DNA of 64,000 nucleotides from positions 258,581,863-258,645,862 of the forward strand of contig CP136064.1 of the NCBI GenBank assembly GCA_032622095.1. The letters run 5' to 3'. A program made the position numbers and the translations under genes. The notes under the pieces were generated by a model. It searched no databases. It worked only from the letters and a program-made list of their open reading frames with translations, and was not told where the DNA came from. Shown piece after piece: positions 1 through 64,000 of this stretch. This DNA is from Siphonodentalium dalli. Lineage: Eukaryota; Mollusca; Scaphopoda; Gadilida; Siphonodentaliidae. Position 1 is the stretch's first letter; the number at the start of each line of letters is the position of its first letter.

Positions 1-275
1 TCATAGCAATTCAGCAGGACCCACCATCATCATAGCAATTCAGCAGGACCCACCAGCTTCATAGCAATTCAGCAGGACCCACCAGCTTCATAGCAATTCA
101 GCAGGACCCACCATCATCATAGCAATTCAGCAGGACCCACCAGCTTCATAGCAATTCAGCAGGACCCACCATCATCATAGCAATTCAGCAGGACCCACCA
201 GCTTCATAGCAATTCAGCAGGACCCACCATCATCATAGCAATTCAGCAGGACCCACCATCATCATAGCAGGCAGG
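1..275. repeat. 29-bp tandem array, two alternating unit variants
   Basis: Nine full units of tcatagcaattcagcaggac plus a variable end run from base 1, so the array probably continues left of the window. Two unit types differ only at the last bases (catca = A, cagct = B), in the order A B B A B A B A A. The array decays after 262. Confidence 0.95.
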
Positions 276-542
276 ACCACTTAGCCTATAACCAGGGGTG
301 GCAATTTAGAGGTGCCAAATCAGATCGGTCATCTAACTAACTGGATGTATCGGGTGTACTGAGATATATGATAGAACTAACGTTTAAAGATTCCCGGTAT
401 TATTTAACACAAAATTTTGCATACCGCATATACCATTATTATGGCACACTGAAATGAGTTATACTTGCTACCACCATCATTCGTACTGCACAGGTATAGC
501 GAAAATCCACAAAACTACCCATTTGTAATACCAAACTGCAAG

Positions 543-800
543 GCAGAGTTCTGTCCCCTCGCTATGCTGGTCTGGCCACTGCCATCACTTATATATACAT
601 AATTAAATATATCATTTTTTATCCAAGAGTTTTGCCGATTATAATTCATTCTGGTTCTACTAGCCAATTTCCAAATGAATATGGATAGTTCGGGATCTCA
701 AAAGTCAAGTCCTAGCTAAAAAAATGCTTTCCTCACATTATGTGTATGTGGTGTTGGGCCAATCGTGGTCAGGCCAGCGAATCAGGGACTGAACTCTGCA
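543..800. repeat. Inverted-repeat element, family D (GCAGAGTTCTGTCCCCTCGC)
   Basis: The left end reads gcagagttctgtcccctcgc and the right end is its inverted counterpart (gggactgaactctgc). The internal part contains aagagttttgccgattataa, shared with 12850-12890 and, inverted, with 13600-13650 and 17510-17550. Other copies: 12770-13738 and 32909-33299, and a solo arm at 17430-17632. It is probably a non-autonomous DNA transposon. The flanking duplication is not clear. Confidence 0.65.
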
Positions 801-839
801 TTACAATTTGAAGTAGTATGTCGAAAACGATCGAACAAT

Positions 840-1010
840 CTCATAATTAAGAATGCTCTTTGTTATCTACTGCTTTTGGGCAACAGAATCATCAACGCTC
901 TTTATCAGAGATGATCATCAGAATTTTTGCTTGGCTGAGCCTGACACAAAAAATTCAAAACGTGTTGAAATTCGTCCTTTGAAAGACGATATTTGTCCAT
1001 CAAGGCCTTC
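840..1010. repeat. Dispersed repeat, second copy at 55005-55180
   Basis: The blocks ctctttgttatctactgctt, cttttgggcaacagaatcat and aatcaaaacgtgttaaa-like sequence recur in the same order near 55005-55180. An ORF at 853-1074 overlaps this repeat and is not preserved in the second copy, so I do not call it a gene. Confidence 0.5.
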
Positions 1011-1589
1011 TATTACGGTATGTTCATACTCTGGCATTTTCTCATATAAAACCCTATATGGTGCCAGAATATGAACGGCAACATACACATCAAATGTATA
1101 TTCACAAAGCTAACAACACGAGAAGTAAAATTTTGATAGTTCCACAATGTAACGGTGCTAATAACACACTGCCTTAAAGTACCTGTATTATACTATTATT
1201 CATCCTTGCGAGATAATTGCATGCTATTGACAAGCAAATTTTGATAGCATCGCTACAAGTACCAGACTAATAGTGGAACTACATAGTTTTTTGTTACTTC
1301 TCATGTAGTTAGTTGTGGTATGGTACGGACACTGGTACGGATGCTTTTTTTATAAGCATTTTTGCCTTTGATTTCTGGCATATTGCAGCTATCTATACTG
1401 TTATGCCTGCAAAATAATGCATTGCACACTTTCCAGTATAAGAATGTACCCATAACCATTTCATGACTGAAGATTCCTGAATTTTTGCGAAAACTCTGTG
1501 CCAATGCATTCTCGTATATATGCGAGTCGACCATAGGTCGCCTCGCATATGTAAGAGAATACATTGGCCTAACATATAATTTTTTATAA

Positions 1590-1825
1590 TTGTTAAAATG
1601 TAAGAAAAACTGAAAAAAAAAAGGGTCAAAGAATGTAAGAAAAAATGATAAAAATTGTTGAAGAATGTAAGAAAAAATGATAAAAATTGATAAAGAATGT
1701 AAAAAAAAAATGATAAAAATTGTTAAAGAATGTAAGAAAATATTATAAACAATGTTGATAAAGAATGTAAAAAAAGAATGATAAAAATTGTTAAAGAATG
1801 TAAGAAAATATTATAAACAAGAGCA
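1590..1825. repeat. AT-rich minisatellite, ~30-bp units
   Basis: Units of gaatgtaagaaaaaatgata followed by aaaattgttaaa are repeated about seven times with small changes. A related array lies at 12905-13130. Both are next to 67-bp palindrome copies, so the AT-rich stretch may be part of that element's interior. Confidence 0.8.
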
Positions 1826-2059
1826 CGCCGTCGGGGCGTGGTATAATATGCACGTTTCTGGAGTAGAGTGGGGCAAGGTTTAATTCATTTGTTTGAAACC
1901 TTTGACTTAAGACGAAAGAATAACTAAAACACAATAACTTCAAGTGTGGTATTTTTGACTGGAAAACCAAAAATAATTTTAAAATATTTATTTTCGGCTA
2001 TTTTCAGACAAAAAAATCCTATAACTCCGGCAAAAATGGTCCGATCGGACTCAAATTTG

Positions 2060-2655
2060 AACTTGACCTGCAAAATCATGTAGACAGAACCCATATTTGA
2101 ACTTGATCTCTATACCAAATTTGGTTCATTTCACTCGATTCAATCTAAAGTTATCATCTGGAAACCGCATATCAGGTCAAATCTAAGTCAAATAAGGGGC
2201 ATAACTCAGTCAATATCATGCGGACGAAACCCATATTCAAACTTGATCTGTCTTTTGGGGTGGTAAACTAATATACCAAATTAGGTTCAGTTCACTTGAT
2301 TCAATCTAAAGTTATCATCCGGAAACCACAAATCAGGTAAAATCTAAGTCGAAAAAGGGAGATAACTCAGTCAAAATCATGCGGACGAAACCCCTATTCG
2401 ACATTGATCTGTATTTTGGAGTGGTAAACTAATATACCAAATTTGGTTCAGTTCACTTGATTCAATCTAAAGTTATCATTCGGAAACCGCAAATCAGGTA
2501 AAATCTTAAGTCGAAAAAGGGGCATAACTCAGTCAAAATCATGCAGATGAAACCCATATACGGACTTGATCTATATTTTGGTGTGGTAAACTAACATACC
2601 AAATTTGGTTCAGTTCACTCGATTCAATCAAATTAAAGTTATCATCCGGAAACCA
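2060..2655. repeat. Tandem array of ~161-bp units
   Basis: About four units with shared blocks ggttcagttcacttgattca, atctaaagttatcatccgga and tcatgcggacgaaaccc are spaced near 161 bp (ggaaacc at about 2160, 2321, 2482 and 2648). The array ends in ggcggacggacgaccc at about 2680. This resembles the ~160-bp core-repeat arrays known from bivalve pearl/Helentron-like elements, although I could not verify the identity. Confidence 0.75.
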
Positions 2656-3564
2656 AAAGTGGATGGACAACGGATGGACATACGGCGGACGGACGACCCA
2701 TTTACATAATACGACCGTTTTTTCAAACGGGCATATAAAAATGATAAAATTGTTAAGCCAATGCATACTCTTATATATACAAGGCGACCTATGGTTGACT
2801 CGCATATATAAGAGAATGCATTGGCACAGGATATTTAATGTCGCGCCAGCGCAGCTCCAGTCATGAAAGGGTTAAGTGGACTCATAGGTCTGATATAATT
2901 ATTTTATAGCTAATAAAACATACATATCGCAGTAGTATGTGGTGTTCTTGACAGGGTTCACGCTGAAAATAATTCACATTTGGCAAAAATATTTTCATTT
3001 GGCAAGTCACGTATTAATTCATCAAGAAAGTTGAAAAATATTTGGTCAATCAATACCATTCTTTTCAGGAAACTCTTACAATATAATTATATTAGTGGCG
3101 TAGGAAAAGTTAACACCTCTGTTAAAATGCAGTTAATATGATAGCTATTAGTAATGAGGGATTGGAGGGATTAACCGTATATAGTGTTGTGGTTGTGTTT
3201 ACATAGCTAATCCTCTTGTGATGTGCCCTTCTGATGAAGCAACCCTTCGACAATTTTATTGTTCGGTGATTAGTTTATTTTTGTATGATAAACCAAAGTA
3301 GAGATTGAGAATAATTATTAACTAATTGCTTTCCTATCGATATAAAAAGTCGTTCAAACCACGAGTGTCGAAACATAAGACTCAATTGAGGTTACATAAA
3401 ATGGTACTATCGGGATAGCATTTGGCAAATTCGAAAGCAATTTGGCAAAAAATATTTTCATTTGGCAACTTATTTGGCAAAAATAAATTTCGGTCCAGCG
3501 CAAACCCTGGTTCTTGATTGTTCCTGAGCGACAAGTTACCAACAAGTCTGAGTTTAGTGTGCCT

Positions 3565-3900
3565 GTCATTTGCAGAATGAGGTCCCCAGAGGGTGAATTT
3601 GGTGATGCTAGCCCGCTATATGGGACAGCATCACTATCATCTGCTATGGGAGACATAGACTCAGATTGAAGTTTCCAAATGGTGAATATTGTTTGTGATG
3701 TACACCCATTGGGAACCTCGATTATGCAATGTGGCATCTGCCAATTTGGGTATATAGAGAAACTAAACTAAATAAGATATAGAATCTATGTGAAGAAGTT
3801 TCTATAGAAATTTTATAATAAATAAACTTTCCAGAGAAGATGAGGCCTAAGCAGAATGGGGTCCCCAGAGGGTGAATTTAGTGATGCTAGCCCGCAATGC
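3565..3900. repeat. Two partial copies of the GAATGAGGTCCCC foldback family (family C)
   Basis: The stretches 3565-3640 and 3836-3900 carry cagaatgaggtccccagagg followed by gtgaatttggtgatgctagc. Other copies: 9505-9600, 15056-15465, 33617-33870 and 34327-34628. A 127-codon reading frame on the minus strand (3354-3737) runs through the first copy and is not considered a gene. Confidence 0.75.
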
Positions 3901-4163
3901 GATTCTGTAAATAACAAGTAGCAGAGGACGTGAAAACCTCATACCATCTCGCTTTGTGATGCCTATTTTCAATCGTAAAATGTATTTCTTCTCCAGGTGA
4001 TCATATATGCGTCCAGGGCAAAACCATAGTACCTTCCAGAAACGAAAGGGCTTCTAGAGAAAAAAAACAATATTAGCCAGATAGGCGGCCGTTCAGACCA
4101 AGAGGCAGCTATGTCGACCAGAGAGGTGTCAGATCGAATAGTATACAGTAATAAGTATACAGT

Positions 4164-4314
4164 GATAGGAATAACACACCTACAGTAATGCCCTAAATAA
4201 TTGACTCCATAACCACAGCAGAATTATGGGTAAATTCTGAAAAATTACCCATAATTCTGCTGTGGTTATGGAGTCGATTATTTAGGGCATTACTGTAGGT
4301 GTGTTATTCTTATC
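4164..4314. repeat. 151-bp palindrome, short variant of family B
   Basis: The left arm (gataggaataacacacctac, agtaatgccctaaataattg) is matched by the inverted right arm around a short centre near 4235. It shares tacagtaatgccctaaataa and ccacagcagaattatgggta with the 217-bp palindromes but lacks their central pair of arms. Such a perfect hairpin would form a cruciform or a long dsRNA if transcribed. Confidence 0.9.
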
Positions 4315-5134
4315 GCAATATGGTTGCATAAATGCCTGTGTGTTAAAGTTCAATTCAGTTGTCATGTTTTATTTTACAAGTGGAACACTGATTTAGGGAC
4401 TCCAAATATACCACATGTGACACTAATATATAACAATTTCTTTGATCTATATGTTGGAAGAAGGATGTTGTTATGCACTTTGAAGATATGATTCCTCTGT
4501 GTGGACGAGATAAATATGAGATCATCTTCCGTTGGAACAGTTTCAAGGACAAATCACTTTCATTAAGCTAATTGCGCTCTTCCTACCCAGGCCCAAGTGT
4601 TTTTACTTTGCATTTCCACCCACATGAAACCCACCATTTAAGTTGAAGCAATTCTGCATTTAGCATATTAAGTAGGTGGCGGGGCGGTGAATAAACCCAC
4701 ATTCGAGTGTCCTGAATAGACTGGAATGACTCATATTGACACCAAATATAAATTTAAAATTTTACATGGTCGCGAAAAAATAACAGAATTAAAGGAACCC
4801 CTGTCACAGATTCCAATTCCAACTCGATGTTTACAGACACATTATAACTACTAAAATGAATGTATATGTTCAGCTTGGCTTATACACTGGACCAATATAC
4901 TATAATCAAGAGAATGGGTTTTTCCCAGACCAATATTTGTTCTTTAATAACACAATATTTTTTTTGTCTGGTTTCTGGCATGGAAAATAATGCATTGAAA
5001 ACAAAAGCAATGTTTTCATTGTTGTTGACCTTCAATGTGATGCCAATGTCAACCCATTAAATACTTCTAGCACTTTAAATGGTAAGGATATATTTCCTGT
5101 ATAATTGTATGATGTACATCCGGCCATGGGTAGA

Positions 5135-5351
5135 TACAGTAATGCTCTAAATAATTGACTCCTTAACCACAGCAGAATTATGGGTAACTTTTCAGGATTT
5201 AGTCGGAAATATGGCTTGTTGCCATTCATCAGAAAGCTCTCAGCGAGAGCTTTCCGATGAATGGCAACAAGCCATATTTCCGACTAAATCCTGAAAAGTT
5301 ACCAATAATTCTGCTGTGGTTAAGGAGTCGATTATTTAGGGCAATACTGTA
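5135..5351. repeat. 217-bp near-perfect palindrome, family B
   Basis: The ends are TACAGTAATGCTCTAAATAA and its inverse. The arms of about 105 bases are almost perfectly complementary around gctctcagcgagagc near 5243. A copy of the same length lies at 15632-15848, a shorter copy at 29660-29848, and a solo arm at 34691-34761. A TA flanks the TACAG end. It is probably a foldback/MITE-type element. Confidence 0.92.
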
Positions 5352-5859
5352 GGTATGGCATTTCTGGGTCCTACTCATATAATAAAAGCTGAGTGATCTC
5401 AAATGAACGTATATGACCTGATTGTAAGTTGATGCACATTATTACAAAATATAAAGTACTCATATTTGTGGGAATAACTACTTTTTATTTCAGGATTCCC
5501 ATTTCTGCCATTGAAAACAACACATGTATGATTTCATGATTCCCGTTTCTGCCATTGAATAGAATACATGTATTGTATCCATGTGTTCCTCAATATCCTA
5601 TTGGTTATTGGAACAGACTGCAGATGGAAAATTGTGTGATGAAAACTTAGAGTGTTCATCCATTTCGTCATCTAGTAGGGGCTAGTCCCCACATTAGATA
5701 ATTCCTTGCTCTGCATGCACATATTTGTCGCATATATACTGGTGATGCAGGTAAACTGTGGATATGGATGCTCAATATGTTTAATGAGAAAGCGTTGAGA
5801 GATTTCTCCACCTTGAAATTTCTATGCAACTGCACTTATTTGAGCTGGTCGAAATTCCA

Positions 5860-6180
5860 TTTCCACCCCATTGCCACTGGGATGGAAATTTCCAACTGGT
5901 ATTTCAAACCTCAAACTTTCCAAATGTTGGAAATTTGCAACCAGAAACCCAATAAGGTTGAATTATTTCCAACTGATGGCCATTTTACTCCCATATTTTG
6001 ATCAAAGGTAGGAAATTTGTCACTGATGTAAAATCAAACTATGAAAACAATATAAAATATTATTGTGTGAAATTTCCAAATAATATTGTATCAGGCATGA
6101 AATTTCCAACTGTATAAAATGTTTACCAATGTTGGGGAGGTGGGGTGACACTCCCAAACAGACCAATCCCCCCTGTTGCC
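5860..6180. repeat. Decayed repeat rich in the palindrome TTCCAACTGTTGGAA
   Basis: Many copies of ggaaatttccaac-like motifs lie around a ggggaggtggggtgaca block. The same vocabulary fills 11240-12195 and reappears at 62600-62720. It is non-coding; short open frames here (for example 5768-6001) follow from the repeat. Confidence 0.5.
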
Positions 6181-7047
6181 ACCTCCCTGTATGCAGTAGA
6201 TAGTTAATACATGTAAATACTTACTGGTATATTAATTATGTATACACCGCAACAGGACATGCATGCGCAAAACTGTGAAACCATGAAACTGCTAGCTTTA
6301 ATTTTTGTTTGAACACAATATATCGCTTTAACTCTCAATTTACAACACTGTCATCCATGCATTTCGTTATAGACACCACAAGTGTTAACTATCAACTTAC
6401 AACACTGTCCTCCATGCATTTCGTTATGGACACCAAAACTTCAGTTTTCGTCTGCCACAACATCTTCAAAAAATCGTCCACAGTATCGACAGTTGGACCT
6501 GCAATGAAACCTGAACATTAAAGAGGGTATCATACACCCCCCCCAGGAACCAGGAGTGCTGTATTTATTGTCGTAACTGGGGGTCTCGAACCCCAATGCA
6601 TCTTTAACTTTATCTACAGTAGCACTTGCAATAAAACCCAAACATTAAAGGGATACTATACTCAAATGTTGTTGTTGGTTTCTATAGTCTCTGGGTCATA
6701 GAAAAAGGTAACCATTTTTCCATTATTTGAAAGTTTGTTGAGTACGAAATAATGTTACAGATAGCAAATTAGTCGGAATGCGAAAATCCAAATTGTCTGT
6801 GAGTGGCTTGAGTTTACTCCCCGTATCAACATACTGTTTTACACGATCATGTGTGCCATGCGTTTACCAATCCACTATCCCTCAATTAATTTGATTACGT
6901 CTTGTACACGGAAATTCGTAATTTAATTTATGGATCCAGCCATAAATTAAATTTATATCAAATTATTAACTTTTATTTTAAGATAACCGATTAAACTGAT
7001 CGTTCACAGAATACGTCTTCGACTCAAATTACACATTTTTCTATATA

Positions 7048-7485
7048 TGTGACCCGCCATATCAAATCCAGTCGTAAGTCAGGATTTTTTTACCCTGTGC
7101 CAATGCATTCTCCTATATATACGAGTCGACCATAGGTCACCTCGCATATATAAGAGAATGCATTGGCCTAACAATTTTTTACAATTTTAATAATTTTTTC
7201 TTGTGTTCTTTAACAATTTTATAATTTCACCCATACAGAGCCCCAGACAAACATGAGCAGACAACACTCTTCTATATGCTTCTATATATAAGTGGGGCTC
7301 CCTGCAGGGTAATGGATGTTTTTTATTTTATGTCCTAAAAATTGTAAGAAACATTTATTAAAAAAAAATGATAAATTGTTAGGCCAATGCATTCTCTTAT
7401 ATATGCGAGGCGACCTATGGTCGACTTGTATATATAAGAAAATGCATTGGCACAGGATTGACTGGATTTGATATGGCGGGTCACA
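7048..7485. mobile_element. 438-bp TIR element with internal 67-bp palindromes (family A), copy 1
   Basis: The outer ends are tgtgacccgccatatcaaat and the inverse ttgatatggcgggtcaca, flanked by TA (7046-7047, 7486-7487). Just inside are 67-bp palindromes (7100-7166 and 7384-7450), themselves arranged as an inverted pair. The centre carries cagagccccagacaaacatg and ggggctccctgcagggtaat. Nearly the same element occurs in the opposite orientation at 46093-46518 and 61597-62040. There is no coding capacity, so it is a non-autonomous element. The TA flank would fit a Tc1/mariner-like or similar transposase. Confidence 0.85.
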
Positions 7486-8775
7486 TATTATCGATATTAG
7501 ATCGTTGTTATTACCGGGAATTTATTGAAAATGGCGTACAATACCCCTTTAAAGCATATAGATCCACATTTGATGAAATTCTTTATATTTCAAAATGGAT
7601 TGTCTCAAAATCTGTCTAAACATCTTTTTGAGCTTAGATCATGTGACTAAATGTGACATAAAATTTATGAACCATCAATCAGTTGAAAATAATAATCTCA
7701 CTCTCTGTTTTTATGAAACTAATATGTTTAAATTTTAATTGTGTTCAGTTACCATACCAAGATCTTCAGCAAAATGTCACCTTTTCATGTTCACGAGTGC
7801 AATGATCATATCTCAAGGTTATGAGAGGGAACTTATTTTTTCTTTATTCAAGAAATTTAATTAGTTATCTTCAAGGTGAGGAATCACGTGGTTTCAAGTT
7901 GATGAGTATCACGCATTCAAACGTGACCAGAAACGAGGAAAAAGGTAATAAACTATCATATGATAATGATATATTACATAGTATTTTGGCAGCTACGACC
8001 ACATGCTATACTATTTTATCAAACAAGTTGATATACTTCATTTGTGTCCAAACTCACAGTTGTTTGCTCTAACATTCTAACCAAAGTTCTCCTTGATGTA
8101 TAGACTTGTGTATTCCACGAACCTTCGACTGACAACTTTGGTCAGAATGTTATAGAAAACTACCAAGTATTTCCGAACAAGTAAGGTATCAACCTGTTTT
8201 AAATATAAACTTGTATATGCTGGTAACAGTCAAAATATTAAGTTTTGTGCCAGTTAATTCCTCATATATTATGTTTTTGTGTGTTTGCACATTTTGAATG
8301 CATGGTACTCACCAATCTCGAAACCGCGTGGTTCCCCCACCGTGATTTTCATTTAGAACACAACCAGACATACATGCATAACTCATTAACCGATTCATCG
8401 CCACTTATAAATCATGCCATGAATCTCTACTCTGCATGGCTAAGCAACGAGACCATTTATGTCGTAAAACTGTGATGTCACCGGTCCTGTCAAACTTTCC
8501 AATCGATGTACTTTCTGCCATTTTAAGGGGTATCCAATCTCCAAAATGTTATATATTCACGTCGCCACGTTGTAGTGTATGGGTAACTAGACCCCACTGC
8601 TTCTGAATTTAATCAAGCAACCGTATTTAAACGATAATAATATATTCTTTTCAAAAATGCATATTTTCCATTCCGGAAGTTCCATAATACAAAACTCAAG
8701 GGACATTACTAGCTTCGATCCATGTCAAAATAAAATAGAGTTATTCCTCCTTATTGAAAATGATATAGTACAGTC

Positions 8776-9009
8776 ATCAACAGATCTACCCTAAGAAATC
8801 CAGATGATATTACAAATGCATGGGCCGATTACAATGAACGCTTATATTCTCTATTGGAATCAAACACCTTCGACAATGCTCACTACACATACCGGTATGT
8901 AAATTCATATGTTGACAAACTAGTATCAAATAATTATAATGTTTCTTATTCCACTGCGCATAAGAGATCATATCCCACCAGTACAAAACCTGGGAACTTT
9001 TTGATGTGA
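8776..9009 (+). pseudogene. Fragment of a non-LTR retrotransposon ORF (region between endonuclease and reverse transcriptase)
   Basis: A frame beginning after a stop reads STLRNPDDITNAWADYNERL, then ESNTFDNAHYTYRY, and stops at 9009. The pattern N-P-x-D/E-I-x-x-A-W-A-x-Y/H-F/N-x-x-L followed by F-D is typical of the linker upstream of the reverse transcriptase in LINE-type ORF2 proteins. No start codon and no RT motifs follow, so it is a dead fragment. The identification rests on motif memory, not on an alignment. Confidence 0.5.
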
Positions 9010-9504
9010 CAGCACAGGGAAGTGAATAACATCGAAAAAACAGTGCAGGTAATCGAGTTCATAGTTATTAACTGTTCCTTAATTAATAATGTACTTCATT
9101 GTATGTAGGTGAAGGTCCCCAACTTGATATTGCACAATTTAGTGATTTTGCTTTGCATCGGTCACAGTTATGGAATTTCTCCCGGGTAATTAATTCAATG
9201 AACTTGCCACCGAGCATTTAGAGAACTTACCTTGGGCTGAGATGTAAGTCTGGTCCCGCTCATATCCCTACAATAAAGTTGTTTAAAGACTGGTTATTGT
9301 AAACCATATTACAGCCTGTAGCATGATCATGAATAAATTTCACACAAGGGCCGTAAAACAGACTGAAACACAACAATTCTATCATAACAAACACCCTTGT
9401 GATTTAATTATGGAAAGGTTGGGGGTAGGGGGGGTTGGGGGGGAAATCGAGGCAAATATGTATATGAATAATTTGGTCAGATAGTTTCCTGCCCATGAGC
9501 CCGA

Positions 9505-9600
9505 GTTTAGTGTGTCACTTGCAGAATGAGGTCCCCAGAGGGTGAATTTAGTGATGCTATCCCGCATAGCCTAGGCCTCATCTTCTCTGGAAAGTTTCTT
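9505..9600. repeat. Family C foldback fragment
   Basis: It carries cagaatgaggtccccagagg followed by gtgaatttagtgatgctatc and a tail caggaag-like block (ctcatcttctctggaaagtt) shared in inverse with 3830-3850. It is a single decayed arm, not a full hairpin. Confidence 0.7.
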
Positions 9601-9810
9601 TATTATCAAATTTCTATAAAAACTTATATGGTAACTAATGCCGCGAAAACCTGTTTACATTAATAATTAAGTATGCTGCGATTGGCTGATGAAATATCAT
9701 AATTGGCCAATAGCAGCACGATTACTATAGTCTATATAATGCGAATCGTGGAAGTAGATATAGTGATAGACCATCTTTAAATATTTGACGCAAAATTTTT
9801 GAACTCCCCT

Positions 9811-10026
9811 CCCAGGCCCACCCCCCACCTACAGCATTAACGTACCTTTATATAGTTTATGTACCACCCCCTAAACCCCCCCACCGTACTCCACTGATGT
9901 ACCTTGATATAGTTTGCATTTATGTACCGCCCCCCACCATACACCATTATCGTATCTTGATATAGTTTGCGTTTATGTACCCCCCATATACCATTAACAT
10001 ACCTTGATATAGTTTGCGTTTATGTA
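9811..10026. repeat. Minisatellite of ~50-60-bp units
   Basis: About four units are built from ttgatatagtttgcgtttat followed by gtaccccccaccatacacca, with length variation in the C tracts. Confidence 0.8.
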
Positions 10027-10547
10027 GTCTGAATGGAGATTACTAGACGAAGTCAGAACAACTCTGGAATGATCGTCTGAAGAAAATAAAGCCAACAAGA
10101 AAATTATGGATTGTAAAGTGATGTGGACAGGGTTCACGCACTGTCGGTGGGCAAATTGGCTAAAGGCAATTTTTTTTGGAAAATGGCCTAATAAAATTTC
10201 ATTTGGCCAAAACTTGTAAAGGCTATAAATCTTTTTTTTTTATAGGAGACTGGGAGACTCACATATATAAGATAATGCACTGGCACAGCTGGGATCTTTA
10301 ATGGTGCACTGTGCTGTGCGGCTCCCATCATGAACCCCGTGATAATACTGTTTGTGGGGAATGGAGGTTTGTGTAAGAATTTGTCTTCAAATTCACTGTC
10401 TTTGTATACAATTATACAAATAAATATATTTCAATAAAATCGAACAAACTTCCTCGTCATTTGGTGTGGGGGTTAGCAATGCCAGACGATTGTGTGTTTA
10501 TATAGAACGCTCAAGGAAATACATTTATATACATGATATACACTTAC

Positions 10548-10635
10548 AAGCACAGCAGTCAGCGTATCTGTTCTTAGAGAAATTCTCTGGCTTCTGTGCT
10601 GCTCGACAATCCTTCGTCAATCCCGCTGGCAGATT
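10548..10635 (-). CDS. Exon 9: start of the protein tyrosine phosphatase domain
   Basis: The 29 codons read NLPAGLTKDCRAAQKPEN then FSKNRYADCCA. This is the conserved N-terminal PTP segment, with A-x-x-P-E-N and K-N-R-Y-x-D/N. The leftover T before GTAAGT would begin the Tyr of the following Y-D-H-S-R-V phosphotyrosine-recognition loop in the next exon. The acceptor is TACTTCACAG. No match to that loop, to D-Y-I-N-A, to the WPD loop or to HCSAGVGR was found to the left, so the catalytic exons should be beyond the window edge. Confidence 0.88.
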
Positions 10636-11689
10636 CTGTGAAGTAAAACTAGAGGCATGACTTAGGCTGCATGACAATATAGATGTATGTCTGTTTTTAT
10701 GGGACTAAAGTAGGTATAAGGTCAGTTGTAAAGACACACCACAGCGAACTTAGGCTATATACATGTATATATAAGGGGTAGCCCTATAAACATATTTCCA
10801 ATTCGAAAACGGGAATATCTCTGCTAAAATAAGTATGAAAAACCTTGCTCACAAACACCCAGGTGCACATGCTATAAACTATAATGTTTAAAGGCTTTAT
10901 ATTGCACAATGTCACTGAAAACTATATCGAAAAGACATCATGATTGTAATTAAGACGACCCAAGTCCAATTCCGATGGCATAATAAATAAACCAGAAAAT
11001 AATTAAATAATACTACTATCGGTTCTTCGGAGAGAGGCTTAACTCCGATGACGTCAAAAGAGTTGGACAAATTAAAAACACAAATTCGGAGCCTCAGATG
11101 ACATCATTGAAGTCAGCCAATTTATTTGTCAAATATGAAAACAATAATTGACTGCGAGTGCCGTGGGTCCTTCTAAACACAGTAACAACCAATAATCGAA
11201 TTGAACACACACTCCCCAATTCCGAATTGGCTCACAAATTTGTGGGGCTGAAGCCAGGGAACTTCCAATAAAAAAGTTTAAAAGCACATTGTAACAGTTA
11301 CACCCCATCCACCACTTATCGCATTCAATGATTCATATCCATCAGTATTTATTAAGAAAATTAGCAGGGACTTGGGTTTGGGGGGGGGGGGGGGGGGGGT
11401 GTCTCCGCAACTTTGGTCAAAATTTTCAACAGTTGGAAATTTCATACCTGACACAACATTAGTTGGAAACTTCACACCAACAATAGGTTGAAAATGTTCT
11501 TGTAGATTGATTTTCAAACAATTTATTGCGGGGAATTTATTGTTTCTGGACCAATATTTGCATATTTTCCTTCTTTTGGTAAAATTTTTGGACTGAAATG
11601 GCCATCAGTTGGAAATTTTCCCTACCTTAGGGGGGTGTCAGGTTGGAAATTTCCAACACTTGGAAAGCTTGTGTCCTGGTCCCTCCCCC

Positions 11690-12195
11690 GTAGCCAGTCA
11701 AAAACTGCTAGTTAATTTATGAAAACAAATTGGCCTACATTTGGTCAAAATTGTCACTGGAATTGTCATCAGTTGGAAATTTTCCAACCTAAGGCGGGGT
11801 ATCAGGTTTGAAATTTCCAACTCTAGGAAGGCTTGAGGCTAGTCTAGATGCTAGGATTTTGCAATTTTCTTGTTCAGATTTCAAAAATTTTCACACACCG
11901 GGCCCAACCATGGTCGGCCCGGTGTGTCCTGGTCCCTCCCCCATAGCCAATACAAAACTGCTAATTAGTCTAAGAAAACAATATTTTACATTTGGTCAAA
12001 ATTGTGGACTGAAATGGTCAAATAGTTGGAAAATTTCCAACCTAAGGGTGAGTATTGGGTTTGAAATTTCCAACTCTAGGAAAGTTGAGGTCAATCTAGA
12101 TGCTAGGATTTTGCGATTTTCTTGTTTAGTTTTCAAATTTTCTCACACAGGGCTGAGCAATGGTCGGCCCGGTGTGCCCTGGTCCCTTGCCTTGT
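11690..12195. repeat. ~265-bp tandem repeat, two units
   Basis: The stretches 11690-11950 and 11950-12195 share, in order, aaaactgctagttaatttat-like sequence, tttggtcaaaattg, gttggaaattttccaacct, gaaatttccaactctaggaa, tctagatgctaggattttgc and catggtcggcccggtgtg. An open frame of 129 codons (11808-12197) arises because the unit is open in that frame. No homology is apparent. Confidence 0.8.
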
Positions 12196-12769
12196 AGTCG
12201 TGAGCATTTGTCTGGAGTTTGACCACTAGACGTTAGGATTTATGCAATTTTCAGGTTCAATTGGAATTCCCCAAGGTGGACAAGGAGATATCATATTCCA
12301 CCAGTTTTTGAAGGCCTGACGTGGAACTTTATAACATCGAAACAATAACACAGGTACTATATATTTCAGTATATACATGTATCTATAGATACTGGTCCTC
12401 ATTAATGTACTTGACATCAGATGAAGCTCTGCAGCTCAAGATTTCATGATTTATGTGGCTTTTGTGAACCAATTTCACGATAACGTGAATTGGTTAGCCC
12501 GGGGAAAACTGTATGATCGTAAATGATGCAAAGCAAAATCGCATCACAAAAGCATCTAAATAATGTAATTTAAAGCTGGCCTTTGAAATAATGTGAAATA
12601 CATTATTTATGAAGTGGTATTTAATAAGAAATATATACCCGCGCTATTTATTCAATGTTATAATGTTTCCCGTCAGATCTTTAAAAAGTTCCCATGTTTT
12701 GAACTGGTGTAATATGATCTCCAACAGCATAGCCATATTGTCGAGATTCATGGCGTAAACCGAACAGAG

Positions 12770-13738
12770 GCAGAGTTCAGTCCCCTCGCTATGCTTGTCT
12801 AACTACTGCCACCACGTATACATACATAATTAAATCTAACATATTTTATGTAAGAGTTTTGTCGGCTACAATTCATTCTGATTTGATCTAGCCAATTTCC
12901 AAACGAAAAAATAATAAAATTGTTAAAAGTATGTAAAAAAATAATAATAAAAATGTAAAAATGTTAAAGAATGTAAGAACACAATTATAAAATGATAAAA
13001 TTGCTAAAGAATATAAGAAAAAATTATAAAAACTGTTATAGAATGTAAGAAATAAAATCTAAAAAATGATCAAAACTGTTAAAGAATCTATGAATAATTG
13101 ATAAATAACGATAAAAAATTGTTAACCAACAAACCGGCCAAAAACGCCCAAATAAAGCTTCAACAGCCTAAAATATCTTCGGTTTGTCTCAATAACACCA
13201 TACAAATATGGATATCATTGGAACCGGTTCATTGACCACATTGTGATGGTTACAGTTATGCCCTGTGCCAATGCATTCTCTTATATATGCGAGTCGACCA
13301 TAGGTCGCCTCGCATATATAAGAGAATGCATTGGCCTAAAAACATTCTTATTTTAACACTTTTTACCATTTTTTCTTACATTCTTAAACAATTTTAGAAT
13401 TTTTTCTTACATTTTTTAACAATTTTTATAATATTTTTCTACATTCTTTGACAATTTTATCATTTTTAATATGTGTTAAGCCAAAGCATTCTCTTATATA
13501 TGCGAGGCGACCTATGGTCAACTCGCATATATAAGAGAATGCATTGGCACAGGGTCTTTAATAACACACATGTTGACTTTTCTGACACAACAGTACTCAG
13601 TGGACAGTTCTGTTTCTCAGAATAATGCAAAATGAATTGCAACCGACAAAAGTCTTTAATAAAAATGTGAGATTTACTCACATTATGTGTATATGATGGC
13701 AGTGATCAGTTCAGCGTAGCAGGGGACTGAACTCTGCA
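12770..13738. mobile_element. ~970-bp inverted-repeat element, family D, containing two 67-bp palindromes
   Basis: The left arm gcagagttcagtcccctcgc and the inverse right arm (cgtagcaggggactgaactc) bound the element. Both arms continue inward with aagagttttgtcggctacaa and its inverse for about 130 bases. Inside are an AT-rich minisatellite and an inverted pair of 67-bp palindromes (13268-13334, 13481-13547). The element ends 47 bases from the exon 8 donor. Confidence 0.7.
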
Positions 13739-13785
13739 TTACCATTTGGGCATGATCTAGCTGAAATGTCGCAAACTGAATCTAC

Positions 13786-13976
13786 CTCAAACTCCTGTTT
13801 GAATGTCCCCATCGCCTTCATCTTGAGCACGTGATGCCAGAGATTGGATAACTCGATGGCAGTCGAGTCACCTTTAAATGTGGAGACTGGGGCAGGTTTG
13901 TCGTCGCCGAAGATCGTTTCCAATTCATCATCGAAGTGGTTCTGTTTTCTCGACCCCGGAGTCAGGGGCATGCTAT
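13786..13976 (-). CDS. Exon 8: juxtamembrane region leading into the PTP domain
   Basis: The exon has 63 full codons starting DSMPLTPGSRKQNHFDDE. Its second half, STAIELSNLWHHVLKMKAM, then GTFKQEFE, matches the helix-turn-helix before receptor PTP domains, where the pattern is I-x-x-x-x-F/L-x-x-x-x-x-x-M-K-x-x-x-x-F-x-x-E-F. The acceptor is GATTTGCAG and the donor GAG|GTAGAT, in phase 0. Joining to exon 9 gives FKQEFENLPAGL, the typical E-F-x-x-L-P-x-G transition. An inverted-repeat element (12770-13738) ends about 47 bases beyond the donor. Confidence 0.87.
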
Positions 13977-14815
13977 CTGCAAATCGATAGGAAAATCACA
14001 TATAGGGATTGCATTGAGGTGATCATGTGGTCTTTATTTGGATGGTGAATGCCACTGTTATAGGCATGGATACATTTTCAAAGAGTACAAATCATAAGTT
14101 TGGTACATTCTGCTTAACCCTTTCAGTGCCAGGGGCCGATCTCATCGGCCCTAATTTACGGTCTGTAAAATCGGCCCTAAAAAAATAAAAAATAAAAAAC
14201 TTTTTTTTTATATAGATTTTAAAAAAATTATTAAAATTGTAAAAAATTGTAAAAAATAATAACAAATGATGAAAAATTGTTAGGCCAATGCATTCTCTTA
14301 TATATGCGAGGCGACCATGGTCGACTCGCATATATAAGAGAATGCATTGGCACAGGGTATATGGGTTGATACAAAAATCGGACCTGGCACTCAAAGGGTT
14401 AAACAGTAAAGACATGGAAACACTTCTATAATTTAATATTGATTTTATTTAGAATTTTCTGGTATGTAACCATCAATTGTGACAAATTAAGGCTAGCGTT
14501 CATTTGGCACGTACCATGCGTGATAAATCTATCTAAATATAGTAACAAAAAAATGTCACAATTGATTATCGCATAATATAAGAAAATATCGACATACAAT
14601 CGATATTAATTGATAGATGGGACTTATATCTATAATGTTGTACCAGGAAAAATATAAAACGTGTTTAGGAAGAGAAGGACTATATTTAACATGTTTATAA
14701 TGCAGCAAACAACTGGAGCAGTTGCTGAATGGTAAAACAGCTCTGTTAGTCATTATGATTTGATTGACAGCTGTGGATAGATCTATTATGCATGCAGGAA
14801 AGCAAAGAGTTTTAC
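13977..14815 (-). other. Intron 7 (839 bp) carrying a TTAA-flanked element
   Basis: The donor is GTAAAA and the acceptor GATTTGCAG. About a third is the 289-bp element at 14114-14402. The remainder is AT-rich with nothing recognised. Confidence 0.8.
14114..14402. mobile_element. 289-bp TTAACCCTTT-ended MITE with internal 67-bp palindrome
   Basis: The ends TTAACCCTTTCAGTGCCAGG and the inverse CCTGGCACTCAAAGGGTTAA form terminal inverted repeats with TTAA at both borders, as expected of piggyBac-type insertions. A 67-bp palindrome (14284-14350) sits asymmetrically inside, in the right-hand context (preceded by gttagg, followed by cacagg), so it looks like an older arm of family A captured or nested in this element. 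Confidence 0.75.
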
Positions 14816-14910
14816 CAATTTTGTTGATGGTGTCAAAGCTTTTTGACTCGACGTATCCCAATTCGCTTTTGTCTCCAGAATACATCATCTTTGATCGTGA
14901 TACCTTGCGG
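14816..14910 (-). CDS. Exon 7: cytoplasmic juxtamembrane segment
   Basis: The exon has 31 full codons: RKVSRSKMMYSGDKSELGY, then VESKSFDTINKI. It begins with C, completing TGC from exon 6, after ATTACAG, and ends G|GTAAAA. The basic start matches a stop-transfer signal directly after the membrane helix. The Tyr residues in MMYSG and LGYVES could be phosphorylation sites, but nothing in the sequence proves that. No domain is recognisable, and the support comes from exact phase matching on both sides. Confidence 0.78.
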
Positions 14911-15055
14911 CTGTAATGATATGGAATTAAAGGGAATCAGTAACAGTGAAATATTCAAATAAAGCGAATAGTTTCACAATTTCTTGCAAAAGTTTCTCTA
15001 CACCACACATCCTATACATGCATCATTTACAAGGCTACAAGCCTGGATATAGTGT

Positions 15056-15465
15056 GTCTGAAATTTGCAGAATGAGGTCCCCAGAGGGTGAATTTAGTGA
15101 CGCTATCCCGAACAAGTAGGCTAGCATCACCAAATTCACCCTCTGGGACCGCTCAAAAACTGCTTAGCCCTCAATTCCTTGGGATACTTAGAATCAGATT
15201 GAAGTTCCCCAGTTGAAGTTGGTGATGTCCGCCCATTAGTCACCTTGATTGTGCAATTTATCTTCTGCAAATTAGTGAATATAGAAACTGAACAGAATGG
15301 AAAAAGTATTAAACTAAAACATTGTTAATTTGAAACTAGATACTTCCCAGAAGATGAAGCATAAGCCTAATGTGGTTCCAAGATATGAATTTGGTGATGC
15401 TAGCCCGCTGGGCTGGATAGCGTCACTAAATTCAACCTCTGAGGACATCATTCTGCAAATGAAAC
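15056..15465. repeat. Family C foldback, long spacer form
   Basis: The left arm ttgcagaatgaggtccccag and the right arm ctgaggacatcattctgcaa are inverted, with a second internal inverted pair (ctagcatcaccaaattcacc near 15121 and its inverse near 15390). The spacer of about 240 bases holds no ORF. Confidence 0.75.
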
Positions 15466-15631
15466 TTTACATATACCTGCTAGGAATGATTGCAAAACAA
15501 TAAGCAAATAAATTGGTGACTCTGTTCATAAATGAAATGGATCGTTTGAACATCCAACATTATGTATAAGTAATCGCATGGCCACAGATACAGTTTCGGA
15601 GGAAGTGCATTGTGCTGTTCCAATATAATGG

Positions 15632-15848
15632 TACAGTAATGCTCTAATTAATCGACCTCTTAACCACAGCAGAATTATGGGTAACTTTTCAGGATTTAGT
15701 CGGAAATATGGCTTGTTGCCATTCATCGGAAAGCTCTCCCCGAGAGCTTTCCGATGAATGGCAACAAGCCATATTTCCGACTAAATCCTTAAAAGTTACC
15801 CATAATTCTGCTGTGGTTAAGAGGTCGATTAATTAGAGCATTACTGTA
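15632..15848. repeat. 217-bp near-perfect palindrome, family B
   Basis: It has the same length and arm sequence as 5135-5351 (tacagtaatgctctaattaa, aggatttagtcggaaatatg, gaatggcaacaagccatatt), centred on gctctccccgagagc near 15740. Strong arm-to-arm identity suggests recent insertion or gene-conversion-like arm homogenisation. Confidence 0.92.
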
Positions 15849-15934
15849 GTTCCTTTCTGTGTTAAAATTCGGACCCATGTTCAGACTGATACGCTTCCCA
15901 ACCCTTGATGAAAGGGCTTTCTTTTTTAAGGTTG

Positions 15935-16025
15935 TCCCTGTAGCTGAGATGGTTATAGGTCGTGTATAAGATCATCGTAGTCGATCTGACCTATAGACAA
16001 GGTTGGTGTGGATTCTAACCCTGAC
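15935..16025 (+). repeat. Possible tRNA-derived SINE head
   Basis: It contains a tRNA-like A-box (tagctgagatgg at 15941) and, about 60 bases on, a T-arm-like stem gttgg/ctaac around ggtgtggattcta. The D- and acceptor stems are not convincing and the loop is one base too long, so this is not a functional tRNA. It may be a degenerate polymerase III promoter of a SINE. The 3' tail is not defined. Confidence 0.25.
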
Positions 16026-16390
16026 ATGGGCGAAAATTGGGACCGATTTCAAGTTTGATCTGAATTGAGGGTCTCAATATGCCCTTCCGATCGATACATG
16101 TCCATTTGATAAGAATGATAATTTGTTCACAATCACTGAAGCAAGCACATTTGAAGCAATGGACTCTCATACATACTGAGTCCATATGCCTCCATGCATA
16201 ACTCTGGAATCTGTAATTTGGAAGGAGACGATAAGTATACATGAAATATCCATCTACATATATACACTGAAGAAACATGCCAAAGTCATAACAGGTGTCC
16301 GCTGTCTTCAATATTTGTAGAGCAGAGTGAGAAATTTAAAACGCTCTTTATTTCTCACCATATCATGAACAGACTAACAAGGAACGCTCT

Positions 16391-17403
16391 AAGGCCAAAA
16401 AAAAAAAGGGTTCTGATTCTCAGGCAATTGTTTTTGAGAATCGATGAGGGAGCGAGGGTTTTATTTTTATTTTTTATTTTTGTTATGGGGATAATGCCCA
16501 TAGTTAGCATGGGTTATTATACCTTCCCAGGTTAAGAAAATGTATGGAGAACATTGTTTTGATATAAACTAATATATTCCACAAGAATGACCAATTATCA
16601 CATTTTCTCAGTGGGTTTCTCATCCCACACTGGCAGTTCGCCGATAAACAGCTTTTTCCTGAGCTGGCCTAGGGTAAGATCTTTCTCAACGTTGTAGATG
16701 GACAAGTCTACTGACGTTTTATCACCTGTTGTCACATTTAATGGGATGAGCCTATTTGAATTTCTAATATTGTTTCGTAACAACCATGTTTAATAACAAC
16801 AAACAGAACTAAATACCCGGTTCAATTACTCAAATAAAAATACGGAACGTGAATACAATCGAAACGAAAAGATATAGTGATCTTCATAGAAAGTCTAGAA
16901 TGACTTATTCTGCCGTATCTGAATAAGTTTTATGTACCTCAATACATGCTAGCCATAAAAACTTCAAATACTATTATATTAAACCAGCATACACATCGCC
17001 AATACGCACCATATTTCTTTCCGGTTTGCATTCCCGAAATTGGAAATCTCAGAATTGTTTACCGCACGAAAAGTGGGTTATCTACCTTTCGAATTGATAA
17101 AATGCCGAAATATTTGAACACATTTGACTTAATAAACTTGGGGTTTGGGCAGCTTTTGGTGACAATATACCTGGTAGTTATCGTTGCCTAGTGTCTGTTT
17201 TGAATACCAACACATACACCATTGTATGTCTATCATATTCGATGTTTGAAACATAACTAATTTCTGTTTTCTAGTTTCCTATTTTCGTGTTATCATTTGA
17301 CAGCTTCGGTCAAATTGAAAATCATAATAAAACGGTTCAACGCGGGCCTTTTTTCCAGACGCGGCTATGCCCGAGAATCAATACCCTTTTTTTTTTGGCC
17401 TAA
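16391..17403. mobile_element. ~1-kb unit bounded by inverted repeats, enclosing a ubiquitin-fold-like ORF
   Basis: The left end is aaggccaaaaaaaaaaaggg followed by ttctgattctcaggca. The right end is tgcccgagaatcaatac followed by ccctttttttttttggcc, its inverse with a few mismatches. The interior holds the ORF at 16598-16765 and otherwise AT-rich sequence. No transposase is visible, so this would be a non-autonomous or gene-capturing element. The A/T homopolymers inflate the apparent match, but the gattctc-g/aggca core lies outside them. Confidence 0.45.
16598..16765 (-). CDS. Unassigned short ORF, possible alternative 3' exon or captured fragment with ubiquitin-fold-like pattern
   Basis: The frame reads LIPLNVTTGDKTSVDLSIYN, then VEKDLTLGQLRKKLFIGELP, then VWDEKPTEKM and a stop. 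Alternating hydrophobics followed by L-T-L-G-Q-L-R-K-K-L resemble the first two strands and helix of a beta-grasp (ubiquitin-like) fold, but I cannot name a family. An AG at 16766-16767 would let exon 6 (ending TG) splice here in frame, giving Trp then LIPLN and a short cytoplasmic tail without phosphatase. The polypyrimidine tract is poor. No start codon precedes it. It may equally be a pseudogene fragment in a transposable element, or chance. Confidence 0.25.
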   Translation of the reverse strand, partial: RNSNRLIPLNVTTGDKTSVDLSIYNVEKDLTLGQLRKKLFIGELPVWDEKPTEKM

Positions 17404-17779
17404 TAATAACTATTTTTTTTATTTTAGAGTTTGCTCGGTCACAACTCATTCTGCATTATTCTGAGAAACCGAACTGTCTATATTCATATTTAAATTAATT
17501 GGCTAGATCAAGCCAGAATGAATTGTATCCGACAAAACTCTTGAATAAAAAATGTTAGATTTAATTAAATGTATACTGTATATACATGATGACAGTGGTC
17601 AGACCACCATAGCGAGGGGACTGAACTCTTCCTCGCATTTTGCTCTGACAACTGCCATCACGTATACAAACCATAAGCCGATCTTACATTTTTTATTTGA
17701 CCTTTGACCAAAGTTAGGGGGACCTGTCGCCATGTCCCTGTTTCTGAAGCATCGACATCTCTCTTATATTATCACTTAC

Positions 17780-17891
17780 CAAATAAAGAATATAATGCAG
17801 GCGAGTACGAGAAGGAACAGAATCCCTCCAGCGGCGGCGGCGATGATTGTGTATTTAGGAGACTTGGTGTGACCCTCATCCTCAACTTGTC
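17780..17891 (-). CDS. Exon 6: transmembrane helix of the receptor phosphatase
   Basis: The exon has 36 full codons between TTTTAACAG and TG|GTAAGT. It encodes GQVEDEGHTKSPKY, then a hydrophobic stretch beginning TIIAAAAGGILFLLVLAC and running on through IIFFI to a Cys, then a basic stop-transfer segment supplied by exon 7 (CRKVSRSK). This is a type I single-pass membrane segment. If the following intron is retained, translation stops after one Trp (TGG TAA), which would leave a membrane-anchored form without a cytoplasmic domain. Confidence 0.9.
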
Positions 17892-18419
17892 CTGTTAAAA
17901 TTACAGTAATCTTCCAATTAAATTAATGAAAAATATAAAAACTAATTGTGGTAGCAAGAATTATGTTCCTTTATTTTATGGCTTAAACATGTGATTGTGA
18001 TGCAAAAATGTCCGAAATAAGAGATTTTCGGAACCATGGGACACAAAACAAGATGGCTTTTAGCATGACTATACCACTGTTGGCTAAAACGTAAAAGAAC
18101 AATGTTTCCTCGTACAAATATAAAAAAGTTCGTCACCATTTTGGATTTAAAATAAATCGGTTTTCGTAAGATGAAAAGTTTTATTAGCCAAGATGTCATT
18201 TCAGTATCTAGAGACACTGTTTTGCAGAAATCGCTACTGCCTGATGTGGTTGGTGTCACTTTCACCTGAAATTGTTTTTTTTCAAAACTCAAAGAGATCC
18301 TATAAATATCCACATGTTCAAAACTAACCTTCTCTCAAAAACTGGTACTCTGTTATAAAAATATACAACTGCTGATCATTCGAAACAGTAGAATGTGATC
18401 GTATATCGACAAAACTCAC
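17892..18419 (-). other. Intron 5 (528 bp)
   Basis: This is a phase 1 intron between the EGF exon and the transmembrane exon, with GTGAGT donor and TTTTAACAG acceptor. I see no repeat or conserved element in it. A minus-strand open frame over 17942-18313 has no recognisable content. Confidence 0.85.
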
Positions 18420-21400
18420 CTGATGATATGCATGCACCATCCATGTCACATTTCCCTCCACCACAGCTGTCACTACAAGTGGAATTACAGAATTCACCGA
18501 AGAAACCATCAGCACAGCCTCCGATACAGGACCCGGTTACTCCATTACAAGCGACCTTGCAATTCTTTTCACATTCGTGCTGGCATTGTGGACCGAAATA
18601 TCGATCGATGCACCCATTTGTGCACATACCATCCATTCCCGAGCAACTTGATGGTCCGTTGATACCGGCGGTGCAACCAGGACTGCAATCAAATGCACAC
18701 TTAAGACCAAACTTTCCATCAGTACATCCAACCAAACAATTGCCGTTGTTCCTGGCGCAGATTTGTGTCCCGTTAATTCCAGTCGCACAGCCATGACTAC
18801 AATCGAGTTCACACTCAATACCAAACTTTCCACTGATACAGCCTGCCAAACATGTGCCATTGTCCCTGGCGCAACTCATTGTTCCGTTAATGACGGCGCA
18901 CCCAAGACTGCAATTGAGTCCACATTTGAGACCAAACTTTCCATCAACACATCCTTGTAAACACGTGCCGTCGTCCCTGGCACAGATTGGTGTCCCGTTA
19001 ATGGCAGCACAACCAAGACTGCAATCGTGTCCACATTCAAGACCATACTTTCCACCAATACAGCCTGCCAAACATGTGCCATTGTCCCTGGTGCAGCTCA
19101 ATGTCCCGTTAACGATGGCACACCCAAGACTGCAATCATGTCCACATTCAAGACCAAACTTTCCATCAATGCAACCTTTTAAGCAACTGCCGTCGTCCCT
19201 GGAGCAGCTCGGGGAGCCATCTGTAGTTAGAATGCACCCGGTGTTACAATCCATATCACAAACTGAGCCATATGTGTTATTCTTGCATCCGGCTTTACAT
19301 TCCCCATCATTTTGTGCACAAATGCCATCTATGCAATTATCACTACATGCCTGATCACACAAATCACCAAAATAACCATTCATACAAGTATTGCATTTCA
19401 TATCAGTATCAGATACACCATCACACGACTGACACGTTTGTGGGCATGAGTTGTTGCAAAATGCTCCAAAATAACTCACATTACACCGGAGACACACCGA
19501 GCCGTCCTTATCACACTCGAGGCAATTGGGATTCAAGTCAGTACAACTGTCGTTACACTGGTCTCCATAATAAGCTAGTTCGCAGTCATTATTACATGCA
19601 CCATCTATAGGACAACTGAAGTTTCCGAGGCAATGACGCTCGTTGCAGTCAGACGAACATATTGGGTCATAAGCATCGTTATTACAAGAAAGACAGTCTC
19701 CAGTTGTCATGTTACAAGTTTTGCAATTGTCGCACTGATTAGAACAGTCTATTCCAAACACACTATCTGCGCATGACAAGCATTTACCAGAATCCTTATC
19801 GCAAGTTTCGCACAAACATTCCTCTGTACAATCTGGGGAGTACCATCCATTTTCACAAGTGTCGCACTCTCCGTCCATAGAACACGTGTCGTTACTGAGT
19901 TTGCAGTGTCTATATGAACAAGGCGTGTCACAAGATGGGCCGTAGAACTCTGATCTGAGGCAGGATGAACATATTCCTGTGTCTCGACCACAAGTGACAC
20001 AATCGTCGCACCTCTGATCACATCTCATGTCAAAGAATCCGTCCTTACATTGTTGACACACACCACTATTTTGGTAACAACTGAGGCATTTGTCGGGACA
20101 CTTTCGCATGCAGTCAAACCCATACCATCCTGGTTGACATTCACCTAAACAGGAACCATCCATGTTGCAATTGTCATCGGGGATTGCACAATGCCTCTCT
20201 GAGCAATTCTTGGAACAGTCGAATCCGTATGAACCATTATTGCATGCGATGCACGTGCCATCGACCTTGTAACATGTAGTACAAGGGTCACATGAATTGG
20301 CACATTGATCGCCATAGAAACTAGGTAAACATTCCTGACACACTCCATCAGTTTGGTTGCATTCAACGCAAGATTTTGGACATTCACTGGAACATGTTAT
20401 TCCGAACCATCCGGGCTGGCAGTGATCACAGCGACCATCCATTGAGCATGCATCGGTTGCATTGTCCAAGAACATGCAGTGTCTCGCAGTGTTGTTGCAG
20501 AGGAAGTCGCAGTCTCTACCGTAAAGGCCACTGGCACATGTATCACATGTTGCAGTATCCTGATTACATGACTCGCAGTTCAGAGGGCAAATGTGTGTAC
20601 AGCTGAATCCCGTCCAACCATCGTGGCAACCGGAAAGGCAATTTCCAATATCATCACAGTCTGATTTGTCGGTGCAATGGCGGCTTTCGTTGTAACAGTT
20701 GAATGTGCAATCTTTGCCATAATATCCAACTGAACAGACATCACAATATCCCATAGATTGTGAGCATTGTTTACAGTTTCCGAAACATTCCGCTGAACAA
20801 TTTAGTCCCCAATAACTCGATTCACAGCCACTGAGACATGAACCTTCCAAGTCACATTCACTCTTATCCAAGCAATGTCTGTCGGTTGAATTACATACAT
20901 ATTGACATGAGTCTCCATAGTAACTGAGTTGACACCCGAGGCAGTCGCCGGTCACTTGGTCACAAGAATCGCAATTGACATCACATGGTAGAGAACAGTT
21001 TTTGGCATACCAACCATCCGTGCAGTTTCCATGACAAGAGCCATCGTTCATACATGTTGATTGGTCGGCACAATTATAGGCAGTGCTGTTGCAGAACTGA
21101 TCGCATTTGCTCCCATAGAGACCATCAGTGCAATCTTTACAATCTCCGGAAACTTTATTACAGGTGGAGCATTTCGAATCACATGACGTCATACAATCGA
21201 CTCCATAGTAGCCATCGACACAGACTGCACAGAATCCGTCATCGGAACATGCAGCACTCCGAGTAGCTTTACAATGTCTGTCTTTGCAACGCTTAGAACA
21301 TCCAGTCATTAAGTCGAACATACCACGAGTACATGCCATACATTGCTGTGTTACTTGGTCACATTCACGACAACCCGTGCCGCATTTCTGTGTGCAATCT

Positions 21401-21725
21401 ACACCCGTCCGCCCAGATATACAACCAAACTCACATGTCCCATTTCGATCACATGTATTGGTCAGAATTGAGCATTCCCGATCCTCGCAATCAGCAGAAC
21501 AGTCCGGTCCGTATAATCCAGGCATGCATTCTTTGCATTCCAGAGTGCCTGGATCACATGATTTGCACCGATCTTTGCACTGAACTGTACAATCAATCCC
21601 ACTCCACTGATCTGCGCAGCCGGTCGAACAGACTCCGTTGTATTTACATGATGCGATGTTCTTGGAACAATGTCGAGAAATACACTCACGTGTGCAATTG
21701 CTTCCATAAAATCCAGATAAGCATC
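18420..21725 (-). CDS. Exon 5: giant exon encoding about 25 tandem EGF-like (MEGF/laminin-type) units
   Basis: The exon is 3,306 nt (1,101 full codons) with no stop and phase 1 at both ends. It starts CLSGFYGSNCTREC after TTGCAG and ends DMDGACISS before G|GTGAGT. The sequence is a regular series of Cys-rich units of the form C-x-x-C-x-x-x-x-G-x-C-x-x-C-x-x-G-x-Y/F-G-x-x-C, as in MEGF10/11, SCARF and laminin-type EGF repeats. The first two thirds use units of about 40-44 residues. The last third (about 18520-19290) is built of 37-residue units with the shared core GKFGLECGHDCSLGC, about 111 bp apart and close in sequence, so recently duplicated. Many N-x-S/T sites suggest heavy glycosylation. 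Role: extended extracellular stalk, possibly a ligand-binding region. Packing this many EGF units into one exon is unusual; elsewhere such units often have their own exons. Confidence 0.93.
18520..19290. repeat. 111-bp (37-residue) tandem repeat inside exon 5
   Basis: On the plus strand the block gaccaaactttccatca and variants recur at about 111-bp intervals (near 18705, 18819, 18930, 19041 and 19149), as do ccaagactgcaatc and gtccctggcgcag. At protein level these are the EGF-like units GCIDGKFGLECGHDCSLGC and relatives. Low divergence relative to the rest of the exon implies recent expansion. Confidence 0.9.
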
Positions 21726-21762
21726 CTGCAACATAATGAGTTTTAATAGAGTGTGTTCTGTA

Positions 21763-22231
21763 TTAAAGGCACGGGCGGCGTTCATTGCAGAAATATTCAT
21801 ATTTTTTCAAATCGCCATCAACAGAAGGAATATTAAAATATATATTGTTTTGTTCATATGCCAAACATAATCAGCGCGTAAATATTATATTGTCGTCAAG
21901 ACGTACGATGGTGTACGTAAACAAGAGCCTGCTCGTGTTACAGAAGTTGTGCTTCTGTTTACATAACACAGCGCAATTCTATTGGTTAATCACATACAAA
22001 TGATATAACGCTCTTTATTATTTCCATATCAGGAAAACAGTAACAAATAGCGCTCTTTATGTTTACCATATCCGGATCTAAACAAAAGCCAGGTAATGTA
22101 ACGTTGTTTGCTTTTGTATAAGAACAAGGTCTGTCTATATTTTACTATTCTTTCTGTTTATGGCGGTTTTTGACGGAGGTGAATATTTTAACAGCAAACC
22201 CACCGCCATGCAACGCCGCCCGTATCTTTAA
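21763..22231. mobile_element. 469-bp TTAA-flanked MITE (family E), next to the exon 5 acceptor
   Basis: TTAAAGGCACGGGCGGCG at the left is mirrored by CGCCGCCCGTATCTTTAA at the right. The internal blocks acgctctttatt, ccatatcagga and gtctgtctatattttactat, and tggcggtttttgacgg near the end, recur in the same order at 60219-60719. TTAA borders and lack of coding point to a piggyBac-type non-autonomous element. It ends 37 bases upstream of the splice acceptor of exon 5. Confidence 0.82.
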
Positions 22232-22585
22232 TGGCAGCATGATCAAATTTTACGCATATCATATAGTCCAGGGTTCACCCTGTCATAGGCCAAATATTTG
22301 GCCAAAATTTTTTACCCCCAAAATCGGAAATCTAATTAAAAAACCCAAATTCATTTTGTAACGGGATAGGTGATACAGCGTAATTGGTAATGAAAGATAC
22401 TCATGGCAGTGCACTATCAAACAATGGGCAACCAAATACAATGAAAGTGTCAATGACACTGTAGCTCAACTTGAAAAAGGAATAATTTCATGTGTTACAG
22501 TCAATAGAGTGATTAGGAATGTGGAAAGTTGAAATGTCTAAGTAATACTAGATTATCAACATGAAGAGATATATATAAAGTAAAA

Positions 22586-23995
22586 TCCAAGATGGTTGCT
22601 GGCGGCTATGTTTTCAAATGAAATTCAAAAACATATGATAGCTTCCATCCAGTAGATCAATATCAAGATTAATATGAAGTTTGGAGATGACTGGCTGAGG
22701 GAAGTGGACTGTAAGATGTGCCAAAGAATTTCCTCATGCAAAGAGTTAAATCAAAGATGACTGCCAGCGGACATGTTTTACACCCCAAAATGACTCGTTC
22801 CCATCTTGCATGTCAATGCTATCAGCCATGACAAATTTCATAATGATCGGACCAAAGCTACGACTTGTAGCCCATGCCAAAGGATTTAGTCATGCAACGA
22901 TTACAATCAAAGATGGCTGCCAGTGGCCATGTTTTATGGCCGAATGACCCCAAAATGACTCGTTCCCATCTACATGTCAATATTTACATGCATACAAATT
23001 TATTGATGATCAGGCGAACATTTCGGCCTGTGGCCCGTGCTAATGGATTGAATTTTGAAATCCAAGATGGCCACTGGCAACCTTGTTTTTTTTCCCGAAT
23101 GACCGCAAAATGACTCGTTTCACATCTACATGTCAATGTCAACAGCCATGACAAATTTCATAATGATCCGACTAAAGGTACGACCTGTAGCCCATGGCAA
23201 AGGATTTAGTCATGCAAAGAGTAAAATCCAAGAATGCTGCTGGCGGCCATGTTTTATGGCGAATGACACCAAAATGACTTGTTCCTATCTGCATGTCAAT
23301 ATTAACATCAAGAAAAAAACTCCGGCCTGTAACCTGTGCTAATGGATTGAATTTTGAAATCCAAGATGGCCACTGGCAGCCATGTATTTTTGCCAAATGA
23401 CGCCAAAATGACTCGTTCCCATATACATGTCAATGTCAAGAGCCATGACAAATTTCATAATGATCCGACCAAAGGTAGACTTGTAGCCCGTGCCAAAGGA
23501 TTTACTAGTAGTCATGCAAAGAGTAAAATCCAAGATGGCTGCCAATGGCCATGTTTTATGGCCGAATGACCCCAAAATGACTCGTTCCCATCTATATTTC
23601 AATATTAAAATCCATGACAAATTTCATGATGATCCGACCAAAGGTACGACCTGTAGACCATGCCAAAGGATTTAGTCATGCAAAGAGTAAAATCCAAGAT
23701 GGCTGCCAGCGGCCATGTTTTATGGCCAAATGACCCCAAAATGACTCGATCCCATCTACATGTCAATATTAACATCCATGACAAATTTCATGATGATCCT
23801 ACCAAAGAATTTAGTCATTCAAAGAGTAAAATCCAAGATGGCTGCTGGTGGCTGCTGGTTCTGGCCGAATGACCCTAAAATGATTCGTTCCCATCTACAT
23901 ATCAATGTCAACGCCCATGACAAATTTCATAATGATCCGACCAAATGTACGACCTGTAGCCCGCGCTAAAGGAAATTGTTGATGAATCACACACA
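22586..23995. repeat. Tandem array of ~160-bp units (about nine copies)
   Basis: Each unit contains aaatccaagatggctgccag, catgttttatggccgaatga, ccccaaaatgactcgttccc and catgacaaatttcataatga in order. Starts lie near 22586, 22747, 22903, 23055, 23220, 23350, 23522, 23686 and 23825. The array ends in acacacacacggacgacgga. Flanks at 22300-22340 and 24065-24120 share ccaaaatcggaaatctaatt, so a larger element may include both. Multiple short ORFs on both strands are products of the repeat. Confidence 0.92.
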
Positions 23996-24659
23996 CACAC
24001 GGACGACGGATTCCAAGCCATGGCAATAGCTCAAACTTTTTTTATAAAATGACCAGAATAAATTTCATTTTTTGGCCAAATTTTTTTTTTACCCAAAAAA
24101 ATCGGAAATCTAATTAAAAATCCCAAATTGATGAAACTGGTTGATATTCTCTTTTCAGCATCCAAAATACTTAATATGATGAATCAAACTGTAGTCTTAT
24201 GAAAGTATGAGTGAGTGATGGTCAAAAGTATGGTAGTGTATGTGAGGGAATTATTACATTATTTACACTTAATTGTCTTGTGAAACATGTTTAGATATGT
24301 GCGAATGTCATCCTTAGAGTAGCATCCAGGGACTTGATTTTCAGTGACTTCCCTAAATATCTTTCTAGTCCCTTTTATTCGTTACATGTAGGTGAGAAAT
24401 TATAAAGGGGAAATAAAAAATAATCCTAAGATAAACAGGGTAGTTTAATTTTTAATTCAATAGAAATTAGGATTTCATATTACAATAGAAGTATTATCTC
24501 AATAAACATATTTAAAAAAAAAACTATATATCTGCGAAACTTCATATAGTGATTGGATCCATATTCTGACTGAGATTAATTCGACATAATGAGAACAAAT
24601 GTTGCCATATTTATACAAATGTAAAATGTAAAATATTATGCCACATATCTATAGAAAAA

Positions 24660-25440
24660 ATGGAACACCTCGCCCCAGATGGCTGCCAAAATGGCAGCCT
24701 AAACTCGAAAATTTGAAGTTTTTGCCTAATATCTTAAAGATCAATTCCTGTTTTTTGATAATGGTTCAGACCGGCGACATTGATTAGTCATATTCATGTT
24801 AATTCAGCATTGGAGCAATAATAGATACCATAAATGGGGTCCCAGACTCATCTACACCCTCAAAAATTTGATTTTACAGAACGCGGTATAAAATTGCACA
24901 AAAATCGCCATTGGGATTCCAGTCATATATCAACAAGAAATGGACAGAACTGTACACTGTAAGTTGGGCATACCATTATCTATAAATACTCCAATTCAAT
25001 GAAACCCAAATTGGCGCTTTGTCTTAAAATGGCTGCCAAAATGGCGGTCAAAATATGGAAAATGGCAGATATTTAGAATGGTCGTCAGAGGGTTAGACCC
25101 AGAAGGAATTGGTAAAGAAGCGGTTTTGTTGTCATTCGACACGGGAGAATCTCGTGTATAACATATCCAAAATCCGCTAAAATCCGCTTTGGGGAAAATA
25201 CAGAATTCAAGATGGCGTCCAACATGGTCGCCAATAATAATGAAAATGGCAAATATGTAGTTATTCACGAAAACCCATTCGACAAAACGCCAATTCGGCA
25301 CCAATACACATCATTGATTGAAATCAGAGTTTTTTGTCGGTATGAGTAGCCAATCACGATTCAAAATGCTAAGATGGCTACCAAAATGGCCGCCGAAAAT
25401 TGTCGAAATTTAAGATCTGCTCAGAGGAAAGCCGAAACAA
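24660..25440. repeat. Left part of a permuted inverted duplication
   Basis: Three blocks occur in order A (24680-24760, gatcaattcctgttttttga), B (24770-25040, including ggacagaactgtacactgta) and C (25080-25230, gaattggtaaagaagcggtt and atccaaaatccgctaaaatc). All recur inverted at 27780-28620. The text is rich in AAGATGGC(T)GCCAAAATGGC. Confidence 0.88.
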
Positions 25441-26589
25441 CACTTCGGTTGTGAGCTAACGATGACATACATATTAAACATGTTGCCAATAATCTACTAC
25501 CACAATCAGTTCAGCCCGTAATGTTCCAACTAAGCAGTATCTACTGCAGGATCCAACACGATGTCCACTTATTACGAGGGACTATCTGGAAATTAATTAA
25601 AAAGAAATTAAATTGCTACGAATCTAGATTATTTGAAAACACAGTGTCAATATTTCTACTTATAACGACTATTCGGAACATCAAATATATGGGCATCAGT
25701 GGTAGTCCGGAAGCATCAGGCTATAATGGGTTTTCCAGTGATGGCGAAAGTCAGGAGGAGGTGGGCAAGTTGGTTATCGGAGCTGGGGGGTTTTAAGTAA
25801 AATTATTTTCTTCAATATCAAGATGAAAAATGAAAATTTGCACGTACATTGTATACCCTTCACACTCCATGTGACAATTCCGTGTCATGCGATTGTGGGT
25901 ATATACATGTGGATAGAAACATTCTAGTAAATATATAGACGCACTAATATCTTCTACACATTTAGTGAATTTCATCAATGATATGTAGACACAATGTGCG
26001 CCACGACTGGATCTGACCCGTAGACATAAATGTATCAACCATTTAGCTTGATGAACTGGTATTTCAAGGTTGTCATTGGATAGAAATGCCACATGAACAT
26101 GGTGATTAACAACATGTTTGTCTAAGAAATGTGAACAATGAACATGTTATTTTCCGGATGCTAGACAATCAAACTGCCACATAAGGCGTTTATCCATGCT
26201 CATCAGAGCACGAAATATGTGCAAATTAATGACACGAAAACTATTTCATGCGGACGACGTACTCAGACCTACATCCAACGTCATTTCCTATTAACTTTTA
26301 TTGTTTGTACGGACGGTTTCGAGGTTTGAAAATCCCGCTTCTCCAAGAAAACCTCCACATACTTACGGAGTCGATGTCTATACAATGTATGGGGATAGTT
26401 TCTTCATACATATATGTATTTGGCACACGTATTTTCTAGAACATAAGAGATCACCATTTACCGGAGAGTTGATATCTGGGAAGAGATCAGAGTAAAACTA
26501 CTTTTCTTACATGTCGAAATGGGGAATCCATGGGCTATATTTAGTTGCAGCTTGAAACTTGAAAATGATGGCCGAGCCTGAATAGTTAA

Positions 26590-27322
26590 TATTTCGTCGC
26601 ATCAGTGCTATAATGTAACCCAAATTTTCAACTTTCCGAGAAAATGAAGGTTGAAGTTTTTAGACAACATTTCTCCTAATGTTGACAAAGCATGGCGTAT
26701 TGTTGTATTTATCCCAATGAAAACTGACATTAGCTGTTCATTGAACCACATATTGTTTTCTGTTTACTCCCTTGTTTTCTTTTAAAAAGCAATAGCTTGT
26801 TTGGAGATATGACATTTTGCGTGTGCCAGCGACGATTCGTTTCCATGCTATAATAAAGTTGTGCTAATAAATGCATATTAAGCTAAATATGGTGGCAATC
26901 ACATGTGTCTATGAACTAAAAAGTGCCTATTCTACACTATGAAAATTCACCCATGTGCATCATCATACAGAAATGTGTGGAACAATCACAAAATTTAAAT
27001 CACCAAATGATCACGTGACTAACATGGAGATACTACCATATAGCACACATTTTAGAATTCACAAACACAAAACAGAAGTCACGTGGACAACCTGAAGCGT
27101 TTGATTGGCTGCTGTTGGACATACGACCTCATAGCACGAATAATTGTAAAGATCGCTGGAGATACGACATTTGCTTCACTGGTTTGTGCGAATATTTGTC
27201 ATCCAATGCAAAGACAGTTTGGCCCATCGGATTGGATTTGTTCTCACGATTCGAATGGTATCAAATACTCATTTCCCGCCATAATGGAGATACGACATTA
27301 TAGCACTGATGCGTCGAAATTT
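26590..27322. mobile_element. Possible ~730-bp TIR element
   Basis: Left atttcgtcgcatcagtgcta-taatgt and right acattatagcactgatgcgt-cgaaat are inverse copies of about 26 bases. The interior repeats ggagatacgacat and atatagcac/atagcac motifs several times (27028, 27155, 27285). No transposase ORF is seen. Confidence 0.5.
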
Positions 27323-27779
27323 TGTCAACCCGCGGGAAGCCACCAAAAGATTGAAAATAATTAGTTTTGATGTATATGAGCCACATACATGTATATTAGC
27401 CAACTATCAACTGCATCCACCCCTCACAACTTCCAGTATATGATAAGCTGGGCAGAGTCTACCATTTTTGTTTTGGAAGGCATATTAGATAAAATTTATT
27501 GTTTCTTTTGGTCTATTTGAGATGGAATGTTCACAAATAAAAGAAACGATCAATTATTTTGTAGACAAGATCTGCTCATCCCTAAATATCAAATGTGACC
27601 AGAACCCCAAAGTCGATTTTGGTTAAATTTCATACCGCATTCGTTATAACTTATTAGTGAAGGACCGGAGTAAACTATGATCTAATCGATTAGACATGTC
27701 ATTGCTGTAATGATCAGTTGACACAATCATTGAAAGAATATACCCATTGTTTCCCAGTTCAGAGAGCAACAAGTGATAG

Positions 27780-28620
27780 AAAATAGTATTTTTCACATCG
27801 GGTGGCCATTTTGGCAGCCATTTTTGGTACTGATTTTTAAGTTTTTACATAGAGCTAGCATAATGGCATCATAAAGAGGTATACATTCGTATTTATTTAG
27901 TAAATTTTATTCATCAACCACTACTTATAATGGATTGAATGACACTGTGATCAATATCCGCCAATTTCCATATTTTGACAGCCATTTTGAGACAAAGCGC
28001 CAATTATGGTTTCATTGAATTGGAGTATTCATAGATATTGGTATGCCCAACTTACATTGTACAGTTCTGTCCATTTCTTGTTGATATATGACTGTAATCA
28101 CAATGGCGAGTTTTGTGGAATTTTATACCGCGTTCTGTAAAATCGAATTTTTGAGGGACCCCATTTATGGTATCTTTCATTGCTCCAATGCTGAATTAAC
28201 ATGAAAAAGCCTAATCAAAGTCGCCAGTCTGAACCATTATCAAACAACAGGAATTGATCTTTAAGATATTAGGCAAAAACTTCAAATGTTCGAGTTTAGG
28301 CTGCCATTTTGACAGCCATCTGGGACGAGGGGTTCCATTTTTGCCATAAACAGGTGGCACAATATTTTACCTTTGCAAAAATGTATACATTTGTATACAT
28401 ATGACAACATTTGTTCTCACTATTATCAAATTAATATCAGTCAGAGTATCTTTAGACTACGGCAGCCATGTTGGACGCCATCTTGGATCCTGAATTTTGC
28501 CCAAAGCGGATTTCAGCGGATTTTGGATATGTCATACACGAGATTCTCCCGCGTCGAATGACACCAAAACCGCTTCTTTACCAATTTCTTCTGGGTCTAA
28601 CCCTCTGACAACCACACTAT
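27780..28620. repeat. Right part of the permuted inverted duplication
   Basis: Inverse copies of B (27990-28190), A (28230-28340) and C (28440-28610). Read on the minus strand the order is C, A, B rather than A, B, C. That is explained if the source was a tandem A-B-C-A-B-C unit from which different windows survive. Confidence 0.88.
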
Positions 28621-28760
28621 ATGGGGAACTTACTGAACTTACTTATGTATTATTATGGGGAACTTACTTATGTATTATTATGGGGAACTTACTTATGTAT
28701 TATTATGGGAAACTTACTTATGTAGTAGTTATATGGGGAACTTACTTTTACATAATTTGA
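28610..28760. repeat. 24/25-bp minisatellite
   Basis: Four to five units of ggggaacttacttatgtatt with attat spacers lie just downstream (in transcription sense) of the exon 4 donor. Confidence 0.9.
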
Positions 28761-28793
28761 GGTGTTTATGCAAGTATGAACATGTTTACTCAC

Positions 28794-29021
28794 TGTAAGC
28801 CATGGCCTCGCAAAACTGAAGTTGTTTCACTCCTTGTGTCTGGATGACCATATACCGACCAGAGATCACTCCATGATCACATTGAACGTCATATAACCTT
28901 TTGCCTTTAGCCCCGCCAGGGTTTGTATAGCAGACGGCACTGTTTACACCCGGCTTGCCCCAATCACTGGGAACTGTACTGTTCGATATGATGACTTTGA
29001 AATTTGTCAGTAACGTAAGAT
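28794..29021 (-). CDS. Exon 4: C-terminal half of the fucolectin-like domain
   Basis: The exon has 75 full codons and starts in phase after exon 3. It reads (D)LTLLTNFKVIISNS, then SAVCYTNPGGAKGKRLYDVQC, and ends GRYMVIQTQGVKQLQFCEAMAY. This matches the C-terminal part of fucolectin domains, where L-x-N-F-x-V, C-x-x-C/V-x-Y, G-R-Y-V-x-V/I-x and L-x-L-C-E-V follow in this order. Together with exon 3 the domain is about 140 residues, the usual length. The acceptor is ATTTTCAG and the donor A|GTGAGT. A 24/25-bp tandem repeat starts within 50 bases of the donor. Confidence 0.87.
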
Positions 29022-29659
29022 CTGAAAATAAATTGCGAGAAAAAACTGACAAATAAAACAATAAATTGTAATGGCCAAGATGCACATTTTGCATAAATAC
29101 AGGCAAGCCATTGTATCCCTTTTTTTATAACATGATCCTACCTTTATTCCATTCAATAAACCCATTCTTTATATTGTGAAATTAAACGTTCGTTTAATAA
29201 CAGTAAATAGTGCCAGGTGACCTTTGACCCGGTTTGTCGTCTGTTTGCATACCGTACGCTCCATCTCAAAATAGTATGGCTTCCAATATTTTTCCAACAA
29301 ACAATAAGGAACGAAGAGTTTGAAAAGTTATATCATTAAATATACGCCATTAAATATGCCAAAAAGTCTGGAACTATTTCTTTACGCGGGCAAACAACAC
29401 ATAGTTACGCAAAACGACATTGCATGCCTTATAGAAGAATGTTAGTTTCGCGTCCCATTTGTTGATTTAAGTATGTTTTGTCGAGGTTTTGGATAATGTA
29501 ATAAAATATAATCTACAACTCGTCCCCAGTTTATAGCGAAATTTAAAAAACTCGTTTAGTACATTAGGTCCGGACCTCGCCAAAGGCTCGGTCTAAACCT
29601 AACTTACTGGACTCATTTTGTAAATTCCGCTATAAAATGGGGACTCGTAGTAGATCCTC

Positions 29660-29848
29660 TACAGTGATGCCCTAATTAATCAACTTCTTAACAACAGCAG
29701 AATTATGGGTAACTTTTCAGGATTTAGTTGGAAATATGGCTGAGAGCTTTCCGATGAATGGCAACAAGCCATATTTCCGATTAAATCCTTAAAACTTACC
29801 CATAATTCTGCTGTGATTAAGGAGTCGATCATTTAGGGCATTACTGTA
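29660..29848. repeat. 189-bp family B palindrome, centre partly deleted
   Basis: The ends tacagtgatgccctaattaa and ggcattactgta match the 217-bp family. One arm lacks the gaatggcaac block next to the centre, so the hairpin is asymmetric. Confidence 0.88.
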
Positions 29849-32603
29849 CGCTGTTCAGGATGGGTTTGGTTATAGATCCATTTTTCATTGACGTGAACAT
29901 ATAGCACATTATTTATGAGTGGTTGTCTTTCTAAAAGCTAATAATTAGGAAATCCCTTGAGTAAAGAAAAATTAGGTTCCCTCTCATGATCTTCAGATTT
30001 ATAAACAGCACACGTGAAAAAGTTCTTGATACCAGTAACTACAGAATAAACGATAGGTGCGAATGATTGATTGTTCTTGTGATATCGGTTGGTTTGGTGC
30101 TGTTTTGGACCGAGTCCTGTCTGATTACTCTTATATAAAGACTTTATGCCCAGAATTGTGGGCGGGAGTTATGTGGCTTGTATGTCTTCGGATTACGTAA
30201 ATGGTCGTGTATATATATATATATATTTGGGTATATATATGAACATAGAGGGCAGCCTTTGCCAAATATGATGATAACAAACATATGTATATCAGAGGTC
30301 CGTTGAATGTCAAAGCAATGATATTTGTAAGAAAACAAAGCCTTGTTTACCAGAGATTTTTGATTTGGCGCTATAAGAAAGTGTACGTGAACAAGATAAT
30401 AAACGATCGTATCATCACTTTAATTAATTAATTAAATCGTGAAGATGTCAGATAATTATTCGTATTCAGGGGTTCACGTGAATGTCCAGTCTCCATGTGT
30501 AAATGTAGTATGTCTTTTCAATGAAAGTTATGTTATAGAAGACTAACGCGATGGGACTCGGTCCAACACATCATCAACCCAACCGATATCCCGAGCTATT
30601 GCGGACTGAGAATACTTGGTCTATTTAATCAATTGACATTGTACCAAATTTAAAAATGAAATTACAAACAGATTTTGAAATAAATCCACTTTGAAATATC
30701 GAGAAATTTCAAACAAACTGTGCGTGACTGTGAGATAAACATGGATGATAAGGGTGGTTGAACAATTTTGTCAACATGAAAAGACACATTTAAAATGGAA
30801 CTATATTGTTTCTTGAAGGTGTCTTTACTTCCTCATTGGTTATGATAAGGAAATCTATATTAATTTTGTTTAACCCCAGCCGTTTTGAGATTGTTTTTCC
30901 TTGCTAAAATGTGATTATGTGATAAAATTGATCTCAAATTTGTCACAATGTTATACGAAAGCTTGGCTCAAATCAAATTTAGTGCACTCGCTGTTAATAA
31001 ATTTTGCATAGAGTTGCGACTCATTAGAGATCCACCAGTTAACAAATACACGCACTAAGCTCATCTTATGAAGCTGTATGTTATCACATTTTATCCACCG
31101 CTCACTACGTCTATTGACTACACAAAGCCTGCCTAATAAACGTTACGTTTATTACGTCAATGTAGCTTTATTAGGTCAACGTAGCTTTATTAGGTTAGTA
31201 CTACTTTTATGACGTAATTTGATATGCAAATTGCGCAGGTAACGAGGGACGTCAACCGGCCTTAATGACGTAATTGTGATTTCAGAACGTTTTTATCGTG
31301 TATAATTCACAAAAATAATTCGTAAAATGATATATGTTTTAGCTCTAAAACATCTATAAATCATCAGAACACGGTCTGCTTATACTAAATGTAAAAATGC
31401 CAACGAACTATTTCGCTCTAAGCTGCACTCCGTTTTTCCCACGTCATGAATGCTAATTGGTTTGCTTGACCTAATAAATGTAATGGCGTCATCGAAGTAA
31501 TGAATGTAAAACTGAGGAAAACTAGAATGCACTCAGAGAGATGCCAACGTGCGCAAAAATGTAATAAACAATAATTAAAAAAATAATTTCACTGTATTTT
31601 TGTATTTTACTTAATTTATTTAATTTAATTTAATGATAGCAAAAAAAGACAATTACCATTTCTCATTTCATCACAGATAAAAGGCAAATTACTATATTAA
31701 TCATTTAAGTAATTAAAACCAATTCCATGTTGCCGAAAGGATGAGACTTTAATATCGATTAATTTTTTTTCAGCGGCATATTTTCATTTTCATTTTCCGA
31801 TAGTCAAAGTTGACCAAAGGAGCAATTATAAGAAATAATTAATACTATTTGTGTAAATATTGATAGCAGCCAATATTCAACAATAAATATCAATAATTAA
31901 TCAATAATTAATCAATAACGATCATTTTATGTAATAATAAACTCTTCAAACGGTGTTTGTGTCAACAAATGCGTTTTGTTTTGTGTTACGTCATTCGTCG
32001 TATTTGACCCGGAACTCGGCTGAAGGTTAGGCTATTCAGCCTAATTGCGTCGAATTACGAAATCGCGTTTTGAATGTCTCTCACGATAAAAAGAGGTCTC
32101 TGCACGAACCAAAAAATGATAAAACTTCCCAATTATAAGTAAAAATACCCAAACGAAGGAGTCTATGTCATATGTAGGTATATGTAGGTCCTGAAGGAGT
32201 CTATAGACTCTTTGGTGTAGAGTTCTGATGGAGAAAATGTAGGTCGATCTATTTTTGTCATAACTCTGACGTATTTTGACCTGGGAGAAAAAATCAAAAT
32301 CAAGGCTCACTACGAGCATGCCAGTTTTAAATATAGAAACAGGGAATCCGGACAAATGGCGATATCGGCGACAAACAAATAATCGAAAACAACACATAAG
32401 ATAAACAGCAAAAACGCGGCACAGTAAAAATGTCAGAACGCCACGAGGTTTTACGTCGTTTTTGGTAACGTCATGGGGTGAAACGGAGTAGGGTGACACC
32501 AAGCTACGTACGAATCTGTCTGATCGCCATACTGTTGCGCGAGCGCACGTAATGACAGATTAACCTCACAAAAGGCAAGTTTTTGTGCGATGGATAAATA
32601 AAC

Positions 32604-32745
32604 TATGTAGCTAATGTTGTCGCTTAAACTGTTTATGTCCGCTCGGGGGATTTGGCATCTATTGGACTCGGCAGAGCCTCGCCCAATAGATGCTCAAATC
32701 CCCCTCACGGACATAAACAGTTTAAGCGACAACACCAGCTACATA
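32604..32745. repeat. 142-bp palindrome
   Basis: Left arm tatgtagctaatgttgtcgc-ttaaactgtttatgtccg and right arm cggacataaacagtttaagc-gacaacaccagctacata are inverse copies. The inner part gggggatttggcatctattg has its inverse caatagatgctcaaatcccc. The loop is only about 15 bases (gactcggcagagcctcgcc). It is not related to families A-E. Confidence 0.9.
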
Positions 32746-32908
32746 TTCTATATATATAAACACTCTTTTGTCAAACTATCACTTTCGCTTTTATATTGTA
32801 CATCTTCTGCTGCCATGTTAGTCTTATTAGTTGGTTTTAAACTCAACATGTTTGGGTGTTCCTCACAAAAGGGAAACGAGCAATCAACTATATCCAACTG
32901 CAAGCCAT

Positions 32909-33299
32909 GCAGAGTTCTGTCCCCTCGATATGCTGTTTGGACCACTACAATCATGTTTAGAATGTAGGCTTTTCTTCCAATTTGTATTAAAGACGTAAAT
33001 TTGGTTACATACAGTTTGGTTTTCATGTTATTGAGAAACTAAACTTGTTCATATTCAATTGATAAAATTAGTCAGAAATAGTAGCCAAAAATAGTCCACC
33101 TGACAACTGCTACGCAGATTAGCCAACATTTTATAAAACGTGTTTTTGGATAAATCCTCTAAACATTTTAAACTCGTAGGAATGACGCAATTGTATGGTA
33201 TGACATGAATGTAGTGATTGGCATTTCCTATTCCAAATATAGACAGTAGCACATGATGGAAGTGGTCTTACCAGTGTAACGAGGGGACATAACTCTGCC
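32909..33299. repeat. Family D inverted-repeat element
   Basis: Ends gcagagttctgtcccctcga and taacgaggggacataactct-gc are inverse copies, as at 543-800 and 12770-13738. Short, with no ORF of interest. Confidence 0.65.
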
Positions 33300-33616
33300 T
33301 TGGTGTTAATGTTTACATAGCCCGTCTAAATCCTGTTCGGTGATTGGTCAACTGCCAATTAGGTCACACGTTTCATACCTCAATAACACACAGACCGTAA
33401 CACGAACACGACATCACAAATTGTTGACCTAATCTTTTCAAATTCAGCCGAAATGCATCTGAAGCCAGTTATTTATATTGATCACATTACCATTCCTAAG
33501 CACTTGGAAATCTATTACTAGGCTGATTTAATGTGTTGCATGGGCTAGTAGTCTCAAATCATCGGTGCTGTGGTCGTTGTGGCATATTTAGTGAGAACCG
33601 ATTCGTGGTTCACCTG

Positions 33617-33870
33617 CAAGCCTTGAAATAGGGTGTCTGTCATTTGCAGAATGAGGTCCCCAGAGGGTTAATTTTTTTATGCTACCCCGCATAGCGGGCT
33701 AGTGTCACCAAATTCACCCTCTGGGAACCTCATTCTGCTGAGGTGTAAGCAGAATGAGGTCCCCAGAGGGTGAATTTGGTGATGCTAGCCCACTATGCGG
33801 GGTAGCATCACTAAATTCACCCTCTGGGGACCTCATTCTGCAAATGACAGACACCCTATTTCAAGGCTTG
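33617..33870. repeat. Family C foldback, 254 bp, 3' side of exon 3
   Basis: Perfect outer arms caagccttgaaatagggtgt and the inverse acaccctatttcaaggcttg enclose two inner hairpins built from gaatgaggtccccagagggt and caccctctggggacctcatt. It ends 80 bases from the GC donor of exon 3. Confidence 0.93.
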
Positions 33871-33949
33871 TTCACACAATGTGCCCCAATGACCACACAT
33901 TGTATCCCCCAATAACTAACCCACTATAATCATTTCATAAGTAACCTGC

Positions 33950-34144
33950 CTTTCAGACTGTATATCCTGAGGAACCATACAGGCGTTACTTTTTTCATGT
34001 CGACGTACCACCACGGATCATCCTCGACTAGAGTCTTAATGCAGCTCGTTGTTCGTCGTCGTGTTGAACCTTCCACAGCTAATTTACTCACAAAGTTAGA
34101 ATCCGTTGATATCATGTTAGTTTTTTTCTGCCGGAGTAAGTTTC
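33950..34144 (-). CDS. Exon 3: N-terminal half of a fucolectin/F-type-lectin-like domain
   Basis: The exon has 64 full codons. Hallmarks are NLLRQKKTNM at the start (family: N-x-A-x-x-x-x-x-x-Q-S-S), SKLAVEGSTRRRTTSC (family: A-x-x-A-V-D-G-N), and DDPWWYVDMKKVTPVWFLRIY (family: P-W-W-x-V-D-L with P-V-x-x-V-x-I-Y). The acceptor is TTTTTGTAG. The donor is not GT: the exon ends AAAG|GCAGGT, and only a GC donor here keeps exon 4 in frame. The family motif Y-N-R-x-D, part of the sugar pocket, is replaced by YSLKD. The exon lies between two copies of a foldback repeat (33617-33870 and 34327-34628). Confidence 0.85.
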
Positions 34145-34326
34145 CTACAAAAACAATAATGCAACTACAATAGAGACATTTCGCAAAATCACTATTACGA
34201 TTACGCGGGAGGGTTATTTGCTAGTAAGGTGGACACCATCACAAGTTCCCATATGGTGGTTAATTAGTGAGCCGGCATATGCCAGTTACACATATATTGG
34301 ATGGAAAAGTAATGTGTGTCTCTCAC

Positions 34327-34628
34327 CAAGTCTTGAAATAGGGTGTCTGTCATTTGCAGAACGAGGTCCCCAGAGGGTGAATTTAGTGATGCTAGCCCAC
34401 TATCTCTGGGAACCTCAGTCTGCCGAGGTGTAAGCAGAATGAGGTCCCCAGAGGGTGAATTTGGTGATGCTAGCCCACTATGCTACCTCATTCTGCCGAG
34501 GTGTAAGCAGAATGAGGTCCCCAGAGGGTAAATTTGGTGATGCTAGCCCGCTATGCGGGGTAGCATCACTAAATTCACCTTCTGGGGACCTCATTCTGCA
34601 AATGACAGACACCCTATTTCAAGGCTTG
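34327..34628. repeat. Family C foldback, 302 bp, 5' side of exon 3
   Basis: Outer arms match those of 33617-33870 (caagtcttgaaatagggtgt; acaccctatttcaaggcttg). The inside has three gaggtccccagaggg blocks separated by cattctgccgaggtgtaagc. It begins 182 bases upstream, in gene sense, of the exon 3 acceptor. Confidence 0.92.
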
Positions 34629-34690
34629 TCTCTCACACGGATCATGTAATCATGTTAGAGCATATGCAAGCGGGACCGGTGGCACATCCT

Positions 34691-34761
34691 AGGATTTAGT
34701 CGGAAAAATTACCCATAATTCTGCAGTGGTTAAGGAGATGATTACTTAGAGCATTACTGTA
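34691..34761. repeat. Solo arm of family B palindrome
   Basis: It carries aggatttagtcgg, then acccataattctgcagtggt, then gagcattactgta, that is one arm's outer and middle parts without a partner. Confidence 0.8.
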
Positions 34762-35793
34762 TGTCTGGGCTGATTACGAATGCACAATATCACATCGTGC
34801 GCTTGTGCCAGTCCTACAGGCCTAAGCTTCCACATGGCGTTTCCATGCGTATCTCGTTTTCTATGGCGATGGTTTTATCTGCAGTGACAGCTTTTTTGCA
34901 GTTTTTCATGTTTCCATTGATATCATGGTTGCATTGTTATTCGCCTATTTTTGCATAAATTGACTGCATGGTGAAGCGATGCACAATCACAGTCCAAAAC
35001 TGACCTGAACTGAAAATTGCTGTGCATCCAGTGTCTTCGTTCTATACCGTCACTGCAAACAGAGGAATTTACTAAACAAAAACATGCGGTGCTCATGATA
35101 CGCGTGTCACTACATTGCCGGATTAGGAAACCCATGTAATCCCGAGGCAGCTTTTTCTGCGATGCCACCGACATCGCACGTTGTGTGCAGCACCCAATGC
35201 AAACAGTGTGTTCTAAGTCGGCATACCACAAACGCTGTGTGTAAGGCCTTACATATCACCCGTCATTTCACAGAGGAAGCTAAAGATTCTCAGTGACATC
35301 ACATGGATGACGAAACATGTAGTTAGGGCCTCACTCCCCAATCATTGGCTAATTTTCAACAGTTAGACAGTTGAGAAAAATGATGCGAGTGAATCAAAAC
35401 ATTCAGCATAGCTTGTATATGTCATCATCTATACCAATAACACTGTGAGTCTACACACACGGTTCTTTGATTTAGAACTGGCGTCCACATTCAGTGGTGT
35501 TTGTTGTTCAGAGAGTTGTACAATTTGTTTGTTAATTCAAGTTGAATATTTGTCTCTGAAACACGCATTGTGATTAGACGATAGCTGCTAACTTTAGTTT
35601 TCGATTAACCAGCATCGGCAGCTGAACGGAGTACAATTTTTAATGGAGCACAGTGTCATTGACAACATGCGTAAATTACGTTGCCGTGCTGCCAGGAGTC
35701 GCGTAATAGAGTCATCCAGCCGGAACTTTGACTTTGTTTTCAATATATATATAAACATGATTAATAGTAAGTTGTTCTGGTGATGTTACGAAT

Positions 35794-35988
35794 AAAGCTG
35801 CTTGCACAGACCTTCGGTGGATGCATGCGGCTATCGTGTTAGGCGCAATGTTTCAATATCAATGGCTGTTTCACAGTTAAATGAAAACGATAACTGCATC
35901 AGTCGCAACTCCAGTGTTATGTATGGTTGCAACGTTGCACCTAACCCGATAGCCGCATGCATCAGCTGCATGTCTGTGAAAGCAGCTT
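35794..35988. mobile_element. 195-bp TIR element
   Basis: Arms aagctgcttgcacagacc / tctgtgaaagcagctt and tgcatgcggctatcgtgtta / taacccgatagccgcatgca are inverse pairs separated by about 75 bases of unrelated sequence. It resembles a MITE and no related copy was noticed in the window. Confidence 0.75.
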
Positions 35989-36081
35989 AACTCCACGAAA
36001 CATGCCATAGATTTGATCACCAAAAAAGATCTCTCACTTGATGGATTGAATTACTGTTTTCATTCTCGAATCCCAGAATAT

Positions 36082-37001
36082 CCAACTCCACAGTACATTT
36101 ATCTCCTATTAGTCGGTCTGCAGGGGTCACTCACACCAACTCCACAGTACATTCATCTCCTATTAGTCGGGCTGCAGGGGTCACTCACACCAACTCAACA
36201 GTACATTCATCTCCTATTAGTCGGGCTGCAGGGGTCACTCACACCAACTCAAAAGTACATTCATCTCCTATTAGTCGGGCTGCAGGGGTCACTCACACCA
36301 ACTCAACAGTACATTCATCTCCTATTAGTCGGGCTGCAGGGGTCACTCACACCAACTCCACAGTACATTCATCTCCTATTAGTCGGGCTGCAGGGGTCAC
36401 TCACACCAACTCCACAGTACATTCATCTCCTATTAGTCGGGCTGCAGGGGTCACTCACACCAACTCAACAGTACATTCATCTCCTATTAGTCGGGCTGCA
36501 GGGGTCACTCACACCAACTCCACAGTACATTCATCTCCTATTAGTCGGACTGCAAGGGTCACTCACACCAACTCAAAAGTACATTCATCTCCTATTAGTC
36601 GGGCTGCAGGGGTCACTCACACCAACTCCACAGTACATTCATCTCCTATTAGTCGGGCTGCAGGGGTCACTCACACCAACTCAAAAGTACATTCATCTCC
36701 TATTAGTCGGGCTGCAGGGGTGACTCACACCAACTCCACAGTACATTCATCTCCTATTAGTCGGGCTGCAGGGGTCACTCACACCAACTCCACAGTACAT
36801 TCATCTCCTATTAGTCGGGCTGCAGGGGTCACTCACACCAACTCAACAGTACATTCATCTCCTATTAGTCGGGCTGCAGGGGTCACTCACACCAACTCCA
36901 CAGTACATTCATCTCCTATTAGTCGGGCTACAGGGGTCACTCACACCAACTCCACAGTACATTCATCTCCTATTAGTCGGGCTGCAGGGGTCACTCACAC
37001 C
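36082..37001. repeat. 54-bp minisatellite, 17 units
   Basis: The unit ccaactccacagtacattca-tctcctattagtcgggctgc-aggggtcactcaca is repeated about 17 times with almost no change except at one site (tccaca, tcaaca or tcaaaa). Because 54 is a multiple of three, open frames of 236 and 108 codons run across it; a C-to-T change at 36721 closes the first. Confidence 0.97.
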
Positions 37002-37189
37002 AAAACAAGACAGTCAATGACTGTGGAGACGCTCACCAGACTGTAAAGACTAGGAAGACAGGGACTCGGAAGACCATAAGAGTTAGTACTTGTCATATTC
37101 ACTTAAAAACAAGTAGTCCTAAAGAGGGACATAGCCTAGAGGGTCTCCGTTGAATAGTGGGGTGTCCACCTTGAAATATGGTCTAGATC

Positions 37190-39035
37190 CCCCCACCCCA
37201 CATAGTCCATAGTCTGCTCCCTCTCAACTGAAGCAAACACACTCCCAAGTTCGTAAAATTCCTTTGCAAATGTTGGAATATTATAACTGATACTTCAAGC
37301 TTTCTTAACTGTGGCAAAGTTACAACCTGACATGCTCCCCTTTTTTAATGGTGGACCCCATTCAAACGAATTTTTATCCCAACTCTCCATAGGCCATTTA
37401 CACCAAATGCCATTTCTTGATTGGACGAACCCATTTTAACAAATATGTAACCCAGTCCCAAGTAACACAAGGACCCTCCATACTGGTTACTACATATAGG
37501 CTAAATAGGACTGATGGCTCTTGAGGAGCGCCATTTTAAGAATTACTTTGGGGGAAAAGTTATGTCCATGGTCGCACCCCTATTTGACCTGGTGAACCCA
37601 TTTCAACAAATCTGAACCCAGTCACCCAATGACTCTCTATACCAAATATGTCAAATGGTTCTTGAGAAGATGTTTTAAAAATAACTGATGAGGGAAAGAA
37701 TTATGTCATTGGCTCTGACCAATTCTGAATCAAATCTGAATCCTAGTCACCCATACCAAATATAAGCTGAATAGGCCTGATGGTTCTTGATAGGAAGAAA
37801 TTTTAAGAATTACAATGGATGGACAAGTTACGTCCCTGGCTCCGCCTTATTTGACCAGGTGACCTCATTTTAACACATCTGTATCCCTGTCACCCAAAAA
37901 CCTTCCATACCAATTATAAGCTAAATAGCCCCGATGATTCTTGAGATGTTTTAAGAATTACTATGGATGGAAAGAGTTAGGTCCCTAGATTCTTGAGAAG
38001 ATGTTTTAAGAATTACTATGGATGGAAAGAGTTAGGTCCCTAGCTATGCCACTTTTTTGACCATGTGATCCCCATTTGAACAGAACTGAATCCCAGCCAC
38101 CTAGGGACCATCCACACAAAATATGTCTCAATTCTTCATCTCAGGTACACATGTAAGCTAAGAAAAATGCCTCCATCTTCTCATACAGTTTCCCATATGT
38201 AATCGCCTGAGAAAACAGGTATTTGGTTTTACTGGCCTAACTGTCAGATTCATCATTCACACTTTGCCTTGGGAGTGGAGTTTGTTATCATAAGCAGGGT
38301 CATTTATATACAAACTCTCTAACAGGCAGAGAAATTTAGGCTATTAATCAAAGCTGTCATTCCAAACAGATTTTGTTAACACTGCCATTTCATTTATTAC
38401 TTTATAATCAATGTGACTTCTATATGGTTTAAGCATGTTCTTGATTTTAGACAGATTTAAATTTGGTTGAGTCACCCTGGTGGATGTTATAATGGTGTTA
38501 TTTTTTTTTAAATTGAGCAAGAAATCTCAATTAAAATAAAAAAATTAATTTGAAGGAAAATAAAATCAATTATTATGGGTTTTGTTTTGTTTTGTTAAAT
38601 TGAACAAGGTGTTCAATGTAAAAAAAATTCGTTCAATCGTTTTTTAAGAGTTGTGTCCCTGGCCCCCCCACATTTGACCCAGTGACCTCATTTGAACAAA
38701 TCTGAACCCCAGTCACCCAAGGATCCTTCAAACCAAATATGAACCCATTTGGCCTGATGGTATTTGAGAAGAAGATGTTTAAAAGAATTGCTATGGAGGG
38801 AAAGAGTTATGGCTCTGGCTTCGCAAATATTTGACCCAGTGACCTCATTTGAACAAATCTGAATGTGAGTCACCTAGGGAACATCCATACCAAATATGAA
38901 CCCATTTGGTCTTACGGTTCCAGAGGAGAAGATGTTCAAAGAATTGTTGACGGATGGACGGACGGACGGACGGATGGACGGACGACGGACGAGGAGTGAT
39001 GACTATAGCGCCACCGGAGACTTTGTCTCAGGTGA
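37190..39035. repeat. Decayed ~160-bp-unit array ending in GGACGG repeats
   Basis: Recurring blocks: caaatatgaacccatttggc, ctgatggttcttgagaag, aagaattactatggatggaa, gagttaggtccctagctatg and tttgaccaggtgacctcatt. The array ends in gatggacggacggacggacg followed by tagcgccaccgg and gtctcaggtgagctaa. Similar tails are common in bivalve genomes. A recent 60-bp internal duplication lies at 37925-38040. Confidence 0.78.
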
Positions 39036-39039
39036 GCTA

Positions 39040-39125
39040 AAAAGTGCTCAAGTGTACACAGGGTTTGAAAATGTGCTGAAGGGTATACACAGGGTTTGAA
39101 AATGTGCTGAAGGGTACACAGGGTT
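39040..39125. repeat. ~31-bp minisatellite, three units
   Basis: Units of gtacacagggtttgaaaatg-tgctgaagg are repeated three times. The inverse phrase cattttcaaaacctgtgtac follows at 39312-39335, giving a small inverted repeat. Confidence 0.85.
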
Positions 39126-39420
39126 TGTGATCGGCACTAACACCATTATTTAAACTGTGTTTCTGAAAGTCTGGCGCCCATTAGCAGCTTGTTTTCAGTT
39201 CATTTTAATGTTCATTGGAACGTAAACAATTATTCTCTAACCGAAATCATGGCAGATACGAAATCTAAATGTCATTTAGAACGAGATTTAAAAACCTGTG
39301 TACCTTTCAGCACATTTTCAAAACCTGTGTACCCTTCAGCACTTTTTGGTGAGAGTGACCCCTTCAGTATTAGTCGGAACCACCCAGTCCATCAAATAGA
39401 ATATTGGCAAAGTAACTCAC

Positions 39421-39576
39421 GCATTTGACAGGTAGGGCCAGCATAACCCGTCCGGCATAGATTCTTCTGACATGTACCGCTCTGTTCATCACACTTCATC
39501 TTTGGCTTACAATTACACTTGTAACACTTGTCGTGTGATGTGCTCTTGAACAATCCCTCGCTACAATTGAATCCAT
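39421..39576 (-). CDS. Exon 2: small Cys-rich EGF-like module
   Basis: The exon carries 51 full codons and has phase 1 at both ends. It contains NCSEGLFKS, then CYKCNCKPKMKC, then SGTCQKNLC and GYAGPTCQM: eight cysteines, ending in the G-Y-x-G-x-x-C signature of EGF-like domains. The acceptor is TTTTCCAG and the donor is C|GTGAGT. The module sits between the signal peptide and the fucolectin-like domain. It follows a 24-kb intron, so an undetected short exon between exons 1 and 2 cannot be excluded, although their phases join directly. Confidence 0.85.
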
Positions 39577-40053
39577 CTGGAAAATGAATGAAATTGGAAA
39601 ATAAATGCAATGGTATACTGCAGGTAGGATCATGCAAAATGCAAATTTTGATCGAATCAAATCGACAAAATCGAATCGTGTGTTGCATTAAATGCATTCT
39701 CAATTATGCAAGTTTTGTCAACAATTAGATGATTTGTGAAACATTCTATGAACTTCCATGAAGTTCCATCATAACTTATGTGGCGATCAACCGTCGTTGG
39801 CGATAATACAACTTGATAATTGTCTACAATGTCGAGAAAAAAAACCCAGATCACGTCACAACGATTAATATATAACCCCCAAACGGATTATCGGAACTGA
39901 AATGTACATGCAAAATTGCAATCGGCATTCAAAAACACCCATTGCAATAACAGTCGCAAAACAAGACCGGACATAAGTTCCATAATGGCATAACCCACAT
40001 AAATTTTTGAGAATCATATCCAAATGCATGGTTCAGGTACTAGAACTAGAAGT

Positions 40054-40140
40054 CCAAGTGCAGTGGAAGGGAGATAACTGAACATCTCAATATCAATCAT
40101 TTCTTGAGATGTTCAGTTATCTCCCATACACTGTTCTTGG
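40054..40140. repeat. 87-bp palindrome
   Basis: Arms ccaagtgcagtggaagggag-ataactgaacatctcaa and ttgagatgttcagttatctc-ccatacactgttcttgg are inverse copies with a 13-base loop near 40097. Confidence 0.88.
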
Positions 40141-40293
40141 ACATAACACACCCATTTACCCAGCAATTAAAACATGTTCTACACAATGCATGTGCATGCT
40201 TGTCATGTGGGGAAAGACCAAGGAGATCGGTATCTGTATGTTGTTCGGTGTAGGATCCTTGATTTGGCTGTAGGTGCACCATTGGACGACTTA

Positions 40294-40596
40294 CTAGTAA
40301 GCTGTTAATGTTGTTATGGATGTTATATCACATGCGCTGTCCATGTCCTCCAGGTGGTTCCATTCGATGATTGTTTTGACAAAGAATGAGTTCTTATATT
40401 GAGCCGTATTTGTCCTTATTGTTTCATAAGAAAGTGAGTTGGTACACTCATGTGACTCAATAATGTTTGTTGCCTCAAATCCTTGGAATTTTTTAGCAGT
40501 GATTTTTCGTTTGTTCTTGCTCCTTGGTGTTAGTGTGACAGTGTAATTTAGCCCTGGTATACATATATAATACAAGTTAATACTGACAACTAGCAA
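40294..40596 (-). pseudogene. C-terminal fragment of a non-LTR retrotransposon reverse transcriptase ORF
   Basis: The frame contains LTPRSKNKRKITAKKFQGF and RTNTAQYKNSFFVKTIIEWN then HLED. The pattern R-T-x-x-x-x-Y-x-x-S-F-F-x-x-T-I-x-x-W-N-x-L is the usual C-terminal end of LINE ORF2 proteins found in many animals. No RT core is attached, so it is a remnant. Confidence 0.65.
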
Positions 40597-41427
40597 CTAA
40601 CATATTCATCCAAATCACCGGTATTTACGACATTGTGCTTTACCCTCTCACTTCGCTGTAACCCATCTGCCCCTGTCTCATTACTGTTACTTCAGCCCAA
40701 TGATAACGCTATAGTACCGGTAACGTCGCTTCAAAAGCACAGGTAAGCTCACTGCTGATTGGATGACACACAGTTGCGCGCAAATGGTCAAAGGTTAATT
40801 ATATTTCGCAGGCTTTCAGACTGGCTTTTTACTGTTTACATGTGGTCGGTCGGAAAGTTATTGTCTTCAAGCTTCTGGTTATTTTGTCGTTAAGATGTCG
40901 TCAAGTTTAGACTATGGTTGAACGCAGATTATCCTGACATAGTGGCCTATGTCCCATTGAACTGGTATGTTCACAGTTGCTATATTTTATCGTTATAATC
41001 ATGTTTTTATAACAACTTTTGTCTTCAAGTAAATCAGTGTTTGTCCCGTTTTGACATAAAGTATATACGGCCCAATAGTTAGGAGTATATTTCCTATTTT
41101 ATCTATATTTTAATGTGGTTACCTTTGTGAGGTTATCTCTTGATAGTCTGAGATGACAGTTTGTAGATATCTCAATTAGATAGTTAATTATAGATTGGAT
41201 ATCTGGCATCTCTGGTGTATGCAGGAACTCCTCAAGTGCCTTTAATATATTTCTGTATGCAAATATGTGTGCTTATTATATATGCAAATGGTTGTATATT
41301 TGCATTTGGTTGCCGGGCCAGTGAATGAGTATGAGATAGTGTTTATTTAAATTTGTATCCAGACTATGCTAGTCTGTGGATTCGGATGTTGTGTGATGAC
41401 TGTCTGCATTGATGTGGAGTCGTGATG

Positions 41428-41812
41428 TTAAAGACATATTATGTACTTATTCGGGTGCGTGGAACTGATAAGTTAGTATTCAGGTGCTATGCCAACTGGA
41501 GGAATATAGCATTCTACAAACATCACCAAAAATCTCAAGCAAATCGACCGTCCCAATCCATAGAAAAAATCCATACGCTAAAATTGTAAATATTTACTAC
41601 TCGAATCGGGACGCATCTATCGGCGATAAACTAACGAAAACGATTTCGCCATCGACCGTCACTGCATTTAATTAATATATAAGAATTAAGAAATGACAGT
41701 CTGTGTTGTCAATTTAGATATAATATTTGTAAAAATAACTACTTTGAGCAAGTTTATTCAATTTCTCCATTTCTATTTGATCACCCTACCGGAGTGTTTC
41801 ACATCACTTTAA
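41428..41812. mobile_element. 385-bp TTAA-flanked MITE (family F), copy 1
   Basis: TTAAAGACATATTATGTACT at the left and CACATCACTTTAA at the right lie between TTAA borders. Internal blocks ccaactggaggaatatagca, tctcaagcaaatcgaccgtc and gtaaatatttactactcgaa recur inverted at 55954-56344 and directly at 58374-58591. Confidence 0.82.
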
Positions 41813-42154
41813 CTAGAGAGATGTGCTATTCTTATGATGAATAAATAAATGCTATATGAAGACATATAAGGTAATATGAACTTTCCATAGACCCTGCCCA
41901 CCAAAAGAATTGTCAGAGCCCATACTGCCAAGGCTTTTATAAATTTAATGTCGAGGCTAAAGGACATTTTATAATAGAAATTGACCCATTAACACCTTTT
42001 GACATCAATAAGTCATGTGTATGGATAGGCGGAACCAACGCCTCTACTATCTTCCTAAACAGTGACATCCTTTTCTTTTCTCTTCTTATCTTCATTGGTG
42101 TTAACCCAAGGTTCTATCTCCATCATGGCTGTAACTACACCTATATCTCTGTCA

Positions 42155-42330
42155 TATATGGGATGACCAGGTTAGGTTGTTGGTACTAGTAAAAGTGAGT
42201 CCTAGATATGGTTTTTCATCTACTGACTGGAGGATATGGTTGTCTAGTTGGTATAAGTGGGTTGATTTGTTCTTTGTAGACATGGTGTAGCATTTTGAAT
42301 TGACCCATTTTTCTAACAGGCCAAATAAGA
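42155..42330 (-). pseudogene. Reverse transcriptase fragment of a non-LTR retrotransposon
   Basis: It reads LLEKWVNSKCYTMSTKNK, then LDNHILQSVDEKPYLGLTFT, then TWSSHI before a stop. This matches the RT region W-x-x-x-F-N-x-x-K-C-x-x-M, the V-x-x-x-K-Y-L-G-V-x-x-x-x-x-L-x-W-x-x-H-I block and their spacing. An upstream frame shift (another frame carries FDECNMVYKSQ) shows decay. Confidence 0.75.
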
Positions 42331-42557
42331 GTAGGCCTAGATGTATTATATCGTGAAAGTCGATGGGCCGTTGTCCTAGATGCTTGCGATTTATACACCA
42401 TATTGCATTCATCAAACGTGTAAGTTCCTGCACTGCCTGCAGCTTTATCATGCTTAAAATAAACATCAATAACGGACGAAATATTGTCAAGCGTCAATTA
42501 AGGAACCCTCCGAAACTGAAAGTCCAACTTCAAAAGAAAACACTGCATACTCGTTGG

Positions 42558-43022
42558 GCTGAATAGGTCATTGTCGAATGGTTTCGAGCAAAAAGACACC
42601 CAGGATCCCCCAAACCGGCAAAAAGACACCCACGGTGTCCCAAACAAGCAAAATGACACCCAGGATCTCAAAGTCTCACCAAATAACGTGAATTTTGTTT
42701 AGTCGTCTGCTATTAATATTGGTCAAATTATCAAGGATACGGAACTGCGCTGCCATTTAAATTTCGTTGATATTTCACTCCGATCACAAACAAATAATTA
42801 TCATAATATTAATAGCAGACTAGACAAAATTCCCGTTGTTAAACTTGTTTGGTGTCAATGGTGAGACTTTGAGATCCTAATTCCTATGTCACACTCACAG
42901 TATGTCACTATGTGTCATTTTGCTCGTTTTGGGACACCCTGGGTCACAGGGTGTCTTTTTGCCCGTTTGAGAGATCCTGGGTGTCTTTTTGTTCGAAACC
43001 ATGCGACAATGACATATTCAGC
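42558..43022. mobile_element. 465-bp foldback with long inverted repeats
   Basis: Left gctgaataggtcattgtcga-atggtttcgagcaaaaagac and right gtctttttgttcgaaaccat-gcgacaatgacatattcagc are inverse copies. The arms continue through repeated acacccaggatc / gatcctgggtgt blocks and an inner pair gtctgctattaatatt / aatattaatagcagac, giving arms of nearly 150 bases with small gaps. Confidence 0.88.
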
Positions 43023-43300
43023 ACTAGTTGGTGGACCCAACTTTTCAAACAGAGCTAAACGCTCTGATAATAAACGTCAGGTTTACGGACTAACCGCATA
43101 CAAGCACTTTTCGACGCCGGAAACACGTGTTGTTTACATTTTCAGCGATATTACATAACGCGGAATCTGAGACGGAGAGCCGGCGGATAGCCGGCGGATA
43201 ACGCGAGCGGTTGCTTATTACGCCCTCTATGGGTGTTTTTTGGCACTGCATTATGCAATAGGCCCGTAAATTTGCGTAGGTCCCACCGTAATCCCCTCTT

Positions 43301-43717
43301 TATATATAGAGATTATCACTTCACTGTAGTAATAATATGTTTATTATATGACCAATTGAACTTAATTCTTACAAACAACTATTGAAATTATTATTTTTTA
43401 AAAGGGGATCAGTTGAATTCAAATTTAATTAACAAATCGCAACAATTTAATCAACAACAATTTAAGATTAAATTTCTCAATTGAAAATAGTCCAGGAGCC
43501 TCGTTCTGATTCAGACACACATGATCTGGAATCGGATCACGATACTATCATGATCCGATTTATCGGAAAACCATCACCAAACGATAGTGGTATTTAGTGA
43601 AAATAATGACAGTCATATAATAAAGATAGCAGCTCGTCTGATCTGGGATCTCACCTTCTCAACTCGGCGTGATATGGAGACTCAGATCACTTCACTGTAG
43701 TGATAATCTCTATATAT
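43301..43717. mobile_element. ~417-bp TIR element
   Basis: tatatatagagattatcact at the left and agtgataatctctatatata-type sequence at the right are inverse copies, each next to tcactgtagt. A second internal palindrome (gatccgat around 43560, cggatcacgatac near 43535) is present. No ORF. Confidence 0.6.
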
Positions 43718-44850
43718 CTTCATGTTGATAATCTAGTATTACTTAGACCTTTCAACTTTCCGCATTCCTAATTGGTCCATTGACTGTAACATATGAAATT
43801 ATTCCCTTTCCAAGTTGAGCTATGTGTACAGTGTCATTGACACGTTCATTTTAAAACGTCGGTGTTTTTCTGCCTTGGCGAGGTGTGCATATAACAGTCC
43901 TGATCTTTATGCATAATAGTTCACATCTTTTAGTTATTTTGACCGATAGGTTTGACTTTATATTCCTTGGATGCATTAGACTATATTTAATTCTTGAGGA
44001 AATTAAAGGAGTTGAATTTATCATTGGTGGGAAAATTTAAATGTTCAGATACCAAGTTCAACAAACGACCTATATGTTAATTTTGTTATTGAATAAAACG
44101 GTGTGGAATTGATATGTGAACGAACGTGCAGCAATTAGAACTCGGATCATTGGTAAGGTGTCAAATGTACCGTATGGTCATGGTGACATACGGGGCAATA
44201 ACAGCCAGATACTTCAGACCGAATATTTGTTGAGATTGCACCGATAGTTTGACTTTCCGCCATTCTTTATAATATAATTATGTCGTTTTAGATCGAGATT
44301 AGAATATTTTCTTCAAGTTTCGTTTGAGATAAATAAGATAAGATAAATTTATTGACAGATACGCCCACTCGAGGCCGATGTCAAAACAGTTACATAAACG
44401 GAATTTGTGACGTGGACTTTTCCATCTATTGGAAAACGTAAGGGATTAGGTGGATAACTACAACTATAGAGGGGTACACATTGAGTTTTTTATATTGTGA
44501 ATTTTGATCTGCGAGGTGTAATTGGAAATTACAACTTTGTCCAAAAAAAAGATAAATAATATTATTATATGAAAACAAACTTTTTACTCAAAGTCTACTG
44601 AATGATATGGAAAATGGGTTGATAAATCATGATATCTACTGGATTGTCTATTAAATAGGACAGATGCATATATGGGTTAATAACAAGATCACGCGACGTC
44701 ATGAGTTATAATAGGAAATGTAATCCTGTTTATTAAATTTTGACTTCTTGAATCACATTGTTGTGCATTTGATGGATCCATGTACATATATACACGGATC
44801 AGTAAGATATTTCGAGCCTAACATTGGCAGCTCATATAATAAAACACTTA

Positions 44851-44979
44851 TTCCATTGTTTCGAGGTTGACATGAGGATTTATCAACCCTTGGAAGTTAA
44901 TATTCACCGCGGCATGCAGTTCGGTGAATATTAACTTCCTCGGGTTGACAAATCCTCATGTCAACCTCGAAAAAATGCA
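44851..44979. repeat. ~129-bp palindrome
   Basis: Arms tttcgaggttgacatgagga-tttatcaaccc and gggttgacaaatcctcatgt-caacctcgaaa are inverse copies. An inner pair gaagttaatattcaccg / cggtgaatattaacttc surrounds a 10-base centre (cggcatgcag). Confidence 0.9.
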
Positions 44980-46092
44980 ATAAATGTATAATAATGTTAC
45001 TGATCAGTTGTAAATCTTCTGTGTATTTTTTTCTTATCTTCTAAGCCATGCATGGCGGGGGGGGGGGGGGGGGGGGCACGGGCGGGTCACAACTGCTTCG
45101 ACTTTGGTGGAGTCGCGCTTAGGCAGGCTCTCTTTCGGTGTCGGTTCATATCCAGGTCATATTTCTTGGAGAGACACTCATGCGGTAACTGACAATATCT
45201 ATGTGTTGAAACACTGAATTTTTATTATTTTCCAACAGATACTTGCTAATGAGTTCACTTGGAGTCAACTTTTTATAAATATCTTATTATCAAGGGGCCG
45301 TGTACCACACCTTGTGGTTCCATTATATATATAAATGTTAATTTAATATTCATGTTTGTCCATTTATGACAATTTTCATTTATGGAGGAAATAAAATGTA
45401 ATAATAATTGTAATACAACTGGTTTCACTACAGCTCTAATCATGACATGTTTAACAAATTAAGTTTGTATGTAACGGGGAATTCGTTCATTTGTTTCTAT
45501 TGCAAATATAGCTATTTGATGTTACTGTGCGGGCGTTATCATGCCTCGTGTGTTGTCCGAGTGTTACCAATATTGCATTTGAAGGCACAGAGGGTGGATA
45601 GGGGCGCAGAATTGCAAGATATATTTTGAAGATTATGCAGGAATATGTTTCTCAATTTTTGTCTAAATAAAGCTCTGATGCTTCTTACTGGTGAAATTGG
45701 GATAAATGTGTTGGCGCTATCAATAAAAGCCACCAGCGCGTAAATGGGCGAAAAGTAAGAGATTGAAATTTGTGCGAGGCATCAGCTTTATACGGGACTA
45801 TATCTATAAATGCGGGTTAATGGACACAAGAAGTGTTAAAGTTCTTCTTTTGCTAATATAGCACAACAGGAATATTTGTTGTTTTCGAGAAATAATAATC
45901 GGAAGCGATCGAGAATTAGCGATTTGTTATGAGTGTTTCGTTACGCATCACTTGACCGAGTTTAGTGACCCTGAAAATGTTCACCACTCGTGATATTGTG
46001 GTTTTAACTGCTCGCCAAAAGGATCCTCCATGCATGGTTAAAACCTCAATTCCACTCGTGGTAAAAAGTTGGTATTCTCGATGTATTCTATA

Positions 46093-46518
46093 TGTGACCC
46101 GCCATATTAAATCCAGTCGTAAGTCGGGATTTTTTTTACCCTGTGCCAATGCATTCTCTTATATATGCGAGTCGATCATAGGTCGCCTCGCATATATAAG
46201 AGAATGCATTGGCCTAACAATTTTTTATCATTTTTTTTAAATAAATGTTTCTTACAATGCATAAAATAAAAAACATCCATTACCCTGCACGCAGGGAGCC
46301 CCACACATATATATAGAAGCATATAGAAGAGTGTCGTTTGCTCATGTTTGTCTGGGGCTCTGTATGGGTGAAATTATAAAATTGTTAAAGAATACAAGAA
46401 CAAATTATTAAAATTGTAAAAAATTGTTAGGCCAATGCATTCTCTTATATATGAGAATGCATTGGCACAGGGTAAACAAAATCCCGACTTACGACTGGAT
46501 TTGATATGGCGGATCACA
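46093..46518. mobile_element. Family A TIR element with 67-bp palindromes, copy 2 (inverted relative to copy 1)
   Basis: tgtgacccgccatattaaat and ttgatatggcggatcaca bound the element. Palindromes lie at 46146-46212 (complete) and 46432-46465 (centre lost, 34 bp left). The interior cattaccctgcacgcaggga and agcatatagaagagtgtcgt is inverted with respect to 7048-7485. Confidence 0.85.
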
Positions 46519-47283
46519 CATAGCTTCGTCGTGCGCACCTGCAAGTCATAACGTCCGAATCAGATATATTCCGACATGTATAGCAGCGTTTATTTTGCGA
46601 TTTGTGTTGGATGAAGTATTCGAATCCCGGATGCATATATACGTTCACGTAGGATGTGTAGATGTCAGTGTCACTCTGCTTTAGTAGCATTGCATTGCTT
46701 TATTTCATTCAATCATTACACGCGCCGCGTGTATACTAATGTAGAGATTCTTGTTTCGTCTGGGCGCATGGGGGTTTTATTTATAGAACTGGCAATTTTT
46801 GGGAGGATTAAAAGTCGAACTGCGAACAAGAGGCCGAGTCCGGTGAAAGGTGTAGTTGGGAATTTCAATTTCGTTTATTGCCGTTAACATTATGTCAGTA
46901 ATGTTGATTTTTGGTTCGTGATAAGCTATATGCCAATTACAAATAAAAGAAATGAAAAAGATAATTTGTAAGTCTTATATTCAACTTTTATAGACATTTT
47001 TCGTTCTGCAGCCGACTGGGATTTGTGGTCGAGTCGGCCGCCGGTTCGTTAATTAGGTGCTGGTTGTTATCGTTATTTTAACGGAATTCTGAGTTGGTCA
47101 TTCGCGAAACCAATATATTTTATATTCTATAATTACAATCATGGGTATATCATATATGATTTTGAGCGCGTTACCATTTCTGACATTGGTTTCTTGTAAT
47201 TGTTAGGAAATACAGAGTGAACGTATAGAGCTATGTGCAAAGTATTAGTATATGACCGTTGCGTTCGGCGGTCATCGCCCACT

Positions 47284-47550
47284 GTCGTCATCATCATCAT
47301 CATCGTCGCCATAATTTCCATCATCGCCATCGTCATAGTCAGCATCATCATTTTCATCGTCAACACCATCAGCATCATAATCATCGTAATCACCATCGTC
47401 AGTGTCATCATCATCGTCAGCATCGATATCATCATCATTGACATCGTCATTATCGTCGTCATCATCGTATGTCAACATCATCATCGTCGCTATCATCGTC
47501 ATCACCAATAGCATCATATTATCATCATCAACGACGTCATCAACATCATA
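47284..47550. repeat. Imperfect trinucleotide (CAT/CGT) microsatellite
   Basis: About 260 bases of tcatcatcatcgtc-type repeats give long spurious frames encoding Asp- or Ile/His-rich peptides on both strands. A family G MITE is inserted directly after it. Confidence 0.95.
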
Positions 47551-47556
47551 ATCATA

Positions 47557-48033
47557 TTAAAGGTACTCAATCCGATAAAACTCCTCTCAATTACTATTTC
47601 AATGGCTTCGGGGGTCAAAAATATTTGATTCGAGTCGAGGAAGTCACCCATCAAAGCTCAGATTTGTTAGATATCGATTTTAGAAATCTATTATTTTTCA
47701 TTATCGGGAATACTAACTGGCCCAGAACTCAGTCAAAATTGCGTTAAAATTACCACTTGATTTTAGAGTTATCCATCCTTGTCTGTTTGAATAGATTTGG
47801 AGTACACATCCAGAGCAGATTACGGCAGTTGTTAGTACTCATCTCGAGTTAATAACAAATTTCAAAAATCAATATCTAATAACTCTGAGCTTTGTTTGAT
47901 GGGTTCCTCGACTCGAATCAAATATTTTTTACCCCCAAAGCCAAAGAAATAGTAATATAGGACCCTCTGATCGGATTGTTGTTGTTGGAATCTGTTGAGA
48001 TGGGGACCCTCTTTACGGTGTGAGTACCTTTAA
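47557..48033. mobile_element. 477-bp TTAA-flanked MITE (family G), copy 1
   Basis: TTAAAGGTACTCAATCCG and GTGAGTACCTTTAA lie at the borders. The element is itself a large imperfect palindrome: gattcgagtcgaggaa near 47630 is inverse to ttcctcgactcgaatc near 47910. An inverted copy of the same length (477 bp) lies at 60975-61451, and a partial relative at 50340-50470. Confidence 0.88.
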
Positions 48034-48412
48034 GTGACGCGGAAGGGATGATTATCCGTAAGTTGTTCGTAGCGCACCCTGGTGGTGTGTATTATTTTGT
48101 TCCGACCGGGAAGAAATAACCACACCCATTTTACAACCTGAAAATATTTTTACTCTTCTAACTAAACATTTTGTAATTATAAATCAGAAAGTTATTTTAT
48201 TCAGCAAAGTACACTCACACAGTCACACAGTGTTACTTACAGTCTAATTAAAATCAGAAAATCAGAAATTCAACAAGTTACACGTTACAAAGTCTAAACG
48301 AGCTCACTATCATTTATATTACCGCCGCTATATTTTGAGGGCAACCCCTGCAGTATGACGTCACAACGTACGAAATAGTTTTACGATTGACAGAATATCT
48401 CCTTTCGGGTTT

Positions 48413-48636
48413 TATTTGTTGAAATTATTGGAAATACTTAATGCTTTATCCTATATAAATAGAGGATCTCACATGAGTTTCTAGTTTATACGGAATTTAT
48501 CAACCGAGTTCACTAAATTCGATTTGAGCCGAGGTTTACCGAGGCTCAAATAGAATTTAGAGGACGAGGTTGATAAATTACGTATAAAATAGGACGAGTG
48601 TGAGATACCTTTTATCACATGATCAAATAAACCCGA
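48413..48636. repeat. ~224-bp palindrome
   Basis: cgggttttatttg / caaataaacccg form the outer pair, ggatctcacatgag / gtgtgagatacc the middle pair, and tttatacggaatttatcaac / gttgataaattacgtataaa the inner arms, around the centre gtttaccgaggctc. Confidence 0.8.
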
Positions 48637-48789
48637 AGCAACGCGCAATATTCATCGAAAACAACAATCATAAACAGCGATCGCAAGTTATTTGAAGAAC
48701 GCCGTGACGTCATCGCACGCGCTGATATTAAACGTGTCTATTACCGATAATTATGAAACTGCTTTTATGGCCAAATTATGTGATAAAAT

Positions 48790-49635
48790 TTATTAATGTG
48801 TGCATCATAATACTGTACATAACGTTATCCTATCATATATAATATATTCTATTTGCATCAAAATACACAGCGTTATCCTATCCTATATAATTTATTCATG
48901 TGTGTATTATAATACATAACGTTTCCTATATCATATATAATTTATTCATATGTGCATCAAAATACACAGCGTTATCCTATCCTATATAATTTATTAATGT
49001 GTGCATCATAATACATAGAGGATATCCACACTTTTTCAGTGGATATGGGTTATATCTCATGAGTGATGACAAAACATTGAATTTCCACGAGTGGCTTCAC
49101 CCACGAGTGGAAATTCAAATGTTTTGTCATCACGAATGAGATTTAACCCATATCCACTGAAAAAGTGTGGATATTCTGTTTATTATATACTTTAGTTACT
49201 TGCCTATGGCCCCCAATGAATGTCAATACATCATAAATTTCAAGCTGATATCACTCACTAGTGGGATATCACTTATATCTCACTGCTAAAACCTTATAAT
49301 TCATGGGCAAGTATATAATAAATAACGTTATCCTATCATATATAATATATTCACATGTGCATCAAAATACACAGCGGTATCCTATCCTATATAATTAATG
49401 CATGTGTGTATTATAATACATAACGTTTCCTATCATATATAATTTATTCATGTGTGCATCATAATACATAACGTTATCCTATCCCATATCATTTTTTCAT
49501 GTGTGCATAATAATAATAATCCTTAACGTTATTCTATCCTATATAATTTATTCATGTGTGCATCATAATACATGTTATCATATCCTATATAATGTATTCG
49601 TGTGTGCATAACACATAACGTTATCCTATCCTATA
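48790..49635. repeat. ~50-bp minisatellite interrupted by two palindromic insertions
   Basis: Units built of gtgtgcatcataatacataa, cgttatcctatcctatataa and tttattcat repeat on both sides of a block at 49022-49322. That block holds a 153-bp palindrome (49022-49174; arms atatccacactttttcagtg-gatatgggtt and the inverse) and a second inverted pair (tattatatact near 49181; agtatataata near 49313). Confidence 0.88.
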
Positions 49636-50094
49636 TAATTTTAAGCCTAGCTTGTACAAGCAAAATAATTTTATTGCAAAACACCTATGCAACATTGGAA
49701 AGAATCGAAAATAAACGGAATCATTGCAAACGATACCTAGTATAATTGCTAGAATTATACTAAAACATTCCTTAGAGATATTTACCAATGGCCCATTGGC
49801 AATGATAACAATTTGCTGAGAGCGTTTTTTCCCTATCCCATGTACACATGCATAGTGTATATAATACACCCCGATTACACTGTTATTGCTGGAGCCATAT
49901 GGCAGGCGGACACTTGAGATGGAATTTGAAGACGCGGGTTATGTTTATGATATTTCCTGAATTTATCGGTATGTTGAGAGGTACAGTGAATCGGTATTCG
50001 GCGCCCATGTGTCGACTTCATCGTGAAATGGATGATCATCTTCCCATTCCACTACAGATATGTTTGGATTTCCGCGTGTCCTGTATGGTCCGCG

Positions 50095-50320
50095 TTAACC
50101 CGTCGACCCCCGCCCGCATCCTGGTCCGCGTTAACCCGTCGATTCCCCCCGTGTCCTGGTCCGCGTTAACCCATCGATCGCCCCTTGTCCTGGTCCGCGT
50201 TAACCCGTCGATCTCCCCCGTGTCCTGGTCCGCGTTAACTCGTCGATCTCACCCGTGTCCTGGTCCGCGTTGAACCATTGATCTTACAGATATGTTTGGA
50301 TTTTGCCGTGTCTGGTTCGC
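50095..50320. repeat. 34/35-bp minisatellite, about six units
   Basis: The units carry gtcctggtccgcgttaaccc followed by gtcgatctcccccgt, more GC-rich than the surroundings. An open frame of 141 codons (49848-50273) results from it. Confidence 0.9.
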
Positions 50321-50339
50321 GTTAAAGATGCATAATCCG

Positions 50340-50470
50340 AATTAGCTCTCCTAAAGTACTATTTCTTTGGCTTCGGTCGTAAAAAATATATGATTCGAGT
50401 CGAGGAACCCAACCATCAAATCTCAGAGTTATCAGATATTGATTTTTGAAATATGTTATTTTTCAGCACC
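50340..50470. repeat. Partial family G MITE
   Basis: It contains ctatttctttggcttcggtc, tatgattcgagtcgaggaac and agagttatcagatattgatt, matching one end of 47557-48033 and 60975-61451, then diverges after 50470. Confidence 0.75.
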
Positions 50471-51346
50471 TGGAGTATTTGGCGGCCTGGCAAATATTCG
50501 ACGAGTGCCGATCGACATACGCTCGATACCAAATTACTTTGAACAAAATGTTGATATATAACACTTTTTGGGCAATTTTAAACTATAGTTGACAAGGTTA
50601 GCATTATTTTTTTGGCAATTAATCAATTGTGATAACTGAAGCAGCTTTTCAAGAAATGTTGTTGTTAGAATCTGATGATCTGGGGGCCATCGAAACAGAT
50701 TGTCTACCTTTAACCCGTCGATCTCAACTAATTTGTAGTACTATAAATCCATTACTCGAATCAATTCAGGAACACTTCAATGTGAATATTCTTAGACCGA
50801 GGTACTCTTCAATTGTCTGGGCGAGTATTAAACATGCCAATGGGATGTGCCTCTTGGAAGCGCGGTCTGTCTGTTAACACTCATATTGTTGCACTTGTAT
50901 AATTATGTACCTCACCGCATTTGTATGTACACGAATGCATAGAGAAGTATTTTCCCTATATCTGTCCATAAACGTATTAGGCCAACATTGTATATACAAA
51001 TACAGGAATTTATGCTACCTTAAATGGCCACTCAAATGACTCGGTAGATGACCCATAGAATAAGCATTTGTATAATGCTTTATGTCAGATCCCTCGATCA
51101 AATATATCTAGCATCTTTATAAATCTTTCAGTATGCGCCATTGTATATGTTGGATAAATAAATATTGTGTGCACTAATTATTTTTCTATTATGTTAGGAA
51201 TTTTTGAGAGAACTGTCCAGTACTTTATTGCCTGTGTGTGTGCGTTGATTAACACTTTCCATGGAATTTGCAAGGATGTTCAGGAAGTATGAGCAGACTA
51301 CAGGTAATAGAATGTGCAGAAGAAATCCTATTTATTGGTGGGAAAT

Positions 51347-51400
51347 GTTCAGATAATAAGTTCAACACAAATTGTCGTTTGTTAAACTTATTATCTGAAC
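51347..51400. repeat. 54-bp hairpin
   Basis: gttcagataataagtt and aacttattatctgaac are exact inverse copies around a 22-base loop. Related text (gggaaaatttaaatgttcag) occurs near 44030. Confidence 0.8.
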
Positions 51401-52029
51401 AGTTCATATGGGATAACTACAGAAAGGGTAACCAAGTCCCGATCTGTGCTAACACATAGATTATATCATCAGTTCAAAAATATACATTGGAATACTTCAT
51501 TGTTGTCTTTAGGAAGTTTAGGGACGTTAAGACAATATAAGCAGGCCACAGTTTTGGTCCGAGTTGGAATAGGTCAACCGCCCCACTGCGAGGGGTGAGA
51601 ATCCCCTAATGTTGCACCCTGTTTGTTGTGGGTGTATCACACGAGGGTGGTGTATGAGTTCTGGTGGTACTAAGGCGGGTTCTATCATATGAAGCATCAC
51701 ATGAACCACCTGATTGTGGGTATGGCTTAGTTATTGGTCCATTGCTGTCCTATATGTACATCTATTTAAGGCTGATAGATGATTTGACCTCGACTCAATA
51801 AATCGGCTACTCGCGCCTCTTCAGTGTATCATAATACATTATTATTACGCCACCGTAGTGTGGTGTTTCTAGCTTTTGGTTTTTTGATATCGCATGGTCG
51901 ATCGATAATTCACTGGGTGATTGTACATTCGGCAAACCTCGTCAGATTCCGTCACCGTTTCATCGTACCGATAATTACGAGAGTACAACTAAGATTGGCA
52001 CATGTGTTTACGTCACCGGTGTAATTGTG

Positions 52030-52830
52030 GGGACATGCTTCTATTATGAAGGTTTGCTACCCCGAAGGTCCGCTATTCCGAAGGTTCTCTATTCCGAAGG
52101 TTTTTGTTATTTTTAGGTTAATTCTATATTTTAAAGTATTGAGACTAATTTCAGAGGGTTCATTTTCACAAAGATTCTTTATATGGAGTGTGCGCTCACA
52201 TCCGAACTGATCATGCGCGCACACCGATACAGATACAGGAGGAAATAACTTAACTTAGAACATTAAATGTGATTTTGTTTTGTTTTCGCTGGTTTTCTTG
52301 AGATTTTATGTCATTACGTGGGCCCATACCTTTGAATTCTTGGCATATACTATGAATGTTGTGGTATATATGGACCCTCCCGCATTGGGACATGACATAG
52401 GTTCAGTTGACTTAAGTGGTGTTCTGTGTGTGCTCCAATTTGAAGTTCAATATTTTAAGGGCCAAGTTTAGAATTTTATGGGTCCATACCTTTGAACTCT
52501 GGGCATATAATATGAATATTGGGGGGCATGTCTCTATTCCGAAGGTTCACTATCCCGAAGGTCCACTATTCCGAAATTTCTCTGAATGTTCGCTATTCCG
52601 AAGGTTCACCAATCCGAAGGTTCGTTATTCCGAAGGTTCTGTGTTCCAAAGATTTTTTTTATTTTAAGGTTAATTCTATATTCTAAAGTAACGAGAGGGT
52701 TCATTATCACGAAGATTCTTTTTATGAAGGAAATAACGTAAAACATTAAATGTGATTTTTTTTTGTTTTCGAGGGTTTTCTTGAGTTTAATGTCATTACG
52801 TATGACCTTATTTCTCATTACATATTCACG
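52030..52830. repeat. Duplicated ~300-bp segment with CTATTCCGAAGGTTC short repeats
   Basis: Two clusters of ctattccgaaggttc (52050-52105 and 52535-52645) are each followed by the same downstream text (ggttaattctatatt, aacattaaatgtgatttt, gttttcttgag, tgtcattacgt). The second copy is a segmental duplication with drift. Confidence 0.85.
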
Positions 52831-53270
52831 CCAAGGAGCCCACACAATTGCTATGTTACGATGCGATTTAATGTGATTATGTGTGACCTAATATCTCAAT
52901 AATCTGAGGCAAGAGTACGCCTGCTAAAGGCGAATTATAACAGTTGGGGTTATAACGCTCAATAAATACTGGAGGCTATAACAAACTGTGCAGCAGAATA
53001 TCGCCGAATGGACGAGTATGAGATGAGCCTAAATGCAATTGTGACTTTGTTTAAAGGCCCACTTAATTTTCGAGTCATTAATTTTTTATAGTATATACGG
53101 TTTTAATAACAATTTATGCCATAAAATTTGAATAAACTACTATAATTCATCACCATTTGAAAGGCAGAATACTTCTATCTCCTAGTTTGAAACACCTTCA
53201 AAATACCGCGTCGTATATCTAGCAATTAGCAACCAACATGTCCTCCTCGGCTTTCCATAGAATTCAACGT

Positions 53271-53778
53271 AATTTGATACTTATGGGTATTTGTGTCCGG
53301 GAAGTGTTTTGAACGGGTCAAATCGTGACCCCGACCTGACCTTGACCATTAAAACTGTCAATGCAAGGTCAATTTGGGTAAAACGGACAAATTTCGGCGA
53401 AATTTGATACCTAGGGATACTTTGGTCCGAGGAGAGTTTTGAACGGGTCAAATCGTGACCTCGGCCTGACCTTGACCTTCAATATGGCCAATCAAAGGTC
53501 AACTCGGATAAAACGGATAGATTTCGACGAAATTTGATACCTATGGGTACTTTTGTCGGGGGGGGGGGGTGTTTTGGACGGGTCAAATCATGACTCTGAC
53601 CTTACCTTGACCTTCAAAATTGTTAATTAAAGGTCAAGTTGGGTAAAACGGACGGATTTCGACGAAATTTGATACCTATGGGTAGTTTTCTACGGGTGGG
53701 GGGTGTTTTGGACTGGACAAATCATGACCCTGACCTGACCTTGACTTTCGAAATAGTCAATTGAAGGTCAAATCGCAC
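53271..53778. repeat. ~130-bp tandem repeat, four units, with AGGTCA half-sites
   Basis: Units start at about 53271, 53401, 53531 and 53666. Each carries aaatttgatacctatgggta, gacgggtcaaatcatgaccc, a cluster such as ctgaccttgacctt, and aaaggtcaa, then taaaacggacgg. The TGACCTTGA core (TCAAGGTCA on the other strand) is a classic nuclear receptor monomer site. Confidence 0.92.
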
Positions 53779-55004
53779 CTTTCACCGGAAAGCAGATGGG
53801 AAACAGCCCGGGTGAAGTCGGGCCTATCAGCTTGTGTAATAAAGAAGACAGTTTGATGAAAGTAATGTATATATGCCACGAGAAACGGGAAAACTTGAAA
53901 TATGGAAGTACGCAAATTTCCCGCATAAAATTTGAAAGCTAGTTTATAGAATAATTGTATTATTATTTATATTTATGGCTAATAATACGATCTTGGTGGC
54001 GTTACCATTTCTGACTATGGTTTTCTTGTTATCTTTTGCGTATTGGATCCCTGTTGTTTTGTTTTGTCATTCTGCATTTTGTGGTTTCATATTTGATGTT
54101 TATCTCACGTTAGATTGGCTTGCATTTCGTCTTTGTTGGTATTAAATTTGAATCAACTCTTGTTCACGACTGTGTCACAATGTAGAGACCTATATATATA
54201 TTTTCCCTACCACAAGATAACATATATTTGCAGAACAAATAAATAAATATAAGCCTTAGATTTGATTCCTCTTCACCACCACCCAACAACCATGTTGTCA
54301 ATATAGTTTAGCTGCTTGGGTCAGGTTACTACGTTTTCATATTTTTGCAGCTTTCGACCAGGAACCAGTCTATTCGACAAGAGACATAATTATAGTGCGC
54401 GTAAATAAAAAAAACATGAGAATCTCAAAAACAATGACATCTAGATAGGAATTTTCATTCTCTGAGCAGTTATATCAACTTTGGGACGAAAGTCATTCAT
54501 TAAAATCTACATTTACTTCCATGAACTAAATATTTAGAAAGTTGTTGTCGAATGTCGTGCGATAGACTGGGACGGATACGATAGGTCGATATATACATGA
54601 AATGTTGATATATACCGGCTACATATATGCTAAAAAGTAGTTGCCAAAGTCACAGCCATTTTCAATCCGTTTTAAAATTTTCGTCATAATTCAGTCAAAC
54701 GCTCTTTATTTTACCATATCAGGAATTGACTAACACCGAACGCTCCTTTTAATAATATCATGTGGATTTTGGAGCACAAACCTCCAAGTGGCTTAAACCA
54801 ATATTATGAACCGATTTAAAGATCCAGGGTCCGTTTTGACAACAAATTTATTTATTGTGTGTTAATTTTGAGTTCACTCGGCGAGCGAACAATGAAAAAT
54901 ACCTGATAATACCCGCCATTCGTATGCCACATGCAAAGGCGAAAGACACAACAGAGTCCGTCATTTGATATCGAAAACGAGTAGGCCTACAAACGTTCAT
55001 AATT

Positions 55005-55180
55005 GATAACTCTCTTTATTATCTACCCCTTTTGGGCGACGGAGGCATGGACGATCTTCATAAGAGGCGATCGCTGGATTTGTTGATTAGGATTTTTTTG
55101 CTGGGCTATAACAAAAAATCAAAACGTGTTAAACAAAAAATCAAAACGTGTTAAAATTTCAAAGAAAGTCGATATCTGGC
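55005..55180. repeat. Dispersed repeat, second copy of 840-1010
   Basis: It contains ctctttattatctacccctt-ttgggcgacgg and two copies of aaaaaatcaaaacgtgttaa, matching 850-975 in order. Confidence 0.5.
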
Positions 55181-55953
55181 CATCGAAACCTAATATATAT
55201 TAATGCCGATCGGGTCATTGCCACAAGGCTCCTGTCACATCATAGCCAGCTATTTAAATCGATCACTAATGTAGCCAGCTTTTCACCGGCGATCACATTG
55301 CTAGCCAGCTTTTCTAATTTCATGACTCCATGCAGGGTTTACCTCCCTTGATGACTCGGTGACTGCTGCGCTGAATATGTGATCGGGGGAGGGGGCTAAT
55401 CCGGGATGGTCGAAAGCGCCAAATTCAAATTCAATTAGTTTATTCTCATTCATCATCATGATATGATATATAGATATCACAAATATACATGTAATACAAT
55501 ATACATAAAAGAGGTATGGCGTTGATACTAACAAATAAGTACATATCTTCTAACGTTTACATATCAGGAATATGGTCATATAGGGAAGGATCGTGCTGTT
55601 TAAGTTACTCAAAAGGGGGGTTGGAATGGGTTGTGTTGTGTTGGGAGCGGTGAACTCGTAAAGTGGACGTTCGTCTTATATAATCGCTTATATCGCCGAT
55701 ATGCCCATTTCCTTCACTTCTCGGATTGGTGCGCTCTGGTAGAGATTGGCTTTATATGGCGCGAAATTTGACCTCATCGCGTTCGTGACTAAAATGTCGA
55801 ACTCATGCTCCAAAACTGACTTCGTTTAATGTCAACTTATATTAGAATATAATTCGAGCATTCTAAGACATTGATCGGAAACCTCATGTTATTAGATGAA
55901 CTGATATCAAAATTCAAATTCAAATTCAAATCCATTAACTCAGAAAAATGAGA

Positions 55954-56344
55954 TTAAAGTGATGTGAAACACTCCGGTATGGTGATCAAATAGAAATTGA
56001 TAATAATCTTGCTCAAAGTAGTTATTTTTTACGAATATTAATACATATATATTGACGATACACACCGTCTTTCTTGTGTATATTAATTAAATGCAATGAC
56101 TCTCGATGGCGAAGCGAAATCATTTGTGTTAGATTATCGCCGATAGTTGCGTCCCGAATCAAGATGTAAATATTTATAATTGGGCGTAGTTCAGGCGATA
56201 TTTTCTATATATGGAGTGGTTTGGTCGATTTCTTTGAAATTTTCGGGGATGTTAGTAGAATGCTACATTCCCCAGGTTGGCATAGCGCCTGAGTACTAAC
56301 TCATCAATTGCACGCCCCCGAACAAGTCCATAATATGTCTTTAA
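55954..56344. mobile_element. 391-bp TTAA-flanked MITE (family F), copy 2, inverted
   Basis: TTAAAGTGATGTG and CATAATATGTCTTTAA lie at TTAA borders. The interior is the inverse of 41428-41812 with moderate divergence. Confidence 0.82.
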
Positions 56345-58373
56345 CTAATCCTGTTCATTGAGGCTCGCATGAATATGAAAAGCTGGCTACAAATGTGACC
56401 ACCATAGAAAAGCTGGCTACATTTGTGATCGATTTAAAAAGCTGGCTACGAATGTGATCGATGCCTCGTGACAAGGACCCCATCATCCCTATTAATGGGT
56501 TCATGTTTCCGCTCTAATTATTTTATGGTATAGAAAACGAAGAGATGGTGCTTTTATATCGTCAAAATGGACAGGGAATCTTTCATAAATGAGAAATAGA
56601 CTCTAATGTTTTGTGGAAATTAAATGTCCTTGCAAATATGTGAAACATTTTACAGATTCCCTAAACTGGTACATATTCAGCATACATTAATTCACACACC
56701 ATCGTGCATAAAGGCGCCAGATCAACCGCAATCTAAGGAGATAGTTGACAGAAACTTCCCCAAAATATTAGGGAGGGGGTATAGTATACATCCTTGCCTG
56801 ACGTCTCAGTCAAATCGCCCCACGTTATAAAATTAAGGACATTCCGAAGACAAGCCGCATGGTCTGCTCAACATATGTAGAGCCAATTTACTACATTCTA
56901 ATGGGCTCTTATATATGTATAATCTTACTTTGGAACTTTGGTTTACGTTTATTCCAGGTATATACTAATTTACAATTATGTCAGTAACTATTCCTTTGCA
57001 TTAATTGCAACAAACTCTTCATATGACCAAAGTTAATATGTATTTGCCAGACAACTGCCCGACCGACAGAAGCGCTACATGGAGTATTTGGGGGGGGGGG
57101 GGGGGAGGGTGTCACACATCTACACCCCAACAGAATGTACGGCACTGTGCAAGATATAAGGAGATAGAACAGAAATCGTGTTCTCTGTGTTTATTTAGAT
57201 AAAACTTCTGGTACTCAAAGGTTCCAGAGATAAATTATCAGAAACTCGAAACTACTTGTCAAATGAGTATAAAAAAATCACAACATGCATTCTCCAATAA
57301 GCCATAAAATCGTTTTCCCATGTCCGCGTATATGAAATGCATATCCTCCAGAATCGTTTGAACGATCAGATAAGAGAGACATGGTTTCGATCTGGTTTTG
57401 TGAGATAGAGAAATATTCACTCAGTTCACAAATTCTTTTAAGAACACGCTCTGCGATATCTGCAAAACGAATTATGTAAGCCATCGCCAATGATGCAAGG
57501 ACAACCAAAGGTCGCTACTCCCTCGTATGTTTCGAGTCATGCTAAATTCTTGTTGACAAGTCTTTTGATATTTCCTCCGCGAAAATAAGATATCTTAAGG
57601 TGGCGCTGAGGCGACAAATGTTTCCACCTGGTTCGCATTGCGTTAGATATACACATTTATTACATGATTTATAAATTTCATTATAAAATGGGGACTCGTT
57701 GTAGATCCTGTATATATTATGTAATCCGGACCAGATTAAATCTTAATTAATATACTAACACGACACCAGGGGACAAGTGTGAGCGGTTATATATATAAAA
57801 ATTAAATCGCATATCTACACTAATCATGATTCCATGAAGGGTGGTAACTCTATAAAAACGTACTTTGACTTAATAACTGAGATTCGTTTGAAAGAATTTT
57901 CAAAACCACAAGTGATCAACTTTGATCATGTATACATAAGTAAAATTTACCTATTGGTGCCTGGGTGGGACACACAGGACTCGCTCAGCAATACCGCAAC
58001 TACACAAAACATTAAAGGGACACCCACACCCCGTATTAAAGCTCTTGGGCTCTTCCCCATAAATCATTCGATTCAACTTTTGCCGCGTTCGGACATGACG
58101 ATTTTCTATGTTCAGATATCCTCAAAACAACAAATCGTGGGGTGAAGGAGAAGATCACTCGATCTTTTCGACCACCCCGGGCGCTTCGCGCCCAACCACT
58201 GTCCTCCTGCCTTGGTGGGTTTGGTGGAAGTTATGGAAATATTCTTTAGAAACACTTCTTTAAATATTCACCGTTATTAAGTCAATGTTATCCTAGATTA
58301 CTCTTTAAAACACTTCTTCTCAGTCAATTTTAAAACTCGATGAATCCTAAGATCAATATTAACATATCTTGAT

Positions 58374-58591
58374 TTAAAGACATATCATGTACTCGTTCCG
58401 GTGCGAAAAACTGGTAAGTTAGTACTCAGGTGCTGTGCCAACTGGAGGAATGTAGCATTCTACTAACATCACTGAAAATCTCAAGCAAATCGACCGTACT
58501 AGTCCATAGAAAACATTGTCTGAACTACGCTAAATTGTAAATATTTACTACTCGAATCGGGACGCTTCTATCGGCAATAAACTAACGAAAA
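58374..58591. mobile_element. Truncated family F MITE
   Basis: It starts TTAAAGACATATCATGTACT and follows 41428-41650 closely up to ggcaataaactaacgaaaa, where an (AG)n tract begins. The right half of the element is missing. Confidence 0.82.
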
Positions 58592-58614
58592 GAGAGAGAG
58601 AGAGAGAGAGAGCG

Positions 58615-58685
<71 letters not shown>
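58590..58685. repeat. (AG)n microsatellite
   Basis: About 95 bases of almost pure AG dinucleotide with two agcgagcg interruptions. It begins exactly where the family F element is broken, and yields a spurious Ser/Leu-repeat frame on the minus strand. Confidence 0.97.
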
Positions 58686-58689
<4 letters not shown>

Positions 58690-58964
58690 TTAAAAGAAAA
58701 TACAACAAAATCTATGCTAACCCATCTGGGATAACTATCCACCAGATGGGCTGAGTGCGCCTTGCCTGGGGAGGGCATATCCAATAATTGGCTGTCTTAC
58801 TGCCCACCCCAACTAGTCATTAAAATAGCACTCTGCTCTGTCTGGAAGCTGCGTGGACCATGGTATATTATATAGAATAACTGTGGTCAATTATAAAATA
58901 TACAATTTGTGTATAGAATCATTTAGAAATGAATTAGAAATCATGGCAGCTATCCAAACGCATG

Positions 58965-59060
58965 AAGCGGCGACGGTTTAGAAATTACATTAGTGACGTA
59001 GGTTCCTGAACGTCAGAAGCGACGGTTTAGATATTACATTAGTGACGTAGGTTACTGGCC
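58965..59060. repeat. ~50-bp direct duplication
   Basis: gcgacggtttagaaattaca-ttagtgacgtaggtt is repeated twice with two mismatches. Confidence 0.85.
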
Positions 59061-59754
59061 CTGATCTTCACAGCAGGAAATTCAACATATTTCATGCAAT
59101 TCATGCATTAATTCATAGATATAAACTAGATATGTTTTCTGAACTGTAGACCCAGATATGTACTGCTGAATTTCAAAGAGAGAGAATCATGATTCAGCAT
59201 TAAAGGCCCACTTAATTTTTCGAATGCCCAGATCACATTATACACAATCTTTTCCATATTATATACCATTTGGAAGAGGAACCAAATATATATATATTCC
59301 ACTAGGATACGGAACCGCAGTGTCCATCAAGTGTTAGAGATTCTCAAATTCACCCCAAGACTTCTCACGTTTTTTACCCCACAGGGAGCCTGTATGCGGG
59401 AGCCCATTATATATAGATAAAAATGGGCACGAAGCGCATAGGGGCCACATAGAGGGCCCTCATATAGGTAGTGCTCACAGAAAGGGGCCACAGAGCATGT
59501 TTCTGTTAGTATAGTAAAAGGCAAGTTATGTTGATTTTATTGCGTTCCATATGCGCATGCATATATATGTCGGGTTGTAAAAATACAGTTCTCAGTGTTA
59601 TAAAGTGTTCCCACGCCACCAGTGACCAAAAAAAAAGAAGTAGCATTGCCGTTCCATTTCTCTAATAGAAATAAGAATTTGTTCAAGCCCGCGAACACCA
59701 GAAAGTAATAAGGAACATGTATTTACCCGTAATGTTTGACGGACAATCACCTAG

Positions 59755-59915
59755 TTTTCATTATAATTACCATGTTGTTTGCATCGTTCATAGATCACAC
59801 GAGTGTATTTAACACTAATCCATGACTCAAATTCATTCAGTTGTTGCATACATTGTTGAGTATAAAAGGAGATGGTCCCATAAATGGTCGGATTTACTGT
59901 ATAGTCGCCCTTTAA
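59755..59915. repeat. Half copy of the 62127-62475 foldback
   Basis: It contains ttttcattataattaccatg, ccatgactcaaattcattca and gagtataaaaggagatggtc, and ends at ctttaa. It matches the right arm at 62300-62475 but has no partner arm. Confidence 0.75.
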
Positions 59916-60218
59916 TTACTCTAGATTTTCAATAAATCGAATTGTTTGAAGATGTATCCTTGGTATATTGGAAGATTTAGTCTTTGAAAAAGAATTGTTA
60001 TGGCCGAAACATACAGAAACAGGCCATCGAGACCACCTTAAACACAGCATCTGATATTTTAAACACACATTTTTCTCAATCTCTTGAAAACGGAATTCTG
60101 AGTGTGCTGGGATACTAATTATCGACTTTATTGCTTTGATATAATGTGCTTGTTATTTTTCGGCTGTCATTGTGGAATTTGTAATGGCGAACTAACTGCG
60201 TATGTCACTAATTTGCTG

Positions 60219-60719
60219 TTAAAGGCACGTGAGGCCTTAATTGTCGAAAATATTCATATTTGTTCCAAACACCGTAAACAGAAAAACATTAAAACGCATA
60301 CAGTTTCGTTCAGATATACCATGACCATCGCGTAAACAGCATGTTATCATAAATACCTACTATATTTTACCTAAGCAAGAGCCTGATTGGGTTACAGAGG
60401 ACAACACAATGCTACTGGCTAATCACACACAAATGGCATAAACGCTCTTTATTAGTTCCATATCAGGAATTCACCAACAAAGAACGCTCTTTGTGTTTAC
60501 CATCATAATATAAACAAACACCAGAAAGGTAACTTTTTATGCGTTTGTTTACATAACAATGGTTAACATATGAGAATAACATACTGTTTATGCGATATTT
60601 CTTATTTATATACGGACAAAGTCTGTCTACATTTTGATGATCTTTCTGTTTGTGGCGGTTTTTGACGGGTGGAAATATTTTCACAGGATACCCACCGCCA
60701 AGACCAACCGTACCTTTAA
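60219..60719. mobile_element. 501-bp TTAA-flanked MITE (family E), copy 2
   Basis: TTAAAGGCACGTGAGGCC and GTACCTTTAA lie at the borders. Internal blocks acgctctttattagttccat, gaacgctctttgtgtttacc and ggcggtttttgacggg are shared with 21763-22231. Confidence 0.8.
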
Positions 60720-60974
60720 ATGTGTTTTTAGCAAACAGTATCATGCTGTCACTTAAATATGTTGTTAAATGGTATGAATTATGTCGCTGAACTAATTATG
60801 ATTACACAGTCCTCAGACTGCATTGTGTAACGAACACACCACAAATGGTCCAAATGGTACCAACCAACAGCCACATCACAAAATACCAAAATTGTATAGA
60901 ACTACAAGAACACCGGGCAAAAATATATAAAACAGGATATACATGTACTTGGGAATTATATATTCGAGGAAAGC

Positions 60975-61451
60975 TTAAAGGTACTCAATCCGTAAAGAGG
61001 GTCCCCATCTCAACAGATTCCAACAACAACAATCCGATCAGAGGGTCCTATATTACTATTTCTTTGGCTTTGGGGGTAAAAAATATTTGATTCGAGTCGA
61101 GGAACCCATCAAACAAAGCTCAGAGTTATTAGATATTGATTTTTGAAATTTGTTATTAACTCGAGATGAGTACTAACAACTGCCGTAATCTGCTCTGGAT
61201 GTATACTCCAAATCTATTCAAACAGACAAGGATGGATAACTCTAAAATCAAGTGGTAATTTTAACGCAATTTTGACTGAGTTCTGGGCCAGTTAGTATTC
61301 CCGATAATGAAAAATAATAGATTTCTAAAATCGATATCTAACAAATCTGAGCTTTGATGGGTGACTTCCTCGACTCGAATCAAATATTTTTGACCCCCGA
61401 AGCCATTGAAATAGTAATTGAGAGGAGTTTTATCGGATTGAGTACCGTTAA
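60975..61451. mobile_element. 477-bp TTAA-flanked MITE (family G), copy 2, inverted
   Basis: Same length as, and closely similar on the opposite strand to, 47557-48033, with ttaaaggtactcaatccg and ttgagtaccgttaa ends. A shared open frame (47469-47747 in part; 61261-61518) is preserved only because the copies are young. Confidence 0.88.
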
Positions 61452-61596
61452 TGTGTCGTTGGCTTTGCAAACATTGTGATCGAGAAAAGGAATATCGAAC
61501 ATTGGTGGAAAATGTCACAAAAATGAAGCCGGTATTGATATTTGGTCGATAAATACATTAATTACTCATATTCTGACTTATATTCTATTCCTGATA

Positions 61597-62040
61597 TGTG
61601 ACCCGCCATATCAAATCCAGTCGTAAGTCGGGATTTATTTTACCCTGTGCCAATGCATTCTCTTATATATACGAGTCGACCATATGTCGCCTCGCATATA
61701 TAAGAGAATGCATTGGCCTAACAATTTTTTATCATTTTTTTAAATAAATGTTTCTAACAATTTTTAGGACATAAAATAAAAAACATCCATTACCCTGCAG
61801 GGAGCCCCACACATATATAGAAGCATATAGAAGAGTGTCGTCTGCTCATGTTTGTATGGGCTCTGTATGGGTGAAATTATAAAATTGTTAAAGAATACAA
61901 GAAAAAATTATTAAAATTGTAAAAAATTGTTAGGCCAATGCATTCTCTTATCTATGGTCGACTCGCATATATAAGAGAATGCATTGGCACAGGGTAAAAA
62001 AAATCCCGACTTACGACTGGATTTGATATGGCGGGTCACA
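61597..62040. mobile_element. Family A TIR element with 67-bp palindromes, copy 3
   Basis: tgtgacccgccatatcaaat and the inverse ttgatatggcgggtcaca bound 444 bp. Palindromes lie at 61650-61716 and 61934-61987 (shortened). The interior has the same orientation as copy 2, opposite to copy 1. Confidence 0.87.
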
Positions 62041-62126
62041 TATATCAAAATTAATGAGTGTTTATCTCACTTCTGCGCGAACATTCGAAAACAGCTGGGA
62101 AAATATCCATGACATTGGCAACTGTG

Positions 62127-62475
62127 TTAAAGGGGGACTGCACACTAAATCCGGCCATTATGGGACCATCTCCTTTATACTCAACATAATATATGCAACA
62201 AAAGAATGGATTTGAGCCATGGATTAGTGCAATATACACTCATGTGCTCTATATGAACAATACAACAGCACGGTAATTATAATGAAAATGACACGAATCA
62301 TAAACTCATTTTCATTATAATTACCGTGTTGTTTTACATCGTTCACAGAGCACATGAGTGTATTTTTGCACAAATCCATGACTCAAATTCATTCATTTGT
62401 TGCATATATTCTGTTGAGTATAAAAGGAGATGGTCCCGTAAAATGACCGGATTTTGTGTATATCACCCATCTAAG
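62127..62475. mobile_element. ~350-bp foldback element
   Basis: The left arm (ccggccattatgggaccatc, tcctttatactcaacataat, ggtaattataatgaaaatga) is inverse to the right arm (tcattttcattataattacc, gagtataaaaggagatggtc, gaccggattttgtg), with a centre near 62300. The left border has TTAA at 62127-62130. Confidence 0.85.
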
Positions 62476-63639
62476 AGTATATACAGCCTATATACAAATC
62501 GGTACTTTGTGAATTTATAGATTTGTCGACTTATTATTCCTTCAGAATACCAATTTCAGTCTAATTTGCGATTGAAGGGAATCTTGGTCTGAAACGACAT
62601 TTTTTTTACACTAAATATTGGTTGGAAACTCTCACTATTGGAACAGTCCTATTTTGTCTTAATTTGAATTGAAAACTGTTGCTTATTTAGTCAAGAAATT
62701 TCCAACTTTTGAAAATTTGGTTCAATGTTGCGTGTAAAAGATACCAAAGCCCACTGGTTTTAGTTTAAACATATTTTATTGTATCATTTATGTACAAATG
62801 GGATTGGGGCACAAGTTATACAACTTAGATAGCCCCTCTCCCCACTGGTATGACGTAGACGACGAGCGTGGGGAGTCAGCAAAACAATTCAGGATACAAG
62901 GTTGAATTTTTGGCTTTCTAAATTTTGGAACCCACGAACGCATTTTGTTTGCAAGGGAAATTGGGATCCACCTCAAAGTTGAAAACAGCAGGGCAAGGCA
63001 GACGGATCCACCCCTTGATATTGTTATAAAAGATCAAATATTTGGTAAATATTGAAACTGGGAACCCTCTTCATTTGATTAATGCTCTATTTTGTCCCAG
63101 TTTATAAGCCTAAACATTTATACTCGTTTTAGTAGTCATAATTTGTCTTTGAACATGGATTTGGAAAAACATTTATCCATGGCATTTCAAGAATCTGCGA
63201 TTGGGGCCTCAGTCATACCCACCCACATGAACCTTGTGCCGATGCATTCTCTTATATAAGCGAGTCGAAAGCAAAGCATTTCCTTTAAGTTCAGACTGGT
63301 ATATGTTTTACCAACCATAGATTCATGGTCACTAGTCCATTAGCAATGTCAAACCTCCATATATTTCTGAGGACAGCTTTAACAATATACCAATTCAGGA
63401 CATTCAGCATACTTGTTACCATTGTGTGAGTTTGACTCCTTGTGATTTGAATCCATGTAACTCGTATTCGTTCCTCAACCAATCTCTGATTAATATCATG
63501 TATAACGTATTGCATGCACAGTGTACTCAATACATAAAACATGGATCAATGCTATGTCATTCTTGTTACTAGTGTCTTTATTCACACAGTCCATACTCTT
63601 AAAAAAGAACATAAATAAACCCAAATTATAAAGCCATTA

Positions 63640-63745
63640 TTGGAATTTTGCACTACTCAAAACCAAATCCTATATAGTTGAAAATGTTATTAGACCAAAT
63701 CCTATATAGTTAAAATGTTATTAGACCAAATCCTATATAGTTGGA
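63640..63745. repeat. 33-bp minisatellite, three units
   Basis: aaaccaaatcctatatagtt followed by gaaaatgttattag is repeated three times, about 90 bases downstream of exon 1 in gene sense. Confidence 0.92.
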
Positions 63746-63831
63746 CATTTTATGGTCTCACCCCCAGTTGGAACCCCCTAGCAACGCCCTTGAAAATATG
63801 GTATGGTATGGTAAAACGGATATCCACTCAC

Positions 63832-63916
63832 TTGTTGTCTGCCCAAACGTGAGATCAAAACTCAGCAGAAATAATCCAGATAGAAGAAAGAAAGTAATCA
63901 CTGTTGGTGTCCCCAT
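63832..63916 (-). CDS. Exon 1: start codon and signal peptide of the receptor phosphatase
   Basis: The 28 codons read MGTPTVITFFLLSGLF then LLSFDLTFGQTT: a short polar start, a hydrophobic core rich in Leu and Phe, and a small residue (Gly25) that suits signal peptidase cleavage. The exon ends in phase 1 at a strong GTGAGT donor (63831-63826). The ATG at 63914-63916 has G at -3 and G at +4. In-frame ATGs lie 30 and 33 bases upstream (63946 and 63949) and would add a polar N-terminal tail. I prefer the downstream start because it puts the hydrophobic core close to the N-terminus, but the longer form is possible. The leftover A joins AT of exon 2 to give Asn. Confidence 0.8.
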
Positions 63917-63970
63917 GACGTGAGTCTGAGAACATGCAATCCCCATCAATGCGGGATGGTGGCAGATGCG

Positions 63971-63977
63971 TTTATAT
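63971..63977 (-). promoter_or_regulatory. Possible TATA-like element upstream of exon 1
   Basis: On the minus strand this reads ATATAAA, about 55 bases upstream of the chosen start codon. The spacing would allow a short 5' UTR starting near 63945. In DNA this AT-rich such a motif is expected often by chance, and only 84 bases of upstream sequence are available, so this is a weak call. Confidence 0.2.
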
Positions 63978-64000
63978 GAACTACAACATATGAGGACTAT

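Follow-up and report, generated by a model that had tools for sequence, protein, structure and literature searches.

The 64,000-nt stretch of Siphonodentalium dalli DNA analyzed here (referred to below as the window) carries on its minus strand a real gene of a known kind, most likely a receptor tyrosine phosphatase (receptor PTP), with an unusual ectodomain. Twelve exons, running from position 63916 to position 6401, join in phase to encode 1,555 residues with zero stops. The encoded domains are, in order: (i) a signal peptide, (ii) a cysteine-rich EGF-like module, (iii) an F-type-lectin-like domain, (iv) an EGF-like array, (v) a membrane helix, (vi) a juxtamembrane segment and (vii) the N-terminal third of a PTP domain. 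The preliminary description had joined nine exons in phase between 63916 and 10548; all nine were placed, with AG/GT at every border except the GC donor of exon 3, and the gene was found to reach beyond them, to a total of 12 exons. No match for Rfam (gathering scores) or ARAGORN (bacterial code) was obtained in the window.

Exon 1 (63832-63916) carries the start codon and the signal peptide (MGTPTVITFFLLSGLFLLSFDLTFGQTT), recognized by eye from an ATG followed by a hydrophobic stretch, and its donor (gtgagt) stands at the 99.7th percentile among GT sites. Exon 2 (39421-39576) encodes an eight-cysteine EGF-like module of phase 1-1, delimited by its splice sites (ttttccag and gtgagt) and phase. 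Scanning both strands for exons that are rich in cysteine and of phase 1-1 yielded 52 candidates, 51 of which lie within the open frame of exon 5, the remaining one being exon 2; in Pfam, the sole match of this exon was weak and unrelated (Vps3844_C, E 0.064). Phase 1 is found at every junction of exons 1 to 5, and their in-phase joining is therefore weaker support for the ectodomain model than it appears.

The F-type-lectin-like domain is divided between exon 3 (33950-34144; N-terminal half), placed by the domain match, an acceptor at the 99.8th percentile and a GC donor (gcaggt), and exon 4 (28794-29021; C-terminal half), placed by splice sites and domain match. A weaker GT donor at 33959, which would shorten exon 3 by three residues, was kept as an option. 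Judged from sequence matches, homology to the F-type fold is recognizable in these two exons: phmmer searches of the PDB retrieved 2j1r, a fucolectin-related protein (a single stretch, 2.6e-5), and FBP32 (3.2e-6, summed over two stretches that are each weak singly, 2 and 0.055), and the Pfam match to F5_F8_type_C_2 (5.3e-5) reached 24.2 bits, under the curated cut-off of 27.8. The fucolectin-like character proposed earlier thus holds for the fold and fails for fucose binding. The published fucose motif of F-type lectins, given as HX24RXDX4(R/K) in the relevant part of PMC5712786, had no match in the domain, which contains a single His (position 115 of 141), and the exon 3 variant ending at the GT donor 33959 did not restore it. 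Since this motif is absent, fucose recognition is not expected and the domain is probably degenerate.

That the domain still binds a glycan, either a non-fucose one or through an altered pocket, is compatible with the best explanation of the gene and is in itself rather unlikely. At the place of the cation motif h2DGx stands AVEGS, close to it but with Glu for Asp, and some of the displayed alignments, e.g., that with 2j1r, pair the Asp of the fucose motif with an Asp, whereas the basic positions H, R and R are occupied by K, L and L in both the FBP32 and the 2j1r alignment, and the RXD-bearing loop is shorter in the latter. Such departures have precedents in the sections of PMC5712786 that treat them: the basic triad is missing in 5 of 10 modelled oyster isoforms, its residues are replaced at two of three positions in Drosophila CG9095, and the review allows for another specificity or for loss (PMC5712786).

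Exon 5 (18420-21725; 3.3 kb) encodes the EGF-like array. Instead of the roughly 25 EGF units claimed previously, a count by hand, made from a split that halves eight units, gave 32 six-cysteine units, preceded by a two-cysteine start and followed by a four-cysteine end; six tandem repeats of 37-38 residues lie near the end of the exon. The frame of the array exon runs for 1,128 codons without a stop, compared with a longest run of 199 in 50 shuffled sequences (about 20 kb) with the composition of this exon. Of 15 pairs of array repeats, the 10 that could be computed had dN/dS values of 0.10-0.37 (dS exceeding 2 in three of them), and dS was saturated in the other five.

Used as a single query, the array gave no hit to a solved structure at E<=0.001, nor any relative in viral contigs. 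A profile built from ten unit pairs found SCARF1 (8hna, 1.8e-5) as its only match among solved proteins at E<=0.01. SCARF1 was also the top Foldseek match of the AlphaFold2 model of the array (pLDDT 86.1), although this match is weak (E 0.039, TM 0.46, rmsd 6.9); a model of the tandem 37-residue repeats was unusable (pLDDT 42.3). In Pfam, EGF_2 was matched in 4 of the 10 unit pairs (best E 0.0006) and Giardia VSP in two of them. The array units are thus probably SREC-type EGF-like repeats, as indicated by the profile and, weakly, by fold and Pfam. The MEGF-like label given to them before is sharpened by the profile and Foldseek to SCARF1/SREC-like, a type of array that we take to be akin to the MEGF10/Draper group.

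Exon 6 (17780-17891) encodes the membrane helix (IIAAAAGGILFLLVLACIIFFI), identified by hydropathy: of all 21-residue windows in the protein, the six with the highest hydrophobicity fall in this exon (means 2.5-2.9); for residues 60-1310, no listed window exceeded 1.6. One strong predicted membrane helix would accordingly separate the ectodomain from the PTP domain, so that, by eye and by hydropathy, a signal peptide, an ectodomain and one membrane helix precede the latter. The juxtamembrane segment begins with exon 7 (14816-14910; CRKVSRSK...), the least certain of the set, whose phases (2-1) suit the gap between exons 6 and 8. Of 22 candidates entering in phase 2 and leaving in phase 1, it was chosen for its length and sense, and it ranks 10th among them by splice score; its donor is weak (80.8th percentile) and the exon was missed in a stricter scan. 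The open reading frame at 16789-16601 was rejected for this position, as its visible borders (entry phase 1, exit phase 2) do not fit. Exon 8 (13786-13976) continues the segment up to the entry of the PTP domain (MKAMGTFKQEFE). No NPXY, ITIM-like or YxxPhi pattern occurs in the visible 195 cytoplasmic residues.

The PTP domain starts in exon 9 (10548-10635; LPAG...KNRYADCCA) and continues in exon 10 (10003-10076; YDHSRV...SDYINANYIK), whose acceptor stands at the 99.9th percentile and whose Y codon is completed across the junction (T joined to AC). Exon 11 (9231-9267; 37 nt, GYERDQTYISAQ) was placed by splice sites, phase and position, and exon 12 (6401-6498; 98 nt, GPTVDTVDDFLKMLWQ...KCMEDSV) by splice sites, phase and PTP consensus score. 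When scored against a PTP consensus, for which five shuffles peaked at 42, exon 12 reached 71 and exon 11 reached 38, a value within the shuffle noise. A domain search of the spliced protein, proposed at the outset as a check, bears out the phosphatase assignment. Exons 6-12 match Pfam Y_phosphatase above the curated cut-off (6.6e-25, profile positions 1-79 of 234), a value that is partly circular because exons 11 and 12 were chosen for their PTP likeness; exons 6-10, without these two, still match above the cut-off (1.8e-8). Exons 8-9 alone gave no Y_phosphatase match in Pfam; in the PDB they found PTPRT (1.5e-4) as the only receptor PTP. At E<=0.001, the PTP part as a whole retrieves 243 different sequences of solved structure; among the 60 of these shown, the best whole-sequence match is PTPRA (1.7e-41, a sum over two PTP domains) and the best match in one stretch is PTPRT (2.3e-28, 102.5 bits). 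Together with the Pfam, PDB and array profile matches described above, this supports the receptor PTP with an F-lectin-like and many-EGF ectodomain that had been proposed from the sequence.

The catalytic part had been placed outside the window, together with the YDHSRV exon. The latter lies inside, at 10076-10003, as one of three further PTP exons; for the WPD-loop and catalytic-cysteine (HCX5R/HCSAG) exons, no PTP-like context was found at positions 1-10100, and they presumably lie to the left of window position 1. WP[DE] strings at 5126, 776 and 578 on the minus strand look like chance; of these, the string at 776 falls, by eye, into a repeat that recurs near 13750 and scores 35, within the range of shuffles (31-37).

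Pieces of two PTP exons are duplicated, all on the minus strand. The 3' end of exon 10, donor included, belongs to a 53-nt family of four tandem copies (9820-10029; identity to the reference 60-100%). The corresponding portion of exon 12 occurs in two tandem copies (6328-6438; 91%), and the 5' end of exon 12, together with its acceptor, recurs in a degenerate copy (6600-6650; two 51-nt copies, 76%, 127 nt apart) in which CAG reads CAA by eye. Such pieces beside intact copies, the loss of the fucose motif, the catalytic exons not found in the window and the conserved PTP motif DFW, which reads DFL here, would fit a decaying or non-catalytic copy, either a pseudogene or a decoy receptor with a dead PTP domain. 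We consider this improbable, as the 12 exons contain no stop or frameshift and have mostly strong splice sites, dN/dS is low in the array, and the PTP motifs KNRY, YDHSRV and DYINANYI are retained.

The introns are long, one of them measuring 24 kb, and with phase 1 at all junctions of exons 1-5 phase alone is no proof that exons 1-4 and 5-12 belong to one gene; nevertheless, a secreted F-lectin-like protein (exons 1-4) adjacent to an independent receptor PTP with the EGF array (exons 5-12), which the 7.1 kb between exons 4 and 5 and the uniform phase would permit, is very unlikely, judging from the borders of these two exons: exon 4 runs in frame and stop-free to its donor, and exon 5 opens at an acceptor and encodes no separate signal peptide.

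Our main reading, to which we assign a probability of about 0.78 on the strength of sequence comparison, is that the locus is one animal gene for a single-pass receptor-type PTP, its ectodomain consisting of an EGF-like module, a degenerate F-lectin-like domain and a SCARF1/SREC-like EGF rod; we infer a single transcript for all 12 exons. Most likely, this scavenger-type ectodomain controls the phosphatase. The EGF rod would keep the N-terminal beta-sandwich far off the membrane, and binding of a putative surface, matrix or particulate ligand would gather the receptor at a contact or exclude it from there. The cytoplasmic PTP domain could then dephosphorylate nearby tyrosine-phosphorylated receptors, if signalling runs in this direction, and the receptor would act as a brake on, or threshold setter for, recognition or adhesion.

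A more specific and quite doubtful proposal is that the protein is an inhibitory counterpart of the Draper/MEGF10/SREC engulfment receptors, with a tyrosine phosphatase attached to the same scavenger-type ectodomain. Ligands of a single class could then trigger as well as restrain engulfment by the blood cells of invertebrates; if true, paired-receptor logic would have been assembled from scavenger receptors. In the part of the oyster study that concerns these genes, circulatory agranulocytes exceed mucosal ones in draper-like, multiple-EGF and receptor-PTP genes together, and EGF-domain proteins are among those annotated as PTPs (PMC13070813). These data come from another animal and describe a cell population, not single cells, and that part of the study does not demonstrate such pairing (PMC13070813).

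The combination of F-lectin-like, SREC-like EGF and PTP domains was not found described in the portions of the open-access literature consulted. Molluscan genome annotations hold many receptor-PTP-like models with EGF-rich ectodomains, and this receptor plan may therefore be more frequent among database entries than in publications. Should the complete gene be expressed in the modelled form, it would be a receptor phosphatase with a scavenger-receptor-like rod and a repurposed F-lectin fold outside the cell, would suggest that invertebrates joined recognition modules of innate immunity or adhesion to phosphatase signalling, and would offer a concrete candidate off-switch for such recognition.

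Three known systems can be compared with the predicted protein. With F-type lectins (FBP32, 2j1r, eel AAA and oyster bindins) it shares a sequence match across the fold, and its AVEGS comes near the cation motif; in contrast to them, the fucose motif is gone and one such domain is placed within a predicted membrane receptor. With SCARF1/SREC-I it shares the EGF-like unit pattern of the exon 5 array. The tails of CED-1/Draper/MEGF10 carry an NPXY or tyrosine-based engulfment motif; unlike in SCARF1/SREC and MEGF10/Draper, the predicted cytoplasmic side is here a PTP, its visible part shows no NPXY or ITIM-like motif, and Pfam gave no EMI domain match at E<=1. The closest likeness on that side is to the receptor PTPs PTPRT/PTPRK/PTPRM (2ooq, 2c7s, 1rpm) and PTPRA/LAR (6uzt, 1lar), which have a similar membrane helix and juxtamembrane lead (MKAMGTFKQEFE) and the motifs KNRYAD, YDHSRV, DYINANYI and ISAQGP in common with this gene. 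It differs from them in reading DFL for DFW, in that the first third of the domain alone is visible, and in its ectodomain: the FnIII, Ig, MAM or carbonic anhydrase domains usual in vertebrate receptor PTPs are replaced by EGF-like units and an F-lectin-like fold.

The simplest account of the minus-strand sequence is a single gene encoding a receptor tyrosine phosphatase (PTP) with a scavenger-type ectodomain. Twelve exons, numbered 5' to 3', were distinguished; all 11 junctions are phase-consistent, and the spliced translation comprises 1,555 residues without a single stop. Split exons bounded by splice signals mark the window as eukaryotic. Splice-site strength was assessed with a generic, manually built matrix and expressed as a percentile among the AG or GT sites of the minus strand. 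Nine of the 11 acceptors rank above the 95th percentile and the remaining two, of exon 4 (29021-28794) and exon 11 (9267-9231), above the 90th. Seven of the 12 donors, including that of exon 1 (63916-63832), exceed the 95th percentile; the others belong to exons 8 (13976-13786) and 12 (6498-6401), both between 94 and 95, exon 2 (39576-39421; 91.3), exon 3 (34144-33950; a GC donor, 88.5) and exon 7 (14910-14816; 80.8). Exon 7, tenth by splice score of 22 candidates of the right phase, is the least certain of the 12. The preliminary description counted nine exons, which agrees in number and end point with exons 1-9 (exon 9: 10635-10548), and placed the YDHSRV exon outside the window. This exon was found inside (exon 10; 10076-10003), and its tyrosine codon, split as T and AC over the exon 9-10 junction, provides a strong internal check on the gene model.

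Comparisons were made against profile libraries, solved structures and the literature. The spliced PTP piece aligns with Pfam Y_phosphatase starting at profile position 1 (1-79 of 234; E 6.6e-25). In a circularity control, exons 6-10 alone (exon 6: 17891-17780) gave 1.8e-8, over the cut-off; exons 8-9 alone had no Pfam match and, among solved proteins, matched PTPRT at 1.5e-4. The PTP piece matched 243 distinct solved-protein sequences at E<=0.001. Among the best 60 of these, PTPRA, PTPRF/LAR and PTPRS stand at the top because two PTP domains are summed, while the best single-stretch match is PTPRT (102.5 bits, 2.3e-28), followed by PTPRK and PTPRM; the subfamily may thus be that of either set of leaders. 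The KNRYAD, YDHSRV and DYINANYI motifs are retained, and DFW is replaced by DFL. The YDHSRV exon is followed by two further PTP exons: exon 12 (98 nt) has a PTP score of 71 against a maximum of 42 in five shuffles, and exon 11 (37 nt; score 38), not distinguishable from shuffles by score alone, was accepted because its phase, splice sites and position fit. Positions 1-10100 yielded neither a WPD nor an HCSAG exon; the minus strand there holds three WP[DE] strings, and the top scores for the later PTP pieces (35 and 36) fall inside the shuffle range. NPXY, ITIM-like and YxxPhi patterns are absent from the 195 visible cytoplasmic residues.

The EGF-like array is encoded by exon 5 (21725-18420), whose 198 Cys correspond, by hand count, to 32 six-Cys units, preceded by two Cys at the start and followed by four at the end. 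When both strands were scanned for Cys-rich phase 1-1 exons, 52 candidates emerged, 51 within the exon 5 frame and one being exon 2; exons 2 and 5 were thus recovered blind. Ten long-short unit pairs, taken from the alternating part of the array, share 28-45% identity with the first pair and 12 invariant columns. The only solved protein matching their profile at E<=0.01 is the SREC-type scavenger receptor SCARF1 (1.8e-5). SCARF1 is also the top, but weak (E 0.039), match of the predicted structure of one unit pair (pLDDT 86.1), for which none of the 37 structural matches reached E<=0.001. Pfam EGF_2 was detected in four of the ten pairs (E<=1) and Giardia VSP in two, the latter being a resemblance of Cys pattern. 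Near the array end lie six tandem 37-38-residue repeats; of their 15 pairs, ten have dN/dS between 0.10 and 0.37 (dS exceeding 2 in three of the ten) and the other five have saturated dS. The ectodomain contains 30 N-glycosylation sequons.

By sequence similarity, exons 3 and 4 together are assigned to an F-type-lectin-like domain, matching 2j1r (2.6e-5), FBP32 (3.2e-6, summed over two stretches each weak singly) and Pfam F5_F8_type_C_2 (5.3e-5, yet its 24.2 bits fall short of the 27.8 cut-off). The fucose motif HX24RXDX4(R/K), as given in a review (PMC5712786), was not found in the 141 residues of the domain: when aligned with FBP32 and 2j1r, the domain has K, L and L at the basic motif positions, and its only His is at position 115. 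The cation motif h2DGx is present as AVEGS. According to that review, such departures may mean either another specificity or loss of sugar binding (PMC5712786).

Several repeats were observed in the window. The 3' ends and donors of exon 10 (9820-10029) and exon 12 (6328-6438), and the acceptor and 5' end of exon 12 (6600-6650), are each duplicated beside the intact exon, which would fit a tendency of this gene region to undergo small tandem duplications. A palindrome with arms CCAATGCATTCTCTTATATATGCGAG, often paired about 15 nt apart, occurs at 22 sites (1501 to 63264; <=3 mismatches, against 0 in 100 shuffles) and resembles a short, dispersed element of the inverted-repeat type. The dispersed repeat AAATTCACCCTCTGGGGACCTCATTCTGC has 13 sites (3572 to 34599; <=3 mismatches); the region surrounding exon 3, at 33.6-34.6 kb, holds eight. 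At 5198-5288 and 15695-15785 there is a hairpin repeat, nearly perfect and about 90 nt long, with one arm alone at 29746-29785. A 54-nt minisatellite (36082-37003; 17 copies, 97%) sits in the exon 2-3 intron; the open plus-strand frames that it leaves, of at most 334 codons, are probably a repeat artefact. The window edge (1-269) is occupied by a tandem array with a 29-nt unit (9.3 copies, 95%).

The preliminary observation of one in-phase gene therefore stands and extends from nine to 12 exons; its interpretation holds only in part, given the position of the YDHSRV exon and the missing fucose motif. Exons 1-4 likely belong to the same gene as the PTP exons, short of proof because phase 1 at all ectodomain borders is common for shuffled modules, of which it is the usual state. 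Receptor PTPs are generally held to be gathered at, or excluded from, cell contacts. By analogy, we infer that the long rod ectodomain may control signalling here, either gathering the phosphatase at contacts or keeping it away from them. The combination of F-lectin-like domain, EGF array and PTP is not described in the accessible portions of the vent snail (PMC7895826) and Nematostella (PMC5712786) accounts. Those portions list fucolectin and MEGF among expanded families, the same figure legend also having PTPRK among its abbreviations (PMC7895826), and report one Nematostella protein with F-lectin, CCP and EGF-like domains (PMC5712786); such domain combinations are therefore plausible.
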